From: Taiwanofungus camphoratus
Taxonomy: Eukaryota > Basidiomycota > Agaricomycetes > Polyporales > Taiwanofungaceae
Reading direction: 5' to 3'
Assembly (NCBI GenBank): GCA_003999685.1
Contig: CP021233.1
Location: 1,116,001 to 1,180,000, forward strand
Length of the DNA stretch: 64,000 bases
The position numbers were made by a program, and so were the translations under genes. This document shows positions 1 through 64,000 of the stretch, piece after piece. The stretch's first letter is position 1; each line of letters opens with the position of its first letter. Under the pieces are notes generated by a model that saw nothing but the letters and a program-made list of their open reading frames with translations, ran no database searches and was not told the origin of the DNA.

Positions 1-1558
1 TTTGGCTTAAATGCCACGCAGTGAGTCCATAACTTCTCAAGTAGAGTATGCTTAGTCATACCTTGAACTGACTGGAAGAGATCTTCTCCCACATCAATAG
101 CGTCGTCTAAGGCTCGTCGCGCACACTTTGCTTGTACTTCCGCAAAGGAGTCTGGCCTTCGGTCTAAGGCTTTGCGTTTCCCATCGAAATAGTCGTCTGC
201 TCATAATGGTGAAGAATGCACCTGTATCTCTTTCCGTCCGGACTCACCTGGACCGAGCGTCAAATATTGCGCGGGGGGAGCAGGAGCAACGGCCGCTGTG
301 TACAAGCTCCCCATAGCACACATCGCGTGGAGGAGACCAGTCATCGGGAAACTAGGATGCGTGGGGGGATATGATAGTGAGGAGAGGAATGTGGGCTTAT
401 GGAATAGTCGGCAAGCATCAGGATTGAAGGAGAAATATGCGTCCACTCTGAACAGTAAGAGATGTTGAGCACGGCAACGAGGTCTACAGTCTACAACGGG
501 GCCACTTACAAGTGTCGTAGTAAGTCTGGATCTGGTAAATTCCGAGGCCAGGCTATCGATAGAATTTCAAGGGCGGGATCAGGGCCCGGAGATATCGATG
601 CCACGCCCTCGATCGCATCTGTAGAAGATTTGTGGCTCAAGGGCGTAGTAATGCGCGAAGCACGAGGATTGTCGATGAGGATCGCCGCATCGGCGAGGTT
701 GTCTAACGGCGTCCCAATTTGAAAATTATTCAGGTTCATGCTGTTCCCAGTAAAGCGCATAGGTTGATCAAGGTCTTGAGTGCCGAAGTTGAGGATGCCC
801 GTGAGTGAGGCAGAAACGTCACCACTCATGCTAGGGTCAGTGCGGGTTGGAAGCTGTACTTCCGGTGTGACCTCGGTATGGACAGACTCCTGTAAGTCCT
901 TGCCTTTCTCCTTGTCTTTCAACAATGCCTCGAGTTCATCTAGAGGGTATTACTCAATCGACTCAAGGCTGGGAGATACTGAAGGTATAATCACTTATTT
1001 TGCTTTCCAACTTCTCGAACCGACTCTTGGGAGGCTCTTGCTGTTCCACAAAATTAATATCGGGTACTTGTCGGTACCACATGAGATGCCGTACGAAGGG
1101 TAATTAAGGCGCCACAGAGGTACTCACCTGCATCAAATGTGCAGTCAGGGTGAAGGGGCATGGTCGCCCCTGCTGGTGCATGCGCCACAGCATATGCATG
1201 AGACCGCACGCACGTCGAACAAGGCCTCTTGGCATCACTACAAGGGTCAACGTTAGGGGCATAAATCGGTATCCCGAGCCATTCGGGTACTGGCCGACTC
1301 GGGCACACGAACCATTTCTGATTCCGAGGGTGGGATCAATATATCTAGGCTTCTACCATTTGAGCATCGAAAGACTCACTAATTTACGCTTCCGGCACTG
1401 GTGGCATGCCTATATGACCCGGCAAAGACATGGCCGGTCGATACAGATTTCGCTTGCACGTAGCGGGGTGTGCTCACCTGATTCCTCCTCAGAACATGTA
1501 TATTGCTGGGCGACACAGAATCGCGTGCACGAGGCGCATTCGATGCAGCCCTTGGCAT
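1..1558 (-). CDS. Zn2Cys6 fungal transcription factor (5' part; runs off the left edge)
   Basis: Nuclear DNA-binding regulator of the GAL4-like class. The ATG is at 1558; exons run 1558-1478, 1409-1380, 1317-1313, 1237-1128, 1066-995, 939-510, 447-248 and 196-62, then the gene leaves the window. The spliced N-terminus gives ACHQCRKRKL + KC + DAKRPCSTCVRSH, a complete Zn2Cys6 cluster (C-x2-C-x6-C-x5-C-x2-C...C). A charged heptad stretch follows (SRFEKLESKINELEALLKD), the usual dimerisation coiled coil. Further on, AYFSFNPDACRLFHKPTF opens the fungal-specific middle domain (PF04082 type). The third zinc cysteine is encoded only by a putative 5-nt micro-exon at 1313-1317; without it the frame breaks. 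The target genes are unknown, and the gene lies 24 kb from the metabolic genes, so a role in that cluster is not supported. The call is solid as a family; the micro-exon is inference from splice sites and phase. Confidence 0.8.
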
Positions 1559-3198
1559 CGTCAGGCCTTGGATTTCGAAGAGTGTGCAACAAGAGGGGGT
1601 CAAGATTCGGTAGACTGCCCTCTGGGTCTTTCAAGTAACCCCGCAGCATGGCCGAGCCACGCCCGGTGGGAAGCTGGTGTCCAGGGTCCTGGCACCCTTA
1701 TCACTAGAACTGGGCCCCAAGCCAATGAGACCGTTATTTGTCTATTTTTTCCCCTTTTTTGCTCGAGTTCGAATTAGGTGCGAATACGCTCTAACAAGTA
1801 CGTCTCTGCACGCTCATCGACTCGAGTCACCCCTCCCCGTCGACGCTATCGTCGTAACCAACAGTGTCCCAAATGCCATTGCCAAACTTAAGTCGAGCTT
1901 TAGGACCTACGCTGTCAACAACACGAATGAACACTCCGGGAACGGCCATTCGACGATAGCTTAAACAAGGAAAAGGCGAGGCCGCTGTGAGACCGTAGTT
2001 CACTCTTCCCCAAGGAATGTGCGGATCTAGATTCTTAACGAGGTCTGAGTGCAACCAATGGGTGACATTGAACGTATCTACCATTGGACTCGGGTTCAGG
2101 AAGGGACACTCAAACCGATTCCACCAACGTCAATGACGGTATGATAATGTAGTCAGTCCTCGACATAATCCAGTTGAAGCTGCAATGCAAAGGCATTGTG
2201 TCCGCTTCGTGCCAATGGCATGTCTCGATCATTGGCGACTGGTGAGGTCTTAGGTTAGGAGGGGCGCCTTGAAGTTGCCTCGGAATTTGTCTCGAGCTAA
2301 TGCGGACTGGCTCGTGGGTTGAAGGATTGGTACATGCAACTTCACGGCCGGTGATGGCGTCTGCTTACGAGGACCTGTCACAACCGAGAGTCAGATAGTC
2401 ATCGACATGTCTTCGAGAAGGGCGAAGAATTACTGACAAGGCTGTGTACACGACTTGCACTTCTTTACCCTACCTTGTTACCTATTCTATTCATGCAATC
2501 ATGTTCTGCTTACTGTTATCCTGAAAGGTGAGTCAGTCCCAAAGTCCCAATTTGCATTGGAAGGAAAAAATCTCCACTAATCCAGTCCCGCATCTCTCAA
2601 CACGACTGTTAAAAAACACGTTCTACTTCCCGCGGTTTGGAAGCGGTATTCAGCCATGGCTGTAGAGCTTACTAGTCTCCTGTGATCGTCAACGTCTGTG
2701 GACTGCCTGAGAGAATGTATCATAGTAGTGCCTTTATGCACATCATCGGGTCAGTTGCAGACATCAAAACTTAACAAGTGGCAGAATATTTACGGTCCAG
2801 CCCAAGCTAACCCTTTTACATTTACATCTCGTGCTGCTGGCCAATCCAAACCTCACTGACATGTCAGAATTGTTACTTGGCATGCTGGATGATAATACGG
2901 TTCACTGTCAAGGTAAGGACAGATAGCATGCATGGGTCAGATGTCACTAGTAGGTAGCAGAACAAGTGTAGACCACTGTGGGGTGCAAATATAAAGTAAA
3001 ATGGCAATTGGCTCTAACAGAAACTTCTGCGCGCGTTCACGCGCGACGCGCTGGTGGCTGTTGGTGGCAACTCCTCTACTCACGCTCAGAAGGGAAACTT
3101 TGGGTGAACTGACTTTGCTTGCTCTCGTTACTCTCTTGAAAACAAGACCTCTATATTGAGTCACACAAAAGTGAATGTCCTCTTTTTCAACGAAACCA
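1559..3198. other. Intergenic, no gene recognised
   Basis: Short frames occur on both strands, but none has a recognisable domain, sensible splice sites or conserved motif. The right end is the upstream region of the Dpb4-like gene. Confidence 0.5.
3031..3050. promoter_or_regulatory. Cluster of ACGCG (MCB-like) motifs upstream of Dpb4 gene
   Basis: Two ACGCG cores lie on the plus strand (3039-3043 and 3046-3050), and another is read on the minus strand from 3031-3037. This is about 150 bp before the ATG at 3199. ACGCG is the core of the MBF/MluI cell-cycle box known from promoters of fungal DNA-replication genes, so it fits a polymerase epsilon subunit. Binding itself is inference. Confidence 0.35.
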
Positions 3199-4137
3199 AT
3201 GCCGCGCTCTAAAGAGGTAGCTACGGGACCAGTGTCCGCCCAGGCGCAGCAGGAAGCTGTCTCGGAGGGCATTGAGAACTTTGAGTTGCCTCGGACTCTC
3301 GTCACAAAAATTGCACGCTCGGTGGTACGTGTGTAGGACTGATGTATTAAAAGCGCAAGAGTCATGGTCGAAGGCTTTTAGCTGCCGGATAACGCAAAGA
3401 TGCAGAAAGAGGTGGTCCTCGCGCTTTTGAAGGCCTCCACAGTGTTCATCAACTATCTCGGTGCGCTTGTCTTCTGCCTTCGTTTTTCAATAGCATCGAC
3501 GCCCTTCTAGCGGCCACAGCGCACGATGTGGCAAGTTCGAAGCAACACAAGAGCATCTCTGCATCTGACGTCCTCAAGGCACTTGAGATGATCGAGATGG
3601 GCGACATGGTGGCCAGCCTTCAAACTGAATTGCAGAGTGCGGAATCTCTTTCTACACGTAAGATTTACAGCTCGCATTGACGTATTCTCTATAGTCTACC
3701 GTGACATCCAGAAGGCAGACAAATCTCGTAAAGGCGGTGGCTCCAAGGGTAAGGGGCGTGAAACCGAAGCTGCATCTATTTCTATTTCTTCCGCCTCCAT
3801 GAAATCGAAAACTAAAGGCAAAGATAAGGGCAAGGAGAAGGCACCAACAATAACAATCAGCCGCCAAACAGCACGAACACATCTTGCGAGCGAATCTGTG
3901 TCGGCTGCCCAAGATGATCTTGACGATCCCGAGCTCTCAGCCGAAGAGGATGGACAGGAACAAGAGGTCGATAGAGCTGATGATATACTGGAGCCTGAGG
4001 AGGATGCAGAGGACGTCGATGAGGATGCTGAGGAAGATGAGGAAGACGAGGACCCCGCGGACATGATGGCGGTGGAAGAGGAGGAGATAAACAGAGATGA
4101 GAAGGGGCTGGATGGTGTAAGTGATGGTGAGGACTGA
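3199..4137 (+). CDS. DPB4: DNA polymerase epsilon subunit D, histone-fold protein (Dpb4/POLE3-like)
   Basis: Four exons (3199-3324, 3382-3460, 3511-3657, 3695-4137) give a protein of 264 aa. Residues ~20-105 form a CBF/NF-Y-type histone fold: ENFELPRTLVTKIARSVLPD, then KMQKEVVLALLKASTVFINYLAATAHD, then HKSISASDVLKALEMIEMGDM. This order and wording is typical of the POLE3/Dpb4 branch. The family dimerises with Dpb3/POLE4 in polymerase epsilon and also serves ISW2/CHRAC-type remodellers, so the protein acts on nuclear chromatin at replication forks. A lysine-rich linker (SRKGGGSKGKGRE) is followed by a long Glu/Asp-rich tail to the C-terminus, as is common in the family. The start is the first ATG in frame before the fold. 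ACGCG motifs sit about 150 bp upstream. The partner gene is not in the window. Confidence 0.88.
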
Positions 4138-6384
4138 GAATTTGATAGCATTGTCGGGTTTCGGTTATTATTTATCGATCATCCACTGAGCGCCCGCATA
4201 GGTTTCTAACCTGTTGACATTTGTAATAATGCTAATATCTGTCCCTAGAATGGGTTGTGTTTATGTGACAGGGCTCATACCACTACGCACACAAATGATA
4301 AAACCACGAAACATGTTAAAGACAAGTATATCTCCTTCACTTCCAAGTAACTTCCGGAAAGACATTACCTCCCTTCTCTATCTCCCTCAGATGTCCGAAC
4401 TGCATCTTAGGGCTCCGACGCAACGTGCGGGTCTGCTTCTTGGCCTTGCATGAAGATCATTTTACATCTCAAAAACAATCACGACACTACCGTGACAGGG
4501 ATTGAATCCAGGTTTGTGGACGTCGCTGCATAGTCCATCAATATGAGGAGACTACGGATGCACAAATGTGGCGGAATGATTGGCCGACTTAGTGAGTAAC
4601 TGTGAGCTAAGAGAACGGGGACGTACAGACTAGGCAGTGCGAGGGTTTTGCTGATGTCAATACTCCTGTGAGACGAGTTAAGAGGGAGCTGTTCGAGATA
4701 TGCAGAGTATCAAGAGGAGTATACTGGGGTTGATAAAGTAGGTACTAAGCGCTTGAGGAATAACTGCATATTAAATACCGATCCTGAATATATGTCGCCA
4801 CCTGCTCATCACAGTAGAAACACTATATATATAGGAATATAGAGGATCCATGACTTGGAAATGATCAATAGGCTATCATCTACGCAGTCTAAGTTTGTTG
4901 TCAGTACGAGAGAGACGAACATGCAAAGGATGCGAACAGGTACTAAATTTCGCGGAGCAATCTGAGCTCCTTCCACCTTGAGGCACAGCAACAGAAACGG
5001 GCCCCGGTGGTTAGTAGCGAGCGCTCGCACGGTCGATATCTTGCGCAACGTAAAAATGGGAGATTTCGCAAGGCGACAGGGAAAATGCACTTGGTAGGGA
5101 ATGATTGATGACGGGCACGTCAGGGTTCACAACTCGGAATAGAAATGCTTCAGGACGACGTAGGACGCTTAGTGTAACCTGAGCATGTGCATTTCAATGG
5201 GGAATCCTACTTTAATCGCACATTGAAGGAGATGCCTGGCCATAGAACGTAGCGGAGGGAATCCCATAGCATGAGGATAGGGCGATGTCGGTCAAGGGAA
5301 TGAATTATGCCTGCTACGTAAGTTGAACAAACAAGGCAGCTGCAACTTTGCCCGACTCGAGTCCCTAGTCTCTCGACTGTTTTAGCAGATAGCCGATGCG
5401 GCATGCGCAAAGGTTAGAAGGACGAATGCCTAGTGGGAACGACGAAATTCCGAGGCAAGCATGAAACATCTATAAGTGATCAGGACCGTGGGCAGGAAAG
5501 CTAACCATACGTTTGTTTAAACTTCAAAGTGAAAGATGAAGGTTGATAAGTATAGATCTCTGCATGTTCATACGGGCGTGAACAAAGAGTCCTGTACGAT
5601 GGGCTGAGCGTTGGAGTGTTGATCATGCGGACGTAAGCTTCAGCAGAAACATGCAATCTGTATTGCAAGGTGCCTGACCATCACAGGTGATAAGGTAGAA
5701 TACCTGTATAAGTATATAACATAACAGATACGCCAACCTATCTTCAAGTTCACGTTGATATCGAGCGGCTCCCGTATCCGTGTGGATATACCTCGGCGTG
5801 CGGCTGCTGGAGCAGTACTAGCCAGATTCCGGTGCAAGATTGAGATGACATGATGCTTGTAACACTCACCCGATTAGTAGGCGGTATTTGCACAAAAGCG
5901 GCGCGCACAAGAGAATCACATAACATACTTATTTAAATATGGTCAATTTAATTTGAAAGGGCACGAGAAACAGAAACTGAGGCTGAGCTGTCTAAATTTC
6001 ATGGAGCAAGGCCAACTAGTGCTTATGCTTTCTCCCTTCTCGACACCAACTTGAACATCTGAATTGATTCAACCAGATGTACACGGTTCATATCGAGATC
6101 AGCTCGTGAGTTTCTTCTTTCATGGCGACATTTGGTGATTCATGCCACAGCTGAACAGTCCTTAATGGCTTCGACAGCGCAGCGTGTCCACGTACATGTC
6201 ACTGGCGTGCCATCAAGGTCGAGATGTCTTCAGTAGATTGAGTCGTCACTGGAGCTTTGGATCGAGGGTGTACCCTCATAAAACCCTGCCAGCACCCTTG
6301 GGATTCATTGTTTTTTTCTGAACTGTGTACTGGTGCTCAACAAACCCCTCGCATTCGAGCGTAACTTACGTACTAACTGTTTTG
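4138..6384. other. Long intergenic stretch, no gene recognised
   Basis: About 2.2 kb between the Dpb4-like gene and the MFS relic. Only short frames without family resemblance were found on either strand. A T-loop-like run near 4500 was examined and rejected as a tRNA. Confidence 0.5.
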
Positions 6385-7542
6385 ATGGTCCTCAAGAGAT
6401 TGTATGAATCTATGCATGGATGGCGCACTTGCCCTCTAGCCATTCTTCTTCTAGCATTCCTCTATTCTCTGACCATCGGCCTTTCCGAGCTTCCTGTCGT
6501 CTATATGCTCCGCGATATTCACTGCGAAGCCCTTTACAGGCACATCATCCACACACCTGAGTTAGACGTATGTCTCAGCGAGGAGGTTCAGCGTGCTTAC
6601 CCGGCCAGTGTAGCACTGTACCTTGCCGTTGTGACCATACTTAGCATCATCGTCTCGGGCCCGTATGGCAGGCTGTCTGATGTACGCAGTAGACGTTGGG
6701 CCATGACGGTTCTCCGTGTCTCGTGCCATCGCAGTTCTCTTCGTCCTCCCTGTCTTCATTATGCTATGTCGACGCTTCATTTGCGTTTCCGGAAGTGAAC
6801 GCGCGGCGATCACTACCACCCAAGGAACACTTCCCACCTCTGGACTGGGAACAGCTGCTGGGCTCGAAACTGCAACAGAAATCATGTCCCTACTTTCTGG
6901 ACCCAACGAATCAGCCTCGGGGGCAGGGCTATTCCGTGCGCCGCATGTACAAGAACTTGTGATATCTCGTACCTGCTTTTTGATCGACACTTGCAGTGTC
7001 GTCTCACTTTCGTCCAGCCGTAACGTAGTTGACGTCTATCTCGGTGCGCACCCTCTTCACATTCATTCTCTCTAGTTTGTGGTTTGCCTTCGCTGTCCAA
7101 TCACACGTACTTCGGGTCTTACAAAGTCTAACACTAATTGTTCTTCCTCGCATTCCATTCTAGCAACTTTGTTTAGCCCTCTTGGCGCCCCTGCTGGATC
7201 CTCACTCCAGGCACTCGTCACCCTGGCTACAGATCCGGATTGTTTAGGCCGCGTCCTTGCAGGCTTCTCCATCATCAAGTTGGTAGCTGTTGCGCTACGC
7301 AAGCCAGCACTATTCGCTCCAAATAGCCTGCTGGAAACCGCTCCGAGTGCAGTTTGGTGGGTAACAGTGGTAAGCTTAGTTTTCCTATCTGTTGATCAGC
7401 CATCAGGCATAGAGGTTTGTACTTATATATGTTGCAGGGACTGTTCCTTTCCTGCGCGACTATTATGATAGGCTTGCGCTATGGCAGGTTTGAAGACGGA
7501 AAGTGCAATTGTACGCCCGTGAATGCAGAACTGACTCAATGA
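6385..7542 (+). pseudogene. MFS transporter remnant, internally shortened
   Basis: From the ATG at 6385 the first exon reads SLTIGLSELPVVYMLRDIHCEALY, an acidic/Cys loop, then LYLAVVTILSIIVSGPYGRLSD. This is the TM1-TM2 region and the G-x-L-x-D loop of fungal MFS permeases. Next comes a hydrophobic piece (VLFVLPVFIMLC, near 6735-6770) in a different frame with no convincing intron between. A C-terminal half follows: FSPLGAPAGSSLQALVTLAT, GRVLAGFSIIKLVAVAL, and after an intron GLFLSCATIMIGLRYGR, ending at TGA 7540-7542. Roughly 270-300 residues remain against about 450-550 usual. Several central helices are missing and the frame shifts near 6705-6716 and near 7130, so I call it a broken or heavily shortened plasma-membrane transporter. 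An alternative is a real gene with unusual introns that I failed to resolve. Confidence 0.55.
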
Positions 7543-8892
7543 GTTGAAGATTCTAAACAATTGGCTCGTGCATCTCCACTTGTATTACCAGTATTTTTGG
7601 ATTTACAGGGTTCAGGCATAATTTTGACGTAGATCACATCTGCGCGCTTGTTTGAGTGCAGGAGTGTTATCTAGCGGAAAAAGTCGGCAGTGGTGCTCGA
7701 GGAACAGAGTTACGCAGAATGTGAAGGCTTGCTCGGCCAGTCCCGGAGATTCTCTGATTTCTATGTCTACAGGTTGCATCTTCTCGAGTGCTCCTTCATG
7801 TAGTGAACGAGACTCAGATTACCAGGACAACCCCCGAGAATCAAGTAAACGAGGGTACGTCACCACAGATAGTACACACGGACCGTCCTGCGTGGTAGGC
7901 TCGGCTACACGCCGGTCATGCGCAACCCATGCAGAATGCGAAATGCAATGGTCTGTATCGCATTCAGTATGTGTTGATTCTCATGCAAGTGTGTGAGTGG
8001 TCGCACACTTGCGCGAGAAGCATCCGCATTTTATCTGATGAGCTGCGGGCGTGCGAACAGTTTGAACATCTCTGGCATGTGTATCATTGTACTAGTGATG
8101 CGATGCTTTCCAGACAATAACGAACTGTGCAAGTCGAAAGCAATACGAGTATACGCAAGTCAACAGAAAGACATGACATGACAATGAGCATGCATGGAAC
8201 TAGGGGACCAGAGTAAGCTCTTCCAAACGCTAATGAGCGCGAAAGTCATTGCACGTGCTTCCTGAGACTTCTAATTGGTTGATGCATCTCTTCGATCCAG
8301 AAGAGTGTGGTGCAGTCAATGATGTTTCAAACCCTTAATGTACATAATTGAAGAGGGACTTTCTCAGGACGAACTACTCCAGCGTTTGAACAGGGTCTTC
8401 GGGCTTTTATACGGGTTCTTGAAAATCATTATGCTCCCTCTACTCATCTTCCTCTCTTCCTCCGCAGCTGACTGTAGGTCTGCAGTGGTGAGTGCTACGC
8501 TTGTGAAGCATTATCCTGCTCGAACTGAAGCTTGCCTAGGCGTATCGGTGCTCTCCAAATATTCGAAAGCTATCTAATCAATCAGTTGGATTTTTCTGTC
8601 GCACGACCGCCCAAGCCATTACAGGAATTCCACGTTGACCGGTGCGTTGAGCACAATTATCTATGGTATCAGATGTTGATTTCGCTCGTTGCCTCATAGA
8701 TTCTCATCACCGTCTAATCAAGTGGACGTGACTGACTTGAGGACCTGGACGAGACTGACACATATCTCGCCTTATCGGTCCGCTGAACGCGTTGTAAACC
8801 AGTTGAAACCTCGCATCAGTTTACGCGCCATATATCAAGCCTTTTCATAAAGCCGCTCGACGACGTTGGGGTGTTGATGCTTCGGAAACACC
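7543..8892. other. Intergenic, no gene recognised
   Basis: Short frames only; none has a domain or credible exon structure. The right end is the promoter of the F-box gene at 8893. Confidence 0.5.
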
Positions 8893-10485
8893 ATGGCGAT
8901 CAACATTCCACATACGCTCATGGTTAGATTATCCGAAATGGACCGTGCCGTTGTGACCGGATTATCTGCAGCGGAACTACGTGAATGGGTCTTGATGAAG
9001 ACGCAAGAAGCGGAGCAATATCTGTTGTGCTTACGTTCTATACAGAACTCGACAGCTCCTATAAATCGCCTGCCAAACGAGCTACTTGTGGATATATTTT
9101 CTAATGTAAAGGGTTCGAGCCGGTATATGGCATGGATTAAGCTCACTCACGTTTGTCGGTCTTGGCGAGAACTGGCACTCGCGACACCTCTCCTCTGGAC
9201 AACGGTATCCGTTGAGAAGGGATTGCCCTTCGTCCATGCCTGTTTGAATCGCTCAGGAGATGTTCCAGTTGACATTGCTGCTCGTGGCTACGTTACAGAC
9301 GTGCTTCCTCTCATCAATACAATTTTTCCACACGCATGCCATATCCGTACCTTGAAATTCTGGGCACTCTCGGAGCATGCAACGGATACATTGATTTCGG
9401 AATTCAAGACCCCAATGCCAAAACTAGAGGAGCTCACTGTACATGGACATTCTGGCAAGACTTCGAACCCATTCTTATTCGACCCTACCGATGATCAGTT
9501 TCCACGTCTCCGCGTCCTGTCCTTGAAGAGAGTCGTCATCCCTGGCACATCCTCAATCCTGGAGGGCCTTGTTCGTTTAGAATTGTCCAACTTCTTTGAT
9601 AATTCGACCGCTTCGGTTGACAATCTCCTTGTCATGATACATGCTTGCCGTCAATTGGAAGATCTGACGGTCGTTGATCATGGGCGAAGTCTATTGGCAA
9701 ACGTAGCAGAAGTGAATCATGGGCGCATTCTCTCTCTGCCGAAGCTTCAGAGGCTAAGGCTGTCTACCACTGCAATCAATGTATCGACTCTACTTGCTCA
9801 TCTCATCATTCCTACCCATGCGTCCATCAACATTACCTGCTCTCTTGATATCATCGATACCACGACGAATACCATTACTGCAGTCCTTCCACGGAATAGA
9901 ACTGGGTTGGCAAACCTGACTGAGGTCCGCGCCCTGTATCTTTTCGTAACGTCGAACATCTTCAGACTTCGTGCCTTCGATTGTGCGGGCCCTCTATCGT
10001 CGAAACGATTGGATGTGGAACTGGACTGTCAGCAGACTTTGGACCTATCAAGTCTCCTCCCCAGTGCCTTTTGCGAGCTGACGGAGATCTTCGTAGCTTC
10101 TCCGGTGGTGGATGTACAACTTCTTGGTGACCAGCATTTCATGACCCAGAACCATTGGCAAGCTGCTCTCGCTCGTCTGTCCCTTCTAGAGTGCCTGGAG
10201 GTAGGATTCCGAGGCGGTACCAAGTCACTGTTCAGAACCCTTCGCTCGTCGCCAGGCAATGCCACCGAAGGACTACTCTGTCCTTACCTGAGAAGGCTCT
10301 ATGTGGGTGGGGCGGAGCTTGATAAGGAAACAATAGATGTCATGACGGAATGCCTTGATTTTCGCGCAACAAACGGGAAAAAGTTGGAGTCATTTGCTCT
10401 CAGAAACCTTTCGTCAAAAACATGCTTGAGGGATGATGCTGTAGATGTAATCAAATCGATGGTCGATGTATTCGATGGTCGGTGA
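8893..10485 (+). CDS. F-box protein with leucine-rich C-terminal region
   Basis: A single uninterrupted exon of 530 aa. Residues ~58-105 carry the F-box: INRLPNELLVDIFSNV, then WIKLTHVCRSWRELALATPLLWTTVSV, a classic Agaricomycete F-box with the Pro-Asn-Glu-Leu-Leu core and the Cys-Arg-x-Trp turn. The rest has irregular repeats of the L-x-x-L-x-L kind (for example MPKLEELTVHG, FPRLRVLSLKRV, CRQLEDLTVV, LPKLQRLRLS), suggesting an LRR-like substrate-binding surface. Such proteins bind Skp1 in SCF ubiquitin ligases and present a substrate through the C-terminal part; the substrate is unknown. The family is greatly expanded in mushrooms. The ATG at 8893 follows ACC and is the first in frame; a second ATG lies ten codons on. 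No sign of damage. Confidence 0.88.
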   Translation: MAINIPHTLMVRLSEMDRAVVTGLSAAELREWVLMKTQEAEQYLLCLRSIQNSTAPINRLPNELLVDIFSNVKGSSRYMAWIKLTHVCRSWRELALATPLLWTTVSVEKGLPFVHACLNRSGDVPVDIAARGYVTDVLPLINTIFPHACHIRTLKFWALSEHATDTLISEFKTPMPKLEELTVHGHSGKTSNPFLFDPTDDQFPRLRVLSLKRVVIPGTSSILEGLVRLELSNFFDNSTASVDNLLVMIHACRQLEDLTVVDHGRSLLANVAEVNHGRILSLPKLQRLRLSTTAINVSTLLAHLIIPTHASINITCSLDIIDTTTNTITAVLPRNRTGLANLTEVRALYLFVTSNIFRLRAFDCAGPLSSKRLDVELDCQQTLDLSSLLPSAFCELTEIFVASPVVDVQLLGDQHFMTQNHWQAALARLSLLECLEVGFRGGTKSLFRTLRSSPGNATEGLLCPYLRRLYVGGAELDKETIDVMTECLDFRATNGKKLESFALRNLSSKTCLRDDAVDVIKSMVDVFDGR

Positions 10486-11208
10486 ACTACGCATTACCGA
10501 TAAAACTTTGCCTCTCCGTTATTATGTATTATCTGTCTTCACCTGAGTAGCAGTAAGCGTCTTGTATTGATGTTATGATCCTAGATCTTGGCGCGAACGC
10601 CCTTTGCAGGTCATCGACAAATTGGAGAACTGCATCATTCCATAGAGAAGACATGTTTTGTTTATGCTAGCATGATGTCAGACAAGCCTCTACTTCTATC
10701 TGGTTTTTCGTTATAATTTGGGCTCATCTAGTAATGTGCTGAGTGACATCAATACACTTCAAGCATCCGTCCCTCGTCTTTTGCATTCTGCACATTGAAA
10801 TCCGTTACCGCAAAAATGCTCTTGAACAAAAAGCTTCTCGATCAGGTTCGACTAACAGTTCGAGCAGGTTAATAGAAGCTGGGTGTGACTGGATACACAT
10901 TGGGACCATCATTATAATTAGCGACAGCTCCCCTATATGTGGCTCTATTTACCGAGACAACTCGCCCAGTGTCACTTTAACAGCGACCTGTAGATTCCTT
11001 CTGAGTGAGCCAAAGGAGCTACGAACCTGTGTGCACGGTAAGTGCAAATATTATAGTTAGTGTTAAATATAGTCAGACAAGAGGTTCAATAAAACGCACC
11101 ACGGCATAACAAGCGATCTAATAATACAAGCAATAGACAGTCGTCTTATTAGACTACACTAAACTCTTTCTATCACTATGTCTTTCTATCACTCCTGAGT
11201 TTGTTACA
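10486..11208. other. Intergenic, convergent gene ends
   Basis: Lies between the 3' ends of the F-box gene and the permease gene. AT-rich with no supported gene. Confidence 0.5.
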
Positions 11209-13427
11209 TCAATCCCCATCTCCTCCGCTGACGCATGAACTGATGTTAGTTATACAAGCTAAGGACAGGCAGGTCAGGGATAAGTACTCACCAGTAATCT
11301 CTTTTTTAGGGCCAGTGAACCACTTCCTCGCACTTAATACCCAGAATCCTAAGCTGTATACGAGGACGATTCCTACAGCAACAATTGCATAATTCAAAGT
11401 CTGCGAATCGACGCGATTCTCATCGGGAAGAATGAAAGCGATTGTAATGAAACAGATCCAGAGCACCGCGGTGATGGACACCGGAAATGAGAAGGCGCCG
11501 AGATGAAATGGACCGCGTACAAAACGGGAAGCGTATATAACGCGTAGCGCGATGGGTATCGCTAAGTGTAGGAACTCAGTGGGCAACCGATGGGTAAAGA
11601 ATAGATATATTTACCATACGAAATGTACAGCCCGATGGTGGCAATGCTGGTTGCGGCCGAGAACGCGACTGAACTTCCTAGACTCGGTAAGCCCAAGATA
11701 AAGCTGAGTGTACACGCCAGCCACACTATGAACGATGTGAATAAGAGGTTGCATACAACGTTGTGCACTAACAATACCTGTTCTTATAGGTGACTTGCGC
11801 TTCACGTCGACCTTACGAAAGAAGCTGTGTCCAGGTATACCACCATCTCGCGCAAAAGCGTACATCATTCTACTATTTGATGTGATAGAGAATGTCCCAC
11901 ACAAGAACATTGCGCCGATCACGATCACCTGCTCTCGCAAATAAATGTCGCCATCTGCACAACGAAGGCATTGACACGCACCATGAGTACAATTGCTCCT
12001 TTCTCACCTACCGTATCCAAAAAAATCTGCGCTACCGGCTCTCCTGTGGGAGACGCCACGGTGTTCTCCAGGTCCTGAATCGAAAAGAGTAAACCAAGGA
12101 TGAGGAACCACCCGAGTACAGCTGAAACCCCAATGGCCATCACGATACCAACAGCACCGGACATGGCTGCATTATGCGTTTCCTCGGTCATCTATTCGAA
12201 AATACGAGTTAGCCACTTGACGTCTCAGTTATTGGAAGTAATGCTGACGTGGGCGCTGGCGTCGAAACCTGCGACCGTCAGTACATGACACAGGCGCAGA
12301 CCTAAATAAGCGACATACCGGTGAGAGTATACTGAGCCATTAGTATTCCGATGATTACGACATACGCCGGGCTCGCCCTCTGGCTCCACCCCTCTCCATC
12401 AACCCCAGTTCCATCAATGAAAGTTCGGAACACAAAGTGGCCTGACTGATGAGTCGGCGCCTTGGCAAGGATAGCGATAACAAGCGCAGTTGTGCCAAGC
12501 GCGTGCCACCATACAGAGACATTGTTGAGATATCGCAACAGGTGTACACCGAACGTGTTGATGAGGCCTTGGCCTACGAGCACTGCAGCATATATTCCAA
12601 TAACTATTCTCGGCGTGGGAATGAAGTCTGTCCCAAACGTTGATACTGTAGCAATGAAGGTTGCGCAGGCAAAACTGTCGTAGGTCAGTCTTCCAACTCG
12701 CTCTACAGCAAACATGGCCACTTCCGACTCACCTGATACCAGTAGTGACAGCCACTTGTCCAAGCAAATTGAACCAACCAGTGATCCATGACGCGAAAGC
12801 GGCATGCTCCGGCTTCGTGAGCATCGCTGCCCAATAATACGGTCCACCGCTAGTGGGATGGGCGCTGCAGACCTCTGGGGTACGTTAGAAGAAAAGTGAA
12901 CTACACAACACGAAGTAATGCATACCAGCCATCGCAAGCCCTACAAGTAGGGTGAAAGATGCTACCGATGACGATTCAGTTTAACCTTCGTGTAGCAGAA
13001 GCGATATTTGAATGTCACTCACCAACAACAACCCATCCCCAGACCATAACCGCTGGGCCGCCGGTGTTCTGTTGAACTAGTGTCAGATACGCTAGCGAAG
13101 AAAGGTTGCGAAGACGCACCAAGCCATACGAAAACAGGGAAGATACGCCTGTGATGACACTAATAATAGAAAAGGATACACCAAAATTCTAGAAAATGTT
13201 CTTGTGTCTTATACATACTGGACAAGGACTTATATTCACCTGTAGCAATCCCAAGTCTCGCCTACAAGAATAGTAGGTGAGTGACGCATCACCAACCAGT
13301 CTTATACGACCACTTGCTTTAGCTCCTGCTTATATCCCATCCTTGCCAGCTCGGCCTCGTCCGTGTCACCACCCATGACCGGTACTACCGCGACTCGCTC
13401 ATCCTTTGAGCTCACCGAGTCCGACAT
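11209..13427 (-). CDS. GABA/amino-acid permease, APC superfamily (Uga4-like)
   Basis: Integral membrane transporter for amino acids, GABA or polyamines with about 12 helices. The ATG is at 13427 (MSDSVSSKDE...). A short exon 13261-13240 gives RDLGLLQ, joined to NFGVSFSIISVITGVSSLFSYGL, the hallmark TM1 of the fungal Uga4/Bat1 branch. Later exons give NTGGPAVMVWGWVVV, HPTSGGPYYWAAMLTKPEHA, SWITGWFNLLGQVAVTTGI, FISTVATFGTDF, MTEETHNAAMSGAVGI and SNSRMMYAFARDGGIPGH, all conserved in order. The C-terminal exon reads LSARKWFTGPKKEITG; the very end may lose a small intron at 11256-11288 or be read through. Intron 1 (13262-13317) uses a GC donor (GCAAGT), required to keep KQELK-RDLGLLQ in frame. Substrate cannot be told from sequence. 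The gene looks intact. Confidence 0.85.
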
Positions 13428-13922
13428 GATCGTGGTTGGATGCAGCGAAGGTCGTGCTGGGATATAAGGAGCACATCGTGCGAAGAAGAGATAAGACTCG
13501 AAGTTTGGTTTCCTACCTTGATAGGCGCACCGGATCTACAGATAAGCGCCGCGGGGAACCAGGCGTCTATTCAACTTCTGGCACTTGGAACGGTGATAGC
13601 ATTTTGCATAGTTCTCAATATTCTTCACGATTGTCAAGGTGATTGTCCACGCTCAGAATGTATGCATAGCACGCACTATGCTAGCTAGGAAGCAAAAAAT
13701 GAATCTTTTCAGTGTCGTGTGCGTGACGTTCATTAGGCATCTTCACAAGCGCTGCTTTACGAAACACGGACCAAACGAACTGTCAGTGCTTATCGCCAGG
13801 AGCTAGATTAATGATAGTGAGTTATCAAAGACATGTTCCGAAATTCGCTGCCTTACCTTTTGGAATCGTTTACGACAACCTGGATTTCAAAAAGTACGAC
13901 ATGAATAGCCCTGACATTTCCG
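13428..13922. other. Intergenic between permease and F-box pseudogene
   Basis: Contains the permease promoter and the 3' flank of the F-box relic. Nothing else is recognisable. Confidence 0.45.
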
Positions 13923-15802
13923 TCATGCCCGGATGATAACTAATGGGTATACATCTGGTCTGTTCAGGTTTTCTGTTAGTATACATGCAGAATGACTCAC
14001 CTGAAATTCGACCAGTCTTCCACCGTCGATCATATGTTCACAGGCTGAAACTGAAAGTATACGACATGATCTCATGTATGGCAGATGAGTGACCATATCC
14101 TTGTAGAAATTATCCTTCCTGCCTGCACAGCTAGATGACCTCAACTCTACCTCTGCCATGTGCTTTTCTGCGTTCATCGCAGCCCTCTCGTTCCCGTGGG
14201 GATGCTTGGGCTGGTGGGTAGTGTCTCAAACATGGCACGTAAATGGCGCGGATGAATATTGAAATCCAGTACTTATACGTCGAGTGACAAAGCACCTACA
14301 ACGAGGCAAGAAGGACCACTTTTTGACAGTGTATGTATCTGATCAAGGCCGTTTAGGAATTGGTCAGCAGAAAAATCATATCAATTTGATCAATGCATTG
14401 GAAGACAGGTAGGGGAAATCAAAGGTTGATACTTTTCTTACCTTGTATACACGGCTTCTTGAGCTGGCATTAGCATGTATCGCGTATGCTCAGGATCTCA
14501 CACTTGCCATGGAATTAAGTCCATCTCATCTTCCCAAACCAAGTTTGCTCGAGGAATAAGTACAAATTATGCACAAATAACCATTAAACGTTCGATTAGT
14601 CTCTCATATTCTTCGTCCTATACTTGACTTTGAACACCACAATACGCTGGTCTGCAGATGGGTAAAATAGTTGCCCTGGAACAACTTGAGTACACGAGGG
14701 CACAACGTCAACTGAGAATCAGAGTATCCAGGACCCAAAGCGTTGGAAGTTTTCGACATATGACTGGGATAAGGTGCGTGAAAGATAGAGGTGGTGATTG
14801 GTGTATTGACCGTCGCTCAGATTGTATCACGATTGAACCGCAGTGCATGGCATCAGCTAGGAGCAATGCATGGCTGGAAAGGAAGGCAAAATCGCATGTG
14901 TCGCAGAGGCTTTTATCGTGGCTTCTCCAATGGATTCCTGTTACATCTCTGAAAGCATGAAATTATCGAGGTGCTTACGATAACGACTTGGCCAGTCAGC
15001 CAATTCCAGATGATGTATTGAGAGCATCTGTCCAGTAGCACACTGCAACAAGGTCCGATGCGATATGCATCGAAGTGGCTCCAATTTCTCCACAAATGCG
15101 AATGGGGAAGATTGGCGACCTTGCTAATGGATGCGCAGACATCGTCGAGAGCTTGCTCAGGTGAACGTTGCATTCCCATACCGTCCACATATGTCCAAGA
15201 TCATCACTAGATCTTGGAAAGGATCTATGGAGATGTCCTTAACGCTGATATCCATGACTTCCCCCTTGTGCAACATTCCTGCTTTATGGGAGAACTGTGA
15301 TATCTTCCGGCGAACTTCGAAAAATATGCCTCCACACAGTTCATAAACTGGAAATCCTGTGTGTCTAGTCAAGCGTGAGCCACCTCTTGCAGAGCTGAAG
15401 GAGATTGAGGCGATCGATGCTGCATGAAGGCGACGCAAACCCATCAAGTAGACCTTCTGCATCAAGCCCGATCTTGTATTGCAGTTGCACGCTGGAGGTA
15501 ATCGCGCTGTGAAAGACTTTGCAGACTTGCTCAGCGCGTCGGAGTCAAAGCTATTTCGTCTACCCTCATATTTCATGCTTACCAGTTTGCACGGGTTCAG
15601 CTTTGATGAGAATATATACAAGAAGCTCGGCTGGAAAGTAAAGAAGGTGCCCTCGCGAGTACCCTTCCACTGTAGCAGTTGTGACAATGAACAAGTTGCG
15701 AAGTTTGGTTCGGCTGTAAAGACTCAAAGGTATAGTCAACGGCGCCACCGAAGCCTCGAAGTCCCGAGGTTGACAGACTCGACGGTGAAGGAAATCATCC
15801 AC
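13923..15802 (-). pseudogene. Broken F-box gene, head-to-head paralogue of the F-box gene at 15956
   Basis: Block by block it matches the neighbour on the plus strand. YFPAELLVYILIK (F-box) corresponds to LRLPFEILIEILS. VQLQYKIGLDAEGLLDG corresponds to LELQYKIELAADGMVDG. KRWLTLD corresponds to RRWRTLDW, VYELCGGIFFE to AYELVGGVFAK, and VMDISVKDISIDPFQDLV to GVATRDFAIDPTQDLI. IIWNWLTGQVVIV corresponds to IIWNWLTSEILV, CDFAFLSSHALLL to WDFMFLSNRAFFV, and FYKDMVTHLPY...MIDGGRLV to FRQDVVTQLPY...MIDDERVV. Where the intact copy has Trp after TLD, this copy has TAG (15365-15367), and the frame shifts by one about 20 bp later, so it cannot make the full protein. It is an old diverged duplicate, now a pseudogene; residual shorter products are possible. 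Confidence 0.7.
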
Positions 15803-15955
15803 TCGTACACGTACTTAGTGTAGATATGTTGACATTTGGACTTCACATGTACCAAATTTGGAGTGCCGAGTAAATCTGAATATGATTTTGATATCTCCCT
15901 CCTTGAACAGCATGTGCAGAAGCCTCACTTCCCTACGCTGGATTTCTACTTCATA
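15803..15955. promoter_or_regulatory. Shared upstream region of the divergent F-box pair
   Basis: About 150 bp separate the N-terminal ends of the two head-to-head F-box copies. It may act as a bidirectional promoter. No TATA box or clear operator was seen. Confidence 0.35.
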
Positions 15956-17743
15956 ATGTCTTCATCATACTTCTTGCGATTGCCCTTTGAGATCCTGATT
16001 GAGATACTCTCGCTCCTCGATCTCAAAGAATTACTTTACTGCGGCGCGGTAAGCGATAATGATCATGTTTACCATTCGGTGCAACCCGCTCTCAACTACT
16101 CATCTTATGTCTATTAGGTATGCACGACTTTGCGAATTACTATCAAAGGGTGCCTTGAACTCCAATACAAGATTGAGCTTGCGGCGGACGGGATGGTTGA
16201 TGGCCCTCCAGGTCCTTTGACCACCTCTGATCGTCTCCAGCTTCTTCTCGATCGGCGCAGACGATGGCGCACTCTCGACTGGACACAGAAGACAATGGTC
16301 CCTGTTCCAGGGGCATGTCAGGCGTACGAACTCGTAGGAGGCGTATTTGCCAAATCAATGGGTGTCGCGCACTTAACCGGCTCTCACCATCTTAATGCAA
16401 CGTGGTTACCATCCCGTACTGAAGGTGCCCGGAGCATAATCAGAGAGGATTTGGGTGTGGCGACGCGAGACTTCGCAATTGACCCTACGCAGGATCTCAT
16501 AGCACTTGTCGATGGAGGCGATAGGTACTCGATGAGTTGCTGTATTCTGTCTCATCAGCTCACGGCGCTCCTCCCTCCGGATTGTAGCCAGCATGCTGAC
16601 TTCCGTATCAGAGTATATCTAAGGACGATCAGCACCAATTTGGCACATCCAAGGGCGACGTCTTCCGAACTGCTTGCACCGATTTCCTTTGAACTCAGTA
16701 GCTCTTTCATTCAAATTGTTGACGATGTCATCGGCATGTTTTTTTGGGTGCACGGCCCTGGCCTGATCATCTGGAACTGGCTCACAAGTGAGATCCTCGT
16801 CGTACGTTCCTCCTCAACCCTTCAGTTCGCCGCAATCCAATGTTTGTGCAGTCATGTACAGGATTGGATCTTCCCCAAGGCACGTGGGACTTCATGTTCC
16901 TCTCCAACCGGGCCTTTTTTGTCACAGCTACCCAAGGATCCGGATCCATCAGTATCTATTCTTTCAGCGGGTGTGCCCCGATTTTTTCTCATCTTCGACG
17001 CTCTGCGACACTTGTTGCGACACTTGAGATGCCCCAGCTGAGGGGAGATCAGGAGCCCCATCACATTTCGACGCACACTGGTCCGTTCGTCCAGGATCTC
17101 ACCCCAGGCAAGCCGTTTGAGACTTCCCGCGATTCTCGTATACACCTCCTGTCCCTGCATTATGGTGATCGTGGGCCCTGTTACCACATGTTTATACACA
17201 ACCGATTCTTGCTATCCTTCGTGCCTCCAGAAGCAGACTCTGTCAATGATATACAGAGTGTTGTCCGGCCATGGGAGACCTGGGGTCGTAAGCACACGAG
17301 ATTCCTAGAACACAACGTCCAATTTCAATGGCTTAGGTATGTCTACCATATTCTTTCTATATTGTCTGCCCACATATCTGCGGGCGGTCTCTTCAACAAT
17401 GGTCATTATGACGACTTATACTCGGACGTACAGATACGTACACGGGCAGCGAGTCGTTCTACCTCCAGTCTGGCAGCATCCCCTAAGCATCCTTTGTGTT
17501 TTCGATTTCAACGTTCACCCCAAGCGTATCGATGATCCAGTAGCCACCACTTCCAATGAGGACGTACACGGGAAATATGAAATGGTTAGCAGACCCTCGA
17601 CGGTACTCGCCGGCGACATATTTCGTCAGGACGTAGTAACTCAATTGCCGTACGCACTGTCGTCGCGATCAGGACAGTTCAATTACTCTGGATTCATGAT
17701 TGATGACGAGAGGGTTGTCGGGATGAAGGTTAGCAAGGACTGA
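15956..17743 (+). CDS. F-box protein, Agaricomycete expanded family
   Basis: Four exons (15956-16048, 16118-16801, 16852-17336, 17434-17743) join in phase to 523 aa. The F-box is at residues ~5-45: YFLRLPFEILIEILSLLDLKELLYCGAVCTTLR. The rest is the conserved body of this mushroom family: RRWRTLDW, YELVGGVFAKSMG, then RSIIREDLGVATRDFAIDPTQDLIALV, IIWNWLTSEILV, WDFMFLSNRAFFV and a C-terminal FRQDVVTQLPY / FMIDDERVVGMKV. The W-N-W and F-x-L-S-N-R-A-F-F motifs suggest propeller-like beta strands that could bind a substrate for an SCF ubiquitin ligase, but the target is unknown. The upstream ATG at 15956 is the only one before the F-box. A broken duplicate lies head to head at 13923-15802. Confidence 0.82.
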
Positions 17744-18222
17744 ACATTTGAGTGTGCACGTTCGCTGATTTTTCTTCCTGCAGTCCTTAGCGTTTGCAGA
17801 TGGTGATATGAGTGATGTGGATGTATACACCTTTTAAAAATGTACACGCGCTGCCCTGTACTTTCTGAAAATGGGTTTTACATGTTGATGGTCATCGGTT
17901 CATCAGTTGAGTGAACTTCACCGTGTTCTGGCGTCCCTTACGCAATATCCGAGTATATGAAAACCGCTAGGTAAGTCGAGGTTTACGTTCATGTTTCGGA
18001 GCACTCACAGGAGAGGTTCACCAACGATTAGGTGGCTGACAATAAACCCTGCGTTAGGGTTAGGTGAGACCCATGACGACATTGCTAGGGTTTGCTGTGC
18101 CCCTGTGGAGAGCTGACAATCGTCAAACGCTCTTCTCCTATCCGCGCATAGGTTAGCAACTCGGTATATCACTCATAGCCGTCTATTCTCGACTCCTCAG
18201 TACTCAGTCTTTGATATCGTCG
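17744..18222. other. Intergenic, with telobox-like cluster
   Basis: Promoter side of the senescence-domain gene. Apart from the telomere-like motifs listed separately, no gene was seen. Confidence 0.5.
18044..18093. promoter_or_regulatory. Cluster of telomere-like (telobox) motifs upstream of the senescence-domain gene
   Basis: Within 50 bp there are AAACCCT (18044-18050), TTAGGGTTAGG (18054-18064) and TAGGGTTT (18086-18093), about 130-180 bp before the ATG at 18223. Teloboxes are bound in fungal and plant promoters by Tbf1/Teb1-type Myb factors. A role here is inference. Confidence 0.35.
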
Positions 18223-19365
18223 ATGTCCGCCAATCTGCAACCAGCACCGGAAGTTCTTGTTCAGATTCCGTCTACAGTTGCCGTTCACATCCTCGGCGAG
18301 TCCGCCGTAGTCCTTGGACAGGGTGATCTTATTGTCGTGTCCACAAAAGCTTCCGAGGTTTCTGCTCCTACTTCTGCATTCAATCCGGTGAACCATACCC
18401 CGTTGTTGACACTGACAGTAGGGGAGGCTGCCTTTCCCCTGTTTAAATCAACAACGTTCGGTACTTTGGCCGACGACCTAAGATCCTACGTGTTCACTCC
18501 CGAGATCGGTGGAGAGCAAGGAGGGTATGCGCCAATAAATTAACCACATATTCATTACTCATTGTGCCATGTCTTGGGCGCTCAGATTTGTCAAAATCAC
18601 GCTTCCAGACGGAGTCGAAGACTCCAGATCGCCTTTAGCAGAACTTCAAACGCAACTTGAGCAATTGTTCATTGACCACGGTCTTTTGAAAGAAGGCATA
18701 GAAACCGCAGCCGATGAGCTAGGAAAGAATGTCCGGGATGATACCCACAATGTCACTCAAAGTGTCCACGGTTCATCTACCTCGTAGGCATTTGATCATC
18801 ATCAGTTCCGCGTATATCATCCCTCAAAATTATCCACAGATATCTCGTCAACAACCCGACAACCACTTCACCTGCTTCCTTCTCTCCTGCTACTCACCCT
18901 GTCATGTCAAGCAGCGCGTCCACCACGCAATCAATGGCCTCTGCTGCACGTCGTCTCTCGGGAGCGTTCAGCTCCGCTGCCGGCCAGGCCGGTGCGTGGG
19001 TATCAGGTCATCTCATCCCGACATCATCGACCGCCTCACAGAACATCACATCCCTCTCCAATGCATATGACACTGCCACCGATGGGGCTGTAGCCGGAAC
19101 GACTGAGCTTCAAGGATCAATCAGAGATGCGACAGGGCAGCGAGTTGAGAATGCGTATGGCAGCGAGGCACGCGTTATTGCGGGCAATGCCGATGCAAGC
19201 GTGGAGAATGTAAGCGCGACGATGGGAGATGCCGCCAAAGTAGCAAGTGGAGGAGCTATGGTGACCTCTGGACTGCGTGGCGCATCGAGCACTCAAGACC
19301 GCCAAGAGCTGAAGGAAAGTCTGAACAAGAGAGATGAGGATGTATGGAATGACGTCTCGATTTGA
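18223..19365 (+). CDS. Senescence/spartin-domain protein
   Basis: Three exons (18223-18524, 18586-18783, 18840-19365) give 341 aa with consistent phases. The N-terminal half (LVQIPSTVAVHILGES...GQGDLIVVST...GGFVKITLPDG) is the beta-rich plant/fungal senescence-protein N-region. Then comes an acidic helical linker (LAELQTQLEQLFIDHGLL) and, from ~residue 190, an Ala/Ser/Gly-rich PF06911-like helical region: ASAARRLSGAFSSAAGQAG, AYDTATDGAVAG, AARVASG-like repeats. Relatives (plant ERD7/senescence proteins, animal spartin) associate with lipid droplets and membranes under stress. The role in fungi is poorly known, so only localisation is a cautious inference. No signal peptide or TM helix is seen. 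Start chosen as the first ATG in frame with the conserved block. Confidence 0.72.
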
Positions 19366-21037
19366 GCCAGCATCAATCTTGAATTGGCGAAAGTGTTTGG
19401 AACATTGGAATTTTCTTGTATCATGTATACCATGTTGATGTATATCATGTCACGGTTATTCGCTGGCACAGGTCAGGCGCATTTTTGAGGTACAAAGGGC
19501 AAGGACGGTTGGCGGGAGCTTATTCCAATTCAACGAAGTGGACGTATCAAGTCGACGCAAGCACAAATGGATGATGCGTCAGCCATGGTCTCAGAACAGG
19601 GACCAAGACCGCCCCCCTCAAACACCTACAGTAGCTCGCATGTAATAATTGTGTTCGTCGTGCCCATTCAAGTTTAGACAGTCAACCACTGACACGGGTC
19701 TGTTGCCATAAGCGCGCAGTAAGTTTCTGCGGGATGATACTTGATTCTACCAGATGTTGTCCATGGTTTCGGGCCCGTCTGTAGCGCGTAAAAGGGAACT
19801 TGGTCATTGTTGATTGCTATACCGACGATAAGTACTACTCAGTAATTGATGAATATCACCTTATATAGATCAGATCGCTTTCACTGCAGTTAGATTTGTC
19901 TCCTTGGGATAACAAGTCCTCATCCCTAAGAACTATCAGTTCAACGGCCCCTTACCAGCACCGGTTCCTATCATTTTGTCCGAGGTCTTGGTCCCTGGAC
20001 TCCTCCCCTATTCTTTTCTCACCCGATTGAGGTGGGAGAATTCAGGTCAGAGACCCTTAACGGCCACTTTCCCCACTATGCTGGAAGCCTGTTCTTATCC
20101 TACATAACTTGCCCTCCCCGACCCTCACCTCGGATAGCTGGCCATGGACAATACTGCACCTCTTACATCACTTCTGATATTGTGTGGATTGCATTTGACT
20201 GTGACCCCATCAGCGTTGCACATATCCTCTCCCACCTGGATTTCCTATGCTCGTCAGACTTATCTGTTCCCATCATGGCGGTGAAATAGGCGAGGCTGCC
20301 AATCCCATCTTGACCGTGTTTCTATGTGATCGAGCCCCTCTTCTAATGTTTCCATTGTTTGATTAGTTTCCTTGAGTACCATCAAAGAGCGATCCGCCTG
20401 TATCGAAGAGGAACGGCGTTAGGCTGGACTGGGGATTTGCTTACATGACGACCGATGCGGAGATCTCGATTATGCATTGTAAGCAACAGTTCAATGTTCT
20501 TCATTTGTGGTCAAAATCACTATCGTGTATACTGGAAGAAGCGCACTATTGTTAAAAAGGATTTCTTGCGCCCACCTTCTCTTGTAAGCATCCCGACGTG
20601 GGCAGGAGTCTTGATGATGGCGAATAGCGTTTCTATAGCATGAATAAGTCTCTAGAAATGCTCGATACAGTGCTTGATCTAGGCCATGCGATATCTCTGG
20701 TCCTAAATGTCACTGTATGATTCACCTAACGATTCATTAGAGAGACGGTTAGCAAGAGGTGTTCCGTAAAGTCATACCAAAGTCATACAGTAGAAAGCTT
20801 CAAAGCAATGTGACTTGTGACAATACGCACGTGAATCTGTGACACTGGCGCTTCTGTAAATGCGTAGTGCAGTTGAGTGAATTAGAGACGACCTTGTGCA
20901 CTCGCGAATTCCGTGGTCGTGGCCACAGAACCCAGAAGAGGTTTGTTGGATTGTTCTCTAGCACAAAGGGTATTCCTCGTTGCAGCGAGCTCAACCTCTA
21001 CTTCTCTTCACATTTGCGACAGTGAATTTGACATTCC
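19366..21037. other. Intergenic, no gene recognised
   Basis: About 1.7 kb. Only short frames without family resemblance on either strand; the right end is the SNF2 gene promoter. Confidence 0.5.
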
Positions 21038-24000
21038 ATGTCATACCTATCTTCTCCGCGTTCTTCGCCGGCGTCGTCTACCACAATGGCAACTACGAGG
21101 GCGACGACACCACCGTCGAGTCCACCACCCGATACTCTTGAAATTAAGAAAACAAGAGAAGTAAGTGTTCACGTTGACGCGTCAAAACGAACCTCCCTCA
21201 CGCGACGCGCTATGGCACAGGAAACGGTAGAAGATAATGAGGTATGCTGCATATGCGAATTTTCTGTGGCTGAAAAGACTTACATCTGGCCAGGAAATCG
21301 AGAACCGAATGCAGATACTTTCGAGTCTCCTCGAGAAATCCGCTGCGTACGTTTCCGTGCTCAAGGAACAAATGGACAAGGTTAAAGTCGACCATTCGCG
21401 ACGGAATGCCGCTAAAATAACCACTGCGACTGAGCCAAATCCGAATTCCGAATCTGTCATCGACAAGAGCAAGAAACGGACGCACGTCCACGCGGATCCT
21501 GATGAGACGCAGACTCAAAAGCGCATCAAACTTGAGAAAGAGACAAGTGAAGACGGCTCCGCTAGTCATCAGATCGATAAAAAGGAAGAGGAAGCGCACG
21601 CGTTTCAACAGCCGGCCTTGATTACGGGTGCGACACTCAAGGAATACCAACTGGAAGGCGTCGCGTGGATGGCGGGTTTGTACCAGAGCGGCATCTCTGG
21701 GATACTGGGTATGGTTTTCTTCATTTTTGGTCGCGACTGAAAATGACACAGTGCACAGCCGATGAGATGGGTCTGGGCAAGGTGCGCTTTTGCACACTTG
21801 TTCATCTGCTAAACCTGACGTGAACATGTTGCAGACCCTGCAGACAATCGCATTCCACGCGTTCCTACGCGAACGCACACCCGCGCCTTTCTTGGTCGTG
21901 TGTCCGTTGAGCGTGCTCAACAACTGGGTAGAAGAGTTCAGGCGGTTCGCTCCCGCCGTGAGTCGACCGGTTCTGCGCTCTCAGGTCTTGCTTTACGATA
22001 TGTTTCGAACGCTTGCAGATCCCCGTGTGCATGTATCACGGGTCGCCTGAGGACCGGGCGGAGCTGCGCAGGACGGTGATGGTATTTTCAGAAGAGGACA
22101 TGAAGTACCAGCACAGGATGTTTGGACGCAAAGCAGACGAGGTTGCGGTCTCGAGTCAGGCAAGGAAGGCGCCGAGGACAAAAACGAGAGGAGGTGCAGG
22201 GAAAGGAAAAGGAAGAGCAAGTATCAGGGGCAGAGCGTCCGCTAAGAAGAATGAAAGTGATGACAAAAACACGCCTGCAAAGGTGAACGTGAAGGTGCCC
22301 GGGTCAACCAAAATCGTGCTTCCGCCATACCAGCGGACAAATTTCCCGGTGGTGATCACGACATATGAAATGGTCATGAAAGATCGGGCTCAGCTGGCGG
22401 AATACTATTGGGGTTTTATTGTCGTGGATGAAGGCCATCGGCTCAAGAACATGGACTGCAAACTCATGCGGGAGATCAAGAGGCTCAATGCTGCAGCGAG
22501 GATAGTGTTGACTGGGACTCCTTTGCATGTAAGGCAGCGTGGATCTGATCGTTGCAGGATTCCACTTTGTTTTAGAGAGTTTCTGTACTGATTGTATTTG
22601 TCTGATAGAATAATCTTGCCGAATTGTGGGCGCTGCTTAACTTTGTCCTCCCAGATCTTTTCTCGGACCTGGAAGCTTTCGAGGAATGGTGTGTTCACAT
22701 GGTTTTCTTCATATATCCATTACCTATATATGCGCTCATATCGCAGGTTCAACCTCCCCATGCTACAATCCACCCTGTCGCCGGACCGCTCTTCGCAGCT
22801 CATCCACTCGCTACACTCCATTCTTCGGCCGTTTCTCCTCCGCCGACTCAAAGTGGACGTTGAGACAGATCTTCCGCCGAAGAAAGAGTACGTCCTCTAC
22901 GCACCGCTTAGCGAGCGTCAGCGAGAGGTATACAATGCTGTGATTGATGGTAGAATTCGAGAGCTGTTAGTCAAGCAAGGTAGTGATAGGGTAGGAGAAC
23001 CTGGTCATTCGCCCGTCGATGAAGATGAGGAGGTGCCACTAAAATCGCAAGTCGAGCGCCGGAATGCAGAGAAGAAAGGCGAGGACCGCCCGAGACTGCG
23101 GCAGAGCAGAAGGACGAACTACGCTGTGGACGGAGATGACGATGAATATTTCGCAAAACTGGAGTCAGGAGAAATTGAGGCACAAAAGCAGAGGGAGAAG
23201 GAGAAGAGCGTACATGAGATCGGTACGGAATGGCAACATAAATCAATACGTGCGTCCGCCTTCTTTAATCTTCCCTGCCGTGTCAACAGGCTCTTCTGAC
23301 CTGCACACCCGGCTTCATTGTCTTTTCCGGAATAGGAAAAAGGGTGAACAATATGAAACTGCAAAACACTGTAATGCAATTGCGCAAAGTGTGCTCACAT
23401 CCCTTCCTATTTGACTGGCCAGTCGACCCCGACACACATCAGCCTGTATTGAATGAAGAGCTTGTTAGTACAAGTGGGAAAATGATGATTCTCGATAGAT
23501 TGCTGGACGAACTGTTCAATCGAAAGCACAAGGTGTTGTTGTTTAGCCAATTCACAACCATGTTAGATATCATTGAGGTATGGACTTGCTTTTGGTACCC
23601 CATTTCACTTTCCGCCTTCGTATCAAATCTTTTCGATACGCGATGGTCACACTAACTTTCACTTTCTTGCACAGGATTGGGCCGTCGAGTTCAAAGGCTG
23701 GTCTATCTGTCGCATTGATGGTTCTACGTCAATGTTAGACAGGCGCGAAGAAGTGGATAGATTTCAGAATGGCGGCGATGCGCCAGATGCGCCTTACCTC
23801 TTCTTGCTCAGTACGCGTGCAGGGGGTCTCGGTCTTAACCTGGTAGCGGCGGACACTGTAATTTTCTACGATCAAGATTGGGTGAGTTCCGCGTGAGATT
23901 GTCTTTTGTCAGCTGCTGCTGACACTTCCCTTAGAACCCTCAAATGGATCTACAGGCGCAGGACCGAGCTCATCGAATTGGCCAGACCAAGCCTGTGCTT

Positions 24001-24538
24001 ATCTTTCGCCTTGTCAGTGACCACACAATTGAGACTAAAATTATGCACCGCGCGACAGAAAAGCGCAAACTGGAGGCCCTAGTCATTGCCAAAGGTCTCG
24101 CCATCTTGCTGTGCCCTTTTGCGAAATACTGACACCTTACCTTCTCCGTTCGCGACAGGTCAATTCAAAACGCCTTCCTTGGCTGCAAGTCGCAGCAGCA
24201 GACCGGAAACGATGGCAGAGATGGCTGCGGCGCTGCTCAAACTCGAAGGCGAGAAGATCCAGGTGGTCCCGAACAATGCTGCCGGCAAAGCCAACGTCAT
24301 CAGTAACGAGGAGCTCGACATGTTACTTGACAGGCGCCCCGAAGTGTTTGTTGACCGGGGTAAAGGGTGGACATCAGCTGGCCGGGCCGCTGCAGATGGT
24401 GAACGGGACGGAGAAGGGCCGAACGCAGTACAAGCCAAGAAGGCGGCCTTCGCTGTGTATGAAGCCCCTGTGGACGAGGCCGGTGATGCGTTGGCGGGAA
24501 TGCTAGAACAAGATCAGGGTGTTTCGGTCGGTCGATGA
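21038..24538 (+). CDS. SNF2-family chromatin remodeller, Lsh/DDM1/HELLS type (yeast Irc5-like)
   Basis: Twelve exons (21038-21160, 21221-21241, 21294-21708, 21759-21781, 21835-21957, 22019-22528, 22609-22688, 22747-23249, 23336-23577, 23675-23881, 23935-24094, 24159-24538) give 928 aa in phase. Helicase motifs in order: [16 protein letters not shown] (Q), [15 protein letters not shown] (I; Lys for ATP), [13 protein letters not shown] (Ia), [10 protein letters not shown] (II, DEGH), [17 protein letters not shown] (III), [33 protein letters not shown] (IV), [27 protein letters not shown] (V) and [14 protein letters not shown] (VI). The DEGH box, the Arg-Arg-Leu-Lys-x-Asp-Val block and the acidic/basic insert between lobes match the Lsh/DDM1/Irc5 branch. 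Members slide nucleosomes and help maintain DNA methylation or repair in the nucleus. Exon 2 is only 21 nt and exon 4 is 23 nt (part of Walker A). No damage seen. Confidence 0.88.
21175..21186. promoter_or_regulatory. TTGACGCGTCAA palindrome (MluI box) inside intron 1 of the SNF2 gene
   Basis: A perfect 12-bp inverted repeat with ACGCGT core, the full MCB, lies 15 bp into the predicted first intron (21161-21220). It may be a cell-cycle element for a remodeller used in S phase, or chance. Confidence 0.25.
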
Positions 24539-25793
24539 GCGGACTGTCGAGTGGGATTTCTCTTGTGATATACTATTATACTCATTATTACTTCCCTCTC
24601 TTATGTAAATATAGTTGGTCCTTATAATTGAATACGATCTGGAGCCTAGACGACTATTTGTCCTCGTTGACGTCCACAAATGTCTGCAGGACAAATGGGG
24701 TTAGGAAGCTGTCTAGGCCGGAAAGGAGAGGCACCCCCCGCTCCCGCTTTTTTCGTATGCGGAAAGTTGTTGAATCTTTAAATGGCGAAGTACGATGGCT
24801 TCCATGCAAAGAATTCAAGTGATTGGCGTTGTCCCAACCTCAAACTATCAAATCTGCGTAGGATGACCGTGTACAATGAGTGCCTGAAACGCCCAAAAAG
24901 CTGAAGATATTGATAATTATGTAGCCCAACCATTCCAAAACATACGCTGCGGGAATAGCAAAATGTTTGTGTTCAGAATATTTTGGCGGAGTTCCGAGAT
25001 AACCAACGCCCTCCGTTTTCGTCTTCAATAGGAAGCTTCGCAAGTCTGCGTTCCGCCTGGTGACTCCCTTTACAAGTGTGAGATATCATAGAACATGCAT
25101 ACAGCACGGTGCCAATCCCTGGACTTGTCAGTAGTCAGCTCTGGATCCTCGTCCGCGTGGAAACCACGTGGACGAGACACAGTGTAGCCACGTGGCTACC
25201 TGTTTCTATAGCGTTTAGCAATTGACTACTTAGTAGTACTACTAGACTGGCGAAACCGAGACCAGTTGCTTTTTGCTCAGGGATTGTCCATCCGGATTGC
25301 GGTTCCCAATGCTTGAACTCAACACGTGTGTGTTTCGTGCTGCGGCCAGTAGCGCTCACCCAAGCAAGTAGACGCTCTCATTCGTTTGTGGCGACCGTTT
25401 ACCCAGCGCTATATTTGAAAGACTTCTTCGGGATCCAATGGTGCCTCCCCGTGTTCTGCTGGCGCCCATGCAACCGACGACAGGTGCTGCTGGCTGGCCA
25501 TCATCTTGGCACACAGTACGATTTCTTTTCGAGCCTTTGCTCTGGCAACTACGACTGCAGGGTCAGCGAGAAACACTCGTGTGGGTTGCTCGTCAAGCTG
25601 TCTCATGAGTTTCCACTCGTGTATCGAAGATCCTCCCCAAATACCACCGACCGCAGTTCAGTCGGATATTTTTAGTTGTCATCGTGAGCAAACCGCTGTT
25701 TCAATTGACCCGGGATCCGGCATCTAGGCATATGTCCTCAGACTCGAGCTGGTGCCCTTTCACACCACCCCTTCCTCGTACTCGACTGCTTCC
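24539..25793. other. Intergenic with possible gene relic
   Basis: Apart from a weak GMC-oxidoreductase-like fragment on the minus strand (listed separately), no gene is recognisable between the SNF2 gene and the ABC transporter. Confidence 0.45.
25409..25675 (-). pseudogene. Possible relic of a GMC oxidoreductase
   Basis: A minus-strand frame reads VVVARAKARKEIVLCAKMMASQQHL, resembling the A-R-K-E-V-I-L-C-A-G-x-x-x-S-P-Q-L-L stretch of GMC flavin oxidoreductases. Gly and Pro of that motif are replaced, and neither the N-terminal FAD motif nor the C-terminal His-Asn part is found nearby. At best a fragment; chance resemblance is possible. Confidence 0.25.
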
Positions 25794-28700
25794 ATGTCCA
25801 CTTCCACCTTGCGGATCCCAAGGAGATCATCTGGGCCGCGAGACGAAGATTCAGCGACCAATACTGGACCTGGACGCCCGTCTTATGCACCTGTCGTGTT
25901 GAGCATGGCTGCGGACGCCGGCGAAATGAGTGAGCGCACATTGCAGTCTCGCCACTCTGGGGTGTTTTCTCGATTGAACTTCAAGAAGGAGAGTTCCGAC
26001 ATCGACGTGGAACTCGTCGACCTTGAAGTAAATGAGTCTCGTCGGACAACCGATCGCACACCCAATGAACTGCCCGGTGGTCAACGCGTGTCTTGGAACA
26101 AGGGGAAGAAACCTTTCCCTTCGGCCGCATCCCCGATACTTGATGACGGCGCTTCCGACTTCGAGAGGGCGTTGAGAGATGTCATGGAGAAGTGTGTAAC
26201 GCTCGTTGTGTGCAGAATCTCACCACGTTTACTGTGCTCAACAGATCACATCAGTCGGGCATTCAGCGGAGGGAGCTTGGAGTCATGTTTGAAAATCTCA
26301 AAGTAATCGGTGCCGGATCATCGACAACATACCAGCCGACGTTGGGGTCCATTCTCAATCCTCTCAACTTAATTGAACTCATCCAAAGCATTCGTCATCC
26401 AGCGACACGGGAAATTCTCAGTGGATTCGACGGCGTTGTCAGACCAGGAGAGATGCTCTGTACGTGATTCGCGTTCTACTGAATCCGATTGTGTTGACTG
26501 TACTGCGTGCAGTGGTCCTGGGGCGTCCTGGGGCGGGATGCAGCACCCTACTGCGCACTCTTGCCAACGATCGAGGATGCTATCATGCAGTCCAGGGTGA
26601 CGTGCACTACGATTCGCTCTCGCCCAAGGTGATCGATGAGTACTGCCGCGGGGATGTACAATATTGTCCCGAGGACGATGTTCACTTTCCGTCTTTGACT
26701 GTCGATCAGACGCTCACTTTTGCGGCTACGATGCGTGCCTCGCATAAGCGCATCGAAGGGGTATCACGAGATGCATACGCGCGATGGACGACTGACGTAC
26801 TGGAAAGTGTGTTTGGTTTGAGCCACGCCAAGGACACTGTCGTGGGGGACGCCTCAATACGAGGCATATCCGGTGGTGAGAAGAAGAGGGTCTCTATCTG
26901 TGAGACTTTAGCGGCCAGGGGCTTGCTCACATGTTGGGACAAGTATGCCATTCCTGAATACTGTTGAGAGTTTTCCTTCTCACGTGCTGATTTTGTGTAG
27001 CTCCACACGTGGTCTTGAGTGCGTTGCTTTTTTCTCTATTTTCTGCATCAACGCACTGACCTGGTCGACGTAGCTCATCAACCGCTCTGGAATTTGTCCA
27101 GGCTATTCGCACCTTGACCGATGTGGCACATGTTTCCACGGTTGTCTCCATCTATCAGGTCGGCGAACCGCTCTACGAGCTATTCGACAAAGTCTGTGTG
27201 ATCTATGAAGGCAAGATGGCATATTTTGGCCCCGCGAACCGGGCAAAGCAATATTTCATCGACATGGGTTATGAACCTGCCCACAGACAGACTACAGCAG
27301 ATTTCTTGGTTGCCGGTATGTTCCGGTGTTCGACACGCATTAATTGTTCACATATTAAGTGCCTGATAGTAACGGATCCCCACGGGCGTACTCCACACCC
27401 TGACTGTCAATCGCCTGTGCCGCGTACAGCGACTGAATTTGTAGAGTATTATAGGAAGTCCGGAACCTTCCGAGCTAACAATGCAGACATGGAATCTTAC
27501 CGCAAGGAGTTCGTCGGTAAACCTGATAGGGCAAATGCCTATTTAGAAAGTGTCCGAGCCGAACACACCAGCAATACGAGGTCCAGGAGTTCATATATCA
27601 CCTCAATATCTATGCAAATCCGTGCGCTGATGGTTAGGAGAGCGCAGATCATTCGTGGTGCAATGACAGCATTCCTTGTTGAGATGTCGTAAGTTCCAGC
27701 CATCGCTGATAACTATTTAAAACCGTTTCTGACGCTATTCAAAGAACGTTCATCATATTGGCACTCATTGCTGGGACTGCCTACTTGCGGTTGAAGAGGA
27801 ATACAGACTCATTTTTTTCGCGAGCCAGTGTCATCTTCTTGTATGCGATTTTGCCTCGGGCAACCATTTGACGTCTGATGTAGTTTAATTTCCCAGTGCC
27901 TATATATGGTCTGGCCTCTCAACTATGTCGGAGATACCAACCCTGTTCACTCACCGGCCAATCACCCTAAGACAATCAAGAGCAACTATGTATCACCCAT
28001 TCGTGGAAGCACTTGCCTTGACACTGGTAGACATTCCCATCTCGCTCGTGACCATGGTCCTCTTCTCTGTCATACTGTATTTCTTGGCCGATCTTCAAGA
28101 ATCGGCAAGGCAATTTTTGTGGGTGTTTCTGAACAATGTTTGTCTCAACGGCGCTCGGGGTCAATTAATCAACTTCTGGCTCTTTTAGTATATTCATGCT
28201 CTTCGTGTCCACCATGACGATCACGTTGAAAGCGTTCTTCCGAGCCCTCACGGCTGCCTTCCAGGACCCTGCTCCTGCGCTTGCCGCATCGGGCATATCT
28301 ATGTTGATCCTAGTGCTTTACACCGGTTATCCCATCCCTGTGTCCTCCATGATCAAAGCATTATCATGGATTACGTATATTAACGTATGACCACCCTACC
28401 TTTGTCTTTGAGCGTCTGACCCATTCAACCTTTTTAGCCACTAAAATATGGGTTTGAAGCGCTCGTAGTCAACGAGTTTTCAACCCTGAACGGCACTTGT
28501 TCAATGCTCATCCCTTCCGGGCTTGGTTACAAGAACGTCTCTCTACTCAACCAAGCTTGTGTCACTGTGGGAGCCTTACCCGGACAGGCGTCTGTCTCGG
28601 GCACCCTCTATATGAAATATCAGTACTCTTTCCATTATAAGAATCTGTGGCCTGTGAGTTGCTGTCTCATTATGTTATAATGACGTCTGACGATCTTTCA

Positions 28701-31573
28701 ATTGGAGAACTTCGGAATTGTGTGCGGCTTTGGCCTTGCCTTCATAGGCTTACTTATCTTCTTGACTGAGATCAATACCGAATTCGCGCGCGAGATCTCT
28801 ATTGTTCTATTTAGACGAGGATCAAGGAGCAACTCTCCGGCAGTAATGGAAACTGAAGTGGAGAAGTCTGAGCCTCAGTCACCTATATCTGCTAGTGCGG
28901 AAACAGATTCACGAAACCTTTCGCATAATCCCATCAAGGGGAACATCTTTTCGTGGCATCACCTACGTTACGCTGTACCTGTCGGTGGAGGTCAGTCCAA
29001 ACAATTATTAAACGACGTGTCAGGATATGTGGCACCCGGGAAATTGACAGCCTTGATGGGGGAGTCCGGTGCTGGCAAGGTGCGCTCGGGGAGGTTCGTT
29101 TGTTGGATCATGGGAGAAGGTTAATTCGGAGCCACCATGGCTGACTTGCACAGACGACACTTCTCAACGTTCTTGCAGAGAGAACTGGTCTTGGTATCGT
29201 CACCGGCGACCGATTCATGAACGGCCAAGCACTCCCTCCGGATTTCCAAGCTCAGACGTAAGTTCACTTTCACTCACGTAAATACCGAACACAACGCGAA
29301 TTCTTGCTTTATAAAATGCAGGGGATATTGTCAGCAAATGGACACGCATGTGCCGTTCACAACTGTGCGTGAGGCTTTACTGTTCTCAGCAAAGTTGCGC
29401 CAGCCCCAGTCGGTACCGCTGGCGGAGAAGGAGGCTTAGTGAGTACCCGTAGTGTGGTGTGAATTTTGTATTGATATAAGTCATACTCCCTTTTTAGTGT
29501 CGACGAATGCTTGCACATGTGCGGATTGGCGCCTTATGCAGAGGCTATCGTCGGTACCCTCGGCAGCGAACAGCTCAAGCGCACAACTGTCGGCGTCGAG
29601 CTTGTCGCAAAGGTGCGTGATAAGCTGCTAATGACAGCGCAATCACTCAGAACATTTCTATTTAGCCATCTCTAATCTTCTTGGATGAACCTACTTCTGG
29701 GCTCGATTCACAAAGTGCATGGGCAATAATGAGCTTCCTCCGGAGCCTTGCTGATAATGGTCTCTCAATCGTATGCACGTATGTACCCGAAGTAACTATA
29801 TTTGTTCATTGTTTGATTTCTTGGTTATCAGTATACACCAACCATCTGCAGAGCTATTTGAGGTAATGATCATGATAACCCAGCAGAGTTTTCAGATTGC
29901 TGATCCTCTGTCGTGCCCAAAGGTGTTTGATAGATTACTGCTCCTGCAGAAAGGAGGAGAAACCGTCTATTTTGGAGACTTGGGCCATAAGTCTTCGACT
30001 GTGATTGACTACTTTGAGAGGAACGGTTCGAGGCCGTGTAACGAAATTGAGAATCCGTAAGCGCAGACCAACGTGCGGTACTACTAACGGGCTCATCATC
30101 TCATTCAGTGCTGAGTTTATCTTGGAAGTTATTGGTGCAGGTGCAACTGCGACTTCGGAGATTGACTGGAGTCCAGTGTGGCAGCGTTCTAAAGAAGCAT
30201 ATGATTTGCTACAGGAACTTGAATCAATTAACAGCACAGGTCGAACGCATCCGCCAATCAAGGTGGCTCAGCTACACGAGTTCGCGACCTCCTGGCGATA
30301 TCAACTAGTGGCATTGCTTCAAAGGGATTTCCGAAGTCTTTGGCGAGACCCTATATATCTCGTTGCAAAGATGATGATCAATATCTGTTGTGCTCTCGTG
30401 ATCGGTTTCACATATTTCAAGACCAAATCAACTGTACAAGGGACAAGAAACCAGCTTTTTGTCAGTTATCGGTTACACTCTATCACATCTCACTAATATA
30501 TTCTTTGCCACAGTCAATCTACATATCAATGTTCCTTGCTGCTCCGGTGGTTGAGTCATTGCAGGTTCCCTTCCTTGCTATTCGCGACATTTATGAAATT
30601 CGCGAACGACATAGTCGCATCTATAGCTGGACTGCGATGTTGACGTCGCAGTTTTTGGCAGAGATTCCATGGAATATACTAGGTTCAACTCTTTTCCTTG
30701 CGTGTTGGTATTGGACTGCAGGTTTTCCTAGTGGCCGTGCTGGTTACACATTCCTATTATTCGGTGTCATCTACCCACTATACTATACCTCCTTCGGTCA
30801 GGTGAGCTTTCTGCCACATTTTCTCTACTTACAATTACTGATCCACTGTGGTGTAGGCGACGGCGGCAATGTCACCGAACTCTGAGGTAGCCGCACTGGT
30901 ATTCAATGCGTTGTTTGCCATTATGATAATGTTGTAAGATATGTCAACAGAGAGATGTTTCGAGACCAGCTTGACGTTTATCCTGGACAGCGCTGGTGTC
31001 TTGGAACCATTGCGTGAATTGGGCTGGTGGAGATGGATGAATCGTGTATCTCCCGCAACATATTTTATCGAGGGCTTCCTAGGACAGGGTTGGTCATATA
31101 CTATTTGTGTTCTTTGGGCTAATCTTACTGAAGGGTAATCAGCTGTCGGACGACAACAGATCAGTTGTACTCCTGTACAGTTCATCAAGATCAACCCCCC
31201 ATCGGGGCAGTCTTGTTCCCAATACATGGAGCCATATATCTCTCTCTATGGCGGTTACCTCACGGATCAAGATGCTATCAGCAACTGCATGTACTGCCTT
31301 TACAGAACAACAGACCAATACCTAAAGACGCTAAACATATTCTACGATAATCACTGGAAGGATCTTGGTATCTTCTGCATATATACGGCCTTGAATGTGC
31401 GTCGCGATGGTACTGTTGTGTGTGTATGAGTTAACAGTCTATGACAGGTGGTCGGCATTTACATTTTCATGTATCTCTGTCGTATCCGCGCTGGGACTTG
31501 CGTTGAATGGTTGAGAGCGCGGTTTGTCGCTCGTTGGAGGTATTTCAGACAGTTATCAACTGTTCATACTTGA
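25794..31573 (+). CDS. PDR-type ABCG transporter (full size, NBD-TMD-NBD-TMD)
   Basis: Plasma-membrane efflux pump with over twenty exons from the ATG at 25794 to TGA 31571-31573. In order: [28 protein letters not shown]1 with Walker [10 protein letters not shown] (Cys in place of the usual Lys, as in all fungal PDR pumps), signature [15 protein letters not shown], and the D-loop in an 18-nt exon (27001-27018, STRGLD); and TMD1 with [15 protein letters not shown] and [15 protein letters not shown]. Then NBD2 has [15 protein letters not shown], intact Walker A GESGAGKTTLLNVL, signature [10 protein letters not shown], Walker [14 protein letters not shown] and [13 protein letters not shown]2 has [18 protein letters not shown], and the end is [21 protein letters not shown]. 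All introns I followed keep phase, so the gene looks whole. Co-location with biosynthetic enzymes suggests export of, or self-protection against, their product; general drug efflux is the alternative. Confidence 0.88.
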
Positions 31574-31802
31574 CGGTGATGGACGCCGAACCTATCATTC
31601 TTGTTACATTTTGGAAGGGATAATTATAGCTACGATATATCCTCATCATGGCATAGATACATCTAGGACACTAGTAAAGGTCGCAGTAATCGAATAATCA
31701 TCATTATAACCCAGGAACACGAGCAGGTATAGTCGATGGTAAATCCGAGAAGTCTACTTTCGACCCGTATTTGATACTGATCGTCCATCCTGGTTCCCTA
31801 TC

Positions 31803-33867
31803 CTAATCCAGATACTGAATGATGCGGTTCATTGAATCTCGGTAAGAGTCAATAATTCCGCTGCCTTGGCGCGAGGCTCCAATACACAGTTGAATGGTTT
31901 TGGGGCTCTGTGAATGGATCAGGACCGCAGGGTCGACGAAAGCAACAAGCAAAACGCACGGAACGAGACCTATTATGAAGTCAAGCGGGGGCGGGCGCGG
32001 CCTGCCGCCCTTCATCTCCGGCTTGATCTCGAATAAGGCTATGGTTCTAGCTACAATGAGATAAAGCAATGCATTGGCAAAATGCAGGCCAGGGCACAGT
32101 CTAAATGACGGTAAATCATTTGTTCAAGAATGACATCAGATGATCCACCTTCTTCCGAATCCATACACTAGAGTCCGAGGATCACGAGGGGCGGGATGGG
32201 AGTTTGAATGTATAAAGCGTTCGGGAAGGAACTTGTCTGGTTCCGAATATTCTTTTTCATCGTGCAGCATCGCCCTGTGTCACGATCAGCCAACTATCAC
32301 TGGACTACAGACAAGAGGTAATGCACCAGACATTGGCCATGATCCACGTCTTCTTCGGAATCCTGTAATCCAAATATTCTTCTTCGACTGTGTTGCTATG
32401 TGTTACAAGCGGGATAGCGGGGTTAAATCGATGGACCTCCTGAATGAGACAGTCAATATAAGGCAAAGAATCTCGGTCTTGCAGATCAGGTAGTCTATCG
32501 TTGCCGACGACAGCCGATATCTCTTCAAAGGCACGTCTCTGTACCTCGGGATGGAGTGCAATAAGTAATAGGAAGTTCAGAATTGTGCCTGTCAGCTAAA
32601 CACTTTTTAGATTATGGGAAAAGCCTATGCACCACCTTTACTTACCGTCTCAGTGCCCGCTGAAAGATTGCAAGAAGTTTGGCATCAGAGCAGGAATGAC
32701 ATGATAGATGGATGAACTAACCGCTGTAGAGACTGCCCGCTGCACTCATTACAATGTCCTCGTCCTCGAGAGCCGCATCTGATGATAGATCTTCAAGAGC
32801 TTCCCGGACGAAAGACGGCTTAGCAATCCCTTGTGCCTACAGGTTCAATGGATGGTTACATGCCTTACTTGGCGTCATAAATGTCGCTGCAGCGTACCAT
32901 CTCCTGCTTGACACGAAAGAATGGTACTCTTGTCATTTGATAAAACAAATCCCTTGCAGATTGCGCCCAACGCTGGAACTCGGCACCCGGAAACCACGCT
33001 GGCACATATATCACTGATTTACAGTCAAAATCGTGAAATATTTTTGAGAACAAGGTAAGAAGGACGGACATGCAGGTATGAAGTTCACCATCCATCGGCC
33101 TGGCTGCAGCGCTACTCCAGTCTGGTGCATGACAGTCTTCGCAAGCTCGACATATTCGGGCTGGGGTTCATGCCCATATGCAAAGCAGACAATCAGTTCC
33201 TCTACATTCCTTAGGAAGTCTGTCAGCATCCACTCTAGCACTGTGAAAGAGACTCGCGGAATGCCTACTTCTGCACGTCAGAGTAGAAAGTCTGTGGTGA
33301 ATTCAAGAAGCTTCGAGCAAGCTTGATGGACTGGACGTGAAGCAAATCGCTCCAGGTGCCGATGACCGCGCCCGCGTTCAACGAGCCATGTAGGAACTTC
33401 CGCGATTTCTTGAGGCGTTCGCCATAATATTGAAACCCCACGTTCTTCTGTCGTCCGAGTAGCTCGGCCATCGGCCACCGCGGCTTGCAAGCAAAAGTGC
33501 TCCGCTTCTCTAGTAGATCGATGGCGGCATCCGACGTATTGATCACAACAATGTTTTGGCCAAGTGTACGGAGAGAAATTAAAGGACCTGCACCCTTCAA
33601 TGAGATTTTCCTACAGCATAGCTGGAAGGTTGCAGTATAACGCAGAACGCACCCAAGTCTTTCGACCAGCTCGCGTAATTTCGCCAGGGCTGTTCGTACG
33701 ACTTGCTCCGTGAGCCAGGACCTGAAAGAACATGAGTGATCCTTGCACAAGCATAGTACGCCCTACGAACCGGGAGGAAGGGGCAAGCGGCGCAGTTGCT
33801 TGAGCGCTCTCGCGCCGAACAAGCAAATAACGAAGGAAACAAGTATGAGAACTTGGGCGGATATCAT
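31803..33867 (-). CDS. Cytochrome P450 (P450-1)
   Basis: ER-anchored haem monooxygenase. The ATG at 33867 begins MISAQVLILVSFVICLFGARALKQ, a single N-terminal anchor, then the proline hinge RRLPLPPGPGS and KDLGPLISLRTLGQNIVV (beta-1 region). The middle holds RPRW-type helix B/C text (KPRWPMAELLGRQKNVGFQYYGERLKKSRK). Towards the C-terminus come HPEVQRRAFEEISAVVGNDRLPD, the K helix (LIQEVHRFNPAIPLVTHS), KEYSEPDKFLPERFI (PERF), the haem loop VYGFGRRRLCPGLHFANALLY with the Cys ligand split by an intron, and the end at TAG 31803-31805. Organisation and wording fit the large Agaricomycete P450 group annotated as O-methylsterigmatocystin-oxidoreductase-like. The substrate is unknown; it probably oxidises the product of the surrounding cluster. 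Looks intact. Confidence 0.85.
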
Positions 33868-34700
33868 CCTGCACGTCCTGTACCGACTCGAGACCGATGC
33901 TCTCGAGGTTGTGATAGCCAACAACCACGAAATATGGGGAATCGATAACTAGTCGCCTTTGGAGACGTCGACTGCCCTTCGCTGCAGTTCGTCCTGACTA
34001 GTCTAGCCTGAGTCACCGTAGTCGGCCCTGCGGATATCTACTTCCTGTCCGCAAATTCGTCAGCAAAAGCTGTGATGTCTGCCAGTGACATCAATCTCAC
34101 AAGAATTCTGCTCTGATGATAGTCCCCAGGGGCGCGATGCAGGTCTGATTCACCAAATAGTTTTAGCACGCCCATCATAATCAAAGAGGTTTTGATAGAA
34201 CACATTTCGGGCGGTCGCAGTTGCAGGCTCCGATCTCGGCGAACTACAACTTCTTCCGTAGGCCAGCAAGCCATGCAATCAGAACATAGATGATATTGAT
34301 CACTCCGAAGCTATCTATAATCGAACCTGGCTGTGCGATGATCTTTGCAAGGTGACAATGGTTCTGGCAGCCGGAACAGCTGAATGTAACACATGATGTC
34401 GCAGGGGGTAAGACCAATTGTCACATCGTTATCATTGAACTGCACGCAAACCCATGCAGGTATGCTTGTTGATTTGCAGTAAGTAATGAATGTTTGTTGG
34501 GTAAAGCAACCCTTACACGGGAGACCTCAATAAACATATACCTGACAAGCGTCGCACCCGGCTCAAGAACTTTGATGCGTTTTACTACAGTGTCAGCATA
34601 ACAATGAGCGCTCAGGAAGTGGTACAAGTTTAAAACAGTTGACATCCGAACGAAAAGACTTCTTGACTGATATGGACCCTTAATGGAATGTGTGTGTACG
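33868..34700. other. Intergenic, no gene recognised
   Basis: Promoter of P450-1 and 3' flank of the epoxide hydrolase gene. Two minus-strand frames of about 75 residues show no family resemblance. Confidence 0.45.
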
Positions 34701-35898
34701 TTAGTTGAGAGGCAAAGTCAGGATCCAGCGCTCTAGTTCCACGTTTACTCCTTCGGAACATTCAAGCTGCAGCCAATGTCCAGCCTCGAATTCAGTATAC
34801 GTGACCTCTGTGCCGAACTTCTCCATGGTGGCTTTCCCGCGGACGGGCGTGCACACGCAATCCTTGAGTGCCGCAGCGAAGAATGAGGGCTTCTGGATCT
34901 TCCATCGCTCCTCGCTGATGTCTAAGATCGGACAGCAATTAGAGAACTGGACACCGGCAAGTGGGGGGCTTTCTGCTTACTCTTGTTATCTTCCAAATCG
35001 TTGTTTTGTAACTGGGATTTGTACCAGTTGAGGGAAGAACGAACGTCGCCTTCAAGGAGCTCCCGACGTAAGGTGTTGTATTCCTAGGAGCTTATGAGCG
35101 CAAGATAGACCCGGTTCGCCCCAACGCACCTCCTCCGTCAAATAGTCCGCACGACCAGGTTGCATGTTCGTCTCTATCCATTCAGCTGTTTTTCCAGGAA
35201 GTACCAAGTAAGGATTCCAGCAGGCGGGATCCTTCGGGTATAAGAGCTGCAGGAAACTATCAACCTAACGATTAACCATTAGGAGGAAAACCTGTGCATA
35301 TCATCCAGGAGACTCACATTTCTTTCGATGATTTCTGGCGCGTCGTCCCGTCGAAAGAACTGCCAGTAGGAGTATCCCTCATATCCGAGGATCTGCTTTA
35401 TCAACTTCATAGTCGCTTCCAGATCGAACTCAGTGGTGATAGGTTCCATGAATGACAGCCCAATCCACCCGAATCCATAAAATCGATCGCTGTATAGCAT
35501 CGAGAGGCGGGACAGGAGGCTACAGCCCCTGCAAAGACGACATGAATGAAGCACATGGAACCCGCCAAATCCGACGCCTACCAGTCATGCGCAATTCCAA
35601 CGACCTTGTGGAGGTTCTCAGTGTCGAGAATCTCGACTATATCAGCTGCCATAAGGTTCAGGCGAAATTCTCTGGCATCCAGGGGCTTCGATGTGCCACC
35701 AGCACCGAGCAGGTCTGGAGCAAGTATCCCATATCCCATAGCTTGAAAATGTTCGATCTGCCTGTGCCAATCATAGGATGTTGAAGGGAAGCCGTGCAAA
35801 AACATCAACGTTGGTTTTCCAGATGAGGCGCGTGCATAGTAGTAGTGGTAGTGGTGACCTCGCTTGACGTCGAGGTCCTTGTAGTTTGAGTGGTTCAT
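34701..35898 (-). CDS. Epoxide-hydrolase-like alpha/beta hydrolase
   Basis: Five to six exons, ATG at 35898, TAA at 34703-34701. The N-terminus MNHSNYKDLDVKRGHHYHYYYA leads into LMFLHGFPSTSYDWHRQIEHF, the HGFP oxyanion motif, then APDLLGAGGTSKP and VVGIAHDWGC. In HDWGC the Asp is the expected nucleophile of soluble epoxide hydrolases, where serine would mark an esterase. A lid region (FDLEATMKLIKQILGYEGYSYWQFF) follows, then the C-terminal GHWLQLECSE block with the catalytic His. The acid is probably in the VCTPVRGKAT region. Soluble enzyme, no signal peptide. It would open an epoxide made by a neighbouring P450 to a diol, which is inference. The start lies 579 bp from the divergent methyltransferase start. 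Confidence 0.84.
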
Positions 35899-36476
35899 GG
35901 ATGCAAGGGCTACGGAAGACTTGTTCTAAGCTCTGCAGCGATAGTCTCTCAGAGATACGTAGGGTGATAGTTTCCCACAGGTAGCATTGAGCAGGTATTC
36001 TGCTTCAACCTTCGCAGGCTTCGGATTTCCGTATCTGACCAGGATAACAGGTTTGACTGTCATGCCGTTGAACGTGCCTTTGTCAGGAGTGATTGATTGA
36101 TCCTGACATGAAGCAAAAAAAATTGAACACAATCAGATATCAGAAGAATCATAATGATTGACTTGGCTACCAGGTCTGCTCAGTCTTCCGCGAGAGTCGG
36201 ATGGAAAGTAGAGCTCAGGCATTCAAAGGAACAGCGATCGCTGTGACAATGGTTTACGTAATTCCCGCACAAACAGAGTGTCTGGGGTCTCCTTATTCCT
36301 CCCAGACGAACGGTTCAGATCATTTATCTAATGCACAGCGACCTCTTTTCGAGGCTATCAGGAGAAATGGCAGAAGAGAAGCTCTCACCGTGCTTCCTGA
36401 AGTACCGCCTTCGTACAGATCCCAAACTCGCACCCTCCATCTCGCACATTCGAAGCTGTCGTGTACTGTCTATACC
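35899..36476. promoter_or_regulatory. Shared upstream region of divergent epoxide hydrolase and methyltransferase genes
   Basis: 578 bp between the two ATGs, so it can hold a bidirectional promoter. A minus-strand frame at 35926-36132 has no recognisable homology and is not called as a gene. Confidence 0.4.
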
Positions 36477-37708
36477 ATGTCTACGAACGCCGAACTGAGT
36501 CAGCCGGGAGAAGCAAAAACATATGCTTTCCAGGTTTGTTACCTCTATAGCATCGACTGGCCGCTGTATCTCATTTGATCTTGGCAGCCTGCTTACAAGG
36601 TGCCAGAGGAAACCGCACGGTGAGAGACTCTTGTATCACTCTTTCAAACCATCTGACGCCAATTCGAGGCTCGATGAATTGCATGCAGGTATCACGGAAT
36701 ATTTCGGCAACAGGCTGTCTCTCGCACCGTTAGAAACCATAAGTCCTGTCAAAATACTTGAGTTGGGGTCCGTCGTCATTATCGTCTGTCCATAATCCTT
36801 AATGCTCAGCATGCGGTGCCCTAACAGCGCAGGCAGCGGCGCTTGGTAATTCCTCGCACAGCAGTCTCACAGAAGAGATCGAATAACTTCTATACAGGGC
36901 GATACAAGCTGCTACAGAATTTCCAGGAGCTCACGTACTGGCCGTAGACATATCGCCTATTCCACCCCGGTAAGCTGTTCATGCCAATCGATGGGCGTCG
37001 CTGATAGCAGTGGACAGCCCGCTTCCTTCGAATCTGTCCTTCCAGCAAGTAGATCTCACCAAACCATTCGCCCTGGAGAAAGAAAGCTTCGACGTCGTAC
37101 ATGCACGGCTTGTCATGATGCACGTGAGTCCTCCACCGCGCTCTGTCAAAATGCACCGGTCGCTCATCCTGTGTGCACAGCTACCAAATGGCGAAGATGT
37201 CTTAAGACGGGCTATCGACCTCGTGAAGCCTGGGGGATGGCTGTTGGTTGAAGACCCCGATGACGACAACATGGTTGACGGTGGCAAGCCCCTTGGCCCC
37301 GGAATGTCTGCGTTCGTTGGTGCTTGGCTGAAGATCGTGCGATCTCGTGGCGCTGAACCGAGCCTGGGACGGGAGCTGGAACGCATCCTCCAGTCTTCCA
37401 GTGCATTCAGCGAGGTCAATGTCATGAAGGTCACCATTCCGATCTCGGGGAAGAGCCAAGGTCTGCCCAGTGTATATTTTTCCCGTTGTTTGTAGACATG
37501 CTCATTTCCACCAGATCCCAAGGAGAACAAGCTGGGTCTGACGTGGAAGACCAATATGTTGCGCGTCGCACGTGATCTCCCTGGGCGTTTCGCCGAGCAG
37601 GGTATTACAGAGGAGGTGGCACGGAAGCATCTGGAGGAGTTGGAGGATCCTGACCGCGATATCACGACCGATATGTACTTCTCATGGTCCCGCAAGAGGA
37701 TTGTATAA
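36477..37708 (+). CDS. Class I SAM-dependent methyltransferase
   Basis: Eight exons (36477-36533, 36588-36619, 36669-36767, 36828-36845, 36898-36969, 37018-37123, 37181-37460, 37515-37708) give 285 aa. Motif I VKILELGAGSGAWAIQAATEFP is assembled from three exons, one of only 18 nt. Motif II HVLAVDISP, motif III LSFQQVDLTKPFALEKESFDVVHARLVMMH and the KPGGWLLVEDPD strand follow. The layout resembles the UMTA/LaeA-like small-molecule methyltransferases common in fungal metabolite clusters. It should move a methyl group from SAM to an O or C of a small molecule in the cytosol; the acceptor is unknown. LaeA itself is a nuclear regulator, and a regulatory role cannot be excluded. No damage seen. 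Confidence 0.83.
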
Positions 37709-38159
37709 GTGATTCCTGCACCAGCAACTTGACATTGATCGACTTGCGATTGACTTGTTAGGATACGTCACGAGATTTGTGACCAGACGTGCAATAGTCA
37801 CGCAGGCGCCCAATGTTACTCTGCTATCCTAATTTCAACTACTTGCATACTCAATGAGACTAACACTAATGCGGCGATGAAGTTTTATTATCTCACCTGA
37901 GGTTGATCATGATGACGATGCCCTCTTTACGGGATCCTGCCAGGGGACTTAAGGAGGGACACATGGACCGGACGCGGCGCACATCATTTCAGAGCTTCTA
38001 GTCACCCGTTTCAGACGCGCAATCAGAAGATACAACAATGTCAAGTTCAAATCATCTCCACTGCTCTTCTAGCCTGACCTGTCCGGCGACTGTGATTGGG
38101 GTGAAACATACCTCTGAAAGCATCCTGCTGTTGTCGTAGCCGCCTGGCGTGTTCAGACA
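37709..38159. other. Intergenic, no gene recognised
   Basis: 3' flank of the methyltransferase gene and promoter of the HSL-type hydrolase. Nothing else recognised. Confidence 0.5.
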
Positions 38160-39540
38160 ATGGCGCAGTATAGCCACCTCTCCACTCCGGATCCTGAGTT
38201 TGCTGCACTCCTAGCGCATCTGCCGTCCATTCCTCCCTGGTACGAGGTAGAGGATGCCGCCCTACTACGTCAACAGTTCAATGCAGGATTCATTGGGATG
38301 ATCCAGAATAATCTCAGGCCAAAGTTGCCTCCGAGTACGTACTGCAAGCAGATGGGCTTTGTCTAAGCTTTGCTGACAGGGCTCTGAAAGAGTCTGCGTA
38401 TCGGCTTCAGGACCATCAAGTGCCTGTTGAGGGCGATGTGATCTCCGTGCGATGTCTTACACCCACGTCGCAGGAGAAAGAGGCAGTCTTTCCGCTTTTG
38501 TTCTGGATTCACGGTGGAGGTGTGTTTGTATGGCGCGATCCACTTCTGGGAAAGGCTCACCGTTTCAACAGGCTGGAATTTCGGCAACTTGGATACGGAT
38601 GATTACTACCTCAGGATCCTCTGCGTTGATCTCCAAATCGCCATCGTGAACGTCGAATACAGGTACGTCTTGTCTTTCCTCAGTGCACGGCTTTTTGACG
38701 ACATGCCGTTTGTAGACTCGCCCCTGAACATCCGTTTCCCACAGGCCTCAATGACTGTTATGCGGCGCTGAAATGGGTATGGCCAGTCTCAAATCCCGCT
38801 CTGCGTCATTCATATCTTTCCAGGCAGCAGATAGGTCATCTCTGTTCTCGGCTTCGCTCTCGCGGGGTTTTCTCATAGGCGGCCAGTCATCTGGAGCAAA
38901 TCTCGCAGCTGTGATCGCGCATCGTGCGCGGGATGACGCTTTCTTCGCTGGGAGGAGACTGACAGGCCAAGTACTGCAAGTTCCGATTGTACTGCATCCC
39001 GACGCTTATCCGGAGAAGTAAGGCCAGAGTCGCTGCAGTCATGGACCGTGCTAACGTAGATTAGGTACAAATCCGAACTCCTTTCAATGGAGCAGAACAA
39101 GGACGCGCCCTTCCTCGATCGGAAGCAGCTGGACGAGTTCTATCGTACGTTTTCTCACCTAGGAGTAGAGGGCACAAGTGTCTTACCCAGAATGTTACTG
39201 CCAGGTCGTGTTCAGGTCCAGCCTTCCAATCCAGAATGCTCCCCGCTCCTTTTCCCCTCTCATAATGGTCTCCCTCCTACCTACATCCAGGTGTGTGGGC
39301 TTGACCCACTGCGAGATGAAGGGCTTCTATACGAGAAGGTGCTCAGAGAGGAAGGTGTCAAGACTAAAGTCGATGTGTAAGCGGTCACTCCATCCATTTG
39401 TTCCGCGTGGCATTGAACAGACAATGCATAGCTACCCCGGTGTGGCTCACGGCTTCCAATTGAGTTTCCCCGCTCTTGATGCTGCAGTCAAGCTCGATAG
39501 CGACTTCAAGAACGGGATCAGGTTGTTGCTGATGTCATAA
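38160..39540 (+). CDS. HSL-type (alpha/beta hydrolase fold-3) esterase/lipase
   Basis: Eight exons (38160-38338, 38380-38519, 38572-38662, 38716-38776, 38824-39017, 39065-39144, 39205-39376, 39432-39540) give 341 aa in phase. Family motifs: LLFWIHGGGWNFGNLDTDDYYLR (HGGG oxyanion hole), [43 protein letters not shown] with the nucleophile Ser in GQSSG, YIQVCGLDPLRDEG with the catalytic Asp, and VYPGVAHGFQ with the His. The complete triad points to an active carboxylester hydrolase of the hormone-sensitive-lipase group. No signal peptide, so cytosolic. In this setting it may remove or transfer an acyl group from a pathway intermediate, next to an acyltransferase gene. That link is inference. Confidence 0.86.
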
Positions 39541-40305
39541 TCTCGTTTATACTTTTGCCAATTCTGAAGGACGGGCGATAGGAGGTCCCTGTTCAATGTT
39601 ATGTAGTTTGTACGGTAGAAAATAGACGATGTACCTGTATTGACGATGGCCCATGACCTCGAGGTAGATATGTGGATTCCGGTCATGTGTTAGGGCTCCT
39701 TAACCAGGCAGGGTAAGAGGGACACATTCATGACACGTTCGCCGGAAACCCCGATGCTCGTAAGCCGTGCAGCACGGCGATTCTATTGATGTCCTTTTCC
39801 AGTCACCACAAGTTCGATGAGAGACAACATGAGCGCGGTACTCTGGCGCGCGCTGGGAATGTCAATTGAATTACATCCGGCACGGCGCAACTGTGTAAGG
39901 CTAGTCCGCCATGCGGGAGTGATATTTGGATCCACATCATTGCATTGATGCGTTGATGCGTGAATGCATGGATATCACCTGCACGCTACAACAATACTTT
40001 CCGATGGTCGCTCAGGGCCCATCACACGCCTGTGCAAATACTTTGCCTGATCCTTCCTTTCCGTCCCCCGATCTGCCTGCGTCCCGGGCACTTCCACCAG
40101 TCGGACTCCTATCGGTACCTGCGTTCGCTATCAGAGCATGCCAGGCTGCTGCAGAATCAGCGATGGAGGCTCATGCCCCAGAAACTGGCGTCGTCTCTGA
40201 TTGGAGTACACACTGAGCCCGCAATCAAAGCCTCCATGCTATGTACCCGTGTCTGTATTTGAAAGTGTAACGCTGGCTTGACTGCCTGAGCCGCATGTCC
40301 CTTCA
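39541..40305. other. Intergenic, no gene recognised
   Basis: Short frames at 39926-40262 lack homology or splice support. Promoter of the acyltransferase gene lies at the right end. Confidence 0.5.
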
Positions 40306-41826
40306 ATGACGGCTACTGTCACTATTCAGCCAGCTGGCGTGCTGGATTCCAGTCATGCCACAGATTCTATCATCCTGACTGGCTGGGTCCTTGACCAGCC
40401 CCTCGAGCCAGCGAGACTCGAGAAGGCTTGGTCCGTCCTCATTGCGACATGGCCAATCCTTGTGGCGCGCCTACGTAGAGATCGAAAGGCGAGCTCACAG
40501 TTGTCGGGCTTCTCCATTTTACTGACGTTGAGCTGTAGACCTTGCGATGGGAGTATCATATACCCACCACCCCCTCCGTTGCAGGCAGTTTTGCCTCCTT
40601 GCACATTCCCGAGTCGATTCATTCGCATTACGCCTATTCCAAGCCTTCCGAGTCTATCCGTTGCACACCTAAAGAGAATCCGCACCATTTGTTCTCACCG
40701 AAGGGTCCCTCATCGGTCGATGAGCTTCTCAAGCAGGATATCCCCTTGACACATCTCCATGTCACGGTCTTCAGTGACGCGGCTCTCATAGGTCTTTCGG
40801 TGCCTCACATTCTCTGCGACGGGCACGGGGTCACAGCTATCTCCCGTGCGCTGTCTGCGATCCTCTCCGGCGGCCCACCACCGCCCCCCTTGAACCACAT
40901 CGATCCATATGCACCGTTTGCGATCAACGAGGGCCAAGTACCGTCACCGCCCTATTGGCGCGTGCTCTCCAAGCTCCAAACCATTGTCATCTATGCTCGT
41001 GCGCTCTGGGAATGGCTATTCGACAATCGTATCGAGAATCGTGACGTTTACTTCCCGAAGTCTGAGGTCGAGCGTCTCAAGGCGGAGGCAATGGACGACA
41101 TCCATAAGGAGCATGGAGAGAAGACGGACCTGTGGATCTCCTCCAGCGATGCCATTCTTGCCTTCTGCCTCAAGGTGAGCTTATGGTCCGACGCTTCCGA
41201 ATCCAGCTCGCTCACTATCTCCACAGTGCACGCATCCTCCTACCAGCTCGACGGCCCCTCTGAACGTCTTTTACACAGCCAACCTCCGCAAGCTGCTCGC
41301 CCTGCCGTCGCCGTTCCTGCACAACTCCGTGGCCATGGTCATCACGCCGACGCTCCCCGTCTCTGCGATCTCCACCCTCCCGCTCGGCCAGCTCGCGCTG
41401 CACATCCGCCGCACGCTCGACGCGCAGACCACGAAGCCGGCCGTCGAGCGGTGGCTCAGGTGGCGGCTCCAGAACGCGCACAGGAGGAAGGTGTTCTTCG
41501 AGCCGTGGAGAGGACAGTGGGATGTTGTGACGAACTGGCGCGACATGGAGCTCATGAGCGTCGACTTCTCGGGCGCGTTGCCCGATGAGGGCGCTGAGCA
41601 GGTCGGCGAGAGCGGAGGCGGCGGCGAAGCTGCCAATGGAGCTGTGGCGCGGCGGCGGAAAGTTCGCTGCGTATACATGTGGGGAACTGGTGTTCAGCCC
41701 ATCCCCCTGCGCAATTGGCTTGGGATTTGGGCGAACGATCCCAGTGGGGGTGTCTGGGTAAGTGGATTTTTACCCAGGCGAATCTGGCAGGATAAGAGAG
41801 GCTACGGTGCATTTATTGAGCAATGA
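40306..41826 (+). CDS. BAHD-like acyltransferase (transferase family PF02458 type)
   Basis: Three exons (40306-40488, 40539-41174, 41227-41826) give 472 aa. The N-terminal part ILTGWVLDQPLEPARLEKAWSVLIATWPILVARLRRDRK is the typical opening of fungal acyltransferases of the trichothecene 3-O-acetyltransferase kind. The catalytic HxxxD is present in LSVPHILCDGHGVTAI. The second half has FYTANLRKLLALPSPF and, near the end, the weaker VVTNWRDMELMSVDFSGAL, the counterpart of the DFGWG region: here DFSGA, so that structural motif is altered. The reaction should be transfer of an acyl group from CoA to a hydroxyl. The first intron uses a GC donor (40489-40538), needed to keep RDRK-TLRWEYHIP in frame. 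A Gly/Glu-rich insert lies at about residue 395. Confidence 0.8.
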
Positions 41827-42178
41827 TACATAGTCGGTAGTTTATTTGAGGCTATAATTGGGTCACGGTGTTGAAACAGAGTTCGTGCCTAGTGGGACGT
41901 TGGCACGATGTATGTTGAAAGTACGAATGCACTCAGGATCGCATGAGAACATACCGCGTTATTCAACCCGTTCCGTGTCAAAAAGCATTCTGTTCGCCAA
42001 TACAACGCGCTGGAAGTTGAATTTGACGCTTGGCTACTCAATTTAGATCAAGAGGGTTGGCAACAAAACAATTGGGACCAACTCGAATTGCAAAATATAA
42101 CTGTACATATATTAGAACCCTCTCAATGAACCCTCTCCATCACATAAACAGGAACACAAAACGCCGTCTGCTCGTCCC
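41827..42178. other. Convergent intergenic stretch
   Basis: Between the 3' ends of the acyltransferase and P450-2 genes; AT-rich, no gene. Confidence 0.5.
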
Positions 42179-44717
42179 TTAGAGAGCTTCAAGGATCACA
42201 GGGAGACGGGGTCCCTGCTCCATTTTCTCCTCAACCCAAGCCTGGAGGCTAGAAGCAACTTTGAGTGTAATATTGGCCCCAGCGTCTTTCAGCTTGAAAC
42301 GCTGGAGGAGGTAAGTAAGGATGACCTAGTACGCAAAGAGGTCCATGAGCTCCGTGCTGCTCGGTCGCGAGATATATAGTAGGCATACCTTATACTGGAA
42401 TATAGCTCCATGCGAAACGGTTTTACGTAAGCCTGCAGCTGACGAAAATATGAACGACACTCACCCAGACGCATCCCGATGCAATTCCTCGGGCCGTCGC
42501 TGAATGAGAGCGTGTTAGCCCACCCCGAGCATAGCTGCTCGTTCGGTGGGAGGTCGCCAAGCCAGCGCTCCGGGCGGAACGTGTCGCCGTCCTTCCATAC
42601 GGAGTCGAGTCTGTGAATGGCGATGATGGGGATGAGGACCGTCTGCCGAGGCGCATAGACAAGTCAGCGCTCTACACGAGATGTACTCGAGAGTGAGGGA
42701 CGGGGACGCGAACCTGGCCAGGGTAGACCGGGAGCTCCGTGATGGTGTCGCCATTCGGCAGCTGCACGGGCTCACGCAGCGGGATCACGTCGGCCTTCAT
42801 CGCGATGCGCTCCATGTACGGCAAGCCGGGGTACATCCTCAACCTGCCGCCCATCGCACGCCGGTCGTAAGGCACAGTCGGACCAGGAGAAACTTGGGAA
42901 GGCTTACGTCTCCCTCAGGACAGCGTCCAGATACGGCAGGCGGGACTGGAAATCGTCGTACGTTGGTTCGCGCGGGAAGGCGTCGAGTTCCTCGCGGAGG
43001 CGCTGCTGCACGTCCTGATGGCGCGAGAGCTCCCAGAGCGTGAAGCCCAAGGTCTGCGTGGTCGTTTCGTGTCCGGAGACGCTGCATCATGGCAAGTTCT
43101 GTCAGAGGAAGAGCACTATGCAAAGGACCGATAGGGACGCACACGAAGGTCGAGATCTACAAGAGCAAGTTCAGTCAGGTGGTGGCACGGTGTGACATGT
43201 AGAACAGCATACCTGCTCGTACAGCTCGTCTCGAGATATCTTCCCCTCGGCCTGTGCGATAACTGGAAACCGGTCAGGCTCGGGGAAACGTGAATAAGCT
43301 CGCATACTGACGCAGTCTGCTCAGGAGGTCCTTGTGTCTCTGCTTCTGCTCGTCGGTGATAAAGTCCTTGTTCCGGCGGATCATCTCGTGCGCGACGCCG
43401 GACTACACCACGAACTTATCAGGCCTTCGGTAAGGAAAGATTCACTGAAGGAATATACCTGAATAGTCATCTTGACGAGGCCCTGTGACTGAATCGCAGG
43501 GATAGGCAGGTCGTTGAGGATAGGGAAGCGGCGAAGCAACATTAGAGTCTGTCGTCAGGTTTAGTTCTGCTGGTCTTGATCTACCCAGGACGATACGTGC
43601 CCGACACTTACCAAGAACCCTGCATATCGCACGATGGGAGAGACACCACGCTTCCTCGCGTTCAGAATCTGCTGCGCGTCCTTACTGTTCCCGCCCTCAA
43701 AGTCATGCAGGAACGCCTGAGACAGAATGAGCCACCCGTGTACATTTCAGTCTCAAATCCAACGTACCACGCGGCCGACGACGTTCAAGCTGCATGGCTG
43801 GTTAGAATCGGAAGAAAGTGGAATGTAGGAGTACGTACGTTGCCTTGCCCGTCCAGTCGAGCACATTGATCGGGGTTCTGTCGCCCTGCGCCTGAATCTC
43901 CACAGCAAGGTTGTCTATGACCTGCAGTGCGGCGTCTCTGACCTCTTGGGACATCGCCTTGACGTTCTCGTGCCTGCAGAGACCAACCTCAGCGCGACCA
44001 CAGACACAGGGAAAGCGTTCAGTGTACGTACGAAAGAGACGGGCTGACCAGGTGCCGCATGCGCTTGTGCTCGGCCTCGCCTTCGACCCAGCCAAGCCCT
44101 TTCCCGAGCAGACGGGCAACCCGCGGGCGCACGACCTTGCTGTGGTCTGCGTGGTCAATCAGGCTGTGAGACTGCAAATCTTGGCTGAAGAGTCATGCGG
44201 AGAAACGCACGGTAGTCATAGATCTTTTTTTGTAGGATGTACGAGATACCGCCCGGATCGCTGAGGACAAGCTGGAAAGGATTATCATTTCCACGTAGGA
44301 CAGTCTATTTGATGCTTGACGCCCTTACCACGTCGCGCGCCTAGGGAATGAGCTTTTGTCAGTGGACCTAAGAGCTGCACAACGAGAGCTGTTACTGACA
44401 CCAAATGCTGCCTTGATTCGAAATGTTAAGCCGCACTCCCTGACCCAGTTTCTGAACGCACGACCAGGTTCGTTCATGAACACGGTCTTCTCATGGCCCC
44501 ATACCCATTCCGCTCCAGACTACGCGCGCGATAAAAAAAAATGAAGAGTGTATATATAAGTACCTCATACCACAGGAGATTGGCAATGACATACAGGTAA
44601 CGGGAGTTTCTCCACGGAAGACTTGGGCGTAAGTAATTTGGATACGGCCCACAGCGCCACCACAGCGAGCGCAATTTGCGCGACAGGATTCGCTAGCAGA
44701 GAATCGACTGCAACCAT
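42179..44717 (-). CDS. Cytochrome P450 (P450-2)
   Basis: The ATG at 44717 opens a hydrophobic anchor, VAVDSLLANPVAQIALAVVALWAVSKLL, and the gene ends at TAA 42181-42179 with about ten introns. Conserved parts: MSQEVRDAALQVIDNLAVEI, the I helix VSGHETTTQTLGFTLWELSRH (oxygen-binding groove with HETT), FQSRLPYLDAVLRET (K helix), MYPGLPYMERIAMKADVIPLREPVQ, DTFRPERWL (PERF equivalent) and the haem loop LSFSDGPRNCIGMRLG with the axial Cys. The C-terminus is VILTYLLQRFKLKDAGANITLK. An active microsomal monooxygenase is expected. Substrate unknown; it differs clearly from P450-1 and P450-3 in the haem loop, so it is another family. It is divergently transcribed from P450-3 across a 529-bp gap. Confidence 0.84.
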
Positions 44718-45246
44718 GACAAGCGAATGGGGAGAAGGTTCTGTCACCGTGGTACGTATCTACAGAGCTGGACGCTCAGCGGCCCGGACAAAGACCACTT
44801 ATAAGGATCAAACATAATCTATCAGAGGATTCTGATGAGTTGAATCTGCCAATGTTCGGAATGATAGTGGACTTTGCAAGGGAGGCGTGACTGGGCGCGG
44901 TCTGCTCGCGCAATTGTGACGGAACTGCGTAGTGATTGATGGTTTCACACGGTGATCCGCAATGGAGTGCGGGTAATCAAGTCGCCGGGGTCCTGCCGGG
45001 TATCTGGAGATCCCATCTATCTCCAACAATTGCCCCACGTGTCTTCCCGATCGGGAATCTCAGCGCTTGATCTCGCGTTTGATCTTGCTACGATCCACGC
45101 GCGCGTCGGCGCCGCTTGTCTGGCTGTCTGAGTGGTCAGTATCCCATGTCTCCTATCACTTGTATGAATATATCATCTTCATTACACCACATATCTGTCA
45201 CTCACAGTTTGGGGCCAAAATTTGACGCCACTCTACCGACGCCGCC
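44718..45246. promoter_or_regulatory. Bidirectional promoter region between P450-2 and P450-3
   Basis: 529 bp between two divergent start codons, an arrangement often giving joint control of cluster genes. Contains the TTCCCGATCGGGAA palindrome listed separately. Confidence 0.45.
45044..45057. promoter_or_regulatory. Perfect 14-bp palindrome TTCCCGATCGGGAA
   Basis: Each half is the exact reverse complement of the other. Its core CCG-AT-CGG is an everted pair of CGG half-sites, the kind of target used by dimeric Zn2Cys6 regulators. It lies 190 bp before the P450-3 ATG and 327 bp before the P450-2 ATG. The regulator is unknown. Confidence 0.45.
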
Positions 45247-47493
45247 ATGGAGGGACTTCAAGCTATACCGTCCATCTTCTCCCTTTCCGCGGGTGTCCAG
45301 TCCGCAACTGCACTCGGGATTATTGTCCTCGTTTTTTATGCTATTAAAGGTCTCCTTTACCCTACATCTGCAGCGCGCCGTTTCCCGCCAGGCCCCCCTC
45401 AAAAGCCGCTTGTCGGGAACATCCTCGAAGTCTCACCAAAAGGCGCTTGGACAAGGTTCACTGAGTACAAGGAGCAGTATGGTGCGCCCATAGTCTTGTT
45501 TCTTGTTTCAACAGAATGCTCACGTCCGCCAAGGCGATCTCGTCTTCTTCCGAGGACTCGGTAACAACATCTTGGTGCTCAACTCCATGAAAGTAATCAA
45601 CGACCTCCTTGACAAGCGGGGCAACGTCTACTCCCACCGCCCCGGGTTCACGGTCGTCGGCGAGCTAATGGGGCTCGGACAGGTGAGTCTCCGATAACCC
45701 AGTGTGCACGCCTTGCACGATGCCTATATCATGATGTTAGAGCATGCCCTTACTGCCATACGGCGAGGAATGGCGAGCGCACCGCAAGCTCGCGCACGTC
45801 GCGCTCAGCGCGACCGCGGTGAAACTGTACTACACGGTGCAGGAAGACCTCGCCGCGCTCCTCAGCAAGCAGCTGCTGGAGACACCTGCCGACTTTTTCA
45901 GCCACGTCCGGCTGTGAGTATATCTACTGCCCAGCCGCCCTCAACACCTTTTTCCTGACTGTAGATTAGAATTGCGGGCAGGATTATTTTGTCCGTCACG
46001 TACGGTCTCGCCGTGGACACAGCGGAGGACGAGGTACGAATCGGGTTCGCCCCGCTTACCCGTGTTTATACTTATCACCGCCCCAGTACATCTCGCACGC
46101 TGAGGACACGATGTTGATGATTGGAAGGTCCACCGTCCCTGGGGCATTCATCTGCGATTTCCTTCCTTTCCGTGAGACTCCACTTCATCTGCTGAGTCGT
46201 TCATCCTCATGACATCGCATTTGTCTAGTCAAGCATCTCCCGTCGTGGGTGCCGTTCCAGCGAGAGGCCCGGAAAGGAAAGGAAATGATTGAGCGGCTTG
46301 TCACGAAACCGTTTGAACATGTCAAGCAACAGATGGTGCATCCACCGGTTTCTTCCTCCGCACATCGTTCTGATGTCTCATACGCGCACAGGAAGCGGGA
46401 AAAGCGCTGCCCTCGCTGACACAGCACCTCCTATCCTCTGAGGAGCAAGTATTTAACTTGGAGCACCGCGTCAAATGGACCGCGGGTGCTATGTACGGAG
46501 GCATGTCATCTCCTTTGCCTCCATCGAACCCAATCTGACGTGGCCTTTCGCACTGGCAGCCGGAGGCGAGTCGGTAAGCACCGCAATTCAGCCTAGCACA
46601 ATAAGGCATCCACTCACGCTAACCCTAACGCTCCAGACGTATGCAACGGTCCTGTCCTTTATTCTGGCGATGGCTCTGCACCCAGACAAACAACGCCTCG
46701 GGCAGGCCGAGATCGACAGCGTCATTGGTGTAGATCGCATGCCCACGATCGCGGACCGGCCCAACCTGCCGTACGTCGGTGCGCTGATCAAAGAGACGAT
46801 GCGGTGGCATCCGGTGCTGCCCTTGAGTGAGCACCACACGCGCGTTCTGCTTGACTTGCGTTAAAGGGAGGCGTACAGGCATTGCGCGGAGCACAGCGCA
46901 GGATGACGTATACGAAGGCTTTTTTATCCCCAAGTCGACGACTGTGATGCCGAACGTCTGGTCAGTCCAAGCCTGCACCTGGCCTGATAGCACTGCGCTT
47001 GACTGACGCACTGTTTGCCTGTGCCTGTCGGAATAGGGCAATCGCCTTCGAGCCTAACGACAAGTACGATCCGCATGCGTTCATCCCGGAGCGCTTCCTG
47101 GACAGCACGCACCCCACGCTCGACCCGGCGACGTACGCCTTTGGCTTTGCGCGCAGGTAAGCACCTAGCTGCTTCCACTGCACCACGCATCGAAGCTTCA
47201 GTTGCTGACCACCTGCTTGCTAGGATCTGCCCTGGGAAATTGCTCGGCGAGAACTCGTTGTTCATTCTGATCACGACGATCCTGGCGATGTTTGATGTCA
47301 GTCCGCCGGAAAAGGGCGAACTCACGCCCGATTTCACATTGGACCTCGTCAGGTGAGTGTTTCCGATGTCACGCACCTTATAGACCTGACGAGGCTGTGC
47401 AGTTACCCCAAGCCTTTCGAATGTCGCATCACGCCGCGCTCGGACGCCAAGGCGAAGTTGATCCACTTGAGAGCTGCGCATTGCGCGATGTGA
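45247..47493 (+). CDS. Cytochrome P450 (P450-3)
   Basis: The ATG at 45247 sits in GCCGCCATGG. An N-terminal anchor ([20 protein letters not shown]) and the hinge [15 protein letters not shown] are followed by [40 protein letters not shown] and [19 protein letters not shown] (helix C, W-R). Then come [13 protein letters not shown] and [14 protein letters not shown], the I-helix end MYGAGGEST, the K helix [49 protein letters not shown] (PERF) and the haem loop [18 protein letters not shown]. The stop is TGA at 47491-47493. It belongs to the Agaricomycete group annotated as O-methylsterigmatocystin-oxidoreductase-like, closer to P450-1 than to P450-2. The intron at 46501-46559 has a GC donor (GCATGT). 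Probably active; its substrate is inferred to be a cluster intermediate. Confidence 0.85.
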
Positions 47494-48474
47494 TACACCT
47501 GGTTGTTGCTTATGTGGTTATTCTGACGTGCATCTCACTCTGTACTTAAATTATAATTTGGTTGATCGGGCGGATAGAATTCTCTCTTGCACAGCGTACA
47601 CTTTTGTGCATTACCGTAGGTGCTATGCCTGCTGGTAGAGTCGGCGCACTCCCTCAGTCGGCACTTAGGGTCCACGAATAACATTTTCGGTATTTTATGA
47701 AAGCCATCAAAAAAGATGAGCTCTTGACCAATCAGAAACAATTGCCGACTGAGTCAGGGGCATAGTATGCCGTTCTGGACTTCAACTTCGCTTTGACTAA
47801 TAACACGTCGTGCTCTGATTAACTTGCTCCAGACACCGTATTCCCTCAGCCCTGTAAAAATATACCGTCTACCAACTGATCTTTCAATCGTTGCATGGCG
47901 ATTCGGTCGCTCGAGGAAGAAATTATTGGAAGACAAAAGACTCCGGCCCATCAACACGTCTCGAGATAGACATTGACATCAGAATCCCCGTTGATGGTTT
48001 CATCATGAAGGAGATAGCGGAGAACGTAAAATGGCTCGTCGGCGTTGTCTGCTGCACGCAGGTCAATGAGGTACCGTCAAAGTGATGACGGCGGACCGGC
48101 TATACATGCCGTTGACGTTTATTTACCATCAAGGAGAACAACAGAGCCGCGCGAACCGAGCCTCCAGCTCAAACACCAAAAGCTTTATCCACCAAACTCC
48201 CGGTCAATTGCACAGAACGCGCTATTCTCTGATATCACTGATCTGGCATGGAAGGAGTGACTCTCCGGATCTTCAGCGCCGTGTCACGGATACTCAATGA
48301 GTCAGAACCAAATTCACCGGTTCTGATAGTTATGCAATGCGAACGTTTATCATACGCACGCTCATGGCGAGGGTGATATCGCTCACGGTTCAATTGGGCG
48401 CTGCCGATGCTCTGTGCTCCGCACAGGATAAATGATATCGGCTTTTGTCGCAGGGGACTAGACCCACCTTACTC
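47494..48474. other. Intergenic upstream of the UbiA gene
   Basis: No gene recognised. Contains an inverted repeat at 48302-48326. Confidence 0.5.
48302..48326. promoter_or_regulatory. Inverted repeat TCAGAACC-N9-GGTTCTGA upstream of the UbiA gene
   Basis: Perfect 8-bp arms with a 9-nt spacer, about 150 bp before the ATG at 48475. Possible binding site of a dimeric regulator; the length makes chance possible. Confidence 0.3.
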
Positions 48475-49664
48475 ATGTCTCCTCGCTATTCCGCCCTTCT
48501 CAAAGGTCAGTGGTTTCCGGTTTTGAAAATGTCTAAACTGATTCAATGTCTCCTCTGCAAACTGTAGTCCTTTGTCCAATGCCGGGGAGTCTAGACGGCT
48601 TCGTATCAATCTTCCGACGGTTCATGCAGGATCCTCTCGGAATACGATACCACTTACATACTCTGTTGCTGTTCACTTGGGCAGATATGAAAACTATACT
48701 TCTACCCATCGTGCGTCCTCGTATAATGTTACGTCAACCCCGATTCTCGCTAACATTTCTCCATATAGACTGCTTTCGCGTGCTCGACGGCACCGCTTCA
48801 TTCCTTCTCGAATTTGGTACAGGGCATGATATGGATCTGGCTTCATCAGTTATTGTGCAATGTCTCCAATCAAGCAAGAGGGAAGAGTGAGGATGCCTTA
48901 AACAAACCATGGCGGCCTCTCCCTTCTGGGCGCCTCACTGAACCCCAAGCTGTCATCCTGCGTTGGATTACGGTAGCTGTGTGCCTCCTCTTGTCAGCAA
49001 CGTATGGCCGGGATCTCTTGATGACAACCGTCGGACTCATCCTCACGACGTTGCTCTATGACGAGCTTGGCATGGCATCTCATCACATAGGGAAAAACTT
49101 ATGCAACATAGGTGGATACACCACTATAGAAGTCGGCGCAACCAAACTCATGGGCATGTCGATTAGTCTTGTATTGTGTGTAATCAAGCCTGCTCATAAT
49201 TTGACTTCCAGGTGCGAGTCGCGACTTGGATTATGTGTCCACCGTAGCCGTCATCATCAGTGGAGTCCTTATATTCACTACCATTCAGGCACAAGACTTC
49301 CCCGACATCGAAGGAGACGCGGCCTTGGGTCGTGTGACTTTCCCCATCTATGCCCCCGAATTCTCGCGCATATTCACGTTCATTGTCATGCCGGCATGGT
49401 CGATCTTTCTTGGGTGGTTCTGGGACATCGGTGTCATTAGTCGCATGGTGTTCGCTGCGCTTGGAACATACGTTGGACTTCGGTACTACCTGTGGAGGAC
49501 AGTAGATATCGACAAGCGTTCATACGTTTTCTTCAATGTACGTACCTCAAAAGAACTTTTGCTGCATTGTCAAATTCTGAACGGCGTGATCACCTCTGAA
49601 GGCTTGGTTGACACTTGCGCACATTCTACCTCTCAGCGTCAGAACAGGTTTCCTTGCCTTTTGA
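48475..49664 (+). CDS. UbiA-superfamily membrane enzyme (prenyltransferase or UbiA-type terpene cyclase)
   Basis: Five exons (48475-48505, 48568-48710, 48769-49153, 49212-49537, 49602-49664) give 315 aa in phase. About seven to eight hydrophobic helices. YHLHTLLLFTWADMKTILLP opens the fold. The first active-site motif reads NVSNQARGKSEDALNKPWRPLPSGR: Asn-rich with Glu-Asp instead of the usual NDxxDxxxD. The second, QAQDFPDIEGDAALGR, is a proper DxxDxxGD. This wording matches a fungal branch related to the membrane terpene cyclase of fumagillin synthesis (Fma-TC), so a farnesyl diphosphate cyclase is as likely as a prenyl transfer to an aromatic. The enzyme would sit in the ER membrane and need Mg2+. 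The intron at 49154-49211 has a GC donor (GCATGT). It is the only scaffold-type enzyme in the neighbourhood. Confidence 0.82.
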
Positions 49665-50770
49665 TCGTGCCAACCAAGCACGTTACTTCACGAAATTCAA
49701 CCCGTTCTCAGAACCTCCGGCAGGATGTGCAATCGTCGATCCTTTTATTCTGCAATTTGAGCTAGACACTATGCGGTACCGGAAGCCAGTTGGAGGGGAT
49801 TCTTTACTCGCAGCGATGTCCAAACCGAGGACACCGAGGGCTTGGTGGAGGATGGTGGCAGGATCAGTTTGAAGGATGTCAGGGCAAGCCTCTACTTATT
49901 GTATCGTAAGTTATCCTAGAAGGTGTACGTGGCTGTGCATAGAAGGCGTTCTGCCTGCTTGTTTGTATCTCATTGCATATTTTTCGCACTTCCTTTTTGC
50001 ACAATGGTCCAATTTGACGCATTCTTTTGTCCATTACACGAACCGTCTCATTTCCGATTGAAATCCTCGATCAGTACTTTGAATGCCTGAGTCAAAGCTA
50101 CTAAAATGCTATGGAATGACTCCTTTTGACCGTTTTGCTTGGACTCAACAGTCGAAATTTTGTTCGATCCATACATCATTAGAATGGCCAAAGGTTCGGT
50201 AATCGACTCTAATCGACCACAAACGGCCGTATGGAAGGATGTTCCACAGGAAGGTCTAAATTTAGCTCTGTAGCGTCTACGCAATTTGACTTCGGGATCA
50301 CGACATTGTCAGACTGACTGAACGTGTTCAACACATTGAACACAATTCTAGCAGCCAATGTGATATGGTTGCTGCATCGCCGCCACTATGTGCTCCTTGT
50401 CAGAGCGACTCGTATTCTGCACGCTAGAAATATACATTGCGTGCATTTTTTTATTCGCGACGAAGACACCTCATGTGAAGTACAACAGAAAGCCGCAATC
50501 CATCGGTTTATATCCGGGAGTAAAGACAGATACATTCCGAACACCACATTGAGAGTACATACAATAAATATGACCAAGCTAACCATACACCATACAACAG
50601 AAATGCCTATTACGCTAGGTCGTGACCCTAGGGAAAGAATGATACCGTCAGAGGCTCACGAGCCTAGGAAGATTGATCGCAACTCACCTTGGAGGAATTG
50701 ACATCAATATATGTATCCGTGTCCATGACTTTTGAAGTGTCCACTCGGATTGCCATTGATGCCTCCTGAG
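49665..50770. other. Intergenic; one unexplained frame just after the UbiA stop
   Basis: A plus-strand frame continues to 49872 (LPFDRANQARYFTKFNPFSEPP...) with protein-like composition but no family I recognise. The rest shows nothing. Confidence 0.4.
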
Positions 50771-52609
50771 TTAGCGGTTAGCCCACGAATCAAGACGTCT
50801 TGCGAATAGATGACCAACATTCATAGAAGTCTCGTTCTTAGTATAGGCTGAACGAGCCGTCCCAATCGGCCGTAGATCAATATTGCTCGTTCCCGTTTGC
50901 GGTGTGGTGCTGCTGACATTCCATCCAGCATCCTTCCCTCTCAAGTATTGCCTCGCGTTCAAGTTCGCTAAGAGGGTATTGACATATAACGAGCTAAGGG
51001 GGAATTCGAATGCGCAGAACTGCAGACCATGGGGGAAAGCGGCGATCTATAGTACATTTTCCATGAATTGAACGGAAAGATCCACCAAGTCATCGAGGTG
51101 CTCACCAAGGACAAGTCGATGATAGCTACGACTGCCGTCCAGATGCCGCTGTTGATAGTGACGGCCACTAATCGGAAAATCATCTTGTTGGAGCTACATC
51201 GTAGGCTCTGAGTGTGCCGTGTCATCATAACATGCTGACTTGGCACCTACCGGGCAAACGATGACCGCCCTGTATTCACCAGCAGGAAGGTCATGAGCGA
51301 AGCGATCATGACGTCAACAAATGCACTAGTTGCCCGAATAGAGGTCTCAAATGCCTTGTGACAGAGTGAGGGTCCATTGTCACAAAAGGAAACGGCCAGC
51401 GCCTTACCACCATTTTCTCTGCCCCAAGAGCAGCGAGGGAATCATCAGTGAATCTATGGACACATAAATTGTTAATGATTCAGAGCAGCAACTCCATATC
51501 ACATACATCCAAACGTCGTAAGCTGGAGAAGGGGATTGATCGCTTAGCATATGAACATAGCGTGGACAGTAAGGTACGCACGAATCGTCCCAACTGAAAC
51601 GGCGACACCATTCAGCATCATTCATACCACGATAGTTTGTCGACTTACCTATCTGCCATAAAGCAATAGGAACCTACACGAGGGCCGTCAGGAAGGTACA
51701 AGCTATGTCATTGCGGTACTTACCAGAAGGAACGGAAATTTCCATTTCTTGCCGCTGACTGCCTGAAAGATTCAGCTACGTAATAGCAATGGTGTTCTGG
51801 TAACTTACACATGTATATACGCCATACGAAGAACATTTGGACGCCCACGGCCACAACACCCTGGGCATCATGGTCAGCGTTCAGCGGAATCACCAAGATA
51901 AAGTACGTTGACATACGGCTACCCAGCCATGATGCTTGAGGATTTGAAACAGATGAGCAGCATAGTGATGAGATCAAGAACATGGCACGAACCACGAGCG
52001 CCCTGTTCCAATGTGTGAGACATTTACGACAGATAAGTTTGGCCTATGCTTACGGTTGGGTTACTGATAGGCCTGCTACTCTTCCCCATTGCAAAATGAG
52101 AACCGGGAACACTGAATGAGATTCAGGTAAAGTCAGATCAGCCCTTCCACCACCCTGACCATTAACTCACTCGCCACCAATGTGAGGACTTGGTTAGCGG
52201 TATCGAAAGCCCTATTCGTAGACGTGAGACAAATGTATACTTGTATGTAGGTCACAAATGTCATTACCAAAGGAAAAGAACCTGCATTGCCATGCTTAAA
52301 TTCGTCTTTCAGAGGCACCAAATAGGAGTCTAGCACTCACAAGGCCTTTCAAAGCGATTGGGTCGCTATCATAGCTATGAACCGTTGTGAGTCTCTGTAG
52401 ATCATTGGTGCTAGTGTGCACACATACTGGAAGAAATACATAAACCTAAAGGCACATCGTCAGCATCAGTCCTGACAAGGATAATACGGGACGTACATCT
52501 GCATGCATCCAATGCCCCAGAGGACGCAAGACAAGACGTTACCGATCAAGATTGGCCCATACGAGCTCATGAGATTGAGAACGATGGGATTCTCGACGGG
52601 CGTGGCCAT
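50771..52609 (-). CDS. Seven-helix membrane protein with DUF6534-type domain
   Basis: The ATG at 52609 gives NPIVLNLMSSYGPILIGNVLSCVLWGIGCMQ (TM1), then FMYFFQYDSDPIALKGLV, WLLDTANQVL-type text (FDTANQVLTLVASE), GVVAVGVQMFFVWRIYM and PFLLV/ALWQI pieces. The C-terminal part has INSGIWTAVVAIIDLSLV and LLANLNARQYLRGKDAGW, ending at TAA 50773-50771 after a Ser/Thr-rich tail. This order (GPxLxGxxLxxxLxGxxxxQ, D-x-DP, W-R-I-Y, LNxRxxLRG) marks the DUF6534 proteins, very numerous in mushrooms and of unknown function. A GPCR-like topology with an intracellular tail is often supposed, but no ligand is known. About eight or more small introns. Whether it serves the neighbouring cluster is unknown. Confidence 0.76.
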
Positions 52610-53487
52610 GATGGTGGTGCGGCACTTGGCTGATCGACAGAGCTTCGTAAACTGGTTATAAGTGCCATCCCGCCATACTCCACGAGCGTCAATCCATATC
52701 TGCCCAGAAGCTGTGCGAACTACAAGATACTAGCATGGGATGCTACAGCGTCCGGATCTCGCCAGACGATGGCAGACTTCGGCTTATCGCAGGCGAACCA
52801 CAAATCTCTGAGTCGTATTTTGATAATCAAACTAGATCACCATGCATGCGAACAGCTGCTAACGAGTAATCAATGTGGCTGGAGCGTTTGACGTCCATAA
52901 TCTAGGTCAATACAATGCATTATTACAGGTTGTTGCCTGACTGGAACCATGGTGCTTACAGTGGTGATACGTACTAGTCACCTGGGCAATGTGTTTGAAG
53001 GTGTGCCGTTATGGCTAAATCCGGAGATGCCAGCGATCGACCTGCATGATCCCAAGACCAACTACAACTGCGAATCTGATTTTGATCGCGGATATTCCTC
53101 TACGGATACCTTGCGTTCACTATATCACCAGATGCAGGCACTGATGTTATACAAGAGTGCTCACTGAGTAGGACGAACACCAGCGAACACCTCAGACGAG
53201 AATCAGAATCAGACTGAATCGTACATAGGTAGACGACACCATATACCATGGCCATCAATCAATGATGGAAACCGTTTCAATGTCACCAGCTTACGAGTAC
53301 GGTTTTGGCTAATCCAGAGTAGGATTTGATGTTATCACCTGATTCATATCGGGCGCGATTTGAGCTCACATCAAACCTCCCGGTCTTTGGTTTCTTGCAG
53401 CATTCGACCGATTTTACCGGAACGTACGCTGCTACAAGTCCCATCTAAAGGCCCGAACTGAAACCAGGTACAGACAACGGGAGCAAC
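52610..53487. other. Divergent intergenic region
   Basis: Upstream of both the DUF6534 gene and the Gfo/Idh gene. A plus-strand frame at 52949-53167 has no recognisable homology. Confidence 0.45.
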
Positions 53488-54733
53488 ATGGCACCCATCC
53501 GCTTAGGATTTGTCGGACTATCCAACCAGGGCTGGGCATCTTGGATGCTCGCTCCGCCGCTCCTCAAGGCACCACTTTCCTCTGACTACACGCTTGCTGC
53601 TATCTCCACGAGCAATCCCGCATCCGCCTCCGTGAGCGCGGAGAAGTACTCCAAGCTAGCAAATACGACTGTCAAGGCATATCATGGGCCGACTACTGCC
53701 ATCGCAGCGGATAAGGAGCTTGACATGGTCGCTGTGGCGGTCAAGGTGCTGGATCATAAGGCAGCAGCGATCCCGGTGATTGAGGCGGGCAAGAGCTTAT
53801 TCCTAGAGTGGCCTGCTGGAAAGGACCTGAAAGAAACGAGAGAGATAGCAGAGGCGGCGAGCAGGAGAGGGATCAAGGCGATGGTTGGCTTGCAAGGACG
53901 GCAGAGCGTGCTGATCAAGAAGGCTAGTGCCGGTCGTTGTCGAAATCAGAGCGGACGATTCATGTTCATGACCATAACATTACAGCTCAAGGCTATCATC
54001 GAATCTGGCGAAATTGGACGTGTCATGTCTTCCACAGTGGTGAGCAGGTCCGACATAACATCACGAAAGCGCTAGTGGTCTGAACGAAACATTTGCTCAC
54101 ACCGTAAAGACTGCGCGCCCTTTCCGCGAGCTTTTCGCCTGGGGACCCTTCATCGGACAAGGTGGGCAGTACACCGCCCGAGCGGATAGTGGCGCCACGA
54201 TGTTAGATGTCGCGGTGGGCCACTTCCTGGACAGCTTTACCCTTGTGCTCGGGTCTTTCGCGTCCGTTTCCGCCGTCGTCGACAACCAATACCCCACAGC
54301 GGAGCTTGTCGACGCGACAGGCAATCCTATTGGGCAGACAATCGAACAGACTGGCGCTAACCAGGTGGCTGTCGCAGGAACCTTGAACAGCGGCGCTGTG
54401 GTTAGCTTGCATTGGCGTGGTGGCTTAGAGAGTAAGCCGGGCAAGACGGGCACGCCGTTCATCTGGGTCATCGATGGCGAAAAAGGATCAATTCGCCTCG
54501 AAAGTGATGATGCAGCAGGTAGTTTCATTCACATTCGCGACCCGACGATGTACTTGAATGGCGAGCAAGTGAACGTCGAAGAGGATGGGATGACGAACCC
54601 GGAGAGGGCATGGTTTGAATTCGCTAAAGGTCCGGAGGGCAGTTACGCGACGTTGGAGGACGCGGTAAGAAACAAGACTCTGCTGGAAGCTATCAAGAGG
54701 AGTGCATTGGAGGGTAAGAAAGTAGTCTTGTAG
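53488..54733 (+). CDS. Gfo/Idh/MocA-family NAD(P)-dependent oxidoreductase (Gal80-like branch)
   Basis: Exons 53488-53922, 53986-54039 and 54110-54733 give 370 aa. The N-terminal Rossmann fold starts IRLGFVGLSNQGWASWMLAPPLL, followed by ELDMVAVAVKVLDHKAAAIPVIEAGKSLFLEWPAGKDL (the E-W-P-x-G-K replaces the usual E-K-P) and MVGLQGRQS. The C-terminal domain has GQGGQYTARADSGATMLDVAVGHFLDSFTLVLG, then VSLHWRGGLE and WVIDGEKGSIRLESD. Most relatives are sugar or small-molecule dehydrogenases; yeast Gal80 is a regulator of the same fold that binds NADP without catalysis. The missing Lys of EKP favours a Gal80-like, possibly non-catalytic, protein. Intron 1 (53923-53985) needs a GC donor and is a multiple of three without stops, so retention is also possible. 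Confidence 0.78.
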
Positions 54734-55386
54734 CCATATATCAACTTCTCCCACTTCAGGCTGCGAGGTATTGAACAAAATTGTTTCTATCAATGTATGT
54801 TATAGTCGAATTTGATCCGTGGGAAATTGGAAATTAGCGTCTGCGACTACAGGGGTGGAAATAGCGGATACGATGGTGACGTTATTCTGTACGACCTTTC
54901 ACAGAATCTTGAATTCGTGGTTCCATGGGTTCACCAGTTTTCTTTTATAATTGAGGACCCATTGTGCAGCTCTGCTGCTGCAGGCCGATCCGAAACGTGC
55001 CGAATGAGTAGTGAAGGCGGTCTCCGGATCACTTTGATGCCAGTGCGAAATTTTGCTCACACCATGACTTGGCTCCTAGATTCTGTAATCTCCAACGCGT
55101 ATCACCTGGCCCTTATCGAGTATCGGATTGGCACGTAAGTACTCGAGAGTCTGACCTTTCGTGCAGGCTGTTACCGAGCGCCTCCCGTCAGTTCCTGATG
55201 CGGGTGCGTCGTAGTCGATCAGGACCTCTTGTATCAAAACAGGGCGGTATCAACAAATATGGAGAATCGGTTACGTTCCCACCCTTAAAGACTTCCAGCC
55301 ATCAGCTGTAGCCATCTGCCGGACACCCACCGCTCTGCAACTTGGAGCCTGGATCAAACCTTCAACTAGAACTGTGATCTTCAGCC
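54734..55386. other. Intergenic, no gene recognised
   Basis: A frame at 54812-55138 has no recognisable homology. Right end is the promoter of the secreted hydrolase gene. Confidence 0.45.
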
Positions 55387-56726
55387 ATGGTGTTCACTGC
55401 GACCATGGCCAGCATGGTTATGAGATTTGTTTTCAGTCTCGCAGTAGTGGATTTCTTTTTCTCACAAGTTCATGCATTCCCCCATTTCGGGGGCCGATCT
55501 GCTGGCCAGGCTTATACCTCTGGTAACATCACCGTTGGAAATAATGGCACTCAATTGGCCTATATTGACACTGGTGCTCCGGGGGGGCTTTACAGCTTGT
55601 CGTACACCACCATATTTGCTGTCCACGGTGAGGCATACTATAGCCGTAAGTCTTGTGATTATGCTCCGGTACAAGTCTCTAACGTAACTGTAACTACAGC
55701 TGTGTTCGCGAATGTCATGTCGCTCGCCCCAGTATTTGGGCTGCGTTTTGTAGCACTGAACCGCCGCGACTATCCCCAGTCTACGCCTTATTCCTCGGCA
55801 GAGCTTACTGTGCTCAGCAACGGCACAGATGCGGAGAAAACGACTTTTCTTCAAGACCGCGGGATCGAGATTGCGACCTTCATAGACACTTTCATTCAGC
55901 AAGAGAATCTCCCTGCCGTCTCGTCGGACGGCAAAAGCGGTGGAGTTGCAGTGCTAGGCTGGTCGCTCGGAAATTCGTTCACCATCGCCACCATTGCAAA
56001 CGTTGATACTCTACCAGCTGCTGTTCAGCAGCGTCTAGGATCGTATATACGGGCACTGATTATGCAAGGTCCGTCCTGATCCATCCGCTAGTTTTCAACC
56101 GCAAATTATATACCGATGAACGTACAGAACCGCCCGAAGTTGCGCTTGGGACCTATTTCCCCCCGCAGTCATGGTCGCCCCAGCTTGAGACCAGTATCCC
56201 CACCGCTGATCAAAATCCGGCGTTCGTTCAATGGATCACATCGTACTTCCAGCACGGTGATCTGTCTACGCGCAATCCGGATGTCCTCCAGTACGTGCTG
56301 CCAGCGACGTTCCGCGCCCCGACTGTTTTCAACATGACACCTGATCAACTTGCCGGAATGACGTATTTACCACCTTCGTCGGGGTCCGATGCCTATATTA
56401 TGGTGAACTTGGGGACGGTGTTGCTGGCCAGCTATAAGAAGGCATGTTACAACAGCACGATTAGGCAGTTGTTACCCAAGATGAACATCTGGGAGTTCAC
56501 CGGAGACGTGACTGCATCGTTTGCAATACCGGCGTACTGGTCCATCCAGGACGACAACACCGCAGCTGGCGGAGGCTTCGTCAATTTTCGTATGATTGAT
56601 GGTGTCAACCACTTCGTAAGTGTATGGCAGCCTGCTTTGTATCGCGTACTTATGTTCTGAGTACTATAGATGCATTGGGATGACCCGTTCACAGCTATAC
56701 AGGCTTACTTGGAAAGTCTTTCGTAG
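55387..56726 (+). CDS. Secreted alpha/beta hydrolase
   Basis: Four exons (55387-55627, 55700-56068, 56128-56615, 56670-56726) give 384 aa. The N-terminus is a signal peptide (MVMRFVFSLAVVDFFFSQVHA, cleavage after HA). The fold shows GTQLAYIDTGAPG, TIFAVHG, PVFGLRFVALNRRDYPQSTP, VAVLGWSLGNSF with the nucleophile elbow G-W-S-L-G, LIMQGEPPEVALG, a lid region, and MIDGVNHFMHWDDP with the catalytic His. Several N-x-S/T sites (GNITVGNNGT, SNVT-like) suggest glycosylation. It is a serine hydrolase outside the cell; substrate unknown. The exact joint after AVHG is a guess because a second small intron could replace the single one. Several ATGs lie at the start (55387, 55405, 55414). Confidence 0.78.
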
Positions 56727-57211
56727 GCTTTGTGAGATAGTGTCAACACCGGTGTATGTTACCAGACGGACAATCGTATTCCTTATTCGGTGGTATATCG
56801 GACTTGTCACTCCTTTCATCTCCCCCTCGTTTATACTTATACCTACAATCGCTTTAATACCCAGCATTCACCACGGTTTTCACTTCAAACTGCTTCCAGA
56901 CTCGGTAGCCTTTTATAAGTTATAAAATTAAAAAATGCAACAATTTTTGCCAACGGACCTCAGTGATTTCGTGCCTAGTTTTGGCAGAAACTGGTGTAGG
57001 TTCAAAAAGGAGAGCTAATATTGAAAAAACAACAGCACAGCCTCGTTTACATTTAAAACATTTATGGTATATTGGTGTGGCATTCGCCTCGAAACATGGC
57101 TTGATTCAACCAGAAATTGCAGTACACAAAGTACAACAGATCACATCGATATATACACGACTCCGACCCAGCAACGGTTCTTCGTGATGTTCTCAGCGAG
57201 AAAGTGAGAAA
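56727..57211. other. Convergent intergenic stretch
   Basis: AT-rich region between the hydrolase and aldo-keto reductase 3' ends. No gene. Confidence 0.5.
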
Positions 57212-58628
57212 TCAGAATCTGGGCGGCTGAGGTTCGTATCTGTCATGCGGGTGAGAGTGAGCCCCAAAGTCCTCAATTTAACCGGGGCACTTACAGCTCC
57301 TCCAAATACTTGACCTCATCTGCTGTCAAGGTCTTACCTGCGGTAACGCTCTCTTGCAATCTCTCCGGCTGATACCCGCAATGAGTAAGGCTCTACGAGC
57401 AGGGTAACGCACTACTTACGGAGTTCGCGCCCACAATCGGGCTCGTTACCTTGGAAGACGCCCAGGTGAGCGCAACCTGGCTCATCTTCCACTGACGTTT
57501 GGTGGCAAGGTCCTCCACGCGCTGAATGATCTTCTTGTCCGAGTCCCTACGTCTCTTCTCGAACGGCGTGCCGCTGATGTTTTTGGTCCTGGGCGTTTCC
57601 GTCCCCACTGGCCGGGCAAGGTGGCCATCCATGAGGGGGGAGTACGACAAGATGCCGATGCCCTTGTAGTTGCAGTATGCAAACATTTCGAATTCCTGGA
57701 AGTCCTGTCAATGAGCAACACGTCGACGCAGCCGGTACGTCACTGCACACCTCCGGGCGGTACAGCAACGAGTGCTCGACCTGTATGCTGACAAACTTGG
57801 TCCACCCGTTGACTTCCGCGACATGGTTCATCTCCGCGAACTGCCAGGTACGCATGTTGCAAGCACCAAGGTAGCGCACTTTGCCGCTGACAACCAGGTC
57901 ATGAAGGGCCTTCATCGTCTCCTCCAACGGCGTAGTAGGATCGAAGGTGTGGATCTGGAGAAGATCGATGTATCCTGTATCAAGTCGTCGCAGTGACGCT
58001 TCTACTTGGTTGAAGATGGCAGCGCGGGAGAGTCCACCCTGGTTGATAAAATCACGGGTGCTGCCCAGAGCGGGATTGAGCATAGTCAAAGTTGAGGGGT
58101 CAGGAGATACAAGGAAGAACACTTTGGTCATGATGACGAGGTTCTCCCTTGGAATGTTGTACTAGTGAAGTGACGGTGAGAATACATTAGTGAAGATGGG
58201 GCAAGAACCGACATTGTTCATGAAGGCTCCGAGGATCCTTTCGGCTTCTCCATTGGAGTATGTGTTTGCGGTGTCGATGGTGTTTATGCCCAAGTCCCAA
58301 GCGGCTTTGAGCAGAGGAAGTGCCTACAAGAGCTTTGAGTGATTTGTCTCTACATGGTCTGAATGAATGCCAAACCTTCTCTTCCGGCAGGACCCAGGGC
58401 TGGCCGCGGAGGATATTAGGTTAGTACAAGTGTCCATCTCACTCGGGAGCCAAGATAAGCAGTAACTTACGCTCCATTTGGGATTGCCGACGGTCATCCC
58501 CCCTAACTGTTTGGGCGTCAAGTCTGCAGGTATCGATGGGCGACTTCAATGATACTCACAACAGGCACTGAAACACGGAGGCCAGACTTGCCCAACTGGC
58601 GATATTCAGCCAATACTGGTTCGGACAT
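57212..58628 (-). CDS. Aldo-keto reductase
   Basis: NADPH-dependent carbonyl reductase with a TIM barrel. ATG at 58628 ([22 protein letters not shown]), TGA at 57214-57212. The tetrad is complete: Asp and Tyr in [25 protein letters not shown], Lys in LVIMTKVFF, His in [17 protein letters not shown]. Further blocks are [70 protein letters not shown], and [21 protein letters not shown] for coenzyme phosphate binding. The last exon gives YEPQPPRF. The subgroup resembles fungal AKRs near norsolorinic-acid/versiconal reductases, often used in secondary metabolism. Substrate unknown. An upstream in-frame ATG at 58703 would add 25 residues; the shorter start matches the family better. Confidence 0.84.
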
Positions 58629-59774
58629 GTTGTCAGAGCTTTGAAAGTGCTTTCGCTGCTTGAAAGGGCTCCAGTGAGTGCGAGATTTGAATCCTGGCAT
58701 CAACGTAGGGTTTAGTTGACCTTGCAGCTACTTCAGAGCTCTCCTGCATGGTACGTACAATTTGTGTTCAACGGACACGCCGAGGAAATGAGGGGTGCAC
58801 AAGTTGTGATATTTCATTCAGCGCTGAAGTCCATAGCAGCGCCTATCCAGCAACTGGCTTCTAATTGATAACATCAACGCCTGTGCCAAGACGATGGGCT
58901 TTTCTTTGATCATTCTTGATGAACACCGTGAATGAAGTCTTCTAGGACCTCTTCCTACACAGCACGCACCCGAACAACTTCTACTCGAGATCTGCTCATT
59001 GACGCGCCTCTGGTTCGTGCGAGCGTCAAAGATGTGGAAATACGACGCGTATCTCTCATAAAAGGTGACACGGCCATTGAAAACCACGCCTCCACTGGTA
59101 GTGGAAATTACATGATAAAACCTCTTGGAGTGCCGACACCGATACATCGAACAGGGAAATGTGTCTTGACTCACAAGACGCCGTGTTCTATTCAACTGCG
59201 GAATGCAGTGACACGATACAAACATGACATCCGTGCGTACATACGATCACCGCACAGGGCATGCACATGACAGTCGTTGATTGGCTGGAGGTAGCTGAAG
59301 ATGGAGTCTATGGACTGCAGCCTTGATGTGCGTGCTGATGATGCCGACATCCCGTATCGCGCTAGCATTAATTTTTCCTGAGCGTTTCTTACCTCATATC
59401 AGCACGGGGGAACAAGCGACGGACATCACCTACGGTCGCCCTCACGAACGTTGGTAGAGGGGGAACAGGAGTTCAGGAACATCTGCACGTCTTGCTCCAT
59501 CAGTTGTCTGATTGATACCTGAGAGAAAACAACCAGTTGAAACAGTGTTGTGTGTGATCTCAAGGTTGCAATGCTGATCATCGGCAGGCGAGGATGAATT
59601 CTTCGTGCTCAAGGTTTAGTAGCCATACTAAGTGTTGATGGATGATCCCCGCCAGCCTTCCAGATACAAGCAGTGAGAAACACGATACGCTGGTATAATG
59701 AATGCGTAGGACCCCGGAAAGCGCTATCTGGGCGCCAGCAACACTCCGACATCACAGTAATAAGCGCCCAAACC
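58629..59774. other. Intergenic between reductase gene and LINE tail
   Basis: Short frames only; no domain or exon structure supported. Confidence 0.5.
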
Positions 59775-59793
59775 TTTTTTATTATTATTATTA
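59775..59793 (-). repeat. 3' tail of the LINE: (TAA)n with A-run
   Basis: Read on the minus strand, about four TAA units end in AAAAAA. Such a simple-repeat tail marks the 3' end of the element. Confidence 0.6.
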
Positions 59794-60087
59794 ATTCTTC
59801 GAGTTTATACTCCATACGACGTAGGTACATGTAGAGTAATAATGATAGTAAATGGGCATCCGCGCCCGCATGAGCGGCACACCTACAGTTTTCGGTGGTC
59901 TCGTTATGTGGCGTGGGCATATAATCCAGTAAAGCCTGCAAAGAGAAAAGTACAATCATCCATAGGACGCTGTACCTATCCCCCGCCCGACCTACTTTTC
60001 ACGCTTGGTGTGTTTACCCGGCCCGGTAATCCCGCTCCGTCAGTAAATCACATAAGGAACTAAGTGTAGCCTTACAGGTTTCAGGCC

Positions 60088-63000
60088 TCAGTTATCGTTC
60101 GGATAAACAGGGGGGTCATCGCGGATACTGGGTTCCGCTATCCCCTCGTCTATCCAATTATGGTACATTTCAGACGCCTTTGTTTTGGCGTCGTACCACT
60201 CGCAGAAGTCTCGGTATTTTCCACCCAGGGCGGTGGTCATATTGAGATCTAGATGTCGGTCCGCATGGAACCGCTGCCAAGCCGCTTGTCTTCCGACAGT
60301 GTGGCACATAAGACGGGCACGAGTGAATGTTCTCATGCGTGCAACTTCAGCTTCAAGCAGAGATTCGGCCAAAATCTCTGCCCAATCAAAAGTGGAGACC
60401 ATCGGGTTAAGCCGAAGGAACTCCATGATGTCATCCGGGGTCCAACCCCTTTGTTCGGGGGGCCCCATCAGAAGCGGATCACGAGGACCCTGTTGGCGCT
60501 TCGTCCTGATCCAGAATGGACATTCGAAGAGCACATGTTCCCTGGTTTCCTTCACTCCACATAAACAAAGGTGAGGGCCAGGGATATTGAACCTAGATCG
60601 GTATTCACCGCCAGGGAAATGATTGGTGAGCACACGGCATACGTGTGCCACCTCCTTGTTGGACTTGCCAGCTGCCTTCAAGACCCACGTTCCCTTGGCC
60701 GTAGTCCCGTGCAGCGGTAGGGCGTCTTCGGTTACTTTCCATAGCCAATGACCGCGATAGCTGGGATTGTTAACTAATGTTCCCCAGCGCTTTTTGACCC
60801 TTGCCTTGACGCGAGCGAGAGCCATCGATTGTGAGATGAATTCCGGTTGTGGATCATCCAATGCTTTCTTCGCGAGTTTGTCAACAAACTCATTCTGAAA
60901 AATGCCTTTGTGGGATGGAACCCAAAAAAGGACAATGCGTCGGCGTTCATCTGCATCGAGGAACGCTCGAACATGTTGAGAAGCCATGACCGCCGCCATC
61001 TGCGACGGCCCGACTTCCGGTTTGAATATTCTGTCAAGTGCCGATTGGTTATCGGAACAGACTATAAGGGTGGTGATGTGGGCAGGGACATCACGGACCG
61101 CTTCACGCAGCCCGCGCGCCAATGCCAGCATCTCCACATCGAAACTCTGGACCTTGCCGGCCCCAAACTTCCCATGGGCAACGTGATCTTCCCCGTCAAT
61201 GACGAGCCACGCGCTACCAGATCTCACTGATGGCGCATTTGCATATGATCCATCAGTAAACAGCATTCGCCCTTCTGGCTGGGCCAACTGGCGCCGGAAT
61301 TCCGGCCACCAGGTGAACTCCAACCAGTCGGCGAATTCAGGAGAGCGTTTGTTTGGACCCTTTCTGTCCAAAAACACCCTCTCAAAGCGATCAATGTACT
61401 GGTCCACGACCCGATCGCCGGGCCGCACCTCCGGGTGGAGGGGTGCAAAGTCTTCTGATGACTGCCGCCCGATGCGATCTATGAACGTCATGGGGGTGAC
61501 AGCCTGTTTTTTGCCGCGGCGCGAATTAAGCGGCCATGGCGCAGTGATATTGGTGATGTTGGTCGCCCAATAGGGTGGAAGGGCGGCCCTCATTGGGTGC
61601 CCTTCATGAACTCGCCGCGCTCTAAGTGCAGCTTTCTCCATGTACCGGTCGATTTGAGTGTGGATGGGGACCAACCCACCCAACATCTCCATCGCCCCGA
61701 TCGGTGTAGTCTTAAAACAGCCGGTGATCCACCTAGCTGCTCTCGACTGAGCAGTCTGCAGTTCTTTTGCAGCCCATTTTAGACCCTTCCACTGTGGGTT
61801 CCACCACAGTTGAGCGCCATATAGCATCAACGGGACGACGTGCGCTATATAGAGCCGCCGTTTGTTGATGGGATGGAATCCGCGTGCCGAGTTACCGAGC
61901 ATGCGAAGTGCATTGCACGTGCTAGCCGCCTTATTAGCGTAGAACCGCACATGTGCATGGAAGCTAAGTTTGGGGTCTAAAAAGAACCCAAGATAGCGCA
62001 TCGTGTCCTTTGCTCGCAAAGTGACATCATGTCCATCGGTTCGTATAGTTAGATCTGGACCAAGGGGTCGAGAAGTTGAATACCCCTTCTGGTGCTTCCA
62101 GAAGTGCATCAACTCTAGCTTATCTCCTTCGACGCCTAAACCTAAACGGTTTAGATCACCAACGAGATCATGGAAGACATTTGCCAAAATGGCATTGTTC
62201 TTCAGAACAAGGGCTTGCGGGCTGTCATCACCAGCCTTCGGCGAAGCTGCCATGATAAGACCGTCGTCCACATAGAACTGGGTCCCGGTACGGCCCGGTT
62301 GTACCAAATGGACTGGTGCCCACTTGTGTATGACCGGTGCAATATAAACCCCAGATAGGATCAGGGATAAACTAGAACCCTGACCGACTCCGATATCAAA
62401 GTCAGATGGATTGGTCAAGGTGCCATTGAACAAGAATCGGGTTTTTCGCCCGATCAAGTAATTTGCCATGAAATTGCAGAGCTTGCTATTGAAACCCTGC
62501 TTTCGCATTATTCCTACCAACGCATCATGGTTGATGGACGGGTAGAACTGTGACACATCGAGCAATAGCACCGATGGGATAAGGTTGCGCGCCCATGCCT
62601 CTTTGACATTGTGCACTAATTGAATGCCAGCGTCAGTGGTGCTATGCTGCATAGCCCCACCAAACTGACATGGGTGTAGGATTCCCCATTTTTGGGCATC
62701 CCACTGCATTCGTTTGGCAATGATCTTTTCAAACAGTTTGCCAAAGCAATTGAGCAAGCAGATAGGCCTGTAGGCCTTCGCTAGCGTATAGTCCGGTTTG
62801 TTTGGTTTGGGTAAAACCACTGTAACAGACCGCTTGAAGACGCTCGGATAGACCTCAAAATCGAGGCAAGTGTTATAGTACGCACGCAACCATTGTCGCA
62901 CGTGTATGCCGAGATCAATCTCGATACCCTCCTTAGAGCGCTCGATCCGATCCACCATCCATTTAATCCACATCCAGTTCACGTGATCGGGACCAGGTGT

Positions 63001-63552
63001 GGACGTATTGCTAGTGGATTTGAGATTCTCGCGAATCTCAAACTCACTAATATCTGGTAGAGTCAATTCCTCCCTTTGGGGAATTTTATCCACAAACGAC
63101 ATATCCACCGGCCGTGGGTTGGCAGGCATGAACTGAGCTTGAAATGCACGGCTGAGGTCATCCGCATTTTGGACTGGCGCACCATCAGCTTGTCGCAGCT
63201 GGATAGTGGCCTCTTGTCTTCTCGGCTTTGTCCATGCAACAAAATCCGAGATCAATTGGGGATTGGATTCATCCATGATCCGATCAAAGTGTGCGCGCTT
63301 CGCCCGCTTCGTGGCAAGGTGAAGTGTTGCACGTTGTTTATGCCGTTCGGACCGAAGTTCGGCAGCAACATCATATGCGTCTGCAGTGGCCTGAGCGCCA
63401 GGTCCCAACTGATGACGTATGTAGTGATACTGCCCAGACGCCGCACTAAGGCGGTGCTGGGTGTTCGCCAGCTTAGTGGCCGCACGGGAGCATGCAGCAT
63501 CCCACCACAACTTTGAATGTTTGGATGGTCGTTTCACTGCCGAAAACTCCAT
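60088..63552 (-). CDS. LINE ORF2 main part: reverse transcriptase, RNase H, zinc knuckle
   Basis: Uninterrupted frame of 1154 aa counted from ATG 63552. RT fingers and palm: SVTVVLPKPNKPDYTLAKAYRPICLLN (residues ~242-268), QFGGAMQHSTTDAG (~296-309), catalytic LLLDVSQFYPSINHD (Asp ~332), VGQGSSLSLILSG (~389-401) and FYVDDGLIMA (~426-435, YVDD box). The connection domain with LYGAQLWWNPQWKGLKWA follows. RNase H at ~763-900: MLFTDGSYANA, SFDVEMLALARGLREA, LIVCSDNQSALD, VPSHKGIFQNEFVDKLAKKA, with the D-E-D-D set present. Near 994-1014 comes LCLCGVKETREHVLFECPFW, a zf-RVT type Cys-His knuckle. The protein makes cDNA at the nicked target. All catalytic residues I can judge are present. Confidence 0.88.
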   Translation of the reverse strand: MEFSAVKRPSKHSKLWWDAACSRAATKLANTQHRLSAASGQYHYIRHQLGPGAQATADAYDVAAELRSERHKQRATLHLATKRAKRAHFDRIMDESNPQLISDFVAWTKPRRQEATIQLRQADGAPVQNADDLSRAFQAQFMPANPRPVDMSFVDKIPQREELTLPDISEFEIRENLKSTSNTSTPGPDHVNWMWIKWMVDRIERSKEGIEIDLGIHVRQWLRAYYNTCLDFEVYPSVFKRSVTVVLPKPNKPDYTLAKAYRPICLLNCFGKLFEKIIAKRMQWDAQKWGILHPCQFGGAMQHSTTDAGIQLVHNVKEAWARNLIPSVLLLDVSQFYPSINHDALVGIMRKQGFNSKLCNFMANYLIGRKTRFLFNGTLTNPSDFDIGVGQGSSLSLILSGVYIAPVIHKWAPVHLVQPGRTGTQFYVDDGLIMAASPKAGDDSPQALVLKNNAILANVFHDLVGDLNRLGLGVEGDKLELMHFWKHQKGYSTSRPLGPDLTIRTDGHDVTLRAKDTMRYLGFFLDPKLSFHAHVRFYANKAASTCNALRMLGNSARGFHPINKRRLYIAHVVPLMLYGAQLWWNPQWKGLKWAAKELQTAQSRAARWITGCFKTTPIGAMEMLGGLVPIHTQIDRYMEKAALRARRVHEGHPMRAALPPYWATNITNITAPWPLNSRRGKKQAVTPMTFIDRIGRQSSEDFAPLHPEVRPGDRVVDQYIDRFERVFLDRKGPNKRSPEFADWLEFTWWPEFRRQLAQPEGRMLFTDGSYANAPSVRSGSAWLVIDGEDHVAHGKFGAGKVQSFDVEMLALARGLREAVRDVPAHITTLIVCSDNQSALDRIFKPEVGPSQMAAVMASQHVRAFLDADERRRIVLFWVPSHKGIFQNEFVDKLAKKALDDPQPEFISQSMALARVKARVKKRWGTLVNNPSYRGHWLWKVTEDALPLHGTTAKGTWVLKAAGKSNKEVAHVCRVLTNHFPGGEYRSRFNIPGPHLCLCGVKETREHVLFECPFWIRTKRQQGPRDPLLMGPPEQRGWTPDDIMEFLRLNPMVSTFDWAEILAESLLEAEVARMRTFTRARLMCHTVGRQAAWQRFHADRHLDLNMTTALGGKYRDFCEWYDAKTKASEMYHNWIDEGIAEPSIRDDPPVYPNDN

Positions 63553-63558
63553 CCATAG

Positions 63559-64000
63559 TCATTGGAGGTCTCGCTCAAGGTGATCCCCCATTCTTTCAAT
63601 GCCTTGGGCGCTGCTGAAGTGTGTAGGGTAATCAGCGAACAATTTCGCCGTTGCCGTCACAAGTTGTTGGGCCGTGTCGCCAGTACGAGGAATACCCCGC
63701 ACCGGTTCTGGCTCAACCTCAATCAGCATCTCCCACCGCAGGACCGCATGGTCGCTGTTGTGGCGATGTGACATGAGTACATGAAGGTCTTGGCCTTCAT
63801 AGTACACTGGGTCGATCCACACCAAGTCAATGACTCCAGGCGTGAGAGCGATATTGTGAGAACGCCAAGTGACTGGACTGTCCTGGGCGTTCATCAAAAC
63901 CAAATTGAGTTCGGCCTGGGCCAACTCAATGAGGCGATTGGAATTAGCATAGTGCGGAGGCCGCACCCGAGATCCTGCAGCTCGTGCATCCCACAATGGA
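63559..64000 (-). CDS. LINE ORF2 endonuclease part (C-terminal portion, runs off the right edge)
   Basis: Same frame as the RT part, ending in TGA 63561-63559. LIELAQAELNLVLMN, TWRSHNIALTPGVIDLVWIDP and MSHRHNSDHAVLRWEM are the last strands of an AP-endonuclease-like (EEP) domain; the S-D-H triad carries the catalytic His. The N-terminal half lies outside the window. Beyond the domain comes a short linker leading to the RT start. Confidence 0.75.
   Translation of the reverse strand, partial: PLWDARAAGSRVRPPHYANSNRLIELAQAELNLVLMNAQDSPVTWRSHNIALTPGVIDLVWIDPVYYEGQDLHVLMSHRHNSDHAVLRWEMLIEVEPEPVRGIPRTGDTAQQLVTATAKLFADYPTHFSSAQGIERMGDHLERDLQ

Follow-up and report, generated by a model that had tools for sequence, protein, structure and literature searches.

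A dense run of enzyme genes around a UbiA membrane enzyme in Taiwanofungus camphoratus (= Antrodia cinnamomea) strain W1 raises the question of whether it encodes an undescribed terpenoid or meroterpenoid pathway, as the first-pass annotation had proposed, or one that is already known. The window, meaning the whole 64,000-nucleotide stretch that was analysed, is part of contig C14. Its genes were modelled with a custom gene finder that allows for introns, the window and 20 other stretches of this genome having served for training, and products were named through a Pfam search of the predicted proteins. The left part of the window includes a histone-fold gene, an amino-acid permease and an SNF2 gene, all recognised by Pfam, as well as F-box-like models recognised by eye. 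Further to the right, twelve genes occupy 31.8-58.6 kb, between an ABCG pump and a non-LTR-type retroelement; a model of 111 aa inside this run (g18) was taken as spurious. The features are listed from left to right, with gene ends that are approximate, several models having been fused or clipped by the gene finder, and with those tps1 letters given as proposed being inferred from gene order.

25905-31806, plus strand: ABCG (PDR-type) pump (model g10; first half scanned, with PF01061 at 117.7 bits, PF06422 at 84.1 bits, and PF00005)
31829-34175, minus strand: P450, proposed Tps1B (PF00067, 136.5 bits; haem motif FGFGRRLCPG by eye; start unsure)
34701-36222, minus strand: epoxide hydrolase, proposed Tps1C (PF00561, 54.4 bits; best solved relative 5uro, TrEH, E 5.3e-21)
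36477-37761, plus strand: SAM methyltransferase, proposed Tps1D (PF13489, 44.4 bits; a piece around motif I is absent from the model, with ELGSGAW readable across an intron; 3' end unsure)
38160-39820, plus strand: HSL-type alpha/beta hydrolase, proposed Tps1E (PF07859, 167.3 bits; 3' end unsure)
40004-41826, plus strand: acyltransferase-like protein with HXXXD, proposed Tps1F (PF02458, 18.0 bits, below the cut-off of 22.7)
42179-44717, minus strand: P450, proposed Tps1G (PF00067, 181.0 bits)
45247-47493, plus strand: P450, proposed Tps1H, the C14 oxidase (PF00067, 222.4 bits)
48475-49537, plus strand: UbiA-type terpene synthase Tps1A (PF01040, 96.5 bits, passing the cut-off of 34.2; residue numbers; DIEGD)
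50209-52898, minus strand: DUF6534 membrane protein, proposed Tps1I (PF20152, 62.9 bits; model ends unsure)
53488-54794, plus strand: Gfo/Idh (Gal80-like) oxidoreductase, proposed Tps1J (PF22685, 120.1 bits; fused with the next gene by the gene finder, the split start being placed afterwards)
55522-56726, plus strand: hydrolase-like protein, proposed Tps1K (GWSLG by eye; start unsure)
57212-58628, minus strand: aldo-keto reductase, proposed Tps1L (PF00248, 222.4 bits)
60088-63558, minus strand: non-LTR-type retroelement frame of 1156 aa, bordering the cluster and not a member (reverse transcriptase PF00078 and RNase H PF00075 on a piece)

The gene models and Pfam matches bear out the genes that the first-pass annotation had named at this place, with two of its labels softened. 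Pfam scores, or the match to 5uro, support the epoxide hydrolase, methyltransferase, HSL hydrolase, UbiA, Gfo/Idh and aldo-keto reductase assignments, and all three P450s are present; it is fair to assign these to at least two families, with the first and third being 32% identical over 458 aa, and the second 22-23% identical to either of the others. The gene described as a BAHD-like acyltransferase has the HXXXD motif by eye, but falls short of the Pfam cut-off and has no convincing solved relative, all ten of its ten solved-structure matches being at E 0.29 or worse. The supposed secreted hydrolase is likewise hydrolase-like by eye, but the piece of it that was searched had no Pfam match at E 0.001. 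The DUF6534 membrane protein was absent from the earlier list. The ABCG pump is present, its start at approximately 25905 being unsure because model g10 (24963-31806) extends too far to the left, but its membership of the cluster is unsupported, as it sits outside the twelve genes that fit published letters. Separately, approximately 11 kb to the right of the window (C14:1191256-1192458) lies a relative of the hydrolase-like gene, 58% identical over 345 aa.

The motifs of the UbiA protein are, as read from its predicted sequence, those of a UbiA-type terpene synthase and not of a prenyltransferase. Firstly, motif I, NQARGKSED, fits NXXX(G/A)XXXD. Secondly, motif II, QDFPDIEGD, fits QDXXDXXXD. 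Thirdly, the tyrosine conserved in UbiA-type terpene synthases is residue 155 in the curated model, as in Tps1A (Y155). This model joins exons at 48475-48505, 48568-48710, 48769-49153 and 49212-49537, and lacks the C-terminal end past that last point; the first exon begins with an ATG and is followed by a 62-base GT-AG intron, while one later intron is GC-AG. In A. cinnamomea the (+)-(S,Z)-alpha-bisabolene synthase is Tps1A, for which mutants at five residues, D100, Y155, D215, D218 and D222, have been published (PMC9835599), and all five coincide in the curated window model, the first exon of which was curated with the published number 100 already known (the gene finder had begun the gene at 48687); the spacing among the five residues is independent of that exon, and might be common to any close orthologue. 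DIEGD is tabulated for Tps1A and DVAGD for Tps2A (PMC10608071), and these words are found in the UbiA proteins of the window and of contig C3, respectively. The same source also prints QDFPDIEFD for both enzymes (PMC10608071), which matches neither sequence. The database records of Tps1A and Tps2A are KAI0942648.1 and KAI0928020.1, and the identification made here draws on residue numbers, motif words and gene order.

Gene order extends this agreement from the enzyme to its surroundings. The tps1 cluster of A. cinnamomea strain s27 was published in 2023 by Hewage et al. (PMC9835599), who wrote their yeast vectors as G-H-A, B-C-D-E and J-K-L, and described Tps1B, G and H as P450s, Tps1D as a methyltransferase, and Tps1J, K and L as reductases (PMC9835599). 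Reading the window's genes rightwards from 31.8 kb as B, C, D, E, F, G, H, A, I, J, K and L, the twelve genes agree with the letters tps1A-L in number and, apart from one mismatch, also in kind and order. Three P450s and one methyltransferase fall at the corresponding places (B, G and H, and D), and the Gfo/Idh protein in slot J and the aldo-keto reductase in slot L agree with published reductases, whereas slot K holds the hydrolase-like protein without a Pfam match. The species is also the same, although the strain differs, being s27 there and W1 here. It is almost certain that the 31.8-58.6 kb interval of the window, on W1 contig C14, is the published tps1, with Tps1A, Tps1H and Tps1D acting as published.

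The cluster is already known. As its genes match an already published set, they are therefore real and biosynthetic, but not new, such that the description of the locus as undescribed has to be withdrawn. The proposal of a terpenoid cluster around a UbiA membrane enzyme holds, through the UbiA-type terpene synthase motifs and the fit to tps1, as does the point that no canonical terpene synthase forms its core, which is the UbiA-type Tps1A. The warning that cluster finders might miss such a locus has a precedent in Hohenbuehelia grisea, in which the 21 fungiSMASH clusters are reported to include no UbiA-like prenyltransferase gene (PMC11574748). In W1 itself, 26 clusters have been counted, and section 14 of that report does not state whether the present one is included (PMC8865532). 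The finding fits a published cluster, and the analysis places the tps1 and tps2 genes, with their neighbours, on the W1 assembly at chromosome level; each of the two has a retroelement next to it.

The second of these clusters lies at 701-722 kb of contig C3, where the other QDXXDXXXD UbiA gene fits tps2. The Tps2A aspartates D202, D205 and D209 all coincide (3/3) in the curated C3 model. Over 261 aa, the UbiA proteins of the window and C3 share 51.3% identity and 71.3% similarity, alongside published values for Tps1A and Tps2A of 50% and 68% (PMC9835599). The two loci share a UbiA terpene synthase reported to give the same product, and the P450 beside the window's UbiA gene has a P450 match at C3, with 75% identity over 232 aa. 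They differ in that the tps2 UbiA gene has four P450 loci no more than 10 kb away, and in motif I, which reads NQYRSVLED in the C3 protein, with S instead of G/A. Each of the two UbiA clusters is bordered by a non-LTR-type retroelement, and the two elements are related: that of C3, at approximately 707.7-710.8 kb, is interrupted, and two of its protein stretches are 94% and 92% identical to the window's element.

The early steps of the pathway have been reconstructed with the s27 enzymes. Tps1A alone converted FPP to (+)-(S,Z)-alpha-bisabolene in yeast; the P450 Tps1H oxidised C14 of alpha-bisabolene to give 14-bisabolenoic acid, in yeast and in microsomes; and Tps1D turned this acid into its methyl ester, both in yeast and as a purified enzyme (PMC9835599). 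A 10,11-epoxide and a diol also seen in yeast were attributed to yeast enzymes and water (PMC9835599). In W1, the corresponding Tps1A would be an intramembrane UbiA-fold synthase with D100 and QDXXDXXXD in the metal site where farnesyl diphosphate is ionised, and would close C1-C6 to form (+)-(S,Z)-alpha-bisabolene. Tps1H, most likely the P450 at 45247-47493, would oxidise C14 to the acid, and Tps1D, most likely the methyltransferase at 36477-37761, would form the methyl ester. The two remaining P450s, along with the epoxide hydrolase, the HSL-type and hydrolase-like proteins, the acyltransferase-like protein and the two oxidoreductases (Gfo/Idh and aldo-keto reductase), would then finish the molecule, and the ABCG pump may export the product. 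Set beside Tps1A by published description are Fma-TC of the fumagillin cluster, with beta-trans-bergamotene as its product, and EriG of the erinacine cluster, which gives (-)-cyatha-3,12-diene (PMC9835599).

Juvabione-like end products, and an action on insects, were suggested by the 2023 authors (PMC9835599). In its fullest form, such a reading would have the remaining enzymes turn the methyl ester into an oxidised, hydrolysed or acylated, juvabione-related juvenile-hormone mimic, exported by the pump and active on insects, with the epoxide hydrolase acting on a P450-made 10,11-epoxide. The conjunction of all these parts is quite unlikely; within it, pump export and the epoxide-hydrolase step are inferences added by the present analysis. 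No report of a tps1 end product was found among the literature titles and abstract openings listed, although one may still be in print.

The alternative that best survives is that the twelve genes do not form one pathway, with only the UbiA enzyme, one P450 and the methyltransferase cooperating, and the rest being bystanders. It would account for the outcome of co-expressing more tps1 genes in yeast, which gave nothing later than the methyl ester (PMC9835599), and it is consistent with the content of the C3 cluster, of which 21.5 kb was searched: of the window's cluster genes, only those for UbiA and the P450s had matches there, with none for the methyltransferase, epoxide hydrolase, hydrolases, acyltransferase, DUF6534 protein, Gfo/Idh protein or aldo-keto reductase. 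However, the genes form an unbroken series of enzymes of the kind usual in secondary metabolism, and the authors themselves suggest that missing partners, or enzymes inactive in yeast, could explain why no later products appeared (PMC9835599). This bystander reading is rather unlikely.

Far less survives of the idea that this is an undescribed meroterpenoid cluster, in which the UbiA enzyme would prenylate an aromatic acid and the P450s would modify the product, as in pleurotin. Fungal meroterpenoids do start from UbiA prenyltransferases (PMC11574748), and A. cinnamomea does make antroquinonols (PMC9835599), but the window UbiA carries terpene-synthase motifs and not NDXXDXXXD, which four other UbiA genes of the genome carry instead, and there are no PKS or aromatic-pathway genes among the Pfam-named window models. 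The tally of motifs covers eight of the nine UbiA loci in the genome, the one on C5 being left out: QDXXDXXXD is present in 2/9 (the window and C3), NDXXDXXXD in 4/9 (C2, two on C13 and one on C9), and neither is found in the models of 2/9 (C6 and the other C9 locus). The meroterpenoid half of the original label is hence unsupported, and a meroterpenoid core, rejected on the UbiA motifs, is extremely improbable.

Equally little can be said for a version that keeps the species and cluster, but makes the UbiA enzyme secondary to a canonical synthase just to the left of the window. A PF19086 gene (103.2 bits) does lie there, at C14:1113224-1113541, approximately 2.5 kb from the window. Yet it is approximately 28 kb from the pump, with the histone-fold, amino-acid permease and SNF2 genes in between, and bisabolene was made in yeast by the UbiA-type Tps1A alone (PMC9835599). 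This candidate core was rejected on its distance and the intervening genes, and its probability is negligible. The model of the PF19086 gene has no obvious DDxxD by eye. A cyathane-type cluster, of which a GGPP synthase within the cluster is a feature, was also rejected, as none of the nine PF00348 matches of the genome search (0/9) fall in the window.

Chance assembly was rejected on P450 density. Of 143 P450 candidates in the genome, 92 were scored; they yielded 101 listed matches, which collapse to at least 71 loci, so that these counts are lower bounds; 74 CYP genes have been counted in W1 elsewhere (PMC8865532). Three or more of these P450 loci were contained in at least 79 of 32,591 windows of 32.8 kb slid across 14 of 15 contigs. 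The P450-dense windows fall in four regions, the present one and three others, which lie on C3 (near 0.7 Mb), C6 and C7. A P450 locus was found within 20 kb of at least five of the nine UbiA loci, against 6.9% of random positions. Both UbiA prenyltransferase genes on C13 have such a neighbour, so proximity to P450s is not confined to terpene synthases. This C13 pair, near 543 kb and 578 kb, consists of two models with NDICDRDFD that are 94% identical over 285 aa; approximately 35 kb separates them, they lie on opposite strands, and both have a P450 locus no more than approximately 2.2 kb away. It looks like an inverted duplication, and is a candidate meroterpenoid locus.
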